Positions 1 through 64,000 of a stretch of DNA of 64,000 nt are shown in pieces; the stretch's first letter is position 1, and every line of letters begins with the position of its first letter. The stretch lies in assembly GCF_001411555.2 (NCBI RefSeq), contig NC_049901.1, positions 29,638,333 through 29,702,332 on the forward strand. The letters are read 5' to 3'. The notes under the pieces are model-generated. The model was given only the letters and a program-made list of their open reading frames with translations. It had not been told where the DNA came from and searched no databases. Source of the DNA: Juglans regia. Its lineage: Eukaryota; Streptophyta; Magnoliopsida; Fagales; Juglandaceae. The translations under genes and the position numbers were made by a program.

Positions 1-755
1 AAGAGCTGGGGGAGCTCGTAATGGAGGGGTAGGTCGTAAGACCCTCCTTTGTCTCATTAGTTGATCATCTCTCATCCTTGCAAAACGTATAGCATCTTTC
101 AAAGTTTGTGGTTTAAACATACGGATTCCATCCGAAATTTTTGTCTTCAAACCACCATGAAGGTGCCCACCAAAGCCTTTTGTGTCCAACCTTTGACCCG
201 GTTGCCTAATTGTTCGAATTCCCGTTGGTAATCACGCATGGAACCCGTCTGCCGGATACGGGACAGAGCCTCGTCAAAGTCTTCGCAGTCTGATGGCCCA
301 AAACGCGCCCAGAGTTCCTCTTCAAAATCGATCCAGGATAGCACTCGACCTTCATCTTGAAAAGTCCTGCGAATCCATTGCCACCACTGGTTGGCTTCTC
401 CTTCCAAATGGTAAGATGCTAAAGAAACCTTTTGGTTGTCGGGAGTATTTTGGAACTCGAAAAACTGGTTTACACGGTTGAACCATTCCGTCGGATCATC
501 TCCCGAAAATCGCGGAAATTCTAATTTTGCCGTTTTGGAGGATACCACAAACCGTCCCCCATTGTGACCTTCACGGTTTGGATTACCATGGTTTGGAGGT
601 TCTTTGTTGGCAAGGAGCACATCAGAGAGACGGTTAAGAGTCTCTTCAACGTGTCGCAATCGATCCGCCATGCCCAGCTCCATCCGGTGTAGCCCCTCTT
701 GAACTTCACCAAGTCCAGCCTCCAGATGTTCAATTCTCTCTTTATTGGTTCCCAT
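1..755 (-). pseudogene. Ty3/Gypsy gag, N-terminal part, frameshifted, cut by window edge
   Basis: Capsid precursor of an LTR retrotransposon. Translation from the ATG at 753-755 gives a coiled-coil-like N-terminus (heptads of L, E and R) and then a retrotransposon gag core with FPRFSGDDPTEWFNR, a run of W residues (QWWQWI) and LWARFGPSDCEDFDEAL. The longer open frame back to 872 crosses the primer-binding site and LTR, so the ATG just after the primer-binding site is the better start. The frame ends at a TGA at 147-149. One missing G near 155 explains this, because gag-like reading (KTKISDGIRMF, then FARMRDDQL) resumes in another frame down to base 1. The rest of gag-pol lies to the left of the window. 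The 550-bp LTR suggests a Reina- or CRM-like chromovirus, which is inference. Confidence 0.85.
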
Positions 756-766
756 AGTAAAATGAA

Positions 767-782
767 CCTGGCTCTGATACCA
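767..782 (-). other. Primer-binding site (initiator tRNA-Met type)
   Basis: On the minus strand this reads TGGTATCAGAGCCAGG, the usual initiator-Met primer-binding site of plant Ty3/Gypsy elements. It lies two bases inside the LTR end at 785 and just upstream of the gag ATG, so it fixes the element's orientation. Confidence 0.9.
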
Positions 783-784
783 AT

Positions 785-1334
785 TGATAGGTCCCAAATG
801 AATAGAACAGAAAATATTAAAGAAAAGCCGTATTCTCTTCGGGTGAGAATGTACCACAATTTGACTCAACAATGATTAGATGCTTTATTCATAATTCTCC
901 TCTGCTTAAATAGCAGAATTGCACCGAAATAAAAGGAAACAAATAACAGACTTGCGGACTGACTTGCGGAACAATAATGGAAAGACGCGGACTGACTTGC
1001 GGACTAAGTACCGAAACTGCAGCTCACAAAACAGAGCCTAAAACAGAATAAAAACAGAGCGTAAAAATAGAAAGCTTAACATAGAGTGACATTAAACGGA
1101 AATCCTCCGCTTCGTGCGTTTGTGCGGATGCCATGCGCGCTTCATGCGTATAAGCTCGCTGATCAGTTATGCATGCTACGCTCGCACGCAATTCATGCGC
1201 GCCTCACGCGTATATGCTCACGGACCCAGTCTTGCCCATTGACCCAGTCACGCCGCATGCTATCTTCCGTAACAGATTATCCCAAATATTTGGGATTTGG
1301 TTTACGAATTCTTGCGGAACGACGTGGCCTATCA
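785..1334 (-). mobile_element. 5' LTR (550 bp) of the short-LTR Gypsy element
   Basis: The LTR is bounded by the inverted termini TGATAGG and CCTATCA and is directly followed on the minus strand by the primer-binding site and gag. It contains repeated short motifs around CTTGCGGACTGACTTGCGG (945-1,010). The outer flank CCATG (1,335-1,339) should be its target duplication, but the partner copy lies outside the window. The element was inserted into a family C LTR. Confidence 0.85.
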
Positions 1335-1893
1335 CCATGCATTTCATGAGATAGGTTATGGATTATGCATCATTTAGACATATAAGTGCATTTTGTAATT
1401 TTCATTCCTTGTTAATGTTTATTTTTCTTAAGTTAGTTAGATTCTAACTTAGCATAATTTATTTCATAGCTAGTACTTCACTTATAGTTTCAACAGTCTA
1501 TAAGTTGGCATCTAACTTACATTTTGATTATTATTTATGATTTATTGATAAATGTCACATTCATTTTATAACTGTCATTTTGAGCATAAAATGTCATATC
1601 TTATGTTTCATTTTTATTTCTCATACAACTATCATTTTTAAACTGTGTCACATACATGCATATCATGAAAAAATATTTTATCATGACTCCAAAGACTAGG
1701 ATGGGGAAGTATCCTTGTGGAACTCCTCTATCCACTGTGAAGTGATTAAATATGAAATGGTAACCTCTGGATTGATGAAAAACAGTCAACAGATTTCGAA
1801 GTGTTTCTTTTTAAAGGATGCCGAAGCGAAGTCATACGTTATGACACCTAATGCTGGTCGGTGTACATGTTATGATTTTTACGATGTTATATA

Positions 1894-2083
1894 ATGTTAG
1901 AGTAATGCTATACATCACACTCTCATCCTACTTTCATCCTATTAAGTAAGATGTGGCACATTCATCACCATTGGATGATAAAGAAGCATTTAATAAATGA
2001 TCATTCAATGGTGATAAATGTTCAACATCTTATTTAGTAGGATGAAAATGAGATGATAGTATGATGTATAGAATTTTCTATTA
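1894..2083. mobile_element. MITE of about 190 bp with long inverted repeats
   Basis: The two halves are inverted copies of about 55 bases (GCTATACATCACACTCTCAT at the left; the complement of the right end is CTATACATCATACTATCAT). The flanks TGTTATATA (1,885-1,893) and TGTTATATT (2,084-2,092) look like a 9-bp target duplication, and the family C copy near 60,137 lacks the insert. A 9-bp duplication with long inverted repeats suggests a Mutator-type MITE; hAT is the alternative. It encodes no protein. Confidence 0.8.
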
Positions 2084-5000
2084 TGTTATATTACTAATGC
2101 ATTGAGAACGTGTAACAACTCGCTAGAAATTCATTGGTGAAATTTCTATAGGCTTTAGAAACCTCATGAAAACACAGTAAGTTTTCACAATTCGAGCAAT
2201 TACGTAAGTTTTAATCTGTCAACATAGTCAGAGTTATCACTCACTATGGTGACATAAGTGCGATTTTATTTATTTAATATAGTTAGAAGTGTCAGATTGA
2301 GTTATAGTCTGCACTATTAGACTCAGCTGATTATTTAGGATTTTTTAGTGCAATAATCACATTTTCAGTTTTCGGACGAAACTCTAGTCTGAAAACGCAT
2401 TTTGCTTATTTCAAGGCACTTCGGGATTAAATTTCAATAAAAAAAATTGTATAGTTAGGTTTGTATGACATTTAGAATTTTATAGTGCAAAGTTTATGCT
2501 TTATTTTCCTGAAATGAATAGTAACCTTTATAGTATCATCTAGTGCAATGTTTTGAAAATCACAGTGTGAAATTTTTAAATTAGGTTAGAAAAGTTTTAT
2601 TTGGACACTCGGTAGGATCTTAGCCATACTTGGTGAATAATATTGGACACTTGGCACAAAGAGGAACCATGAGTTGGATTATGAAAGAATCAAGGTATGA
2701 GATCATGTCACCTAAGCGAAACCCTATTTTTTTCATCTAGTCAACCAATTTGTGTCAGAAAAAAGAGAGTTTCAATACTAGTGAAACCCTAAATGGTTAG
2801 AATCTAATTGAAACCTCAAAAGTTTGGTTGAAAGTGAAACACTAAGTGGTTTCCCCAAATCCTAATGTTGGCCTTGAAACCCTATTTGATCCAATTTCTA
2901 ATGCTGTGTTTAATCATTTGATTAAATCACTTTCACATGCTATTAATTCCTCAAATTCATGTTATGACATCATAATCCAACCCTTTAAACCTTGGATTTG
3001 AGCTTGATAGCATCTTAAACCCTAATCAAACTCTTTCTAAACCCCAAATTGAAGCCCACTCAGTTGAGGCACATTAAGGCTTACGAATTTGGCCACCTTG
3101 GCAAAACTTCTTGAAGACGTTTCCTCCTCTACATGGTAGGCCATCCACTATCCTTGGCTGCACCCAATAGTGCCTTAATGTGAGAGGGGAAATCCACCTC
3201 ATCACCCTCCATACCACACGGCAGCAGCAAGCAGTCTTTGCCTCTCTCTATTTTTCACTTTATGTAACATATGCACCTCCAATCAATGGGCATTCAAGCC
3301 CATACCTCCCCCCTCTAGAATTTTAAAGTGATGTAAGACACACTTCACTCCATTTTATCACTTCTTCACCCCATTCTTAGAGGAAAACCTAAAAGAGTTT
3401 TCTCAGATAGTTTTCGAAGTCATTTTGTGTGGCACTTTTAGAACCTTTGTAAATATTTTCTCCAATGACTCCTTTATGAAAGTTGTTCGTCTTTGAGTTT
3501 TGTTTCTATAGATATCTTATTTGTTTCATTCAGTGGTCATTGGGTTGGTCAAAAGTTATTTTAACCATAGAAAGGTCATTATGAGCGTTAAACTGGGGAG
3601 TGTGTTATATTTTAGAGTTTTTTACCAAACTAATAGACATAACTTGGTCTGAAAATTTTATGGAGTGTTGTTAACATGTGTTTATGAATGTTGATTGAGG
3701 ATTGGTTGCATGACTAAACCTTTTGATGAAATATTTTCTTAGATATAGAAATAGAAACCGGAAGTGGAAAAACAGTTTTTGTTTTGAGAATGTTTGGATA
3801 TTTCGTGGTTTAATCTTACTCCAATGGCTTTGATTTTTTATTTGATGATCCTAAGCATCTTATATGCATGCTAGGCTGTTTCTTTTGAAGATATTTAGTA
3901 TTAGTTTCAAAGATATGATTTTTCTATGCATGAGGATTTCTGTTAGGCCCAAGATTTGATATTTTTGGGTTAGATCCATGTTTTATTAATTTTTAGCCAT
4001 GTGATTTTAAGTTTGACGGTTGGATATTTTTTAGGACACATTTCTAAACCATGTGATGTTTAAGATTGAAGACCTCATCATTTAAGTCATGGATCAAGAG
4101 ATTGATTAAAGCTAGTTAAGGAAAAGTTTTTGTTTTTGGACAAAGTGTAGAACCGAAAACTCTAAGTGTTGTTTTGTGATTTTTAGTGACTTTTGTTTGA
4201 TGATTTAAAGCATGATTGATCTTAGAATGATTTATGAATATGTTAGATGTAAGATTTGATTTATTTTTTTTTTAAATTCTTGGAGATGTTTTGTATAAGA
4301 TCAAAACTTGTGTTTCAAGGGTTTGTTTTTTATTAAAAAGTTTGGATCCTTTTACTAAAAGGTTTGGTGGTGATGATTAGCATTTTTTCAATGGATGTTT
4401 AAGCATGTTCTTAAACTAAGGATAAGAAGATCTTTGTTGCAAAATTTCTGTTTAATCATGAGTTTTGAATTTGAAAGAATTGCAACAAAAATCAAGGGAA
4501 ATAACCTATGTAAGTTTCGGCCCCTATAGAATTTTCATGGTTGTGTGTAGTTTTAAATTTTCCTGAATTGATATTTGAGTTTAGTACAAAATTTATATGA
4601 GGTATGTAAATTTTTGTAATTTTTGGAGTTAGAATGTAAAATCCTTAAGTTAGGGGTAAAATTGTTATTTTTTCACATATAGAGGGTAAAATGATAATTT
4701 TACTCTAAGTTAGTATTTTTTCATATTTTTAACTTTTAGAAATCACTACTTTCTATTCCTTGTGATCGCACTTGAGTTTGCTTAGAAATGCAAAGATCAA
4801 GGTAAGTTAGCTTTTAATTTACTATTAGTTTAATGTGTATGAGTGACAAGTAAAAGAACTACAATGTATATATGTATGTTATCTTATTTACCATTTCAAG
4901 TCATTACATATTTATTTGTTACACAGAATTTATTCTGTCATGAATTGTTCATCTGTTACGCAAGATATTATGTCAAGTTTTACTATACATTGCAAGTACG

Positions 5001-7383
5001 ACTTGTTAAGTATGTCATATGTTATATGTATATCATGTCATATAAAATTCATTGTTGCAAGCATGTCATGTTAATTAGGTTGTCTGTTACATGTTATGTC
5101 ATGTTAAGTATGTTGTCCGTTACATGTTATGCCATGTTACGAAATGTGTTTATCTCAAGTAAGTCATATCTTTTGAGTTACGTTTAAGTCATGTTGTGTT
5201 ATGTTAGGGTTTCTGTCCTTTCGTATTCATGTCACGTTTCATCCAGAATATAGTTTGTGTATTTCGAGAACAGTTATGTTAAGTTATTCATGTCAATCAT
5301 GACCCTAAGTGCCAGGATGGGATAATATCCCAGTTAAACTCCTTTGTTCATGCTGGAGTGTTTAAATAGGTGTGAAATTTCCTAATTTGACAAAATGCTA
5401 TCAACGGGTAGTGGGCAAGGCCTAACTAGCTAGTCACCGGAGCGCACTAGACACTAACGTCGATGGAGCCACATTTCGATTCTTGTGGGATCCACAATAT
5501 AACGTCCCATCCCCGTGGGTCTGGAGAGTTAACTCATGTCAACTAAAATCATCTCCAATAATACTTCTAAAATAAACTAGAGTCTCCATAACATAATAAC
5601 CTATTTGTTCAACACAATTATCCATGTTCCTACATAAGGACACAACAAAAGTACCTTGATAATATTCGTTAACATTTTCATAAATACTTAGAAATATCCA
5701 TGACTGAAAATACTAAAGCAACATAAAATATCAACACTACCAAACAGACTCTCCAAAAAAATATCCTCGTACCCTCAGGCACTCAATCTTCTATGATCAA
5801 CCAAAACTTGCTAGCACTCCCTATTTCTAACTTTCAGCTGATGCATCAAAATTATCTGAAAAATATTATGGAAATAAAGGGTGAGTTATCAACAACTCAG
5901 TAAGTAGAGAACATATACTAGTATGCAAACATGAACATTTACAGAGTTCAGAATGCAGAACAAAATATTTTTATTTTCAGAATGTAGAATCAGAACATGT
6001 TATCAAAAATATCAGAACAAAAGGTCATAAATATCCATAATCAAAACCCCTTTGGTACAACATAACTGAAACATCATATCAGAACATAATTTCATGTTTA
6101 ACCCCCGTGGTAGGGTTGTGCAAACCCCGACGCCCAATCGAGCAGAAACAGAATATGAATCTTCCCCTTATTATTCTCGGAGCCCCGAGTGTGTACATAG
6201 GAAAGACCACGCATAAAACCAGTTTGTTTCCAAAGTGGGTGCACCAGAAATAGAAAAGTTGGTACCAACCCAAACAGAGGTCATAGTTTTACACCCGTGA
6301 TAAGGTCAGGACAGACACAGAATGTCATGCTAGAGGCTTCAAAAATCACATCATATCATGTCAGAGTGCATAACATTTTCAAAACAGAACAGAATTAGAT
6401 AACAAAAATATAATTTATGTACAAAATTTTATATTCGCTCTGTTTTGCACAGTTCATAAACAAAATGTCAAAATAACTCATGTCTACAGCAGTCATGACC
6501 GAAAATACTTTATTCTTATACAAATAACTGAGGTTGTTTCTAAAATTTCTTTTCATAACTAAACATGCATATTTTCTAAAATCAACCTCAGATCATTTTA
6601 TTTTATGCAAAATGTAGTATAGGAACCCCGCTTACATGAACTTCTTAGCTTTTCAGAATTTTTCCACAACATTGCTAAACGAAAATTAATCGTCACCTAT
6701 AAAATGTCAAATAACTTCCATAAATTTCCAATCCACGTATTTCGATATTTAAGCCTAAGATGCTAAAATAACTCATTTTAATTCCTAAAAAATCTAAATT
6801 CACGAAACCCCAAGATATTAACACTTCCCAAATTTCAACTAAATCTCTGACTAAAGTATTAAACTCTAACTTATTTAATAAACTTGAACATAATAAAATT
6901 ACAGCATTATCACTTACTTTTGAAAGAAAACTTTACTTCAAATAAAATTAACTTACCAAAATAATTTATGTAAACACGGAAAACTTAGTATTTACAAATA
7001 CATATTAAAACTTTAAAGCACAAGAATGCAACTTGTAACTCAAAGGTAATAATGTAATTTTATTTATTTAGTAGACAAACTATGCAATAGCTTTTTTAGT
7101 ACTTATCATTTGAAAACATGATCAAAGGGCATAACGGTAATAAGTCCTATGCTATTAGGTTACAGAATTACCCATATATAAATATATAACTCTTTAAGTC
7201 AATAAACATGAAAAACAAATGAAATGAAATGCAGTGGCATGGACTTACAACTAAAACTGAGATATGCATGGAGGGGCAAGATGTGACGGGCTAGGCGAGT
7301 GGAAGGTGGTTGTCTCGACAGTAGTGCACTAAGAGAAAGGAGAAAGAATGGAGATAGAGTAATCACAGCATGAGGAAGAAGTT

Positions 7384-7388
<5 letters not shown>

Positions 7389-7425
<37 letters not shown>
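7389..7425. repeat. (AG)n microsatellite
   Basis: An uninterrupted AG dinucleotide run of about 18 units inside LTR D. Confidence 0.98.
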
Positions 7426-7430
<5 letters not shown>

Positions 7431-10384
7431 GGGTGGTAGTGACTTACAGAGGTGTTAAGGGGAGCCTTTCGTCAGCGACACGGAGGAGCAGTGATAGCAG
7501 CTAGGCAACTTGGGTGGCACTCGGAGGGTCATAGTGGCTAAGAGGGCGTTGGTCTGTGGTATTCCAACAGCGACGGTACTCTGTTTTTTAGAGCTAAAAC
7601 AGGGGATAAACGGTTGGGTTTTCTGCGAGATGGGGGAGGGGTGGTGGCGCCAGTGGCTTCTGCCTTGTGAGGGAAGTGTCGTCCTGATGCTCAGAGCTGT
7701 TGGACAGTGGGCTATGGTGGTTGGCTTACGGAGGTCATGCTAGCGAAGAAATGATGAACATGCATGAGGTTGGTGATGCTACAGTGCCGAGGATGGCGTT
7801 CAGTGCAATTTGTTTTGTTTGGCCTCGGGTGCTAGCTGGTTAACAACATGAAGAAATTATTTCACCGATAAAATCTAGTGGTGGCAATGTAACAGCCCGC
7901 TAGAAATTCAATGGTGGAATTTCTATTGACTTTAGGAATCTCGTAAAATCTCCATAAGTTTTTACGAATCGACCAATTGCATAGGTTTTAAGTCTGTCAA
8001 CATAGTCAGTGTTATCACTCACTATGGTGCTAGAAATATGAGTTTTATTTATTTGAGGTGGTTAGAAGTGTCAGAATGCATTATGGTCTACGCCATTAGA
8101 CTCAGTGGATTATTTAGGATTTTATGGCACAATAGCCTATTTTCATAATTCCGGACGAAACGTCTGTTGAAAATTGTGAAATTATTTTTATGGGCACTTT
8201 GAGATTGAATTTCGGTAAAATATTTTCACTATATGTTAATATGAATATTTAGGAATTTTTAGTGCTAAGTTTATGATTCACTTTTTTGGAGTGAATAGTA
8301 ATCTCGGTAAGCGCACCAATTACAGTGTTTCAAAATCACAGTGTGGAATATCCAAATTAGATTAGAGAAATTTTATTTGGATACTTGGCAAGATCTTAGC
8401 CACACTCAGTGAATAATATTAGACACTTGGCACCATGAGGAGCGTTTGATGGATTTGAAGGAATCAAGCTATGAAATCATGCCACTTAAGCAAAACTTTG
8501 TTTCATCTGCTCAACCAAATTGTGCCAGACCAAAGAGGTTTTCAATCCTAGTGAAACCCTAAATGGTGGGAATCCAATTGAAAGCCCAAAAACTTTGTTG
8601 AAATCGAAACCCTAAACAGTTTCCCCAAAACCCTAAAGTTGGCCTTCAAACCCTTTCTAATCCGATTTCTAGCATTGTGTTTAATCACTTGATTAAATCA
8701 CTTCCACATGTTATTAATCCTTCAAATTTGTGTTAGAACATCATTATCCAACCTTGTTAACCTTGAAAAATTGATTGGGCCAAGTGATATTAGAATTGGG
8801 CTTGATAGCAACCCAAACCCTCTTTAAATCCCAAAATTTAGGCCCATTCGGTTTAGGCCCATTAAGGCCCACGAAATTGGTCACCATTAGCATTGCTTCA
8901 TGGCTAAGTATTGTACCCCCACTTGGCTGGCCAGATCTATACAAGAAGGGCCTAGAAGGTTCTTGAAATACAAAGGTAAAAGGCCACCTCACTCTTTCAC
9001 TCTTACACTCTACTTTGAGAAAAGATCTTGGACTGATTTTTATGAGAAGAAAAGGCCAACACTCAACCTTTCCTTCAGTCATATCACTTCCCATAACTTG
9101 TGTAAGAGGCTCTTCAGTCCACTTCCCACGAAAAGCAGCCCTCCTTTACACTTTTCCTTCATAGAACACAAAAGACACTCTCGGACAGTTTTTCGTACCT
9201 CTTTTGAATGCCTGTTTCGAAGCTTTTATAAGTGTTTTCTCGCAAAGTTTCCTTCATGAAAGTTATTTATTTTGGAGTCTAGTTTACGTGGATACCTTAT
9301 TCGTTCCATTTGGAGATCATTGTTCGGTCAAAAGTTGTTTAGACCTCAGAAAGTTCATTCTGGGCGATAAACTGGAGAGTGTGTTATATTTTGGCGTTTT
9401 TGACCAAGCTAATGAATAGATCTTGGTCCGAAAGTTTTATGGAGTACTGTTAACATGTGTATATGATTATTGGTTGAGTATTTGTTGCATGATTAAAAGT
9501 TTTGGTGAAATATTTTCTTAGGTCTAGAAACTTAGAAACTGGAAGAGGAAAAACAGTTTCTGTTTTGAGAAAGTTTAAATCTTTTACGGTTTAATCTTAA
9601 TCCAATGGCTTTGATATTTTTATTGGAAGATCCTAAGCCTCTTATATACATGTTAGCATGTTATTTTGAAGATATTTGATGTTAGTTTCGAACATATGAA
9701 ATTTTATGCATTCAGATATTTGGTTAGGCCAAAGTGATGATGTTCTTGGCTAAATTTATGTTTTGGGTGATGTTTAACCATGTGATCTTGAGCTTGAAGC
9801 TTGGATCTGTTTTAGGACACCTTTTTAAACCATGTGATGTTTTGGTTTGAAGATCACTTCTTTATAAGTCATGGATCAAGAGGTTGATCAAAACAAGTTT
9901 GAAACAAAAATCTGTTTTGAACTTAGAAGAGAAACCAAAAAGTTCAAGTATGGTTTTAGTGATTTTGACGACATTTGTTCATGATTCAAAACATGATTAT
10001 TCTTAGGAATATGTTATGAGTAAAGTAGAAGAAAAATTTTGGTTTAATCATGAGTTTTGAAATTTGAAAGAATTACAACAAAATCAAAGGAAATAGCCTT
10101 TGTAAGTTTCGGCCCTATAGAGTTTTAATGGTTGTGTTTAGTTTTAAATTTTTTTGAATTGATATTTGAGTTTAGGACAAAATTTATATAAGGTATGTAA
10201 ATTTTGGTGATTTTTATAGTTAGGATGCAAAATCCTTAAGTAGAGGGTAAAATGGTAATTTTACTCGAAGTTGATATTTCTCCATATTCCTAATTGTTAG
10301 TGATTAAGTTCTAATTTTTAGAAATCGCTACTTTCAGTTTCTCATGATCGCACTTGAGTTTTGTCTCGAAGCTCGAAGATCGAG

Positions 10385-10405
10385 GTAAGTTAGCTTTTAA
10401 CTTAC
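10385..10405 (+). promoter_or_regulatory. Splice-donor-like GTAAGTTA/TAACTTAC dyad
   Basis: AG-GTAAGTTAG is a consensus plant 5' splice site, and it is followed by a perfect 8-bp inverted copy (TAACTTAC) with a 5-base loop. Equivalent dyads occur in B3 (37,441-37,461), B4, B5 and C2 (59,673-59,693), and weaker ones in A. Whether it is used for splicing is inference. Confidence 0.5.
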
Positions 10406-10914
10406 TATCAGTTTAATGTGTATGAGTGATAAGTAAGGGAACTAAAGTGTATGTATGCATGTTATCATATGTGCCATGCCAAGTCATTACATATTTATCT
10501 GTTACACAAAATTTATTCTGTCATGAATTATTCATATGTTACACAAGATATTATGTCACGTATTGCTATACATTGCTATACATTGCAAGTATGTCATGTT
10601 AAGTTAAGTATGCCATTTGTTACATGTATTTCATGTCACGTAATATTCACTGTCACATGTTATGTCATGTTAAGAAATGTTGTCTGTTATATGGTATGCC
10701 ATGTTACGAAATGTTGCATGTTATATGTATGCCATGTTATGAAATGTTCTATGTTACATTTATGTCTCGAAGTATGTCATGTCTGTCGTCTTACGTTCAT
10801 GTCACGTTATGATACGTCATGACTTCTGTCTTTTATGTCAAGTTCATGTTACGTCACGTTACGAAATGTCATGTATGCCAGTTAAGTTATTTATGTCAAT
10901 CACGACCCTAAGCG

Positions 10915-11008
10915 CTAGGATGGGGTAATATCCTAGTGGAACTCCTTTGTTCACGCTGGAGTGTCTAAATAGGTGTGAAATTCCCTGGGTTGACGAAGTA
11001 CAGTCAAC
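10915..11008 (+). other. Conserved two-hairpin LTR module (B2 copy)
   Basis: The first stem is CTAGGAT/ATCCTAG (10,915-10,936, 8-base loop). The second is GTTGAC/GTCAAC (10,989-11,008, 8-base loop). The block recurs in family A (42,890 and 53,460), B1 (5,316), B3 (37,974), C1 (1,690), C2 (59,940) and G (28,205), although surrounding LTR sequence differs. See the finding on paired substitutions. Confidence 0.7.
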
Positions 11009-11093
11009 AGGTTGCGAATGGGGCCTAATTAGCTGGTCACCGGAGCGCACCAGGCACTAACGCCGATGGTGCCACACATTATGTTACGTGTGT

Positions 11094-11210
11094 CCACAGC
11101 AAGTGTGGCACAAACAAATAAGTCATGGGGCCACAACAACTGTGGAGCATACATTATGTGAGACACAGCAATTGTGACACGTAGAATACTTGGGGCCACA
11201 ACAACTGTGG
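11094..11210 (+). repeat. CCACA-N5-TGTGG hairpin array (4 units)
   Basis: Units lie at 11,094-11,108, 11,131-11,145, 11,164-11,176 (shortened CACA/TGTG) and 11,196-11,210, spaced about 33-37 bases apart. Each is a short perfect inverted repeat with a 5-base loop. B3 has five units at 38,150-38,297. The spacing and short arms exclude CRISPR. Confidence 0.8.
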
Positions 11211-11767
11211 AGTACGTATTAACGCACTCACAGCTGGTATAGAAACCTGTGATGTGATACGGTAATCGGCAGGGACACAAGGCTCAAGGGGACCTGTGTA
11301 GCACCCGTATGGTCACTTTAATGATTAAGTCTATTGAATAAGATTCCAAGTTCAAGTCATGTTTCACGTTATGTTATGTTCAAGTTTACGTTCACGCAAT
11401 CATGGTAATCCCATGAGACAAGAATATGTTCCAAGTTCATGTTATGTTATGTTCACGTTTACGTTATGTTCCAAGTTCACATTTATGTTATGTCATGCTC
11501 AAGTTCATGTTCAAATTATGCATGTTCACGTTCATGTTATGTTTCAAGTTCATGTTATGTTTCAAGTTCACGTTCATGCTATGTTTCAAGTCCATGTTAT
11601 GTTTCAAGTCACGTTCATGCTAAGCTTCAGTTTCAGTTTAAGTTATGCCAGTTATGTTATGTTGTATGTCAAGTTATGCTATGATTACTTATGATTTGAT
11701 TATGCATTCATGCTTTTACTGCCATGCATGCATCATTAACCTGTGTGGAAGTTTCCTGTTAACTTGC

Positions 11768-11826
11768 TGATATTTGTAATCAAATCTCATTGTGGTAGTC
11801 CCAACTACCATTCCCCCGAATGGTAG
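11768..11826 (+). other. Paired 3' hairpins of LTR B2
   Basis: TGATATTT/AAATCTCA (11,768-11,789, one mismatch) is followed by CTACCATTC/GAATGGTAG (11,805-11,826, nine perfect pairs). The pair lies about 390 bases before the LTR end, at a position equivalent to that in families A and C. Confidence 0.75.
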
Positions 11827-13782
11827 ATCTTATTACAGGATCTGAAGGAGAATCGGAAATCGACCAATTGGAAACGGTCGACTAAGCGACGATGCGACAT
11901 AGGTGTTAGTACAGTAGTTACCTCAGATTACTACTTGTATTTGTGGAGTTCAATCTCCATCACTCTTTTGATCACAACCATTTTGGACTAGTGTTGTGAT
12001 ATCAGTTTTTGAGTATGTCATTATGTATGAAGTATGTTTTAAGTATTTGGGTTATTTCAGTTTGGTGCATAGTATTGCTGAAGAAAAAAAAATTATTATC
12101 CGCTGCGAATATTGCATTTTATTTGTCATGAACGGGGGCAAGTAACCTTGTGTTGCATGTCTCGACGCTTCAAATGTTCGTCCGATCCCAAGCGAAATTT
12201 TGGGGCGTCACAGGCAACACTATAGGAAAGAACACCAACGTCTAATGCATACATGTTGTATAAGAATTGTGACAGTTGTCGTAAATGTGAGGGATAGAGA
12301 TGTGCATGGAGTGGTGAATGTGGACTGTTGCAGTTTAAGGGGAATAAAAAAAAATAGAAAGGCTGTACTTAGCCAAGTATTTGTTTTACTATGAGTAAAA
12401 TAGGCCAGGCGGTGGGAACTTTGCTTGTTTCTGTACACATAGGGACGTGCATGGCAATTAGCATGCACTGAGTATTGTGGTGGCCTCATGTTCAAGCATA
12501 ACTCTCTCGTCCAACAATATCTTTCAATCATAAAGCCTAAAAAAAATTTATACATAAGCTAAAAAATATTTAATAGACTTGGCTGGACCTGGTATTACAC
12601 ACAGTGAGTGTGGCACACGAAGTATGGGAACCATAGTGAGTATGACACATACAACGCACTCACAGGTAGTGCAGATACCTGTGTTGTGATGTGGTAATCG
12701 GCATAGACACATGGCTCTAGGGGACTCACGCAGCACCCAAGTAGTTGAGTTTAATCAGTTAAAGAACAAGATTCCAAGTTTACGTTAATTCAAGTCTCAG
12801 ATCAAGTTCATGTAAAGTCAAGTCTCAGTTTAAGTCCAGTTCAGTTTAAGCAAGTCAAGTTCAGTTCACGCTTCAGTTTAAGTTATGTTAGTTATGTTAT
12901 GTTGTATATCAAGTTATGCTATGATTATTTATGAATTTGATTGTGTATTCATGCTTTTACTATCATGCATGCATCATTAACTTGTGTTGAGGTTTTCTAT
13001 TAACTTGCTAATATTTGTAGTTAAATCTTATTGTGGTAGTCCCAACTACCATTCCCCCCCCCCTCGAACGGTATATCTTGTTACAATACTTGAAGGAGAA
13101 CCAGTATTCAACCAATTGGAAATGGTCGACGGTGTGACGTCAATGTCATTATAGTAGTTAACTTAATTTACTACTTGTACCATGGAGTTGCATCTCCAAT
13201 ACTCTTTTGATCATAGCTATTTTGGACTAGCGTTATGATCTCAGTTGTTTAATATGACCTTTTGTTTGAAGTATGTTATAAGTATTTGAGATATTTTCAA
13301 TTTGGTGCATAGTATTGCTAAAGAAAAAAATATATCCATTGCGAATATTGCATAATGCTATATGCATGTTAGGAACACATCATCTTTAATTGTCATGAAT
13401 GGGGCCATGTAACCTTGTGTTGTATGTCTCGACGCTTCAGATGTCTGTTTGATCCCAAGCAAAATTTGGGGGCGTCACAGAACGAGTCTATAGATAACGT
13501 AGTTTCAACATAAGTTGTCCTACGGTCACCAACAGGTACTCATAGTGCATACGGGGAACTATGACGATATCATACGCTACGTTAATTCCATGATTTTATG
13601 AAAAACTAAGTTTTTACAATGAAAGTATAAGTATGGTCTCTGTAAGAAAATGTGCATAAAAAATCTATCTTCTTGAGAAATCTGAATAGGAGACAAATAT
13701 AGTTTTTCTACATTGCATGCATTTCATGTTTATCATTTTTCATGCATAGTCTATCTTTATGCACGTTATTTGTCTAACTTAC

Positions 13783-13842
13783 TGAGATTTCAAGTAAATC
13801 TCACCATTTGTGAACCTACTATCATTTCATTAGAAATGATAG
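13783..13842 (+). other. Paired 3' hairpins of LTR C1
   Basis: TGAGATTT/AAATCTCA (13,783-13,803) and CTATCATTTC/GAAATGATAG (13,819-13,842), both perfect. The second differs from the family A and B version at two paired positions, and complementarity is kept. Confidence 0.8.
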
Positions 13843-13846
13843 GAAA

Positions 13847-14793
13847 TTTCCTACTCTTTGCTTGGGGCCAATGCCAATGACTTGGGAAAGTGTTTTCTCC
13901 AACACTTGGCTTGTAGGTTGGTCCGAATATGGCTTGTAGTGTCATATCCTAGGTGTGTCTTGTGCTCTATGCTTTTGGTCTCTTTACTAATAACACTATC
14001 TAAATGTCATGTGTTATTTATGTTGGTGGCACCTTTTACTAGTCTAATTAACAAGGTAACATGGAGATGAGGTTTAGTTATGGTTGGACAAGTGTTGCCC
14101 GAAATGGACATGTGGTAACTAATATGGCCTTATGCGTGTGTGTGTCATTTCTTTTTCACATGCTTTTGTCTTGGATTTTAGTTACTAAGTAGGTTTAGGT
14201 GTTGTTCTAAGAAAGATATAATCATTTATGTTATTGTGACTAATACAAAGAGAAAATGAGGTTTGACCAAACATGACATGTGGAATAAGTCATGTTTTCA
14301 GTTTTTCCTTGGTTTAATCCCATCTAACTCTAATTTAATGTAGAGCTTAAGGATTACACAAATCAAGTGAAGTGCCTTGATAGAATTCTCTTCTATAGTG
14401 GACTTTGTGAGGGTAAAATTGGAAGTTTTTGAAATAAGAAGTCTAATGGAATCGGATGATGGGTTGGACTAGAAATGGATTTTGGGCCTTTGTGAGCATT
14501 CGGCCCATGTGGTTGGGCTTGGTTTGTAAACTTTGTTTGGGCTTAATGGAGCCTTGGGCCCTTCATGACCTAGACACTAAAGTTGAGCTTTTGGGCTCAA
14601 CCTATGTTTGAGTGGATTTCTAATCGGGCTATTTGTCTTGTCCAATCTTGGCTCTATTATTAAGGATGGGTTGTTACAGTTCACTTCACTCACATGGTTC
14701 TAGTCTTTATAATCTTTTGGGCTTAAATCCACCTAGGTCAAAACATAAATTAAGTCCTCACCTTAAGAACCTAGCTTGGGTCGGGATGTTACA
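13847..14793 (-). mobile_element. LTR-like fragment E (start of a minus-strand LTR)
   Basis: Read on the minus strand from 14,793 it begins TGTAACATCCCGACCC, the usual start of these plant LTRs. A second LTR-like start, TGTAACAACCCATCC, lies at 14,678. The rest is non-coding with several GGGCC/GGCCC motifs, as in the 5' part of C2. The distal end is missing where it meets C1 at about 13,846, and no target duplication can be paired. The small open frame at 13,858-14,070 has no recognisable domain. Confidence 0.5.
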
Positions 14794-14798
14794 CAGAC

Positions 14799-15059
14799 CC
14801 CGATAGCATACGTAATCCAACTTAACCTACGAGGAAAAAGCAGTACAAATCATTGATTGGAAGGAAAAAAAAATTGCAGAACCGCAAAACTCTATTGGTC
14901 AAAGTATTTTGGCAAAATTTTAATGTTTAGGAAGCGATTTGGGAGAAAGATGTTGATATGCGAGCCAAGTACCCACAGTTGTTTGGAACCCAATCTAGTC
15001 TTTTTTTGTTTTGGTCTTAGCTTAGTCAATGTTTTTGTATTCACTTATGAATAGGGTTG
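14799..15059 (+). pseudogene. Chromodomain end of a family B Ty3/Gypsy pol, broken
   Basis: C-terminal chromodomain, the part of chromoviral integrase thought to target insertion to marked chromatin. Across two frames it reads NLTYEEKAVQIIDWKEKK, then LLVKVFWQNFNV, then AIWEKDVDMRAKYPQLF, which parallels the domain at 48,610-48,800 in element A (LVKLLWNN, RTKYPHLF). A run of A at 14,865-14,873 carries the frameshift, and a TAG at 14,926-14,928 replaces a probable CAG. It stops at the target duplication TTTTG (15,060-15,064) of element A. Once the inversion described in the findings is undone, its continuation is the reverse complement of 39,656-39,283. Confidence 0.75.
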
Positions 15060-15370
15060 TTTTGTGTGACGCCCCGAGCCCCCGCTTGGGATTGAACGGT
15101 GACTGAAGCGTCGGAATATGTAACACAAGGCTGCATACCCCTCATACATGACGGTTAAGATGCAATGCACCTATTGATATCTAATATTATGCAGTAAATT
15201 GTAGCAAAAATTCTACTTAGGTCAAATAAACAAGACATATATCATGGTACTGAAGCACATAAATCCCAAAGTATAATTTTTCATAATAGTCATCAAAAGA
15301 CTTAATTGTTCCAAAAGAAATTTCCAAAACGTGGGACCATCATATCAAGTTTAATCAAAATAAGTCATTC

Positions 15371-15681
15371 TTTTTTTTATAGAAGAGCCGGAAACCACCT
15401 GTCCATTAGCGGCCCCGTCCCAATTTTATTAATCAACCTCACTTATGGCGGAGGAAAACCGTGGTAACAAAACTGACACTCAGGATACAGACCATCCCTT
15501 GTATCTAAACCAAAATCCAAAAACAAAATACAAATCCACCTAAAGCTACAGATCCAAACCAGCAAAACGAAAACTGGAAAACAAACCTGCATATACCAGC
15601 AAAAACAAGACCGAACCCTGAACCACTCAACCGCGAAACAGCTCCACACGAAACGAAAACCAGAACCAACACAAGACTCAT
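15371..15681 (-). other. LINE 3' UTR and tail
   Basis: Non-coding. The last ~90 bases (GGCGGAGG..., ATAAAATTGGGACGGGGCC, CCGGCTCTTC) correspond to 32,905-32,980 in the other LINE copy, although the RNase H proteins of the two are diverged. This fits a conserved 3' end recognised by the LINE reverse transcriptase. Confidence 0.75.
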
Positions 15682-18600
15682 CTATTTCTTCCGCCTAACA
15701 GAAGGAAGTCCCCATTTATCAACTCTAATCAAACCCCGTAACAGAGGAGAAACTTCACCCATGCTCTGCCATACCACATCACCATCAATTGCCCCCCTTT
15801 TAACTAACCAATCCGCAACCCCATTTCCTTCCCTATGAATGTGCATAAACCGTATATCCATATTAATGATCTGAAGTTGCAATTCCTCCCAAAAATCCTC
15901 CAAATACCAGCTACCACAGCGTTTATTATCTAACCATGCCAGAACCACTTTAGAGTCCATTTCAACATCTACTGCAATAAAATTCAAATTCTTACAATGT
16001 TTGACACCCTCCACTAGAGCTCTCAACTCGGCATAATTACTGGTACCCTAACCAATGTTCTTTGAAAATGCTAACAACAGATTACCATGCATATCCCGGA
16101 TCACACCTCCTGCCCCTGCCACACCTGGATTCCCAAGACTACTTCCATCCGTGTTAAGCTTCACACGACCTTGTTCCGGCTTAGACCAAGCTATGTAATC
16201 AATCTTTTGTTGTTTGATTGGAACTTGCTGTAAATTAAAACAATTAAGAATGTAAAGGTCAATCGGATTAAATTTCTTAGGCTTTGAAAGCCCTTGACAG
16301 ATAACGCCCACCCACTGTTTGATAGATTGCCACACAACATGACCAGATTCAATCTTCCCTTCCATACGGGCTTTACATCTCCTAGTCCAAAGCCTCCACG
16401 AGATCACTGTAGGTAATACACCCAAAATGACACCAGATTGAGAGGCATTAGAAGCTCTCCTAAACCAACTAAGACATGTTTCATACCAGTTCCTTCCAAT
16501 AGGTAGCCCAAGCATAACTCCAATTTTTTTCCAGACTTCGGCAGCCTCTTCACCAGCAAATAAAACATGATTTAAGTCTTCATATTGTCCTTGAATACAA
16601 CAGTTACATCTCGAGACTAAAGGAATACCAATTCTCCGAATTTTATCATCCACTGCTAAAGCTCCATGCCAAGCCTTCCACATAAATACCGAAATTTTTT
16701 TTGGAAGAATGCTATTCCAAATCCACTTATTCCCCTCAAAATTCTGACCTCTAACACGAACACAATCCCAAGCTGATTTTGTTGAAAACTTTCCACTTTC
16801 ACTAGTAGTCCAGATTAACAAATCACTGCCTTCTTTACAATTTGCAAAAACCTCTAATACCCTCTCTGCAGCTTCAGACCCGACAAGCCTCTCTAACCGA
16901 GCCATATCCCATCCTCTATCCAATATACAATCTTTTATCTTCAAAAGAGGTTGCTCACTTACCAAAACATTATCAGCAAGAGGCCCCTGATCCAACCATT
17001 TATCATACCAAAAAAATACATTACCTTCTCGAATTTTTCATTTAGAATTGCTCAAAACTGTAGGAATGTTTCTAACAATCATCTGCCAAAAACTTGTCCC
17101 CTTTTTAGAGTCCAACAACATCAAAGGTTTATTTCCCATATATTTTGAATGAAAAAAATTTGTCCAAAGAGAGTCTTCATGCATCAATTTCCAGGCAAGC
17201 TTTAAATGAAGAGCCTTTTGCATATCATCAAACGATCTAATACCCAAACCTCCTTCTTCTATTGGCATACAAATATTCCTCCAAGCAACCCATTTTTTCT
17301 TACCCTTTCCATCCCTTTCTCCCCAAAAGAAATCACTCATTAACCGATTTAATGATGAAATAATTAACTTTGGAACTTGTAAAACTGCTAGTTGATGTAA
17401 CGTCATACTAGCCAAAACATGCCTCAATAAAATCACTCGACCCCCCGCTGAAAGTAATTTCATTTTCCAACCACTAATTTTTCTTTTAGCCTTGTTCTCC
17501 AACTCTTCCAAATCACCAATTTTCATTCTACCCGAAACAATAGGCACCCCCAAATATTTGAAAGGAAACTTACCTTCCGAAAATCCTGTCAATCGTTTAA
17601 GATTCCTTCTTCTAGCCATCGAAAGTTTTTTGGAGAAATACATAGCAGTTTTCTCTTTATTAATCAATTGACCAGACCACTTCTCATATGTATTCAAAAT
17701 ATTTAGTAGACACCGAATTGATCGACAACCACCATTAGTGAATATGACCTCATCATCCGCATACATTAGATGAGATACTAAAATCGTACCTCTAGGTTGA
17801 GAAAAATGTCCAAAACTTTTTTCTTCCACCTTTTGTTTTATAAGACGAGACAGAACCTCCTGTAAAATAATAAACAAATAAGGCGACAAAGGATCACCTT
17901 GCCTCAATCCTCTACCACCTTTAAAAAAACCTTTTGTAGTACCATTCATTAATATCGAGTACCAAGGCGTAGTAATACACTCCTTAATAAGACCACAAAC
18001 AGCAGGAGAAAACCCAAAAGATTGAAGTACCTTCAATAGAAAATCCCACTCAACACGATCATAAGCCTTGGCCATATCAAGCTTCAATACCACGTTACCC
18101 CCATGAATTTTTTTATTAATAGAATGGACCATTTCTTGTGTTAGACTAATGTTCTCAAAAATACTTCTTCCAGGAATAAACGCACCTTGTTCAACAGAAA
18201 TAATTTTAGGAAGCAAAACAGCCAAACGGTTTACAAGCACCTTAGAGCAAATTTTATAAAACACCGAACAAAGACTTATTGGTCTAAATTTATCAAACCC
18301 ATTAGGCTTATCCATCTTAGGAATTAAGACCACATAAGACAACGTATAAAATCTCGACCATTTACCACCTCTAAAAAACTCTTCCACCGCTGCCATAATA
18401 TCCATCTTAATAATATCCCAGACACTCTTAAAAAAACCCGAACCAAAACCATCCGGCCCTGGCGCACTATTAGAAGGAATGGAATCCAGAGCATTTTTCA
18501 CTTCATTAATCGAAGGAATAGCCCCAATAATCTCATTATCCTCCAAAGAAATAACAGCCGAAATAATATGAGATAAATCCGGTAAACTATCATGACTTTC

Positions 18601-19809
18601 AGTTTGTAAAAAATTTGAAAAATAAATGACAGCACTTAAATGGATCTCCTCAGGAGATCCCAAATAAGTTCCATCTTGTAGTCTCATGTCCGAGACTCTT
18701 TGTTTCCGTTTAAAAGACAAAATCGCATGAAAGAAAGATGAATTTTGGTCCCCTTCCGCCCGCCATTTAATTTTAGCCAATTGAGCCAATCTAATTTCTT
18801 CCCGTCTACGCCAACTAGCTAGCTCCATATTTTTACTCACAAGATCCTGATCAATCGCCGGATTCCAATGCTGTTGTAGTTCAGATTCCAATTCCTCAAT
18901 TTTATTTTCTAACCCCTGAATATGAGCTTCGGTTCTACCAAAAATACACTTATTCCATTCACGTAAAGAACCTCTTAATTTTTTAAGCTTAAAAGCCAAC
19001 TTCAGAAGACCAAAACCACCCACCTCCTCTATCCAAATTCTACCCACAAACTGATGAAAATCTGGATGCTCTATCCACATCTGCTGAAACCGAAATGGAG
19101 AATGTCCATACTTAAAAAGATCAGACTGAAATTGAATAAACATAGGTGAATGATCAGAAGTTGATCTCGATAAATAACAATTATTCATATTTGGAAATCT
19201 AGTCAAGCAACTGGCATTAACTAAACCTCTATCCAATTTTGCCCAACTACGTGCTAACCCTCTTTGGCCATTACACCAAGAAAATCTTCTTCCCGACGAC
19301 TTCATGTCCATTAAACCACAATTATCAATCCAGTTATTAAAATCCTCCATAGCCATTCTAGGACGTGGTCTACCACCTCTACGCTTCGAGTCTTCCCTTA
19401 TAATATTAAAATCCCCTATAACAATACAAGGTTCATTACCTATTAGTTGACCATTGAGGGACTCCCACAATTCTCTCCTCTCACCCAAATTACATTTTGC
19501 ATAAACAAAACAACAAATGACAGCGTTATTTCCCACTCCAACATGAATTAAAATATATTGTTCTTTGCAAATAATCGGCTGAACTGAAATATCATCATGC
19601 CAAAACACCCAAATCTTACCAGACTCCCCATCATTTATAATAAACTTATCCATATGAAGAAACCGAGCGACCTCTTGCACCTTATCCGATGAAGCAAAAG
19701 GTTCCATTAATGCAACAATTTTTGGGTTTAATTTCCGAACCAAACTTTTTAAACGACCTCTAGAAGTTCCAAATCCTCTAATATTCCATGATAAAATTGG
19801 ACCAATCAT
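15682..19809 (-). pseudogene. LINE ORF2: endonuclease, reverse transcriptase, RNase H; two in-frame stops
   Basis: This is the retrotransposition enzyme of the LINE, 1,375 codons in one frame. Residues 1-230 are an apurinic-type endonuclease (SWNIRG, ALMEP, GDFNIIRED at about 130, SDHSPM at about 218). The reverse transcriptase spans about 440-720, with QGDPLSPYLF and the catalytic YADD at about 682. A zinc-binding RT-associated region lies near 990-1,080. An RNase H domain follows at about 1,215-1,340 with Asp in LNTDGSS, Glu in YAELRA, and Asp in EMDSK and VADW, so all four catalytic residues are present. There are no frameshifts. Only TGA at 17,038-17,040 (probably TGG) and TAG at 16,048-16,050 (probably CAG) interrupt it. 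The ATG at 19,807-19,809 overlaps the ORF1 stop as ATGA, a usual arrangement for termination-reinitiation. Confidence 0.95.
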
Positions 19810-21221
19810 AAAGAAAATTTATTTGGCCGAGAACTTACCCGATTCGAACTTCGAACTTTTTGAAATATTTTCCTCGTTCCTTTTCGCTTAACATCCGCAC
19901 CCTCGTTATCTGAAGCATAGTCTTTTTGTTTCGAGAAATGTTCCACGTTTAGCTCCGTATCTGGTTTAGAAACCGTATCCTCCATACATTTAGTATTCTC
20001 CTCAGGTATTTTTCCTAGCTCCGAATCAGAAACTATTGGCTCTAATTCCTTTTCAAAAATCAAATTACTATCCAGATTTTCTGTATTAACAACCCCAGCA
20101 AACCTCTCTTCCGTCGACCCCTCCCCTGCCAGCTGTACTAATTCATTCATTTTTAATCCCTCTGTTTCTTCATCTTCTATCTCCTCTACATGATAATCCT
20201 TACCAGATAATTCATTTTCTTCAATCAACCTAACATCCATTTCTTGACCCTCCAACTTATCCAGAGGTTCCCCCTCCTTATCACCCATTTCCTGTTGATG
20301 ATCTTGAGCACCACAATCCCGAGTTTGATCCTGCGACAATACTATTTTTTCCGTATCTCCTTGAGCCAATCCTACTTCCATCATCACTCCCTTGCCTTTA
20401 TCCAACTCAACATTATTTTCCTCTTGTATCTCTGTTTTTTTTTCTTCAGAATCTTTTACATTCTTTCGTATCCAAATCTTTTCTCCATCTCTCCGATTAT
20501 GTAATTTACAGGTACGAGCATTGTGCCCTTGAATTTTACAATGAGTACAAAACGCTGGAAGCGTCTCATAAATGATTTCTTGCTTGTGTCCCGATCCAGG
20601 CATCCCAATCCAAAAATAAGAAATTGGTTCTTTTGATGCATCCATCTCCAAACATAAACGAGCTCCATCCATGCGAGTTGCACATTTGGTTGTATTATCT
20701 CTTCTAATGAATTTACCAATCGGAGTAGTGAAAATCTTTAGAAAAGATTCATGATAGAAATTTGGAGGAAGCCCCGGCAGCACAATCCAAACTGGGACCA
20801 AAGACGGTTCCTCATCTTCATTAAACTCTGGATTCCAGTGAAAAACACGATACTGATTCCCATTTACTTCACAAGATTCACGAGAAATTGCTTTGAAGAA
20901 ATCTTGCTCATTGGTCATTCGAATGAAAACATTTCTTGATCTCCGCATTGCTGTAACCATCGGCATGCAAGATAATCCCCAGCGGAGATGTATAAACGAC
21001 CGAATCACATCCAATTAAGGTCTCTGTCTTATAAACTTCAGCACAATAGAGAACCGAAAAGGTTCCGCAGATCGAGCAATTTCCTCCTTGGTGAACTGAA
21101 AACACATTTCTCCATCCACGTACTTTGGCCCACGATGAGGTACCAATAATTCTGGAAGTGGTTGCGGAACCACAGATACCAGATCAGCAAAAGAACGACG
21201 ACCAGAATCCTTGGCCGCCAT
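19806..21221 (-). pseudogene. LINE ORF1: DUF4283 and CCHC zinc knuckle; one in-frame stop
   Basis: RNA-binding chaperone-like protein that packages LINE RNA, 471 codons. It starts at MAAKDSGRR (21,221). Residues 20-190 are a DUF4283-type domain (FRFSIVLKF, SFIHLRWGL, PSLVPVWIVLPGLPPNFYHE). The zinc knuckle CTHCKIQGHNARTC (CX2CX4HX4C) lies at about 234-247. The C-terminal half is acidic (many E and D) and ends in a basic tail. The single defect is a TAA at 21,015-21,017, codon 69; reading continues in frame on both sides. Its TGA stop shares the ATGA with ORF2. Confidence 0.93.
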
Positions 21222-21668
21222 GGCCCCCTTCGGGAGACCCGAAGCCTATCTCTCGTCAACTTCGTCATCAAAAGGGTCCCATAACATAAGTCCTTTAGTG
21301 AGGCCGATCCTACTTGGCCTTGTCCTGATTCATAATCCTCCTCAATTGCTAAAAAACAAAAACGGCAACACCTTAGTGATGAATTGGTCAGCAGCTTCCA
21401 TCCTTTCCAAAACAGACGGCTCTTTAAAGACCTCGCGTCTTTTTGAAGTCTCCTTAGGAATCTGGGGAGTTGGTCTCTTGCGTTTCCCCATGACTATCCT
21501 CTTGGGTTTCTGTCACAACTTCTACCATTCTGAGTAGGGGAATGGTAGTGGAAATTACAACGGTGAGATTTCGAGAAATGTCAATAAGTAAACAAATAAT
21601 ATGTAATAGATATCGTAAGCATATTTAAGCAAAGTCAAAATGAATGCATGGACATGAAACTTATGCAT

Positions 21669-21857
21669 TAGTCTTTCTAGCATTAGATCAATAAAAGGAA
21701 AGGGAAAATGGTCTTTCCGAGTTGCATCATTCAGCCTTCGATAGTTTATGCATACTTGCCATCCCGTAACCGTTCTCGTCGGTATGAGTTCGTTGTTGTC
21801 ATCTTGATCAATGTTATCCGTCATTTCTTTGGGACAACTTCCACTAGACTTACCCAT
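21669..21857 (-). pseudogene. Athila reverse transcriptase, N-terminal piece
   Basis: GWQVCINYRRLNDATRKDHF, then PFPFIDLMLERL, is the first conserved block of Ty3/Gypsy reverse transcriptase (the VCIDYRKLN-type motif). After ERL the reading runs into family A LTR sequence, so codons below 21,669 are not RT. The catalytic DD block is absent here and lies at 54,140-54,170. Confidence 0.9.
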
Positions 21858-22018
21858 GCACTATCTGAGATTGGATAAATGATCTCGGCATCTAAAAGCT
21901 TCAATACTTCTTTAAGCACGACTTCTTGCATCGATGGATTCAATCTCCTTTGGGGTTGGATGATCGAGTTAAAATTATCCTCCATTAGAATCTTGTGCAT
22001 GCAAATTGAAGGACTAAT

Positions 22019-22915
22019 TCATTTGATATCCAAGATGGTCCAACCCAAGGCCATCTTATTTTCCCGCAAGACTCTTAGCAACTTTTCTTCTTCTACAACA
22101 CTTAAGGAACTGTTAATAATAATTGAAAAAGTAGAGTCCTGGCCTAAGAAAGCATACCTTAAAGTTGATGGAAGCTGTTTGAGTTCAGGCTTTGGTGGTT
22201 CCTTACTTGGAGATGGGTTTAGCTCTTCCACTTTCGATTTTATTGAAGGAGGAAAGGATGGTGTAGCCTCCAAGTATCTCTCACACTCCCTAACCTCTTC
22301 ATCTTCGAATTCAATAGATGTAGAATGAGTAAGAAGACATACCTCAAGTGAGAGCTTTGGAAATTCAGCTCCATAAGTCTCATCGGTCATGATCACGTCT
22401 AGGTCGCTTATTTGAAAACAAGAAGGTACCTCGGAAGGGAATTCCATATATTTAAATACGTCAAAAGTGACCAGCTCCTCATTGACCCTCAAAATGAGTT
22501 TTCCTTGCTAGACATCAATTAAAGTTCTCCCCGTCGCAAGGAAAGGTTGGCCCAGTATCAAAGGGATCTCCTCGTCCTCTTCCATATTGAGTACAATGAA
22601 GTTGGTTGGGAAGATGAACTTATCAACTTTCACCAGTACGTCCTCAATGAGTCCTCTCGGGTATTTAATAAATCTGCCTGCCAACTGTAGAGAGATAGTG
22701 GACAGCTTTGCTTCTACAAGACCTAGTTTCCTGAAAATAGAGAGAGGCATTAGATTAATACTTGCCCCTAAGCCACATAAAACTTTATCAAAATAAGAAT
22801 TTCCTATAGTGCAAGGGATCGTGAAACTCCCCTGATCTTTCAACTTAGGCTGTAGCTTCTTTTGTAAAATTGTACTGCTCTCCTCGGTCAGCATTATAGT
22901 CTCATGCTCCTCCAA
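22019..22915 (-). pseudogene. Athila aspartic protease and spacer
   Basis: Retropepsin-like protease that would mature Gag-Pol. Motifs are GSFTIPCTIGNSYFDKVLC, then ASINLMPLSIFRKLGL, and the C-terminal IPLILGQPFLATG. The catalytic triplet, normally D-L-G or D-S-G, reads GLG here, so the active aspartate is lost. The TAG at 22,508-22,510 probably replaces CAG. The downstream spacer, in the same frame, includes SSLSVVEEEKLLRVLRENK and leads into reverse transcriptase. Confidence 0.88.
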
Positions 22916-22942
22916 CTTCCGCTTGTTTGATAATTTATCCTT

Positions 22943-24400
22943 TTAAAATTTTGCATATTTAGACATTTGCTCTAAAGTTTCAATGAGAGGAATATTAATA
23001 TGCAGTTGTTTAAGTATACTCAGAAATTTAGAGAATAGATTATCAATCCTATTTTTTCTTAATCTTTGTGCAAAAGGATTTGGTGGATCATAAATTGAAG
23101 GAGAATAAGTTTCACAATTAAACTCTTTGGATTTCTTGGGTTTTGCAATCGCTTTATTCACTTTAGTCTTCTCAGCTTGCTGGTCAGTCGCATCCCACTT
23201 TGCTTCTTTCACCTCGTACTCGGTTTCCTTCTTCTCCTACTCCACATTTCCAACAACTTCTGCACCTCACTCAGTATTTATTGTCTTTGGCTGGTCATAT
23301 GTCTGCCCACTTCTCAATGTGATGGCTTTGACATGTTCTTTCGGATTGGTCACAGTGTTGCTTGGTAAAGTCCCTGTTGTCCTCTCTGTAAGCATGTTTA
23401 GAGCTGATTGATTTGTGCCTCAAGATTGTAGATTGAAGTTGAGTTGTTTTGGATCACCATATCATTCTTTTGCATGTACTACATGAACATATCTTCAAGT
23501 GTCGGCTTCTTCTCTTGCTGTAAAAACTGTTGAGGTGGTCTAACCGGCACTTGGTTATTGCTCCATGAAAAGTTAGAGTGATGTCTCCATCCGGGATTGA
23601 ACGTGTTTGAATAAGGATTGTTTGACGTTGAAAATTGGACACAAATAATGGGCTTGTTCATAACTCGGTTGGGCAAAAATATTTCCCACTTGGCAATCTA
23701 CACTTAAATGATTTCCATCTCAATGATGACAAATAGCATTAGTTTGAATAGCATTAATGTTCATTTTACCCATTTGTTTGGATAGATTTGCCAACTGAGT
23801 TGAAATTGCGGGCATGGAGTTAAGCTTAAGGACACTTGCTGCCTTATTTGGCATTGCTCTCTCTATGGCCCACAGATAGTTGTTAAACACCAACTTTTCT
23901 AGAAATTCATATGCAGCTTCAGAGGTCTTACTCATTAATGTTCCTCCTGTGGCTGCATCAACCATATATTGATTTGTGGGTCCCAAACCATTGTAAAATG
24001 TCTGTACTTGAAGCCAGGCTGGGAGGTTAAGATGTGGACACTTTCACAATACATCCTTGTATCTCTCTCATGCCTCATATAATGATTCACCCTCAAATTG
24101 GGTGAACGTAGTGATATCATTCGTTAACTTCGCTATCTTAGCCGGAGGGAAATATTTTGCTAAATAATTTTTGTGTCAACTGCTCCCACGTTGTGATGAT
24201 GCTGGGTGGCAAAGAGTTCAACCAACCTTTTGCCTTTTCCCTAAGTGAGAAAAGAAAAAGTTTCAATCGAATCGCATCATCTGTCACTCCGTTGTGTTTA
24301 AAAGTATCACAAATTTCTAAGAAATTTGCAATATAGACATTAGGATCATCTTGTGACAGCCCCCCCAAACTGGACAGTTTATTGAATCATTTGAATGATG
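22943..24400 (-). pseudogene. Athila gag, fragmented
   Basis: Pieces in order are DDPNVYIANFLEICDTFK and LFLFSLREKAKGWLNSLP (24,138-24,368), the SEAAYEFLEKLVFNNYLWAIER block (23,720-23,986), NPYSNTFNPGWRHHSNFSW (23,479-23,676), and a C-terminal QRLRKN...LKQLHINIPLIETLEQM segment (22,943-23,212). All are typical of Athila Gag. They lie in several frames separated by stops, so no capsid protein can be made. The region above 24,400 up to the LTR is untranslated leader. Confidence 0.85.
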
Positions 24401-24699
24401 ACCAACTTGATCTCGAAGTTATTGGCTTGTATAGCTAGCTGCCTTATATTAGATGTTGCCCCATTAACAAAGGGCATAACATAGTCTCTTAACGCCTTTT
24501 GCTCCTGGTCGACCATATTAAATTTAGATGCAGTGACATCTTTTTTTTTTTTCGACTTAAGGTTCTTTCAATCTCGGGATTGAAAAGTGTATGCTCTAAT
24601 GATTTAGATCGGGGCAAGTAAAATAAAACTAAAATCTAATTTAAATTAATAAAATAAAATCCAAGTAATAAAAATTTAGCTAGTAAATAACTATTCTCT

Positions 24700-24716
24700 G
24701 GCAATAGTGCCAAAAA
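24700..24716 (-). other. Degenerate Athila primer-binding site
   Basis: Minus-strand TTTTTGGCACTATTGCC, next to the LTR end at 24,719, resembles the usual Athila leader TTTTTGGCGCCGTTGCC with CpG-type losses. Confidence 0.6.
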
Positions 24717-24718
24717 CA

Positions 24719-26374
24719 TGTTCGCATAAAAATATATCTGCAAATGTACAAAATCATAAGAAGTAATAAAATGTTTTAAAGAAAACAGATGTCGAACCCA
24801 CAAGGAATAATTATGCTATTGAGTATTAAAATTGACTTAATTAATCACTATTTGGAAAATTGAAATTTAAAGAATGGATTTTCTAAATTAAACTAAAGAC
24901 AATACTGTTAAAATTAAGATTTTAAAGATAATAAAAATAGATCTAGAGTGTTTGATTTCACCTAATAAATCTCACACAATTAATTCTTCATCGTTATACA
25001 ATTCTAATTATTCCAAGTCGATGATAAAAATCCCATAACTATTTAATATTTTTCCTCGAACAATACCAAAAATATGCCCAACTAATAACTCCATATCTAT
25101 ATGTGAATTTAACTAATTGGAGACTCAGTAAGTTTTTTAAATTTTTCTTGAAAATACACAAATCGCAGTAAAGTATATCTACTTTCACTCCACTAATGGT
25201 GCTGAATCCTAGAGTTTTAATCATAAATCACCTCACGGTCTCATTGTGATTCAATAGATCGAACAATAATTAGATAGAAAATTACAAGCATTAATAACAA
25301 GGAATAAACACACAATTATGGAAATATTGAAATAAAATAAATTAGAATATAAATTGTGTATTCAAAGCTAGACTACATCAAAGCTCTAGAAAATAAAATT
25401 TGTTCATAATGAAATTGAAAACAAAAATAATAAAACTAGTGTTCTTCGTTGGAGTCAGTTGATGAAGCATGCAACCGTCGCCTCTGCTCCCCCAGATATG
25501 CCTCCTTGAAAGAAACTTTAAAAATAAATTCTGGACTATTTTTACTCTAAAACTCAGACTCTAAAATCTCCCCTTATTGATCCCACAAGATGGGATTAAA
25601 TAGATATCAAAATTTAAATCCGGAAACAAGATAATTGCGGCTACAATCTAGCCTAAAAATCTGGAAAATAGTTTCTAAAGATAAAATTTAACATAAAAAA
25701 ATCTATCCCAAGAATAATGGAATTGTCTAAAATAGAAGATTCAGTGATATGCGGCTTGATTTATGGAGTTCAGGAGGATTTGGTGGTCAGTAAATTGATT
25801 GTGAAACTCGTAAGGGTCCCATCAGGTAGATGCCTATGTGCGTTGAATATAACTGGCCTCCTCGCCTACCGAGATGAAAGACTCCCTACCAGAATGAAAG
25901 ACTCCTCTCGCCAACCTACTGAGTGGTAAGGTTGCTAACCTTTGGTAGTTGTTGCCAACAATGTCGTTTAGGTTGGTTGCTTAAGTTGGTCATTTAGACT
26001 GGTCACCCAATCTAACCACCCGGAGCCTTGTGCCAAGTCTTCGTACCCATGAGGTAAAATCTCTTGCTATCGCCTAACTCTTGTCGCCAATTTTGGTTAC
26101 CAATTCTAGTGGCGCCTTCTAGTCGCCATTGAGTCTCCTCGCCTAAATCTCCTCAACTCTCTTCAAATCTCGTCGCCTCTCATCGGTTTGGATTCGTAGT
26201 CTCTTCTTTTATAAAAAAAACTCTCTCCTTTTGCACTAAATCTTCTTATTCCTTCAAATCCAAGAAAATAAAGAAAAATATATAGAAATAAAATAAAATC
26301 AATAGTATTGAAGGAAAAATGACACTTTTCATAATAAAAGAGGAATAAAAATCATATAAAAATAACACTTATCA
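24719..26374 (-). mobile_element. Athila 5' LTR (1,656 bp)
   Basis: On the minus strand it starts TGATAAGTGTTATTTTTAT and ends TTTTTATGCGAACA. It is homologous end to end with the LTR at 55,324-56,995 and the solo LTR at 49,648-51,263. It contains the GAGAGGCGACGAGA and CTCCAACGAAGAA blocks seen in all three copies and no coding sequence. Confidence 0.93.
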
Positions 26375-28718
26375 CTTGTATCTTCATTTTCTATTTTGAT
26401 CTAGATGGACTTAAGTCTAATTGTTGGAGAAAGCTAAGAATGTGAGATTGACTTAGACTATGTTGTTTTGGTGCAATAAGCACCCGAGCACAACAAAAGG
26501 CCCAACACCTAGCTAATTTTCAGTCCTATAAGAATTTAGGGTCTTGGAATGAGTGACAGGTGCCCTTTTGGATAGAAGGCTCTTGAGTTTTCCCAAGCCA
26601 TAATCATTAGGCTCCTAGGGAAAGGGAGTTTTGCCTTTCTAAGAGACACTCACCACTTGTTTCTCAAGCACTGAAGCTGCAAGCTTTTAGAACAAGTCAT
26701 GTGAAAAAGGAAGAAACCCATGGGATTTCGGCTCATCTAGGGCACATGCCAACCCTAGCACCCACAATACCACTTGGCAATCATGTAACTTCATCCTATA
26801 GATTCATTGTACTTGGACCAAAAAGGGAATAAGGTAGGAGAAAACAGAGTTTCGAAAATACTATGGGACACACGCCACCTTCACTGATTTTGCTACATGG
26901 TATTCATGCATAAGCACCTTGGAATTTCTAGAAGATGTAATCATGAGGAGAGGTTTGGTCTTCTAGGGAGCACACCACTTGGCAGCCATGCATGTCTCTT
27001 TCCATAGGTTCATTGTACCTAGACCATAAGGGGAATGCTGGGAGACAGTTAGGGATTCGACTAGAACATAAGGCACCACTTGTCCCTCATGCATGAAGCT
27101 CATGCATGAGGAGTCCCTTAGGTTCCTGAGAATCAATGATGAGGGGAAGAAGATGGGACTTACGGCCATAGCATGTAAGGGATGCCACTTGGTGCCTATG
27201 CATCAGAAACTTTTCGGATTCTACAACAAAGTAATGATAGGAGAGAGAGAGAGAGAGTAAGTGGGAGCTAAGGGGAGAATAAATATGGGGTATTGTTGGC
27301 CGGCATCCATACACTTGCTAGAGGGAGCTCAAAGGACATTTTTTGTTTCAAATTTGTGCTGTAACCTTCTTGTAAGCTTCATGAGAAAGAAGGAATAATT
27401 GTTTCGACCACTAGAAGGCAACCATGCTTAAACCTTATTGAGTATAGTTTGTCTAGGGTTTTCTCTTAAGGAACCCGAGTTCTTGATGACAAAATGGACA
27501 AAGAGAGTGGAGATGTTTGGCCCTTACTAGGGTTTCGTGTAAAGTTCTATTTATTCATTATTGTAAGAAGCCTAATCTAGAGTGCACGCACTTTCAACCA
27601 TTAGGGTTTTGTTGAATGAAACCATACTTATCTTACACACACACTTGTGTTCTTCCAATCGTGTGTATATGAGTTATAAGAGTCACAAAAGGAGTTTATA
27701 GCCGATTAGGGTTAAGAGCATAAACCCTAGTACACACCACACATGTTTGGATTGATGCTTGTTATCCAAAGTCTAATAGTTTGAAAATATATACTTTCAA
27801 CTTGCTTGATCATTAGAAAAGCTTTTGGAAAACTTATTAGTTAATCTCTAACTTACTCTTGGATAATGTATTTATGTTCACATGTAAACTCTGCATTTTG
27901 AGTTGCTTAAATTGGATTATTGAATTGCGACTTGTTACATGCTATGACTTATTCATATCTTATACGGGCATGCTATGTTAAAATGTTGCTTGTCAATGGT
28001 TGGTTCAAATGACATGTTTTGAGTTCTGAGAAATGGTATATGCTTTGTTGAACTTTCACATGTTGTACAAAAGTATATGTGATGCACATGATGCATTCTT
28101 GATATATGGTATAAATACATGAAATTGTTACATGAAAGTTACATGGTCACATGTCACATGTTTTCGGGTTGTGCATTAAAAGAAATAATTTTGTCATACC
28201 AATGCTAGGATGGTAAAATATCCTCGTAAAACTACTCTATCCACTCTAAGTGCATAAATTGGAGTGGTAACCCTAATTTGTGAAGTACAATAAAAAACTT
28301 AAAATGGGGGTTTTTAAAGGATTATAGATCGAAGTATCCACACCTAATGCTAGTGGGTGCAACACATTGTAAAGTACAGTGAAGGCAAATTGCGAACTGT
28401 TGTACCATATGGACTCTGATGTACTCATACCCGGTCAAGAGGGTCGGCAATGTGATGTGGTAACTCGCAGGGAGCCCACAGTTCCTAGGCGTAGCCATGA
28501 GGTGTCCACCCACCTTATTATATGTATTAAGTTTGTTAAGTTTTTACAAGAAACAGAAAGATGATATTTTGTTACATGTTTACTTTGTTACATTGATACA
28601 TGGTTACAAGATCACTGATTTTTCAAAGAAGATTGCATATGGGACAAAAATATGTGTTTGGTCAAAGTACATGTTCATGCTCATGCATTCATACTCATGG
28701 TTTACCTGAAATTGAACG
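26375..28718 (+). mobile_element. LTR G fragment
   Basis: Non-coding sequence with the features of a long Gypsy LTR: a TAATCTCTAACTTAC segment near 27,842 and the conserved module GCTAGGATGGTAAAATATCCTC at 28,203. It is truncated at about 28,718 where B4 begins. Its 5' tip is missing here but is found on the other side of the inverted segment, at 56,996-57,032 (complement TGTGACAAACCGATC). Small frames inside are not genes. Confidence 0.65.
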
Positions 28719-31275
28719 TGTGGGAGACACCATAAACGTTAGTGCCTCACTTCACTCTAGTGACCAGTTAATTAGGCTCCATTTGAAGCCTGTTGATCTT
28801 TACCTTGTCAACCTAGGAGATTTCAGACTAATTTAGACACTTCAGTGGAACAAAAGAGTTCCATCATAGCACTTAGGGTCATGATAAACATACACCGACT
28901 TGACTTGATGTGGAAAATTATTTTCAAAATACACTCTATACTTGAGATGTGACGTAACATAAAACGAAAGGATATAAGACCTAAGGTAACATGACATGTA
29001 CATGAGATGAATGACATGACATAACATGAAATAGACAAACATTTTGTGACATGGCATAACATGAAATAGACAAACATCTCGTCACATGGCATAACATGAA
29101 GGACAAACGTTTCATGGCATTGCATAATGTGTAACAGATAAACATTTTATGATAGAATAAAATGTATAACAGATAAACATTGCATGACAGAATATAATAT
29201 GTAACGACATGCATGTAGTGACATGGCATAGCATGGCAAATCTAATAACTTAAGAACATAGACAACTGTTCCCTTATCAAACACATACAAAGTAATCTGA
29301 CAATAAGTTAGAAGCTAACTTACAGTGATCTTTGCGTGATGGATTAAAATGCATGAAATACAAGAAAATATAATTAGAGATTTTTAAACATCGAAAACTC
29401 ATCACTAACAGTTTAGAAACATAAAAAACTATGTTAGAGTAAAATTACCATTTTATCCCTCTATATGTGGAAAAATATATATTTTACCCCTAAATCCTCA
29501 AACTAACATCCTAACATCCTAACATGTAAATTAAAGTCCTAGGAACATCATATGTGAATATTAAAGTCATTGAAGTATGCTTTCACAACAAAAGATTCAA
29601 GCTTAGTCAAAACATAATCCGTTTTCAACCTTCACGTTTTCAACTTTTTAGATCTAAGTAAAACTCTGATCAAAAGCATATAACATGCAACGAATCTTCA
29701 TCAAACTTATATATTAGCATGTTAACTATACTCCATATAACAATCAGACCAAGATCTTGGCAATAATTTGGACAAAATCATAAAGATATCACACATTATC
29801 CAGATTATCTCCTAGAATGACCTCTTCATGCTTAAACCAACTTGTGACCCACAAATGACCATGAACATTTACAAAAAAAACCATACCAATGGAAGCTAGA
29901 CTCAAAGTGGAACAACTTTCATCAAGAGTACTTTATGAGACAATACTTCAATTAGTTTCAAAAAGTCAAGTAAAGTAAGCAGAAAATTTGTCCTAGAGCT
30001 TCTATGGTTTTCTATCTGAGAAAAGGGTTAGAAAGTGACCAAATGAAAGGGGAAAGGACCTAGATGCCTCTTAACCATCTCGAGGGTGATATGAGGAGTG
30101 TGAATGACACTTAAGAATGATGGAAGTGTCAGCCAAAACCAGGGGCAAAACCAGCCCATGGTTTTCTGCCACAAGCTATCGTGTGAGAGGGAGGGCAAAG
30201 GTGGCCCTTGGCCTTCCCAAGATGCACTGTTTGGGGCTGTTTTGGGCAGTGATAGGACTGCCATGGTAGGGGGGAAACTTCCTCCACAAGCCTTGCTTTG
30301 GTGGCTCAATTTCTTGGGCCTTAACTGAATGGGCTTCCATCTAAGGTTTCAATGTGGTTTGGGTTGCTATCAATCCCAAATCCAATTTTTCTTGACCCAA
30401 TAAAAATTTCAAGATTTAAAAGAATAAACGATGATATAATAACATGAATTTGAGTGGTTACTAGCATGTGAAAGTGATTTAATCAAGTGATTAAACACTA
30501 AGCTAAAATTGGGTTCACTTAGGGTTCAGAGTCAAACTTTGGGGTTTGGGGAAACCATGTGGGGCTTCGGTTTTCTCGAAGCTTTTGGGGTTTCAATTAG
30601 ATTCCAAGTGTGTAGGGTTTCTTTAGGGTTGAAACGCTCTTTGGTTTGGCATAAATTGAATGGTTGGATGGAATAGGGTTTTGTTTAGCTGGCATGATCA
30701 CAAAACTTGATAGCTTGATTTCCTTCACAGTTTCCATCTCATGGTACCTCTTGGTGCCATGTATCCAATAAAATTCACCACGTGTGGCTAAGATCTTGTC
30801 AACTATCCAAATAAAACATTTTTAACCTAATTTGGACATTCCATAATGTGATTTGAAAAACACTAATGTAGGTGCTAACACTGAAAATAATTTTGCACCA
30901 TAAAATGCTAAATATTCATATGCAAATAGGACCATATTTCATTTCACGAAATTCAACTCCTAAGTTCCTTAAACAATTCAAAATGCATTTTCAAACAAGC
31001 GTTATTCCGAAAATCGAAAATAGTTTTATTACGCCATAAAATCCTAAATATTCCTCTAAGACTAGTGGCGTAGACCGTTTCTCCTTCTTACAATTCTAGG
31101 TACGTACCTCAAATAATTAAAATTTTCTTTCTGGCACCATAGTGAGTAACAAAATCGATTACTCTGACAGACTAAAACCTATGCGATTGCATCGATTAGT
31201 GGAACCTTTCGAGTTTTCACGAGATTCCTAAAGCCTAAAAAAATTCCTCCATTGAATTTTTGGTGAACTATTACA
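28719..31275 (-). mobile_element. Family B LTR fragment B4
   Basis: Starts on the minus strand at 31,275 with TGTAATAGTTCACC and aligns with B2 through the CATG-rich block (29,240-28,930) to the module ending near GGCACTAACG (about 28,740). The last ~1.1 kb of the LTR is missing. The dyad TAAGTTAG...CTAACTTA is at 29,307-29,327. It abuts G at one end and interrupts B5 at the other. Confidence 0.8.
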
Positions 31276-31809
31276 ATAGACATACATGTAGTGACATGCT
31301 ATAGCATGACATATATATAAGAACATAAGAACCTAAACAACTGTTCTCTTACCAACACATAAACAATATTCTAACAGTAAGTTAGAAGCGAACTTACAAT
31401 ATGCGTAGCGTGATGAATTAAATGCGCGAATAAATGAGAGCTGTAAGGAGATATTTCTAAACGTTAGAAACATCTCACTAACAACTTAAAAACATAAAAA
31501 TTCTGACTTATTGTAAAATTACCATTTTACCATTCTAAATGTGTGAAAATGACCATTTTGTCCCTAACCTAAGGATTTCACATCCTAACTCTAAAATTCA
31601 TCAAAATTTACATTCCTCAAGTAAATTTACATAGGCCAAAACATGTATTGGCCAAATCTCTTGATTTTTGTTGCAATTTTGTCAAACCTCATTTCTCATG
31701 CTTAAACCAAAATATGCAATATACAAAAATCATATCCTACGCTAAAATAACATACTAAAACAACCAACAAAACTTTCATCACAAAACTTTCTGGTTGAAA
31801 GCCAGTATT

Positions 31810-32995
31810 GTTTTGGGTATCTCTTGTAGACGCAATCTTCCTTAGAAAAATAGAGTAGCTGGCTGGTTTTCTTATGCTAAAAAATCTTCTTTTAAAGGTA
31901 CTCTTGTTGGTTTAATTCCTTGTATCATCACTTGGTGCCTTTGGAAGAGACGTTGTAAGGCTAGAATGGATGGCAAATATGATTCGGCTGTGATTGTTTG
32001 GAGAAGTGTTCGGGTGTGGATTAAATCTTTGGCAAATAATATTAATTTTGTTAGTCATTTATCCATGCACGACTTGAAGATTTTGGAAGATTTTAATTTA
32101 GAGAGGCCTCACATTTCTATGCGTCCTAGTAAAATTGTTAAATGGTCCAGGCCCCCTTCGGGCTGGGTGAAGCTTAATTGCGACGGGAGTTGTAGAGGTA
32201 ATCGGGGTAATTCGGGAGGGGGCGGCATTATTAGAAATTGGAATGGTCTGGTAAAAGGGGCTTTTTCTGCCCATTATGGGGTGGGAACGAATAGTGGCGC
32301 TGAAATGAAAGCTATTTTGGATGGTATTAGATTGTGTAAACGGCTCCATTTGAGTAATGTGATTATTGAAAGTGATTCACAAATTATTGTTGATTGGCTT
32401 TGTATGGGTAAATGCTCTGTGTGGTATCTTTGGGATTTTTGGGAGGCTTTGCGCAAGGAACTTGAGGGGCTTAATTTTGTTGTGGTTCATCAATTGCGGG
32501 AAGGTAACAGTGCAGCGGATTTTCTTGCTAGAGAAGGTGAAATGGGTTTGAATGTCACGTATAACGGCAATCAAGATTTTCCCAGGTTTTTAAAAGGTAT
32601 TGTGCGGCTGGATTTTCTTGGCATTCTGTACTTGCGTCGTTAGTCTGAGGTCCAGGTTTGTTTTTGTCGTTTCAGGTTATTTTGTTTTTATTTGTTAGGC
32701 TTGTTTAGATGTTTTTATGTTTTGTTATAGGCTTGTTTAGTTTTATTTTCGTATCTTTGGGTTTTTTTTTTTATAGGCCTATTAGTTTCTGTTTTATTTG
32801 TTTTATTTGTCTTGCTGTTTTGGTTCTTAGGTTGGTTTGTATTTGGGATGTTTTTGTTTTCTCTTTTCTGTAAACTCCCTCATGCTTGGCTTGTAACCAC
32901 GGTATTCCTCCGCCATAAGTGAGGGCTTATAAATAAACTTGGGACGAGGCCACTTCCATATGGCTACCGGCTCTTTTTTTTTTTAAAAAAAAAAA
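31810..32995 (+). mobile_element. 5'-truncated LINE
   Basis: Only the ORF2 C-terminus, the 3' UTR and an A tail (32,980-32,995) remain, the usual result of incomplete target-primed reverse transcription. The 3' end matches that of the LINE at 15,371. The left boundary is approximate and no target duplication could be assigned. Confidence 0.88.
31846..32643 (+). pseudogene. LINE ORF2 C-terminus with RNase H domain
   Basis: Open from just after a TAG near 31,843 to the TAG at 32,641. It reads WCLWKRRCKARMDGKYD, then the RNase H block with Asp in LNCDGSCRGN, Glu in GAEMKA, Asp in ESDSQIIVDW and Asp in NSAADF. All four catalytic residues are intact, but the endonuclease and reverse transcriptase are gone. 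Identity to the 16-kb LINE protein is only moderate, so this is a different LINE family. It lacks its own start and promoter. Confidence 0.9.
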
Positions 32996-34669
32996 AAACC
33001 TTAAGCACAACCTTTGATGTTCAAGATTTTATCTATTTTCAAAACAACTCCAAGAATTCTAAAAATCCAATAAAATACTAAGAGCTGTCTTGCTTTGAAT
33101 CATCAAGCCAAAACCACAAAAAGTCACAAAATCACACTTGATACATTCGGCTCTCACCCTTTAACCAAAACAAAAAACTATGTGGTTTGGTTTTGATCCA
33201 ACCATTAGATTTGAAAATTTACACAAAGCATACCAACAGAAACTAGGCTCAAAGAGGAACAACTTATGTGAACAGTACTTTGTGAAAAAAACTTACAACA
33301 ACTTCAAAACATTGAAGTAAGGTACGCCAAAAAAATTGTCCGAGAGTCTCTCTGGTTTCCTCTTCAAGAAAAGGCTTCAAAAGTGATCAAATGCAAGGCA
33401 AATGGACAAAGAAGACACTTGAGCATTTGGAAGAGTGATAGGAGATGTGTAATAGACACTTTGGGTGATGGGGTGTCAACCAAAACAAGGTTCCTAAATG
33501 AGGCTCTGCTGCCCAAGGTTTTCTATCTACTGCTGTCATATGAGAGGGAAGGGGTGAGGTGTCTTTCAGCCTTCTCATTAGCCATTGATTGGGGCTATTT
33601 TAGGCAGTGAAAGGACTACCTTGGAAAGGGGTGAAACTTCCTCCACAAGCCTTGCCTTGGTGATGCAATTTCGTGGGCCTTAACCGAATGGGCATTCATT
33701 TGGGGTTTCAGTTGGGTTTGGTTGGGGTTTGGGTTTCGATCAAACCCAAATCTAGTTTTTCTTGACCCAATAAAATCACCAAGGTTTAAAAGAATAAATA
33801 AGGATAAAATAACTTGAACTTGAGTGGTTAATAGCATGTGGAAGTGATTAAATCAAGTGATTAAATAATAAGCTAAAACTGGGTTCAATTAGGGTTTTGA
33901 GGCAAGCTTTTGGGCTTTGAGGAAACCATTTAGGGTTTTGGTTTTCATCAATGTTTTATATTTTCAATTGAATTCAAAGTATTTGGAGTTTCACTACAGT
34001 TGAAACCCTCTTTGGTTTGGCACAAATTGGATGGTTAGGTGGAATTCTGTTTGGCTTAGGTGGGTATCATCACAAAGCTTGATTTTCATCACATTTCCAT
34101 CTCATAGTTCCTTTTGGTTCCAAGTATCCAATACTATTCACCAAGTGTGGTTAAGATTTTGCCAAGTGTCCAAAAAAGATTTTTCTAACCTAGTTTGGAC
34201 ATTCCATACTATGATCTTGAAAACGAAGGACTGAATGCCACATGGCGCTTATACTAGAGTCACCATTCTCTCTGAGAAATGGTGATAATAACCTTTTACC
34301 ATAAAATCCTATACATTCATACGAAACTAGAGCATACTTCGTTTCGCAAAATTGAACTCCTAAGTGCCTTAAACAATTCAAAATGCGTTTTTGAACAGTT
34401 GTTGTTTGGAAAATAAGAATTTTTTTTATTGCACCAGAAATCCTAAATATTCATCTGAGACTAATGGCGTAAACCATTTTTCATTCTCACACTCCTAAGT
34501 ACCTCAAATAAAAAAATCGTGTTTCTGGTATCATAGTGAGTAGTAAAACTGACTATGCTAGCAGACTAAAACTTATGTGATTGATTGATTCGTGAAAACT
34601 TTAGGGGTTTCCATGAGGTTCTTGAAGACTAAAACAATTCATCCATTGAATTTCTGGAGGACTGTTGCA

Positions 34670-34913
34670 TCATTCCCTCCAGAAAAAAAAAAGATTTTGT
34701 CCTCGAAATCTACCGATGTACTAAAAACAACTACTACCAACCAGAGGAGAAGATGTTGCTCATCAAGCCCATTGTCCATCACTGGACATATCGTCGCTAG
34801 TCGATGCAAGCAGGGGTGAGTCGATATCCATAGACCCAATATGCTTTGGTAAGTAGTAGAATGCGTAATTCTTAGAATCATAAGCTACGTTACCAAAATG
34901 CCCTGGGCCAAGG
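34670..34913 (-). pseudogene. Family B element, 3' end of internal region, part 2
   Basis: On the minus strand an open frame runs from the B3 insertion point to a TGA at about 34,770, with YLPKHIGSMDIDSP and ASTSDDMSSD. The untranslated end follows with GATTTCGAGGACAAAATC and a purine-rich CTGGAGGGAATGA just before the LTR at 34,669. GATTTCGAGGA(C/T)(A/G)AAATC is also found just before the 3' LTR of element A (49,573-49,590). Reading stays in frame with 39,283-39,523 once solo LTR B3 is removed. Confidence 0.75.
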
Positions 34914-37900
34914 TGTAACAGCCCGCTAGAAATTCATTGGCGGAATTTCTATTGACTTTAGGAATCTCGTGAAAATCCCATAAGCTTTTACGAATCGACC
35001 TATTGCATAGGTTTTAGTCTGTCAACATAGTCAGTGTTATCACTCACTATGCTGCTAGAAATATGAGTTTTATTTATTTGAGGTGGTTAGAAGTGTCAGA
35101 ATGCATTATGATCTACGCTATTACACTCAGTGGATTATTTAGGATTTTATGGCACAATATCTTATTTTCATAATTCCGGACGAAACGTCTGTTGGAAATT
35201 GTGAAATTATTTTTAGGGGCACTTCGAGGTTAAATTTCGGTAAAAGATTTTCACTAAAGGTTAATATGAATATTTAGGAATTTTTAGTACTAAGTTTATG
35301 ATTCACTTTTTTGAAGTGAATAGTAACCTCGATAAGCGCACCAATTGCAGTGTTTCGAAATCACAGTGTGGAATGTCCAAATTGGATTAGAGAAGTTTTC
35401 TTTGGACACTTGGCAAGATCTTAGCCACACTTAGTGAATAATTTTAGACACTTGGCGCCATAAGGAACGTTTGTTGGATTTGAAAGAATCAAGGTGTGAG
35501 ATCATGTCGCTTAAGCAAAACTTTGTTTCATCTGCTCAACCAAATTGTGCCAGATCAAAGAGGTTTTCAATCCTAGTGAAATTCTAAATGGTGGGAATCC
35601 AATCGAAAGCCCAAAAGCATGGTTGAAATCGAAACCCTAAACGGTTTCCCCAAAACCCTAAAGTTGGCCTCTAAACATTTTCTAATCCGATTTCTAGCAT
35701 TGTGTTTAATCACTTGATTAAATCACTTCCACATGCTATTAATCCTTCAAATTTGTGTTAGAACATCATTATCCAACCTTGTTAACCTTGAAAAATTGAT
35801 TGGGCCAAGTGATATTGGATTTGGGCTTGATAGCAACCCAAACCCTCTTTAAACCCCAAATTTTAGGCCCATTCGGTTTAGGCCCTTTAAGGCCCACGAA
35901 TTTGGTCACCATAGGATTGCTTCATGGCTAAGTTTTATACCCCCACTTGGCTGGCCAGATCTGTACAAGAAGAGCCTAGAAGGTTCTTGAAAGACATAGC
36001 TAAAGGGCCACCTCACTCATTCACTCTTACACTCCACCTTAAGAAAAGATCTTGGTCTGATTTTTATGAGAAGAAAAGGCCAACACTCAACCATTCCTTC
36101 AGTCCTATCACTTTACATAGCTTGTGTAAGAAGCTCTTCAGTCCACTTCCCACGAAAAAGCAACTCTCCTTTACACTTTTCCTTCATAGAACACAAAAGA
36201 CACTCTCGGACAGTTTTTCGTACCTCTTTTGAATGCCTGTTTCGAAGCTTTTGTAAGTGTTTCCTCGCAACGTTTCCTTCATGGAAGTTGTTTCTTTTGG
36301 AGTCTAGTTTACGTGGATATCTTATTTGTTCCATTTGGAGATCATTTGATTGGTAAAAAGTTGTTTAGACCCCAGAAAGGTCATTCTGGGCGATAAACTG
36401 GAGAGTTCGTTATATTTTGGAGTTTTTGACCAAGCTAATGAATAGATCTTGGTCCGAAATTTTTATGGAGTACTGTTAACATGTGTATATGATTATTGGT
36501 TGAGGATTTGTTGCATGATTAAAAGTTTTGGTGAAATATTTTCTTAGGTCTAGAAACTTAGAAACTGGAAGAGGAAAAACAGTTTCTGTTTTGAGAAAGT
36601 TTAAATCTTTTATGGTTTAATCTTATTCCAATGGCTTTGATATTTTTATTGGAAGATCCTAAGCATCTTATATACATGTTAGAATGTTATTTTGAAGATA
36701 TTTGGTGTTAGTTTCGAACATATGAAATTTTATGGAAGGAGATATTTGGTTAGGCCAAAGTGATGATGTTCTTGGCTAAATTTATGTTTTGGTTGATGTT
36801 TACCCATGTGATCTTGAGTTTGAAGCTTGGATCTGTTTTAGGACACCTTTTTGAACCATGTGATGTTTTGGTTTGAAGATCACTTCTTTATAAGTCATGG
36901 ATCAAGAGGTTGATCAAAACAAGTTAGAAACAAAATTCTGTTTTGAACTTAGAAGAGAAACCAAAAAGTTCAAGTATGGTTTTAGTGATTTTGATGACTT
37001 TTGTTCATGATTCAAAACATGATTATTCTTAAGAATATGTTATGAGTGTAGTAGAAGAAAAATTTTGGTTTAATCATGAGTTTTGAGATTTGAAAGAATT
37101 ACAACAAAAAGCAAAGGAAATAGCCTTTGTAAGTTTCGGCCATATAGAGTTTTGATGGTTGTGTTTAGTTTTAAATTTTTATGAATTGATATTTGAGTTT
37201 AGGACAAAATTTACATAAGGTATGTAAATTTTGGTGATTTTTGAAGTTATGATGCAAAATCCTTAAGTTAGGGGTAAAATGGTCATTTTCTCACATGTAG
37301 AGGGTAAAATGGTAATTTTACTCTAAGTTGATATTTTTCCATATTCCTAATTGTTAGTGATTAAGTTCTAATTTTTAGAAATCACTACTTTCAGTTTCCC
37401 GTGATCGCACTTGAGTTTTGTCTCGAAGCGCGAAGATCGAGGTAAGTTAGCTTTTAACTTACTATCAATTTAATGTGTATGTGTGATAAGTAAGGGAACT
37501 AAATTGTATGTATGCATGTTATCATATGTGCCATGCCAAGTCATTACATATTTATCTGTTACACAAAATTTATTCTGTCATGAATTATTCATCTATTACA
37601 CAAGATATTCTATCACGTATTGCTACACATGCTATACATTGCAAGTATGTCATGTTAAGTTAAGTATGCCATCTGTTACATGTATTTCTTGTCATGTAAT
37701 ATTCATTGTCACATGTTACGCCACGTTAAGAAATGTTGTCTGTTATATGGTATGCCATGTTACGAAATGTTGCATGTTACATGTATGACATGTTATGAAA
37801 TGTTCTCTGTTACATTTATGTCTCGAAGTATGTCATGTCTGTCGTCCTACGTTCATGTCACGTTATGTTACGTCAAGATTTCTGTCTTTTATGTCACGTT

Positions 37901-37973
37901 CATGTTACGTCACGTTACGAAATGTCATGTCTGCCAGTTAAGTCATTCATGTCAATCACGACCCTAAGCGCTA

Positions 37974-38067
37974 GGATGGGGTAATATCCTAGTGGAACTC
38001 CTTTGTTCACGCTGGAGTGTCTAAATAGGTGTGAAATTCCCTGGGTTGACGAAGTACAGTCAACAGG
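37974..38067 (+). other. Conserved two-hairpin LTR module (B3 copy)
   Basis: CTAGGAT/ATCCTAG followed by GTTGAC/GTCAAC, identical in stems and loops to the B2 copy. Confidence 0.7.
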
Positions 38068-38149
38068 TTGCGAATGGGGCCTAATTAGCTGGTCACCGGA
38101 GCGCGCCAGGCACTAACGCCGATGGTGCCACACATTATGTTATGTGTGT

Positions 38150-38297
38150 CCACAGCAAGTGTGGCACAAACAGATAAGTCATGGGGCCACAACAACTGTG
38201 GAGCATGAAGTATGGGGCCACAACAACTGTGGAGCATACACTACGTGAGACACAGCAATTGTGACACGTAGAATACGTGGGGCCACAACAACTGTGG
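38150..38297 (+). repeat. CCACA-N5-TGTGG hairpin array (5 units)
   Basis: Units lie at 38,150-38,164, 38,187-38,201, 38,218-38,232, 38,251-38,263 (shortened) and 38,283-38,297. The third unit is the one absent from B2, which implies gain or loss of a ~31-base unit. Confidence 0.8.
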
Positions 38298-38812
38298 AGT
38301 ACGTATTAACGCACTCACAGCTGGTATAGAAACCTGTGATGTGATGCGGTAATCGGCAGGGACACACGGCTCAAGGGGACCTGTGTAGCACCCATATGGT
38401 CATGTTAATGATTAAGTCTATTGAATAAGATTCCAAGTTCAAGTCATGTTTCACGTTATGTTATGTTCAAGTTTACGTTCACGCAATCATGGTAATCCCA
38501 TGAGACAAGAATATGTTCCAAGTTCATGTTATGTTATGTTCACGTTTACGTTATGTTCCAAGTTCACATTTATGTTATGTCATGCTCAAGTTCAAGTTCA
38601 AATTATGCATGTTCACGTTCATGTTATGTTTCAAGTCCATGTTATGTTTCAAGTCACGTTCATGCTAAGCTTCAGTTTCAGTTTAAGTTATGCCAGTTAT
38701 GTTATGTTGTATGTCAAGTTATGCTATGATTACTTACGATTTGATTATGCATTCATGCTTTTACTGCCATGCATGCATCATTAACCTGTGTGGAAGTTTC
38801 CTGTTAACTTGC

Positions 38813-38872
38813 TGAGATTTGTAATCAAATCTCACTGTGGTAGTCCCAACTACCATTCCCCCCGAATGGTAG
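38813..38872 (+). other. Paired 3' hairpins of LTR B3
   Basis: TGAGATTT/AAATCTCA (38,813-38,834, perfect) and CTACCATTC/GAATGGTAG (38,850-38,872, perfect). Confidence 0.8.
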
Positions 38873-39282
38873 ATTTTGTTACAGGATCTGAAGGAGAATC
38901 GGGAATCGACCAACTGGAAATGGTCGACTAAGCGACGATGCGATGTAGGTGTTAATACAGTAGTTACCTCAGATTACTACTTGTATTTGTAGAGTTCAAT
39001 CTCCATCACTCTTTTGATCACAACCATATGGATTAATATTGTGATCTCAGTTGTTTAGTATGTCATTATGTATGAAGTATGTTTTAAGTATTTGAGATAT
39101 TTCGGTTTGGTGCATAGTATTGCTAAAAAGAAAAATTATCCGCTGCGAATATTGCATAATGCTAGATGCATGTTAGGAATATTGCATCTTATATGTCATG
39201 AACGGGGGCAGGTAACCTTGTGTTGCATGTCTCGACGTTTCAAATGTCCGTCCGATCACAAGCGGAATTTGCGGGCGTCACA

Positions 39283-39656
39283 CAAGGTCCTGCTCGACCT
39301 CCTCATTGTCACTTTCGGGTACATGGCCCTCCACAAGCAGTCTTCCCCGATGAGTAGATGACATCGATGATTCTAAAGTCTCGGGCTCAAGATCGATAGT
39401 TGCGGCGCGCTCTTCAGCTGCGTTGCTAGACTCAGCTCCGTCATGCGACATCCTCACTCTAAAGCTATATCGAGCCATCCAAGTGGTTGGGTGAAGTGCC
39501 AGGTAACGTTCCTCGTGAGACAAATGGTTGATTTCCTAATCAAATATGAAGAAAATAATTCACAACTATAAAGATAGTCCACAATAGATCAGAATCAAAA
39601 CAAAAACGGTATTTGATATCCAAGCAAATGAAGTACAATGACTAACTAATGCAAAA
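39283..39656 (-). pseudogene. Family B element, 3' extra ORF, part 1
   Basis: The minus-strand frame 39,523-39,283 reads SHEERYLALHPTTWMARYSF, then an acidic Ser/Glu-rich stretch (ATIDLEPETLESS, then HVPESDNEEVEQDL). No known domain is recognised. It lies downstream of the chromodomain in the restored element. A similarly placed acidic frame exists in element A (49,124-49,546). The part from 39,524 to 39,656 has stops in all frames. It ends at CAAAA (39,652-39,656), the target duplication of element A. Confidence 0.65.
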
Positions 39657-40530
39657 TGTGACGACCAAGATTTTTGCTAAGCTTTCAATGCATTATATTG
39701 TTAATTTGGGCCAGGAGAGGCAGAATAACCCATTGAGAAATTAGGTTGGAATAGAAGGGATATGAGATCTTGAGTGGAATTCAGCCTTGTAGTGGAATTA
39801 GGATTTTGGAGCCCATTGGAATTAGGGTACAAGCCTACCCTAGGGAATGGATTCCCTCTTACCATGTGTCATACATGCAAGAAGGCTTTTTTGTAAGGTT
39901 ATAGTATGGTGACACTTGTCACTATGGGAGAGGGTTTCTAGAAGGAAGATGAAGTGACATGAAAAGTTGGAACTTGAGGGAAGCCCAAAGGGCATGCACA
40001 ACAACCATAGAGGGACATGATTTGATTTTTGCCAGGTGTCATGCATGCAAATGGAAGGTGAAGAGTGTTGTCTTGGGAAAGGGCACGATCTTGTTGGAAG
40101 AAGGGGCTACACGCCTACTAGGGTTTCTGAAGGAGTTTTGTAAGAGAATCCCTTGAGGTGGACGGCAAGGGCAAGGAGGTTTGTGCACTTTTGCCACCTT
40201 TATGACCAATCACACAATGTCCAAGAAATTGGTGGAAGAAATGGACTTTTTGGCCATCATGCACACCCACACTCCCCATGTGCCACTTGTCACACATGCA
40301 CACTTTTAGGGATTGAGGAAGATCTTAGTTAGGTAAAATACTATTTTGCCATGAGGTTCATTTAACCAAGACACAAGATGAAGGGCAATTAGGGGATGGA
40401 GGTTTCGATTTTGAGAGGGAGGTGCCACTTGTCTAAAAGCTCTCTTGTGGTTCCAATACAATCAAATGATGGAGAAGGAGAAGAGGCTCAAGGGTTAGGA
40501 GCCAAATGGTATTCATGCAAGGAAACTTAG

Positions 40531-41360
40531 TGATGAGAACCAAAGTGGGCCTAGTCTTAAAGACCTTTTGCAAGTTCCAGATGGGCCAATCACAAGATCA
40601 AGGAAGCAATGCAAGGATTGGTGCAATCCATTTGGGATGAAGCAAGCAAGAGCCCAACGCTCAAGATGGGCTTGAAAGAAGGAGAACCAAGTTTTGTTTC
40701 ATTTGATAAGCTATGGAAGAGGGCAACAAAATGACTTAAAGGATTTGAGCACTTGAAGGCCTTCAACTTGTTTAATTCATTTAAATGACTTATTTTATTA
40801 GTTTAGAATAATGGAGTTTATTATGGGAAGGACTTAAAGGGGCCTATGCAAGGGCATGTTGGGAAATTTATTATTTTGTTGAACTAGGGTTTCAAGAAGT
40901 ACTGTAGCGACTAGGGTTTCAAAAGACTGTAGCCGAGTTACTGTAGCGCCGTACTGTAGCCGCAACACTATTAACTCAGGAGTAGTTTTGGAAGATGGGG
41001 CATTATTTTTGCTAGGGTTTTAAATAGATTTTGGTTTAAATACTCTTTGTAGTCTCATTTGAAGAAGTTTATGAAATTTGATGAATTTATTCATTGTGAG
41101 TTGAGTTTATCTCCTCTTGTTCTTAATTGAACTTTTGAACTTATCAAAGGTAAATCACAACCTTAGTGACGTTCCTCCTTTGTAAATTGGGTTCTTGAGA
41201 CGGGTTCTTCAACGGGTCTAGATTTTAATATAATCTAGGTTCTTGAAACGAGTTCTTATCGGGTCTAGATTCTGCATCCATTGACTTGATTTTGGCTTTC
41301 TTGGGGAGTTTTCAAATTGATTGTGGGCTCAAGGGATTCCATTCCTGCGGGTTTATTTCA
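40531..41360 (+). mobile_element. Solo LTR H (830 bp) inside the family A 5' LTR
   Basis: Starts TGATGAGAACC, ends GGGTTTATTTCA, with the perfect target duplication CTTAG at 40,526-40,530 and 41,361-41,365. The family A 3' LTR at 52,100 runs straight through the site with a single CTTAG. It contains four ACTGTAGC motifs at 40,901-40,970, a TTTTAAATAGA box at 41,020 and repeated GGGTTCTTGAGACGGGTTC-like units at 41,188-41,270. No coding sequence. Confidence 0.93.
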
Positions 41361-41684
41361 CTTAGCTTGTACAAGAAGCCTCTTATGTCTATAAAAGGGA
41401 GAGGTTCCTGAAAACCCTATTTTTTTTAGTCAGTTGGAGGATTTTCTCTTGAAGCATCCGACCACCACCTTTCGCTCTACTTTCCATCACTTTCTCACCA
41501 TCCAAACACCACCTATGTTACTCTCTTTTCTTTCAAACATCATTTTTAAGCAATCAAAGTTAAAGGATACTTTCTAAGGTGAAAATCACATAAGATATGA
41601 AGCCAAAAACCACCTTTCCAATTCACCCTACACATGGCCATGAGTGGCAAGTTTTGGTTTTAGTGAGTTCACCATGAACTCATG

Positions 41685-41715
41685 TTCTCTCTCTCTCACA
41701 CACACACACACACAC
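41685..41715. repeat. (CT)n(CA)n microsatellite
   Basis: CTCTCTCTCTCTCACA followed by a CA run. A shorter version is in the 3' LTR at 52,424-52,443, so the array differs in length between the two LTRs. Confidence 0.95.
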
Positions 41716-42239
41716 TCGAGCTAGAGGAAGTTAGGTCTTGTTTTGTGGTGTTTCCCATATGAGCTCACACATATACACACACGGTTTTGGGGTTTATTTT
41801 AAACGAGGGCTTGAGTTGATGCAAGTTTCAGACTTGAGGAATGGAGGACCGAAATCTTGGGAGCTTTTCCTTAGACTAGATGTCATGAGCTTGCACATAC
41901 ACACGGGTTAGGGTTTTAAATAACCAAACCTAATGATTTTTGTATATATATTTTCAGCTTGCGTATTTATCGATTGTTGATTTTTGTAAGTAAACTTCTA
42001 ACTTGTACTTGATATTTTATGTATATGCAATGTGAACTTACTTGTTGTTTGGTTGTATGATTATGCTTGATATAATGATGTTCTTCTATGTGATATAATC
42101 GGATCCTTGTGTGAATGATCAACCTATGATGATTCATTGTGGTTATCTTACATCATGAATATGGAGTGGAAAGCCATACTTAGGGTTTCAGATTTTTGCA
42201 TGATTCTTAACATGTTAATGAAGATTGTCGCATTACCTA

Positions 42240-42417
42240 GGGCTGTTTTGGATTCAGAGATGAGATGAAATGATTTTAGATGAAAGATGAAAGTTGAAAA
42301 AATATTGTTAGAATATCATTTTTTAATATTATTATTGCTTTGAAATTTGAAAAAGTTGAATTGGGATTCGAAAAGTTGAATTGTTTATTATATTTTGTTT
42401 GAAAATTTGGAAAAGGA
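42240..42417 (+). mobile_element. Partial MITE (hAT-like)
   Basis: Begins GGGCTGTTTTGGATTCAGAG, then an AT-rich part with ATGAGATGAAATGATTTTAG and a TTGAAATTTGAAAAAGTTGAA unit. It is absent from the 3' LTR. It resembles a short non-autonomous DNA transposon I associate with Fagales genomes (recalled, not searched). The right terminus and target duplication are missing. Confidence 0.55.
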
Positions 42418-43463
42418 TTAAACTCAAAGAAATGTTTTTTTTCCTAAGTATGCTCACTAATATGTTTCGGCTATACATGGAGGTTCATTTATAAAGTTTT
42501 GTTAAGTACATTAGAAGATTCTAATTTCATTTTTTGGGCCATGACTATAGATGAAGGGTTAGCATGATGTGATTAAAGTTTTAAAGGCATAAAATTAAAT
42601 CTCATGCATGCTAGTCTTTATGTATCTCGGCCATTGCATGATACATGTAAAGTTGTGAATGTTCGCTTTTTGTTTGTTGATTGAATGCCTTAGATTTATG
42701 AAAAATGCGAAATGTACCATGGATATGCATGATTGTTTTTTATATGGTCATGATTAAGTTTCGGCATTGCATGTGTCCCATGAAAGTCTAAAGTTTCATA
42801 GTTCATGTCACATGCATTGGGTTTGTGAAATCCTTCAAAAATAAAAGAAGTCTTTTAAAAGTTTGTCATCACCCCAAAGGCTAGGATGGGAAAATGCCTA
42901 GTGGAACTCCTCTATCCACTCAGTAGTGTCTAAAATGGTGTGGTAACCCCTGGGTCAACAAAGTATAGTCAGTGGATCTCGAATGGTTCCTAAAAGAAAA
43001 GGATACTAGAGCAGGATATCACCCAAAGTTAGTGGGTGCCCTATAGTGAAGTCGAAAAGTGAACTACCGTAATTTGAATGATTAAAAGTAAGACGTAGTC
43101 ACCTTGGTCAAAGTGGGCCAATGATTGATGCAGTAACTAGCGGGGAACACACGGTGCATAAGGGAGCCGTTCGGTCTCCATTTATAAGCTAAAATTGAAA
43201 GAAAATCTTTAAGCTCCAAGTTATGTTATACTATGTTATATGAACAAGAACCCAAGCTTACAAGTATGTTAAATGAACAAGTATGAAATAACGAAAAGAT
43301 GTTTTATAAAAGAAAAGGGTTATGAAAGCCATAATGTACACTTTATTTTCAAAAAGTCAAATGCATAAGTAAAGTTTCATGTCCATGCATTCATTTTGAG
43401 TTTGCTTACATTTGCTTACATATGCTTATGATATCTATTACATGTTATTTTTTTACTTACTGA

Positions 43464-43522
43464 GATTTCTCGAAATCATACTGTTGTAATTTTCACTACC
43501 ATTCCCCTACTTGGAATGGTAG
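43464..43522 (+). other. Paired 3' hairpins of the family A 5' LTR
   Basis: GATTT/AAATC (43,464-43,477) and CTACCATTCC/GGAATGGTAG (43,496-43,522, ten perfect pairs, 7-base loop). Confidence 0.8.
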
Positions 43523-44087
43523 AAGTTGTGACAAGAACCCATGAGGATATTCATGGGAAAATGCAAGAGACCAGCTCCCCAGATTCCTAAGGTGACTCCG
43601 AAGAGACTCGAGGTCTCTCAGGAGCCATCTATTTTGGAAAAGTTGGAAGCTGCTGACCAATTCATCACTGGGGGGTTGCAGTTTGTTTGAGCAACTGAGG
43701 AGGATTATGAATTAGGACAAGGCCAACTAGGATCGGCCCCAGTAAAGGACTTATGTTATGGGACCCTTTTGATGAATGACTTATTTTGATGACACTTGAT
43801 ATGATGGTCCCACATTTTGGTAGTTTCTTTTGGAACAATTAAGTCTTTTGATGACTATTATGAAAATTTCTGTTTTGGGATTTATGTGCTTCGGTACCAT
43901 GATATTTGTCTTGTTTATTTGACCTAAGTTGAATTTTTCGCTGCGATATATTGCATACTATTAGATATCAATAGGTGCATTGCATTTTAACCATAATGTA
44001 CAAGGGGTATGTAGCCTTGTATTACATATCTCGACGCTTCAGTCACCGTTCAATCCCGAGTGGAAGCTAGGGGCGTCACAGAAGCGG

Positions 44088-44100
44088 TGGTACCAAAGCA
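44088..44100 (+). other. Primer-binding site of element A
   Basis: TGGTACCAAAGCA, seven bases after the 5' LTR end, matches the initiator tRNA-Met type TGGTATCAGAGC with two mismatches. Confidence 0.75.
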
Positions 44101-44283
44101 ATTATGTCTCTGGATAAACCACAAGTTTTCCTAGGAATACATGGTACCTAATGCTAGGATTGAAATCCAATAGTTATAGGCTTGAACTTTATAGCTATAG
44201 GTTTGAATCCTTAAGGAGGCACGTTCGAAGTATAAGCATGTAGTTGAACTCAAATTGTGAAGTGAAGAAAGAGTAAATCTCTA

Positions 44284-45330
44284 CCTTTAGGAGAAGCTGA
44301 TAAGCATTGGTTTTGTGCCTTTCAGGAGGAAAGGAACCAATGGTGTGCAGACAACACGATGATGTTTCTTTGAGGTCACGAGATCAAGAGGCTAGGAACC
44401 CTCCATTGGAAGGAGGTCAAGCAATTGCAGAAGCCATACTGCAAATGACTGAGGTAGTGAGATATCAAATGGAGCATGGGCAGAATGTGAGGCAAGAGCC
44501 GCCTAGAGGCGAGAATCGAGGATGCCTATGAAAGATTTCTGGTATATCGGTATCTTAACTTTATGGGTACGAAATGAGCTCTAAGAGCCAATAAGTGGCT
44601 TATCGACTTAGATAGAAAATTTAATATCAGTGGATGAACAGAGAATTAGAAGTTCTAGTATGACGGACACTTACTATAGGGAGAAGCTAGCATATGGTGG
44701 CAAGAATTGGAAGATGTCACCACTCTCACTTGAGAGCATTTTAAGAAGGAATTCGATAGTCATTTCTTTCAAAAATAGCTAAGCAACAAAAGGCATTAGA
44801 GATTGCGAACTTGACTCAAGGTAGTAAGGCAGTAGAGCAATATGTAGCTCAATTTATGGAGTTAGGAAGATTTTCCCCACATTTGATTAGTACGGAGAAA
44901 ATGCAAGCTAGGAAGTTTCAAGACAGATTACAACCAAGAATATGGAACCAAGTTGTTTGCTTGCATATTGAGAATTTCCAAGAGCTGGTGAATGTTGCTT
45001 CGATAGCATAGGCAGAGCAGCGGAGTTCGATTTCTCAAATTCAGAATGATTGTAAGAGAGGGATGCCCTAGTCTACAAGAAACAATATGGGGAAGAAGAA
45101 GATCCCCTATACTTTAGATAAAGGAAAAGGGAAGGTAGTCGGTAATGTGGTGCCTGTTACACCACCAACATGTCCTAGTTGCAGACAAAGACACAGTGGT
45201 GAATATCATTTCGCCACCAGAGCATGTTTTAGATGTTGTCAAACTGGCCATATGATTTGAGATTGTCCACGTAATATGATGGGAGGAGCATCGACGCCAA
45301 GAAGCAAAGGAAAGACCCTTGTGAAGGCTA
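44284..45330 (+). pseudogene. Element A gag, fragmented
   Basis: Visible pieces are GQAIAEAILQMTEVVRYQME near the N-terminus (44,307-44,531), the gag core AVEQYVAQFMELGRFSPHLI with EKMQARKFQDRLQPRIWNQV (44,811-45,011), and a CCHC knuckle CFRCCQTGHMI-DCP (45,228-45,270, with a stop inside). At least six stops or frame changes separate them. Confidence 0.85.
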
Positions 45331-45479
45331 AAGTCTATGCAATCACTCTAGGAGAAGTGGATTTGGAAGCTAAGGAAGCTATGGATGCCAAAGTAATCAC
45401 TGGTAACATTCCAACCCTACTGTAGTTGGTAGCTTGTGCTTGCTAAGAATTCCTAAGTAACCTTAGTTACCCTTGTAGG

Positions 45480-45905
45480 TAAGGTTAAGTTGATGCAACA
45501 GTTAGCTTGTGCTTTGTTTGACCGTGTTCTTTTGTGTCATATGATTGCATGAGAAGATGTAAGCTGAGCGTGGAATCCTTGTCCCATAAAGTTTTAGTAG
45601 CTATTCCAAATGGGAAGGTAGTTGGATGCACTCGTATAGTTAGGAATTGTCCGTCGGAAGTCGTAGGACTGACCTTAACCACAGATTTGATCGTTTTCCA
45701 TTTAATGGAATTCGATCTGATCTTAGGAATGGATTGGCTATCTAGGCACTATGCTAAAATAGATTGTCGAAGAAGGAAGGCGATCTTCGAGTTACCCTTG
45801 AAGGACAAAATTTGTTATATGGGGGAAGTAGTGAAGTCAATTCCGTCAACCTTAACGGTAGGACGAGTGAAGAAGGCTTCAAGGAAGGAGCCGATGCATA
45901 TATAG
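45480..45905 (+). pseudogene. Element A aspartic protease, inactive
   Basis: The start reads ACALFDRVLLCHM where chromoviral proteases have ALFDSGASHS-F, so the catalytic D-S-G is destroyed by a local frameshift. Downstream VGLTLTTDLIVFHLMEFDLI, GMDWLSRHYAKIDCRRRK is typical and leads to the linker before reverse transcriptase. Confidence 0.8.
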
Positions 45906-45929
45906 TGGTTATGACTAGTGCAATAGAGG

Positions 45930-46800
45930 AACCTAAAGGAGTCAAAGGGATTCCTTTGATAGAAGAGTATTCTGAAGTTTTTACCGATGATCTACCTGGA
46001 TTACCCCTAAACTGGGAAATAGAGTTTGTAATTGAATTGGAGCCAACTGTGGCCCAGTATACAATGCACCCTATCGAATGGCCCCAGCCGAGTTGAAGGT
46101 TCAGATCAAAGAACTCTTCAAAATGGAATTTATTCGCCCGAGTTCATCCCCATGGGGTGCACCAGTCCTATTTGTGAAAAAAAGGATTGGACTATGAGGA
46201 TGTGCATTGAATATTGGGATTTGAAAAAAGTAACTATTAAGAATAAGCACCCTCTACCTCGGATCAACGACTTGTTGGATCAATTGCCAGGAGCGTCGAT
46301 ATTTTCTAAGATAGACCTACGATCAAGATATCATCAATTGAAGATAAAGGATCAAGATGTACCTAAAACAACATTTTAGACTCGTTATGGACACTTCGAA
46401 TTTTTAGTAATGCCTTTTGGACTGACAAATGCCCCAACAACATTCATGGATTTGATGAATCAGATATTTAGGCAGTATTTGGACAGCTTTGTAGTGGTGT
46501 TCATTGACGACATTTTGATTTACTCCTGAAGTGATGAAGAATATAGGGAGCACTTGAGGATAGTGTTGAGGACTTTACAAGAACATTAGCTTTACGCTAA
46601 GCTCGACAAGTGTGAGTTCTAGCTCAAAGAGGTGAAATTTTTGGGACATGTCATTTCTAGTGAAGGTGTGGTTGTAGACCTTGCTAAGATAGAAGCAATA
46701 ATGGAATGACCAATGCCCATGAGATACGTAGCTTTTTGGGTTTGGCAGGATATTACTGAAGATTCGTCGAAGGATTTTCTAAACTGTCTGGTCCCTTAAC
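45930..46800 (+). pseudogene. Element A reverse transcriptase
   Basis: Motifs in order are [74 protein letters not shown] and the catalytic [12 protein letters not shown] (46,494-46,529), then KCEF, VKFLGHVIS. The FIDD active site is intact, but stops occur after KTTF, YS, EH, CEF and ME, plus a frameshift near 46,090. Confidence 0.88.
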
Positions 46801-46804
46801 GACA

Positions 46805-47290
46805 TTGACAAAGAAGAATTCCAAGTACGTTTGGAGTGAGGAATGTGAAAGGAGCTTCCAGGAACCCAGAAGGAGGTTAACCACGGCACCTGTGTTAGCA
46901 TTTCCTAATCCTCATAAGCCGTATATGGTTTATAGTGACACCTCTAAGATGGGTTTAGGGTGCGTATTAATGCAAGAAGAGCGAGTCGTCGTTTATGCCT
47001 TGTGACAACTCAAGGATCACGAGCAAAATTAACCTCCTCATGATTTGGAATTTGCCGCTGTAGTCTTTCTGCTGAAGATCTAGAGACATTATATTTATGG
47101 AGAAAAGTGTGAGGTGTACACTGACAATAAAAGTCTCAAGTATCTGTTTAGTTAGAAGAACCTGAACATGAGGTAGAGAAGATGGGTTGAGATGATCAGC
47201 GATTACCAGTGTGAGATTAAGTATCACCCTAGAAAAGCCAATGTGGTAGCAGATTCCCTTAGTCGTAAGACTCAGGCCGACGTGCAATCA
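46805..47290 (+). pseudogene. Element A RNase H
   Basis: Contains PYMVYSDTSKMGLGCVLMQE (Asp of the catalytic site), LEFAAVVF (Glu), VYTDNKSLKYLF (Asp) and [12 protein letters not shown] (Asp), the order expected of a Ty3/Gypsy RNase H. Several in-frame stops (after VYAL, DHEQN, LLKI, LFS) prevent translation. Confidence 0.85.
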
Positions 47291-47415
47291 CTTTTGGCAG
47301 GAATGCAGGAATTGCTGATAAGAAAGCCGCCAAGAGATATCAGGTTAACGGTGGTGTAGGAGATTGTACCATTAACTAATGGGAAATTATTGAAGGACAA
47401 GGTAAGGATGATAAA

Positions 47416-48255
47416 TTGGAAATACTTCGACAAAAAATTCTGAAATCCGAAGGACCACAACACTTCTCGATTGGTAAAGATAGGATGTTGTATTATAAGG
47501 AGGGAAAAATGATCCCTACTGTTCCTGAATTAAAGGAAAAGATTCTGAAGGAAGCTTATTACACACCATATATTGCTCATCCTGGTAGCACCAAGATATA
47601 CCGAGATTTGAAGAGACAATTTTGGTTGGATGGAATAAAAAGAGAAGTGGCAGAGTTTGTTGCTAAATGTTCAATTTGTCAGCTGGTAAAGGCTAAGCAT
47701 AATAGGCTAGCTGGAGAGTTGCAACCATTACCGATCCTAGAATGGAAGTGGGAAGATGTGTCTATGGATTTCATGATAGGTTTTCCAAGGACATTGTCAG
47801 GGAATAATTTGATTTGGGTCATAATTGACCGATTGACCAAAAGTGCACATTTTCTACCGATTGCTAATACAGACTCGTTGGACAAGCTTTCTAGAGTTTA
47901 TGTTAAGGAGATAGTTAGGCTTCATGGAGTGCCTAAGTCTATAGTATCTGACAGGGTCATGCGGTTCACTTCACATTTCTGGCAAAGTTTACAAAAGATA
48001 TTGGGCACGAATCTGAGGTTTAGTAGTGCCTATCACTTGCAAACAGACGGACAAACAGAGCGTACTATCCAGACATTGCGAGATATGTTACATGCTTGTG
48101 TAATGGAATTAAGTGGTGATTGGGAAAGCCATTTTCTATTGATAGAATTTGCTTACAATAATAGCTTTCAGGCTACAATACAAATGGCACCTTACGAAGC
48201 GTTGTATGAAAGGAAGTCTAGATCCCCTCTGTATTGGGATGAAGTCGTTGAATGA
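47416..48255 (+). pseudogene. Element A integrase, 279-codon open core
   Basis: Integrase that would insert the cDNA. The HHCC zinc module is H in PYIAHPGS and C-x2-C in AKCSICQ. The catalytic D,D,E residues are in VSMDFMIGF, IVSDRVMRF and DGQTERTIQT, at DD35E-type spacing. Only this stretch of gag-pol is uninterrupted over 800 bases. The first H of the HHCC module is not evident. A stop at 48,253-48,255 separates it from the C-terminal part. Confidence 0.92.
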
Positions 48256-48297
48256 AGGTTGTTAGGACCGAAATACTTTTAGGATGTATGAAAACAG

Positions 48298-48800
48298 GTG
48301 GAACTAATTTGGGAAAGGATCAAAGCAGCCCAAAGTCATCAAAAGAGTTATGCCAATAAACGATGGAGGAATTTAGAATTTAATGTTGGAGATTGGGTGT
48401 ATGTCAAGGTTTTACCCATGAAGGGAGTCATATGGTTCGGGAAGAAAGGAAAATTGAGTCCTAGGTATGTAGGACCATTCGAGGTTATGGAAAGATTCGG
48501 TGCAGTGGCATATCGATTGGATCTACTAGCCGAGATGCAAGGAGTGCACACTATCTTTCATGTATCGTCATTAAAGAAGAGCTTTGGGGAAAGCTAGCCA
48601 GTAGTAATGGAAGCTGGTAGTATACAACTTCAGCCAAATCTATCCTATGAAGAATGGCCTATGCAAATTGTGGATAACAATGACCAACAGCTAAGGAATC
48701 AAAAACTATCTTTAGTAAAATTACTTTGGAACAACCCAGCTTTTCAAGAAGATATGTGGGAAAGATAAGATTTGATGAGGACTAAATATCCTCATTTGTT
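48298..48800 (+). pseudogene. Element A integrase C-terminus and chromodomain
   Basis: The open frame at 48,298-48,597 has the GPY/F-type block (KLSPRYVGPFEVMERFGAVA, then VFHVSSLK-like FHVSSLKK). After a TAG, NLSYEEWPMQIVDN, LRNQKLSLVKLLWNN, EDMWER and DLMRTKYPHLF form a chromodomain, as in Tekay/Del elements. One more stop interrupts before DLMRTKYP. Confidence 0.85.
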
Positions 48801-49005
48801 TGTAACTTAGAACTTGTGTATTCATGAATCTCATTTATGAATGATTGTTTGATTGTACCTTGATTTCTTGTGTGTGGATGTCTCTGTGTTATCTATGAAT
48901 TATAGTGATGATATGTGCACCTACCATACTCATGAACAGGGCATGACTCGTAATTAGGAATACCCCTCGCATGTCTGTATCCTCGGTAGTGCAGATTAGA
49001 GCGAT

Positions 49006-49546
49006 ATGCGAATGCGGTCGCAGGAACCAACTAGTAAGGATGGATCGAATGATGAGTGCTCACTAGTAGCAGATGCAATGGTTGGAGCATCATCACACTT
49101 ATGTGTTGGATGCACATTTATAGAGCAATATTTTTCTAAGGAAAGCCTTACCACAAGAAGAGCGTCAATCCCCACACGATCCTTTGGTATGGAGAGATGC
49201 AAAAAGGTTACATCTACTTGGACTTAACCCTGTGGTAGAGTTCAGTCGTGCTGTAGAAGCTCTCACTTTAAGATATGAGCCTTTTGAAACTTCAGATACG
49301 TCTGCTAACCGTATACGTTGTCGTGAAGAACGACAGCCCATTGAAGATACTGAGCTCGAGATTGAGCATAAGTTAAATGAGATGCAAGTAAACAAGTATT
49401 ATGATTATGACTTGGACACGATATTCTATTTATCACAAGATTCAGTGATAGAAGAAGAAGGCAAAGTACAGCTTGCATCATCATCTGAGGATTCTACCGT
49501 AGCCAGTGCAAGAGGTACCAATGAGGATTGGTTTTCTTTCTATTAA
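49006..49546 (+). pseudogene. Element A extra 3' ORF, unknown function
   Basis: Between the chromodomain and the polypurine tract a frame opens at MRMRSQEPTSKDG (49,006) and a second frame (49,124-49,546) continues with QEERQSPHDPLVWRDAKRLH, then YYDYDLDTIFYLSQDSVIEE and a Ser/Glu-rich end, TNEDWFSFY. A frameshift near 49,150 would join them. No domain is recognised. The family B element has a comparable acidic ORF at the same place (EERY...W motif, FYYLP, Ser/Asp-rich end). Function is unknown. Confidence 0.5.
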
Positions 49547-49598
49547 TTGATTTTTTTTGTGACTACGGTATCGATTTCGAGGATGAAATCTTTTTCTA

Positions 49599-49608
49599 AG
49601 GGGGAGGA
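49599..49608 (+). other. Polypurine tract of element A
   Basis: AGGGGGAGGA immediately before the 3' LTR start TGTGAC; it would prime plus-strand synthesis. Confidence 0.85.
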
Positions 49609-52600
49609 TGTGACAACCAAGATTTTTGCTAAGCTTTCTATGCATTTTGTTCGCATAAAAACATATATGCAAGTGCACAAAATCATAACAAGTAATAAAA
49701 TATTAAAATTACTATTTGGAAAATTGAAAATTGAAGAATGGATTATCAAAATAAAATTGAAGACAAAAGCATTAAAATTACAATTTTTAAAAATAATAAG
49801 AATAGATCTAGAGCGTTTGATGTCACGTACCAAATCCCACATAATTTATTTTTCCTTGTCAAAGAATTCCAATTATCCCAAGTTGATGATAAAAATCCCT
49901 TAACTATTCAATATTTTCTCTCGAATAATACCAGAAATATCTTCAACTAATAACTCCATTTCTCTATATGAATTTAACTAATTGGAGACTCATTAAGTTC
50001 TTTGAATTTTTCTTGAAAATCACAATAATCGTGGTAAAGTATCTCTACTTTCACTCAACTAATGGTGCTTAATCCTAGAGTTTTAATCACAACTCACCTC
50101 TCAGTCTCATTGTGATTAATAGATCGAACAATAGTTAGCTTGAAAATTACAACCATTAAGAACAAGGAATAAATACCCAATCATAGAAATATTGAAAATA
50201 AAATAACTTAAAATATAAATTATTGTGTTCACTGCTAGGCTACATCAAAAATCTAGGAAATAAAATTAGTTCATAATGAAATTAAAAAGAAGAACAATAA
50301 ACTGGTGTTCTTCGTTGGAGTCACTTGATAAAGCATGCGACTCTCGCCTCTGCTCCCCCAGATCTGCCTCCTTGAAAGAAATGTAAAATAATAAACTTTG
50401 GAATATTTTTACTTTAATACTCAAACTCTAAAAAATCAAAGGCTCAGAACCCTAAAAAATATAACTCTCTATTCATCCCACAAGACGAGATTAAATAGAT
50501 GTCAAAATTCAAATCTAGAAACAATATAAATCCGGCTACAATCTAGCCTAAAGATCTAGAAAATAGTTTCTAAAGATAAAAGTTAACATAAAAGAAATTT
50601 CCAAGAATAACAGAATTATCTAAATGGAAGATTCATTGATATGCGGCTTGATTTATGGAGTTCGGGAGGATTTGGTGGTCAGCAGATTGATTGCGGTAGA
50701 GACTCCCGACCGGGATGCCATGTGCACTGAATATAATTGGTCTCCTCGCCTACCGAGAGGAAAGACTCCCAATCGGGATGATAGAACCCTCTCGCCAATT
50801 ACCGAGTGGTAAAACTGCATGCATTTGCTAGTTGTCGCCCACAATTTCGTTTAGGTTGGTCATTTAGACTAGTCGCCCAATCTAATCACCCAGAGCCTTG
50901 CACCAAGTCTTCTCGTCCAGATGGTAAAATATCTCGCTTATCGCCTAACTCTTGTCACCAATTCTAGTCGTCTTCTGGTCGTGCCTGGGTCTTCTTGCCT
51001 ACCAAGAGGAAAGACTATTCACTTATTGAGGTGTAAGTCTTCTTGCATTTTCATATCTCGTCGCCTCTCCTTCGATGTGGCTCCTTAGTCTCTTATTTTG
51101 TACCAAAATGCTCTCCTTTTGTACAAAGTCTTATCATTCCTTCAAATCCAAGAAAATTAAGAAAAATATATAGAAATAAAATAAAATCAATAGAACTAAA
51201 GGAGAACTGACATTTTTCATAAATAAAAAAGTGATCAAAATCGTATAAAAATAACACTTATCATATTTTATTTTATATTGTTAATTTGGGCCAAGAGAGG
51301 AGGAATAACCCATCGAGAAATTATGTTGGAATAGAAGACATATGAGATATTGAGGAAGGCCCAAGCCTATGAGGAATTTGGCCTTGTAGTGGAATTAGGG
51401 TTTTGGAGTCCATTGGAATTAGGGTACACGCCTACCCTAGGGAATGGATTCCCACTTACCATTTGTCACGCATGCAAGAAGGTTTTCTTATGAGGTGATA
51501 GTATGGTGACACTTGTCACTATAGGAAGATGAATTGACATGAAAAGTTGTTACTTAAGGGAAGTCCAAAAGGCATGCACGACAACCACATAGGTGATTTT
51601 TGCCATGTGTCAGCATTCAAATGGAAGGTGTAGAGTGTTGTCTTGGGAAAGGGCAAGATCTTGTTGGAAGAGGGGCTACACGCCTACTATGGTTTCTAGA
51701 AGGATTTTTGTAAGAAACTACCTTGAGGTGGACAGCTAGGGCAAGGAGGTTTGTGCACTTTTGCCACCTTTGTGACCAATCACACAATGTCCAAGACATT
51801 GGTGGAAGAAATGGATTTTCGGCCATCATGCACATACACACACACTCCTCATGTGCCACTTGGCACACATGCACACTTGTAGGAGATTGAAGAAGATCTA
51901 AGTTAGGCAAAAGACCATTTTTCCATAAGGTTCATTGAACCAAGACACAAGATGAAGGGCAATTAGGGGATGGAGGTTTCAATTTTGAGAGGGAGGTGCC
52001 ACTAGTCCAAAGGCTCTCTTGTGTTCCCAACACAATCAAATGTTGGAGAAGGAGAAGAGGCTCAAGGGTTAGGTGCCAAATGGCATCCCTGCAAGGAAAC
52101 TTAGCTTGTACAAGAAGCCTCTTATGTCTATAAAAGGGACAGGATGCCGAAAACCCTATGTTTATAGTCACTTGGAGGATTTTCTCTTGAAGCTTTCAGC
52201 CTCCACCATTTTCTCTACTTTCTATCACTTTCTCACCATCCAAACACCACCCACATTACTCTTTTTTCTTTCAAACACCATTGTTTAGGGTAAGCAAAGT
52301 TAGAGGATACTTTCCAAGGAGGAAATCAAATAAGGTATGAAGCCAAAAACCACACTTCTATTTCACCCCCACACACGGCCATGAGAGGCAAGTTTCAGTT
52401 TTAGCAAGTTTACCATGAACTCATGCTCTCTCTCACACACACACTCGAGCTAGAGGAAGTTAGCTCTTGTTTAGTGGAGTTATCCATATGAGCTCACACA
52501 TATACACACACGGTTTTAGGGTTCATTTTAAACTAGGGCTTGAGTTTATGCAAGTTTTAGATTCGAGGAATGGAGGTCCAAAATATTGGGAGCTTTTCCT

Positions 52601-53937
52601 TAAACTTAGCTTACACATACACACACGGGTTAGGATTTTAAATAACCAAACCTAATGATTTTTGTATATATATTTTCAGCTTGCTTATTAATCGATTGTG
52701 GATTTTTGTAAGTAAACTTCTAACTTGTACTTGATATTTTATGTATATGCAATGTGAACTTACTTGTTGTTTCGTTGTATGATTATGCTTGATATGATGA
52801 TGTTCTTCGATGAGATATAATCGAATCCTTGTGTGAATGATCAACCAATGATTGAAATGGTCCATTGTGGTTATCTTATATCATGAATATGGAGTGGAAG
52901 GCCATATTTAGGGTTTCAAATTAAACTCAAGGAAATGCTTGTTTTTCCTAAGCATGCTCACTCATATGTTTCGGCTATACATGGAGGTTCATTTATAAAG
53001 TTTTGTTAAGCACATGAGAGGATTCTAATTTCATGAAAGTTGATGTAATGTATATTCAAGAATAATAAGTTTCGGCCATGACCATAGAAGAAGGGTTAGC
53101 ATGATGTGATTAAAGTTTTAAAGCCATAAAATTAATTCTCGTGCGTGCTAGTGTTTATCTGTCTCAGCCATTGCATGATACATGTGAAGTTGTGAATGTT
53201 CACTTTTTGTTTATTGATCGAATGCCTTAGATTTATTGAAAAAAAAACATGGTAACATGTTCTAATATTTTCAAGCCGTAACACTCGAAATGTACATGGA
53301 TATGCATGATTGTTTGTTATATGATCATGATTATGTTTCAGCATTGCATGTGTCTCTTGAAAGTTCAAAGTTTCATAGTACATGTCACATGCATTGGGCT
53401 TGTGAAATCTTTCAAAAAGAAAAGAAGTCTTTTAAAAGTTTTGTCTTGACCCCAAAGGTCAGGAAGGGGAAGTGCCCTATTGGAACTCATCTATCCATTC
53501 AGGAATGTCTAAAATAAAGTGGTAACCCCTAGGTCGACAAAGTATAGTTGGCGGACCTTAAATGGTTCCTAAAAGAAAATGATACCAGAGCGGGGTTGCA
53601 CCTAAAGCTAGTGAGTGCCCTACGGTGAAGGCGAAAAGTGAACTGTTGTAATATGAATGATTAAAAGTAAGACGTAGCCACCTTGGTCAAAGTGGGCTAA
53701 TGCTTGATGCGGTAACTAGCAGGGAACACACGGTGCATATGAGCATTTAGGTATCCATTTATAAGTTAAAAGTCAAAGAAAGTCTTTAAGCTCCAAGTTA
53801 TGTTATACTATCTTATATGAACAAGAACCCAAGCTCACAAGTATGTTAAATGAACAAGTATGAAATAAAGAAAATATGTTTTATGAAAGAAAAAGGTTAT
53901 GAAAGGCAGGATGTACACGGTATTTTCAAAAAGTCAA
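49609..53937 (+). mobile_element. Family A 3' LTR, proximal part, split by an Athila solo LTR
   Basis: Starts TGTGACAACCAAG. Bases 49,609-49,647 and 51,269-53,937 align with 39,657-43,366 of the 5' LTR. It lacks solo LTR H and the MITE. It ends at the right inversion breakpoint. The module copy at 53,455-53,550 keeps GTCGAC/GTTGGC as a wobble-paired stem. Confidence 0.92.
49648..51263 (-). mobile_element. Solo Athila-type LTR (1,616 bp)
   Basis: Minus-strand TGATAAGTGTTATTTTT to TTTTTATGCGAACA, homologous to the Athila LTRs at 24,719 and 55,324. Flanks CATTT (49,643-49,647) and TATTT (51,264-51,268) match at 4 of 5 bases, and the family A LTR resumes directly after. No internal sequence. Confidence 0.9.
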
Positions 53938-55323
53938 CTGGCCATGCTTACTACTGTTTTCTAGATGGACATCCGATTACAATCAAATAGCCATTGCACC
54001 AGAGGATCAAGAGAAGATCACTTGCACCTGTCCTTATGCCACTTTTGCATATAGGCGCATGCCTTTTGGTCTTTGCAATGTGCCAGCTACTTTCCAAATA
54101 TGCATGATGTCCATCTTCTCGGATGTGGTGGAAAAATTTTTAGAAGTCTTTATGGATGACTTTTCGGTTTTTGGTCAATCTTTTGATAATTGCTTATCTA
54201 ATTTATCTTTGGTTTTGCAGAGATGCAAGGAGACAAATCTTGTTTTAAATTGGAAAAAATGTCACTTCATGGTCGAGGAGGGAATAGTGCTCGGCCACCA
54301 CATTTCCTTCAAGGGAATTGAGGTCGACTGAGCAAAGATAGAAGTTATTGACAAACTCTTTAATAAATGAGAAGCCTCTCAAGCTTACCCATTTATTATC
54401 TTTATCCCTAGCCACCCCTTTGAGTTTTATTGAATTATATTTTGGCTTTGTATTTTTATTTCTTCTAAAGCTCATATTCCCTGCCCTATTTGAGCTTAAA
54501 CACTGATTTCCTTACCTTTCAAGAGAACTAAGTTTACACAGACTTATAAGAGCATTAAAGGCAAGAGAGGTAAAAGGTCTACAAGTAAAATTAATTATAG
54601 CCATATTATCAAAATCATAAGTTTAAGGGTGTGAAAAGTCAACTCGTCTATTCTGTGGCCAACAACAAAAGGCCAACGAGAGTCATCCAGAAAGGTAGTT
54701 GAAAAGGTATGGAATACTTCCATGATGAAAAAAGAACAGAAAAGAAAATGTCAAACCTATCGAATAGAGGGGTAAAGAGAGAGATACTTGAAAGTACAAT
54801 AAAAAGAGGTATGTTGAGAGATTCACAAGGATTGAGAAGAGATAATTATATTAGAAGTGAGAATACTCTAATTCTGTTGGTGTTCAAACGTAAGTTCTCT
54901 TAATTTGTTTAAATCCTACCTTTTCTTTGTAGCCCTCACCCTAGCCTTAAATTACAAGCTTAATAAAGACCTATTGATTCCCGATGATAGTTTTAGTTCT
55001 ACATTAGTGGAGAGTGATTTGAAAAGCAAGCCTATAGAGTGTTTAGAGATCCATTATTTATTTACTTGTTTGCATAAAACTATCTGGGGAGCTAATGATG
55101 AAGTGAGAATGATGGGTATGCATGAATGTGGGATGGATAATGCGGTGAAATTGAGTTTTGAATTAATTTTTGGGACTTGATTGATTGTGAATGATTCATT
55201 TGAATTATAGACTTTAGGCAATCTTTGAGACAATAAATTTTATGAATCAAACCAATGCTTGTTTTAATTTTCTTTCTTTCCTTCTTAGCTCGAGAGCAAG
55301 CAAAACTTAAGTTTGGGGGTATT
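53938..55323 (+). mobile_element. Athila-type element, 3' half of internal region (deleted)
   Basis: Begins inside reverse transcriptase and reaches the polypurine tract at 55,306-55,320 (AAGTTTGGGGGT). RNase H and integrase are absent, so at least ~2 kb was deleted near 54,360. The rest (54,370-55,300) is post-pol sequence with short frames of no recognised domain. Confidence 0.88.
53940..54331 (+). pseudogene. Athila reverse transcriptase, C-terminal piece
   Basis: GHAYYCFLDG, then after a one-base frame change YNQIAIAPEDQEKITCTCP, MPFGLCNVPATFQICMM, and the catalytic FMDDFSVFG, then NWKKCHFMVEEGIVLGH. It continues directly from the RT block at 21,669-21,857 when the two are placed end to end. 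Confidence 0.92.
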
Positions 55324-56995
55324 TGATAAGTGTTATTTTTATGTGATTTTTATTACTTTTTTATTTATGAAAAGTGTCATTTTTCCTTCAATACTATTTG
55401 ATTTGATTTTATTTTATTTCTAGATATTTCTCTTTATTTTCTTGGATTTGAAGGAATGGGAAGATTTAATGTAAAAGGAGATCATTTTGGTACAAAAGAA
55501 GAGACTATGGATCCAGACTGATGAGAGGCGACGAGATCTGAAGAGAGCCGAGGAGATTTAGGCAAGGAGACTTAATGGCAACGAGAAGGCATGATTAGAA
55601 GGTGCGACCAGAATAGGCAACCAGTATTGGCGACAAGAGTTAGGCGATAACGAGAGATTTTACCTCTTGGGCGTGAAGACTTGGCGCAAGGCTCCGGACG
55701 GTTAGATTAGGCGACCAATCTAAACGACCAACTTAAGCAACCAACCTAAACGATATCATGGGCAATAACTAGCAAAGGTGAGCAGCCTTACCGCTCGGTA
55801 GGTTGGCGAGAGGAGTCTTTCATCCCTATTGGGAGTCTTTCCCCTCAATAGGTGAGGAAACCCGCTATATTCAGTGCACATAGGCATCTACCCGGTGGGA
55901 CCCTTTCAAGTTCCGCAATCAATCTGCTGACCACCAAACCGTTTCGAACTCCGTAAATTAAGCCACATATCACTAAATCTTCCATTTTAGACAATCCTAT
56001 TATTCTTGAGATAATTTCTTTTATGTTAACTTTTATCTTTAGAAACTATTTTCCAAATCTTTAGATTAGATTGTAACTGCAATTATCTTGTTTTCGGATT
56101 TAAATTTTAACATCTATTTAATCTCGTCTTGTGGGATGAATAGGGGTAGGTTTTACAATCTGAGTTTAGAGTAAAAATAGTCTAGAGTTTATTTTTTAAG
56201 TTGCTTTCAAGGAGGCAGATATGGGGGAGCAGAGGCGAGAGTTACATGCTTCATCAACTGACTCCAACGAAGAAAACTAGTTTTATTATTTTTGTTTTCA
56301 ATTTCATTATGAATTAATTTATTTTCTAGAACTTTGATGTAGTCTAGCATTGAACACATAATTTATATTCTAAGTTATTTTATTTCAATATTTCCATAAT
56401 TGAGTGTTTATTTCTTGTTCTTAATGCTTGCAATTTTCTAACTAATTATTGTTCAATCTATTGAATCACAATAAGACCAAGAGGTGATTTGTGATTAAAA
56501 CTCTAGGATTAAGCACCATTAGTTGAGCGAAAGTAGAGATACCTTATTGCGATTAGTGTGAATTTCAAGAAAAATCCAAAGAACTTAATGAGTCTCCAAT
56601 TAGTTAAACTCATGTAGAGATATGGAGTTATTAGTTAGAGATAATTTTGGTTTTTTTCAAGAGAAAATTTTGAACAGTTAAGGGATTTTTTCATCAACTT
56701 GGGATAATTGAAATTCTATAACGAGGAAGAATAAATTGTGTGGGATTTGTTAGGTTAAATCAAACACTCTAAATCTATTTTATTATCTTTCAAATCTTAA
56801 TTTTAATGCTATTATCTTTAGCTTAATTTAGATAATCCATTCTTCAAATTTTGGTTTTCCAAATAGTAATTAATTTAGTCAATTTTAATACTCAATATCA
56901 TAATTATTCCTTGTGGGTTTGACATCCGTTTTATTTAAAACACTTTACTACTTGTTAGGATTATTTGCACTTGCAGATATATTTTTATGCGAACA
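55324..56995 (+). mobile_element. Athila 3' LTR (1,672 bp)
   Basis: TGATAAGTGTTATTTTTATG to TTTTTATGCGAACA, preceded by a polypurine tract and followed by ATAAG (56,996-57,000). No coding sequence. Confidence 0.93.
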
Positions 56996-57032
56996 ATAAG
57001 AGTAATGACCTAGCTTAGATCGGTTTGTCACA
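56996..57032 (-). mobile_element. 5' tip of LTR G
   Basis: On the minus strand this reads TGTGACAAACCGATC..., a typical LTR start resembling that of family A. Its continuation (after the Athila insertion) fits 26,375 onward, which now lies 30 kb away. Confidence 0.6.
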
Positions 57033-57635
57033 CTTTCTTTGAAACTAACCTACCATTCTATGTCGAAAATCCTCTTGTCGCCGCTTTGCTCCTAGCTTTC
57101 TAAAGTAGTTGACTTCATGAGCACTTTGGTGAATAAAGTCTAAAAAGTGAGTTCTCGTCCCACGTCCAAGTCCTTTAAATAGGGTGGAATTGTCATATGT
57201 CCTTTTTTACTCCAGATCTGTGGTAAGGATTTCCTTTAAATAAGGTGGGATTGTCAATCTTTCACCTTTCATCACAGAACCACTTCGGATGTGACTCTTT
57301 GGACGAAGTACGGCTTCAGCGTGTAATACTGCCACTTTTCATAGCACTTGTATGTACTTTCGGAAAGCTTTCTCACTTACTCAGTCTCTTGCTTGGCGGG
57401 TGACTCTTTATCTTATCAGAATTATTGGCTTTCGTGGCTTCTTGTTCTCGACTTCTCGGTAAGTGGCATTTTCGTGCTCGCCTTTAGTAAAACGGCACAC
57501 TTATCTCCACTTTGCTTTGGGATGCTTCAACTGGGCATTTGCAAGATGCTTGCTCTCCAATGTGCCAAACTGGCAGCACTTGCAGCTCCTACGACTAATT
57601 CTTTAGACCATTGGAGTTTTTCTTATCTTTGCCTT
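57033..57635. other. Unassigned DNA left of C2
   Basis: No recognisable domain or repeat family. It contains an imperfect tandem of TCCTTTAAATAGGGTGGAATTGTCA and TCCTTTAAATAAGGTGGGATTGTCA (57,171 and 57,233). It is continuous with 60,987 onward across the C2 insertion. The frame at 57,348-57,656 runs into the LTR and is probably chance. Confidence 0.5.
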
Positions 57636-60600
57636 TGTAACACCCCGCTTAATTAACTCTTGATTAACCCTTAAGTACTTTAAATTAGGCTTTTAGTTTT
57701 TGGTTAATCACTTTCATTAAGGTTGATAGTGGGATTAGCATTAATGTTGGTTAGTGTTAATGAGCTAAGGATTAGAGAGGCAAGCCCATTAGTAATTTTG
57801 GTGAGGCTTTTTAGGACCCAAGTGCATTCATGGGCCTAGCCCAAAAAAAAAAAAAGACCTTGAACCAAGCCCTTAGAAAATGAATGCTAGTCTTGGCCCA
57901 AGTATAGGAAGGCATAAGGCATTTGTTGTAGATTGGACCCTTGGCCCTTTTCAAGCCCATATGACCCAAAGCCATGTTTGGACTCATTTTACTATTCAAA
58001 AACCAAAGGTCCAATACACCATACCATTCGTTTCCTTAAGCCCAAATCACACTCAAAGTACCTAAATTATGTTTTGAAAAATTGCCTAAAGCCATTAACC
58101 ATCATACTTGAGGTTAGTGCACTTTAAGCTATGCTTTGAAGCTTTATCATGCTTAATCTTTTCTTAAACTTTTTAATTCAAATTTTCTTGAATTAACAAG
58201 CCCAAACCATGCTTCAATCGGTTTTGTGCATTGCCCTTTGTAATGCTTGGACTCTTGGACGAAAACAGTTGCATCAACCAACTCAAAGAACCACACCAGG
58301 TGCACCTTGCCTCCTGCCATGGTTTGCACCACCACCCCATGCCACCTCCTTCTCCACCCAATAAACAAGAAGTCCCATGACCATCATGAAGGATTTTGAC
58401 TCATTTTTGCTGCCCAAAATGATCCAAAACCGAACTGATTTTCTGCCACCACAAAACCACCTTTATCCATCTATTTTCAAGGGTGGTTTGAGGGATCTTC
58501 TACCATCCAAATGATGCCCCACGACCTAGAGTCATCTACAAGACCCTTGCAGCTACTATGGAGAGGAAATGATGGTAGTTTAGGGCATTATTTCATTCTG
58601 TACAAGTGACCTAAGTTCATGCAAGCAAATCTTGAAATTTTCTAGATTTGAGCACCTCCCACTTCACCCAATCACCAAGCACCCAAGCCAACGTCCCTCA
58701 CCCCTTGGCCACCTATAAATTCTTCCCTCCCCTTCTCATTTCACCCACACCACAGCTCCAAGCATCATCTTGAGCCTTGAGAGCATTTCCCCCATTTAGA
58801 GATCAAAAGAGTGCAAACTGAGTGAGTTTTGGCGAGTTTTTTAGTGTTCTTGTGTAGGGCAGTCCAGAGTGCTTGGAAGCCCACGAAATTTGTAAGTTTT
58901 CTTCATTTTGATCTTAGCTAGCATGTCAATCTTTGTTTCCAAGTGTTGATACGAAATTTGGTTGAGTTTTGAGAAGATTATGGTGCTTAATGCAAAACCG
59001 GGTCAATTAAAGGAAGGTTTGAATGATTGAATGTTTTTAATTGGAAATTTAGCTATGGCATGTCCTAAGCATGATTTTATATGATTTATCATTATCATAA
59101 CATGATTATGGAAGTTTAATTTGGTGATTAGAAGCATGTCATGATAGGTTTTAAATCTATCCTGTTTTGATCATCAAGCATGAATCGGTTTTAAGCATAT
59201 TGGTGATTAAGGATTTCTTAGCTTTGATTAAGTGTTGGGATGAACTTGATTACTCAAGGATTGGACTTCATAATGTCCCTAAACATGTTAATTATTAAAG
59301 AAAATCTCATATGTATGCATTCATAGGGATCAATAGTTGAAAATACACATAGGCATCAACTAGGATGCATGCCACGGGTTGGGACTAATTGGACAAGTTT
59401 CACTTTGAATTTTGAAAATCTAAGGGCAGAGATGGTTTTATAATTCCAAAAATATGAATTCCATGAAATGCGATTAAATTTGGAGTTCGTTTGCAATTAG
59501 TGAAAATTTAGGGCATAAATGACAATTTTTGAAAGTCTAGGGGTATTTTTGTAAATACCCAATTTTTTGTAAGCCTTTCATTTTGAACCTATCCATAAGA
59601 GTATTAACCCTAATTTAGTATACACATGATTTATGCAGCTACGACGCTAATTTCAAATTTTCTCGAAAGTTTGTAAGTTGGTCTCTAACTTACACCTTGA
59701 TAAATTTCTTATGAATTATTGATAAATGCTTCATTTATTCTTCAATTATCATTTTGAGCATAAATTATCATGTTATATGATACATTGAGTGCATACTTAC
59801 ATAACATATGTCATTTTCACCATTTTTGGCATATTACATTTATAAATGTCCTTTTTGCATGAAATTTACTACATATGCACATGTCATGAAAAATATATTT
59901 TTAAAGCATACCATGAAAATCATTTTGTCACGACCCCAAAGGTTGGGATGGGGAATTATCATGGTGGAACTCTTCTGTCAACTCTGGAGTGTTTAACAAT
60001 GGAGTGGTAACCCCTGGATTGACAAAGAACAGTCAACAGACTTCGAATGGGTTCTTTTTAAAGAACGCGGGAGCGAAGTCAACATGTTATAACACCTAAT
60101 GCTGGTGGGTGTACACATTATGAATTTTAGGATGTTACGTCATATTTATCAATGCATTGAGAACGAGTCTAAAGAAAATGTAGTTTCAACGTAAGTTATA
60201 CTACGGTAACCGGCAGGTACTCACAGTGCATATGGGGAACTGTGACACTACCACACGTTATGTTATTTATTAAGATAATGATGTAAGTCTATGATGATGA
60301 AAGTTTATGATGAAATTTTTATGAAGAAGTTATGTCTTTTAAAAAAATGATGACGAAATTATTTATTGAGTAAAAACCCGAGTCTCCATATTTTTAAGAG
60401 ATGTTGAGGAATCTGGATGGGAGACATGCATATTAATTTTCTGCATCTCATGCATTGCATATTTATCATTTTTCATGATTGATTTATCTTTGTGTCAGTT
60501 AGTTGTTTATCTTACTGAGATTTCGAGTAAATTTCACCCTTTTATGGAACCACTATCATTCCACTCAGAATGATAGAAGTTGTGTCAGGAATCGACCAGG

Positions 60601-60981
60601 ACGAGATTGATGGAGCACTAGATTCGCATGATTGAGGAGGAATTGGATCTGGAGAGGAAGCTAAACTTAATTTTGATGTTTATAGTCCAAGTCCTTTATG
60701 CTATAGATCGCATTAAGAGAATGATATGACTTTGTATATAAGTCTGTGCTACTTTAGTACTTCGAACATGATGATTATCTAATGAAATTGGGATGTTTTA
60801 GTTATTCTGGCATATTTTTCACCTTAACCTTTTATTTCCGGTGCAATTATTGCACACTGCTAGTTGCATATTAGGATGCATTGCATAATAACTGTCATGA
60901 ACGGGGGTATGTAACCTTATGTTGCATGTCCCAACGCTCTAAGTCTTCGTTTCATCCCAAGCGGAGATTGGGGGCGTCACA
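57636..60981 (+). mobile_element. Solo LTR C2 (family C), 3,346 bp, complete
   Basis: Starts TGTAACACCCCGCTTAATT, ends GGGGGCGTCACA, with the perfect target duplication GCCTT at 57,631-57,635 and 60,982-60,986. It holds the GTAAGTT/AACTTAC dyad (59,673-59,693), the module GGATGGGG...TTGAC/GTCAA (59,944-60,040), the GGTAACCGGCAGG motif (60,206), and terminal hairpins at 60,516-60,576. The end segment is shared with families A and B. No coding sequence. Confidence 0.95.
60516..60576 (+). other. Paired 3' hairpins of LTR C2
   Basis: TGAGATTT/AAATTTCA (60,516-60,536, one G-U pair) and CTATCATTC/GAATGATAG (60,553-60,576, nine pairs). Confidence 0.8.
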
Positions 60982-60986
60982 GCCTT

Positions 60987-61235
60987 CCACTCAACTCCAA
61001 CAATGGTTTTTCTCCTTTTGCGCTTGGCGGTCCCTCACAATAATGGGTTTGGTACTCTAAGTGTTGTGACGAGAAGGGATAGTTCGATATAGTGGGAAAG
61101 TACATTGATGTGTATTATCACTATATTATAGATATAGTGACAAATATGAGGTCAAAGTTAATTTTTTTTTCCTCAACTTAGATGGTAGCAGGTCCAATTA
61201 CCAAATGATTGTCTCTAGAGAAATTCAGAGATCAT
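60987..61235. other. Unassigned DNA right of C2
   Basis: AT-rich sequence with no recognised feature apart from a short ATATAGTG-type palindromic stretch near 61,120. It is the continuation of 57,033-57,630. Confidence 0.5.
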
Positions 61236-61251
61236 GTAGCTAGAATGAGGT

Positions 61252-61465
61252 ACCCACCCGTGGGTAGCGCAACTGGCAAGAGCAAACTTGTGTGCATGTG
61301 CTCCATGTCATAGGTTCGATTCCCCTTCGAATCAAACTACGATTTAAGTGGAAAATCTTGGTAATGGGTTGTTGTGATAGTTTCCCCGGGGGCTTAGGTT
61401 CCATAGGTAAGTCCTATGAATTATGTCGTGAGGTGGTTCCCCCATCATAAAAAAAAAAAAAAATT
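61252..61465 (+). mobile_element. tRNA-derived SINE (about 214 bp)
   Basis: An RNA polymerase III-type head with A box TAGCGCAACTGG (61,266-61,277) and B box GGTTCGATTCC (61,314-61,324), a tRNA-unrelated body and an A tail (61,449-61,463). Direct repeats GTAGCTAGAATGAGGT (61,236-61,251) and GTGGCTAGAATGAGGT (61,466-61,481) form a 16-bp target duplication with one mismatch, so it moved by target-primed reverse transcription using LINE enzymes. Confidence 0.93.
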
Positions 61466-61550
61466 GTGGCTAGAATGAGGTTGAAAATACCTAATTAAAG
61501 TAACCTCATGGTTAACATACATAACTCTAAAAGTTATGGGGATGCCTAGA

Positions 61551-64000
61551 TGTAACGCCCATCCTTGTGGTGAGACTTTTTACAAAATATTTTCAGAAAG
61601 GACAATGGGAATTACCGTCCGATTTAAAACTTTTCACTTGCATACCCAGGGTGCAAGACTCCATGTTTATAAATTAAAATGTGCTTTAGAATAAAAGAGG
61701 TTTACAGCGAAAAACATTAATCTGATAATAAAAAGGCCTCTCATACATTTAAAACTCGTGCCTAGACTTTCATGCTCTTCCCCATGGGCCGTGTCCGTCC
61801 TGATCATGCAGTTCCTGCAGGGGGAAGGGACATGCATAAAAACAGTTAAAATATAACAATATAGGGTTTCATTCTTGCATTCATCATTCATACATACTAT
61901 TACATGCATGCATACGTGTCATACGTGCGTTCGTTTGAAAACGTCACTGGACGGAGTTTTTCTTTTAAAAAGTTTTCCTTTCTTTAAAAAATGTGTCCCC
62001 CGTCAGTGGCTTCATTTCTTAAAGGTTCGAGCATTCGTGCGTTCTTACATGCATGCATACATCTATTCGTTCTTATCACTTTCATAGGCCAGTACACACT
62101 GTTACGCCCCGTGTGTTGGGGTTAGCGGTCTTCCTTTGGACCCGAACTCCTCCTGTGGCCACGGGTTGGGAATCCCTTTCATAGGGGGCAGCACTGGGTG
62201 CACTACCAGTACTACTTACCCGGCATTGCAATCTGCCCATTCATTGGTACCCTTTTCATTCATTCATGTGGCCGTTACGTATCTTCATACATTTCATGCT
62301 TTCATGTTTTTCTTTGCTTTTCATTCATTCTTTCATGTCAGCTCTAGAGAGCTTGAGCTTTCATTCAGTTCATTCTTTCATTTAACAGTCATTTCATGAG
62401 AAAACATTTCTTTTCATGAGAAAGCATCGTTTGGGGCGTAAGCCTGAAAATCGTCTTTTCCTTTTTCAGTTCATTTCTGTTCTATCCTTTCTTTAACAGT
62501 TCATTCATAGAAAACGTCATTTAAGAACATACATGGACTTAAACATCAGCTTTCATGGCATCCATAAGCATCACCTTGAACATCGTCTTTCATGGCGTCC
62601 ATTAGCATCACCTCATGGCTCACATGAAAGCGCCGGTTCGTAGGATCCATAAAAGCATCCGCTTTCATGCCTTTCATGCATTTTCATCAGTTTATGGATT
62701 TTCTTAGAAAATACATACAGTAGATACATAGTATAGTCATCCATTCACATGCGTACAATTAATAGTTTGGGTGCGTAAACAGGGGCTGCCAAGGAGGGGC
62801 CGTACATACTTATACCTTTGAACACTTAGCATCTTCTTTCGTAAAGCGTCTTTCGTTTCTTAAAAAGAAAAGCTTTCGTCTTCGTTTCTATAATTTAAGA
62901 AAAGTCTAGAAGAGTATGAACGTAACACTTACCTGGACTCCATGCTATTTGCATGTCATGCAATCCATTCATGTGCTTGTCAGATGGCAACCTACATGCA
63001 TACACATAACCTTAACGTCATTCTCTATCTAATGCATAATCGACTTAAACTAGAAATAGAACGACGCTTTACTTAGAACACTCTCCTTCTATCTCGTGCA
63101 CTTACGTGCCCTTTATTATGTTAAACCCTTCGGGGACCATTACGGTCACCACATCTTCCAACTCAAGGTCTTGCCTCGAGTGCTCATCCACTAAAGTGAA
63201 CCTATGATTCACCTTAGGATTAAGACACTAAAACCTTAGTCTTACACTTCTTACTAACCACATTCCGACGCATGATTCCGACCGATGGAATCAATCATTC
63301 CAATCCTAGATAATACGCCCGTCACTAGTTTCATGCACCTTAGCCCATACTAATCCTCATTCCCATCCATACAGGCCACATGGGTCTAAGCCAACTCTGA
63401 GGCTTCAGCACCGTGTAACTGTACTAATGACAGATTACCTATTACACATGGTGAATCCGTCCGGAACATGTGTCTAACCAGATTACACATGTACCTTACC
63501 CTTTTATCACCTAAGATCAACATATGACACGTTGATCACCTGCTTGTATAAACAAGCACCATACTCCGATATCAACCTTCTCTTAACCCTGCTAGCATGA
63601 CTCTTCACGCTACCCATCCCTTTTGACAGTTCATCCCAACACTTAACACAACAAGACTCCATTCACTACGCCTTATGTCACATCATATAGCTCGAGACTA
63701 TACCCAAGCTACACCATGACCTTGTCGCATCACCTGACATCCCACTATGTCATTCTTATATCAGCCCTTAACTCATCACGAGTATGGTTCCTCACGTACT
63801 CCTATCACATCGTGACATCTCATCACGTTCACGTTACGCCATTCCTGCACTCTAACACTTCACCCATCACAAGCACGATTGTTAGTAGTCATGTCACTTC
63901 GTGACATTCCCCAGTCATGCTTCCGCTGCGCACTCTTACACTTGTTCTACTGCTTCACACATACTCCTGGCCATAAGTCCATCACAGTGACACTTGCCAC
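61551..64000 (-). mobile_element. LTR F, distal part, runs off the window
   Basis: The + strand start TGTAACGCCCATCC is the complement of an LTR end GGATGGGCGTTACA, like that of LTR D. Inside are a CATTCATT/TTTCATG-rich block (62,250-62,700) with an imperfect ~40-base duplication (TTTCATGGCATCCATAAGCATCACC and TTTCATGGCGTCCATTAGCATCACC at 62,551 and 62,590), and on the minus strand a splice-donor-like CAGGTAAGTG at 62,927-62,936. The part beyond 63,100 is CA-rich with no recognised domain. Orientation is inferred from the ends. Confidence 0.6.

Follow-up and report, generated by a model that had tools for sequence, protein, structure and literature searches.

The window, by which we mean the whole 64,000-nucleotide stretch that was analysed, holds the remains of two unrelated LTR retrotransposons, both dead and both split at the same two coordinates (Table 1). 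In the one designated element A, the 3' LTR can be followed along the plus strand as far as 53,937, its continuation beginning at 21,668 on the minus strand. The other carries gag, protease and reverse transcriptase (RT) of the Ty3/gypsy type with plant relatives, and may belong to the lineage known as Athila; it is called the Athila-like element here. Its protease match (E 3e-4) lies below Pfam's cut-off. The decayed RT, again of the Ty3/gypsy type, stops at 21,669 on the minus strand and resumes at 53,938 on the plus strand. The junctions are thus reciprocal: the halves of both elements pair across the segment 21,669-53,937, the arrangement that an inversion by two breaks leaves behind, and when the segment is flipped both elements recover their ends and their target duplications.

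Table 1. Coordinates of the split elements, of the sequences inserted in them and of neighbouring features (window positions)
Feature	Coordinates	Strand
Segment read as inverted (32,269 bp)	21669..53937	.
Element A, target duplication CAAAA beside 5' LTR	39652..39656	+
Element A, 5' LTR, uncut; reference for the A junction	39657..44080	+
Element A, internal region: decayed gag, protease, RT, RNase H and integrase pieces, Ty3/gypsy type	44081..49608	+
Element A, 3' LTR, start	49609..49647	+
Solo LTR (Athila-like family) lying in A's 3' LTR; flanks AAATA/AAATG	49648..51263	-
Element A, 3' LTR, proximal part, ending at right junction	51273..53937	+
Element A, 3' LTR, distal part, ending at left junction	21265..21668	-
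LINE inserted in distal part of A's 3' LTR	15371..21264	-
Element A, 3' LTR, end	15065..15370	-
Element A, target duplication CAAAA (TTTTG on +) beside 3' LTR end	15060..15064	-
Athila-like element, target duplication ACAAG	26375..26379	-
Athila-like element, 5' LTR	24719..26374	-
Athila-like element, gag, protease and RT start, ending at left junction	21669..24718	-
Athila-like element, rest of RT and degenerate end, starting at right junction	53938..55323	+
Athila-like element, 3' LTR	55324..56995	+
Athila-like element, target duplication ATAAG	56996..57000	+
LTR G	57,026-60,981	

The junction in element A can be read against the element's own 5' LTR. To the left of 53,937/53,938 the sequence aligns with this LTR up to 43,360, the last 17 bases being identical; to the left of 21,668/21,669 the reverse complement begins at 43,361, with 10 identical bases followed by a short gap. 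Aligning the 43,360 region with both junctions had been proposed as a check in the first-pass annotation, and when this is done the two pieces of the 3' LTR abut exactly, at 43,360|43,361, with 0 bases lost or gained at the break. The same annotation had the restored LTR reading exactly as in 43,360-43,375. The agreement is exact as far as 43,370 and is interrupted beyond by the short gap. Divergence from the 5' LTR amounts to 263/2604 sites (10.1%) in the proximal part and 74/704 (10.5%) in the distal part (Fisher p 0.73), and does not differ significantly across the six pieces of the 3' LTR (chi-square p = 0.51); these counts omit gap columns and the 5' LTR stretches 40,531-41,359 and 42,195-42,416, which have no counterpart in the 3' LTR. 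Equal divergence of the proximal and distal parts is what one single LTR would give.

The long open frames of the LINE that lies in the distal part of this LTR carry domains for endonuclease, RT, zf-RVT and DUF4283. It has a short A tail, and no clear target duplication was seen at its flanks. Elsewhere in the window, an open frame of 265 codons at 31846-32640 (+) contains an RNase H-like (RVT_3) domain (E 2e-20) and is perhaps the end of another LINE.

For the junction in the RT, the reference is provided by related proteins. The left piece, which extends to 21,669 (-), gave no Pfam match at E 0.1; phmmer aligned it with Ty3 RT as far as residue 143 of 4ol8_A, a weak match when taken alone (E 6e-4). 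The right piece matches Pfam RVT_1 from position 79 of 205 (E 1.4e-19). Read from 53,939 (+), it places its residue 12 on residue 156 of 4ol8_A (E 8e-19), so that its first residue would fall at about 145 by extrapolation, the first residues being frame-shifted through decay. Spacing between the two halves was measured in the 120 relatives listed out of 7,945 that passed; 52 of these could be scored on both sides, and the other 68 lacked one side or fell under the score cut. In 51 of the 52 scored relatives a single residue separates the halves, the remaining one showing a spacing of -4. Where the scored relatives have one codon, the RT junction keeps two bases, and the RT site is accordingly one base short. 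This agrees with the earlier claim that flipping the segment makes the RT continuous with one base missing. A mutation after the inversion could also account for the missing base. Among the relatives listed, plant sequences with both RT halves in one frame exist, for example in Prunus. The 5' LTR of element A and the RT proteins of other genomes are independent references, and they lead to the same two breakpoints, to the base.

Two further observations concern gag sequences. A match to Rfam snoR71 (RF00097, a plant C/D snoRNA) occupies 24024-24130 (+), with 50.8 bits against a cut-off of 40, and lies antisense to the Athila-like gag. When reverse-complemented, the snoR71 consensus itself reads as an open frame that matches the Pfam retrotransposon gag domain (E 3e-6; 27.7 bits, the cut-off being 24.1). 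It may be that the snoR71 family consists, in whole or in part, of antisense retrotransposon gag. As the match looks like antisense gag, it is no guide to the origin of the DNA, which the named RT relatives indicate to be very probably a plant genome. Near the left end of the window, an open frame of 242 codons at 150-875 (-) also carries a retrotransposon gag domain (E 4e-15).

The sequences flanking the outer ends of the elements provide a separate line of evidence. In the flipped order, element A is bordered by CAAAA and CAAAA (5/5 bases matching), as expected from the initial proposal that CAAAA and TTTTG form its target duplication. The pairing of ACAAG with ATAAG, put forward for the Athila-like element, is likewise restored by the flip, with agreement at only 4 of the 5 bases. 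Random 5-mers of this window match at 5/5 positions with a frequency of 0.0017 and at 4/5 or better with a frequency of 0.021. The LTR pair that the flip reunites in the Athila-like element shows 86.2% identity by BLAST and 87.6% over the ungapped columns of a global alignment.

One feature of the window appeared capable of contradicting the flipped order. Two LTRs of a 4.3-kb family, at 7,888-12,212 and 34,914-39,282 (B LTRs), share 95.1% identity when the 4,274 ungapped columns are compared, and 92.1% in a gapped BLAST alignment. They now stand in direct orientation and would be inverted relative to each other after the flip; were they the pair of one element, the flip would be wrong. Each is bordered by its own perfect 5-bp target duplication, GGCAA in one case and CAAGG in the other. 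These separate duplications identify the B LTRs as two solo LTRs, and we rejected their assignment to a single element.

The first-pass annotation erred in placing the start of LTR G at 57,032: its TG start is at 57,026, 6 bases away. The flanks of LTR G, CGGTT and GCCTT, do not match each other, and self-BLAST of the window revealed no second copy of the host sequence at the point where LTR G would meet 26,375. When up to 8 mismatches are allowed, neither of the 30-base words spanning the junctions (J1 and J2) recurs in the window; when 9 are allowed, a single further site appears for each, at 4,219 on the minus strand for J1 and at 43,346 for J2, the latter being its half-match in the 5' LTR.

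Our interpretation, which we hold to be very probably correct (we put the probability at roughly 0.92), is that a real inversion by two breaks took place once both elements had been inserted, and that the breaks were repaired by end joining. The original proposal of a 32.3-kb inversion with base-level breakpoints is borne out by the A 5' LTR, the RT proteins and the target duplications; that there was a single event, how it was repaired and that the assembly is correct are the parts of this interpretation that we infer. In the ancestral order, element A would have lain on the minus strand and the Athila-like element on the plus strand, with about 13.3 kb between them. The segment would have been cut loose by a double-strand break in the 3' LTR of A and another in the Athila-like RT, and would then have been joined back in reverse, classical non-homologous end joining being the most likely route. 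No base would have been lost at the A site, and the RT site would have come out one base short. The net change observed at the ends, 0 bases at the former and 1 base at the latter, does not exceed the few bases by which a simple inversion of this kind may alter its ends.

Rearrangement through inverted repeats, for instance inverted LTRs, would also produce a real inversion. The window does contain inverted LTR copies at present (24,719-26,374 and 55,324-56,995), but these are the LTR pair of the split element and pointed the same way until the segment was flipped. Recombination would place the breaks inside the repeats, whereas they are found in non-homologous sequence. A BLAST comparison (word size 7) of the 1,500-bp arms flanking the breaks, four in all, yielded 34 matches with E up to 1, including 7 with E up to 0.1. 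None of these four-arm matches is an inverted repeat joining both breaks, in line with the earlier statement that the junction sites share no inverted homology. The best match, a 30-bp inverted one with 80% identity (E 0.007), is 11 bp from one break and about 710 bp from the other, and the sole long inverted pair near both breaks consists of the split element's LTRs, 3,051 and 1,387 bp off. We consider recombination highly improbable; the preference for end joining expressed at the outset is supported, if not proved, by the positions of the breaks. The same positions bear on the possibility that a contig segment was assembled back to front. The region is dense in repeats, and misplaced assembly segments usually end in inverted repeats; here, however, the breaks fall outside any shared inverted repeat that could mislead an assembler, and losses of 0 and 1 base would hardly be expected from two independent misjoins. 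An assembly artefact seems to us very unlikely, if somewhat less so than recombination.

It could also be imagined that the halves come from different copies of the same families, independently truncated and reciprocal in appearance only. Both families have other copies in genomes of this kind, and a solo LTR of the Athila-like family is present within the window itself. However, this would require two families to have been truncated at points that coincide to 0 and 1 base, and their target duplications to agree by accident (frequencies 0.0017 and 0.021). The two parts of A's 3' LTR are also equally diverged. To this explanation we assign next to no probability. A different matter is the pathway of joining, which concerns a variant of the end-joined inversion and not a rival to it. 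The original sites share 1 base on their left sides and 0 on their right sides, and the junctions contain no filler. Loss of 0 and 1 base without filler, together with so little microhomology, fits the end joining of two breaks. The single base shared by the left sides, and a report of microhomology at many repaired breaks in a maize centromere (PMC4806543), could be taken to favor the microhomology-mediated, alternative form of end joining; yet a single shared base is expected by chance, and the lack of filler and the minimal loss speak against it. We regard this variant as rather unlikely, and one event cannot separate the classical from the alternative route.

An end-joined inversion that cut both elements would be younger than either insertion. 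The Kimura two-parameter (K2P) distance is 0.110 between the A LTR pieces (3,308 columns) and 0.138 between the Athila-like LTRs, values that are biased down by the use of pieces bounded by BLAST matches. At a rate of 1.3e-8 per site per year, these distances correspond to insertion ages of about 4.2 million years for A and about 5.3 million years for the Athila-like element, which would set only a rough maximum for the age of the inversion.

Taken by itself, the inversion cut only dead elements and leaves known principles unchanged. The kind of rearrangement is ordinary; the scars are unusually clear, making this one more inversion with transposable elements at its breakpoints, with very legible ends. 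It is tempting to speculate that reciprocal pairs of split elements are common fossils in large plant genomes, although we would sooner bet against this than for it. If it were true, one assembly would be enough to count small inversions and their ancestral order, with no need of an outgroup, and it would become possible to measure, at base level, the repair signature that natural breaks leave in old, repeat-rich DNA. In the present case the two dead elements serve as markers of the state before and after, a clean and self-polarising record in which a single sequence suffices to recover the ancestral order, the breakpoints and the base loss. One could envision the present case as a template for a genome-wide count, which could yield the rates and repair signatures of small inversions. 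Among the titles and abstract openings listed, none describes an inversion read from split elements within one genome; such reports may exist elsewhere.

These properties invite comparison with inversions and repair events described in other plants. In the pan-genome inversion index of Asian rice, as reported, 888 of 1,769 inversions have similarity to transposable elements at both breakpoints (PMC10030860). Transposable element sequence at the breakpoints is thus a shared trait; the rice inversions are recognised by comparing genomes, whereas here a single sequence reveals both the event and the order that preceded it. The maize p locus, according to its report (PMC2686159), offers another natural end-joining event that was reconstructed from sequence; that event is a deletion fusion with 50 bp of filler, and the present one is an inversion. 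For maize centromere 10, the published account (PMC4806543) attributes inversions, as well as retrotransposons that are broken or chimeric, to double-strand break repair, a likeness to the situation described here. In contrast, it infers its inversions, often hemicentric, from synteny with sorghum, and many of the events appear to be microhomology-mediated, a route that we hold less likely here. A parallel at the level of the junctions comes from inversions made with CRISPR in Arabidopsis, in which 10 of 14 junctions are reported to show no loss (PMC7474074). There too, two breaks were end-joined, and one line combines one precise junction with one carrying a 1-bp deletion, the same 0/1-bp pattern as in our window. 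The Arabidopsis inversion was induced and spans 1.17 Mb; the present one would be natural and spans 32 kb.
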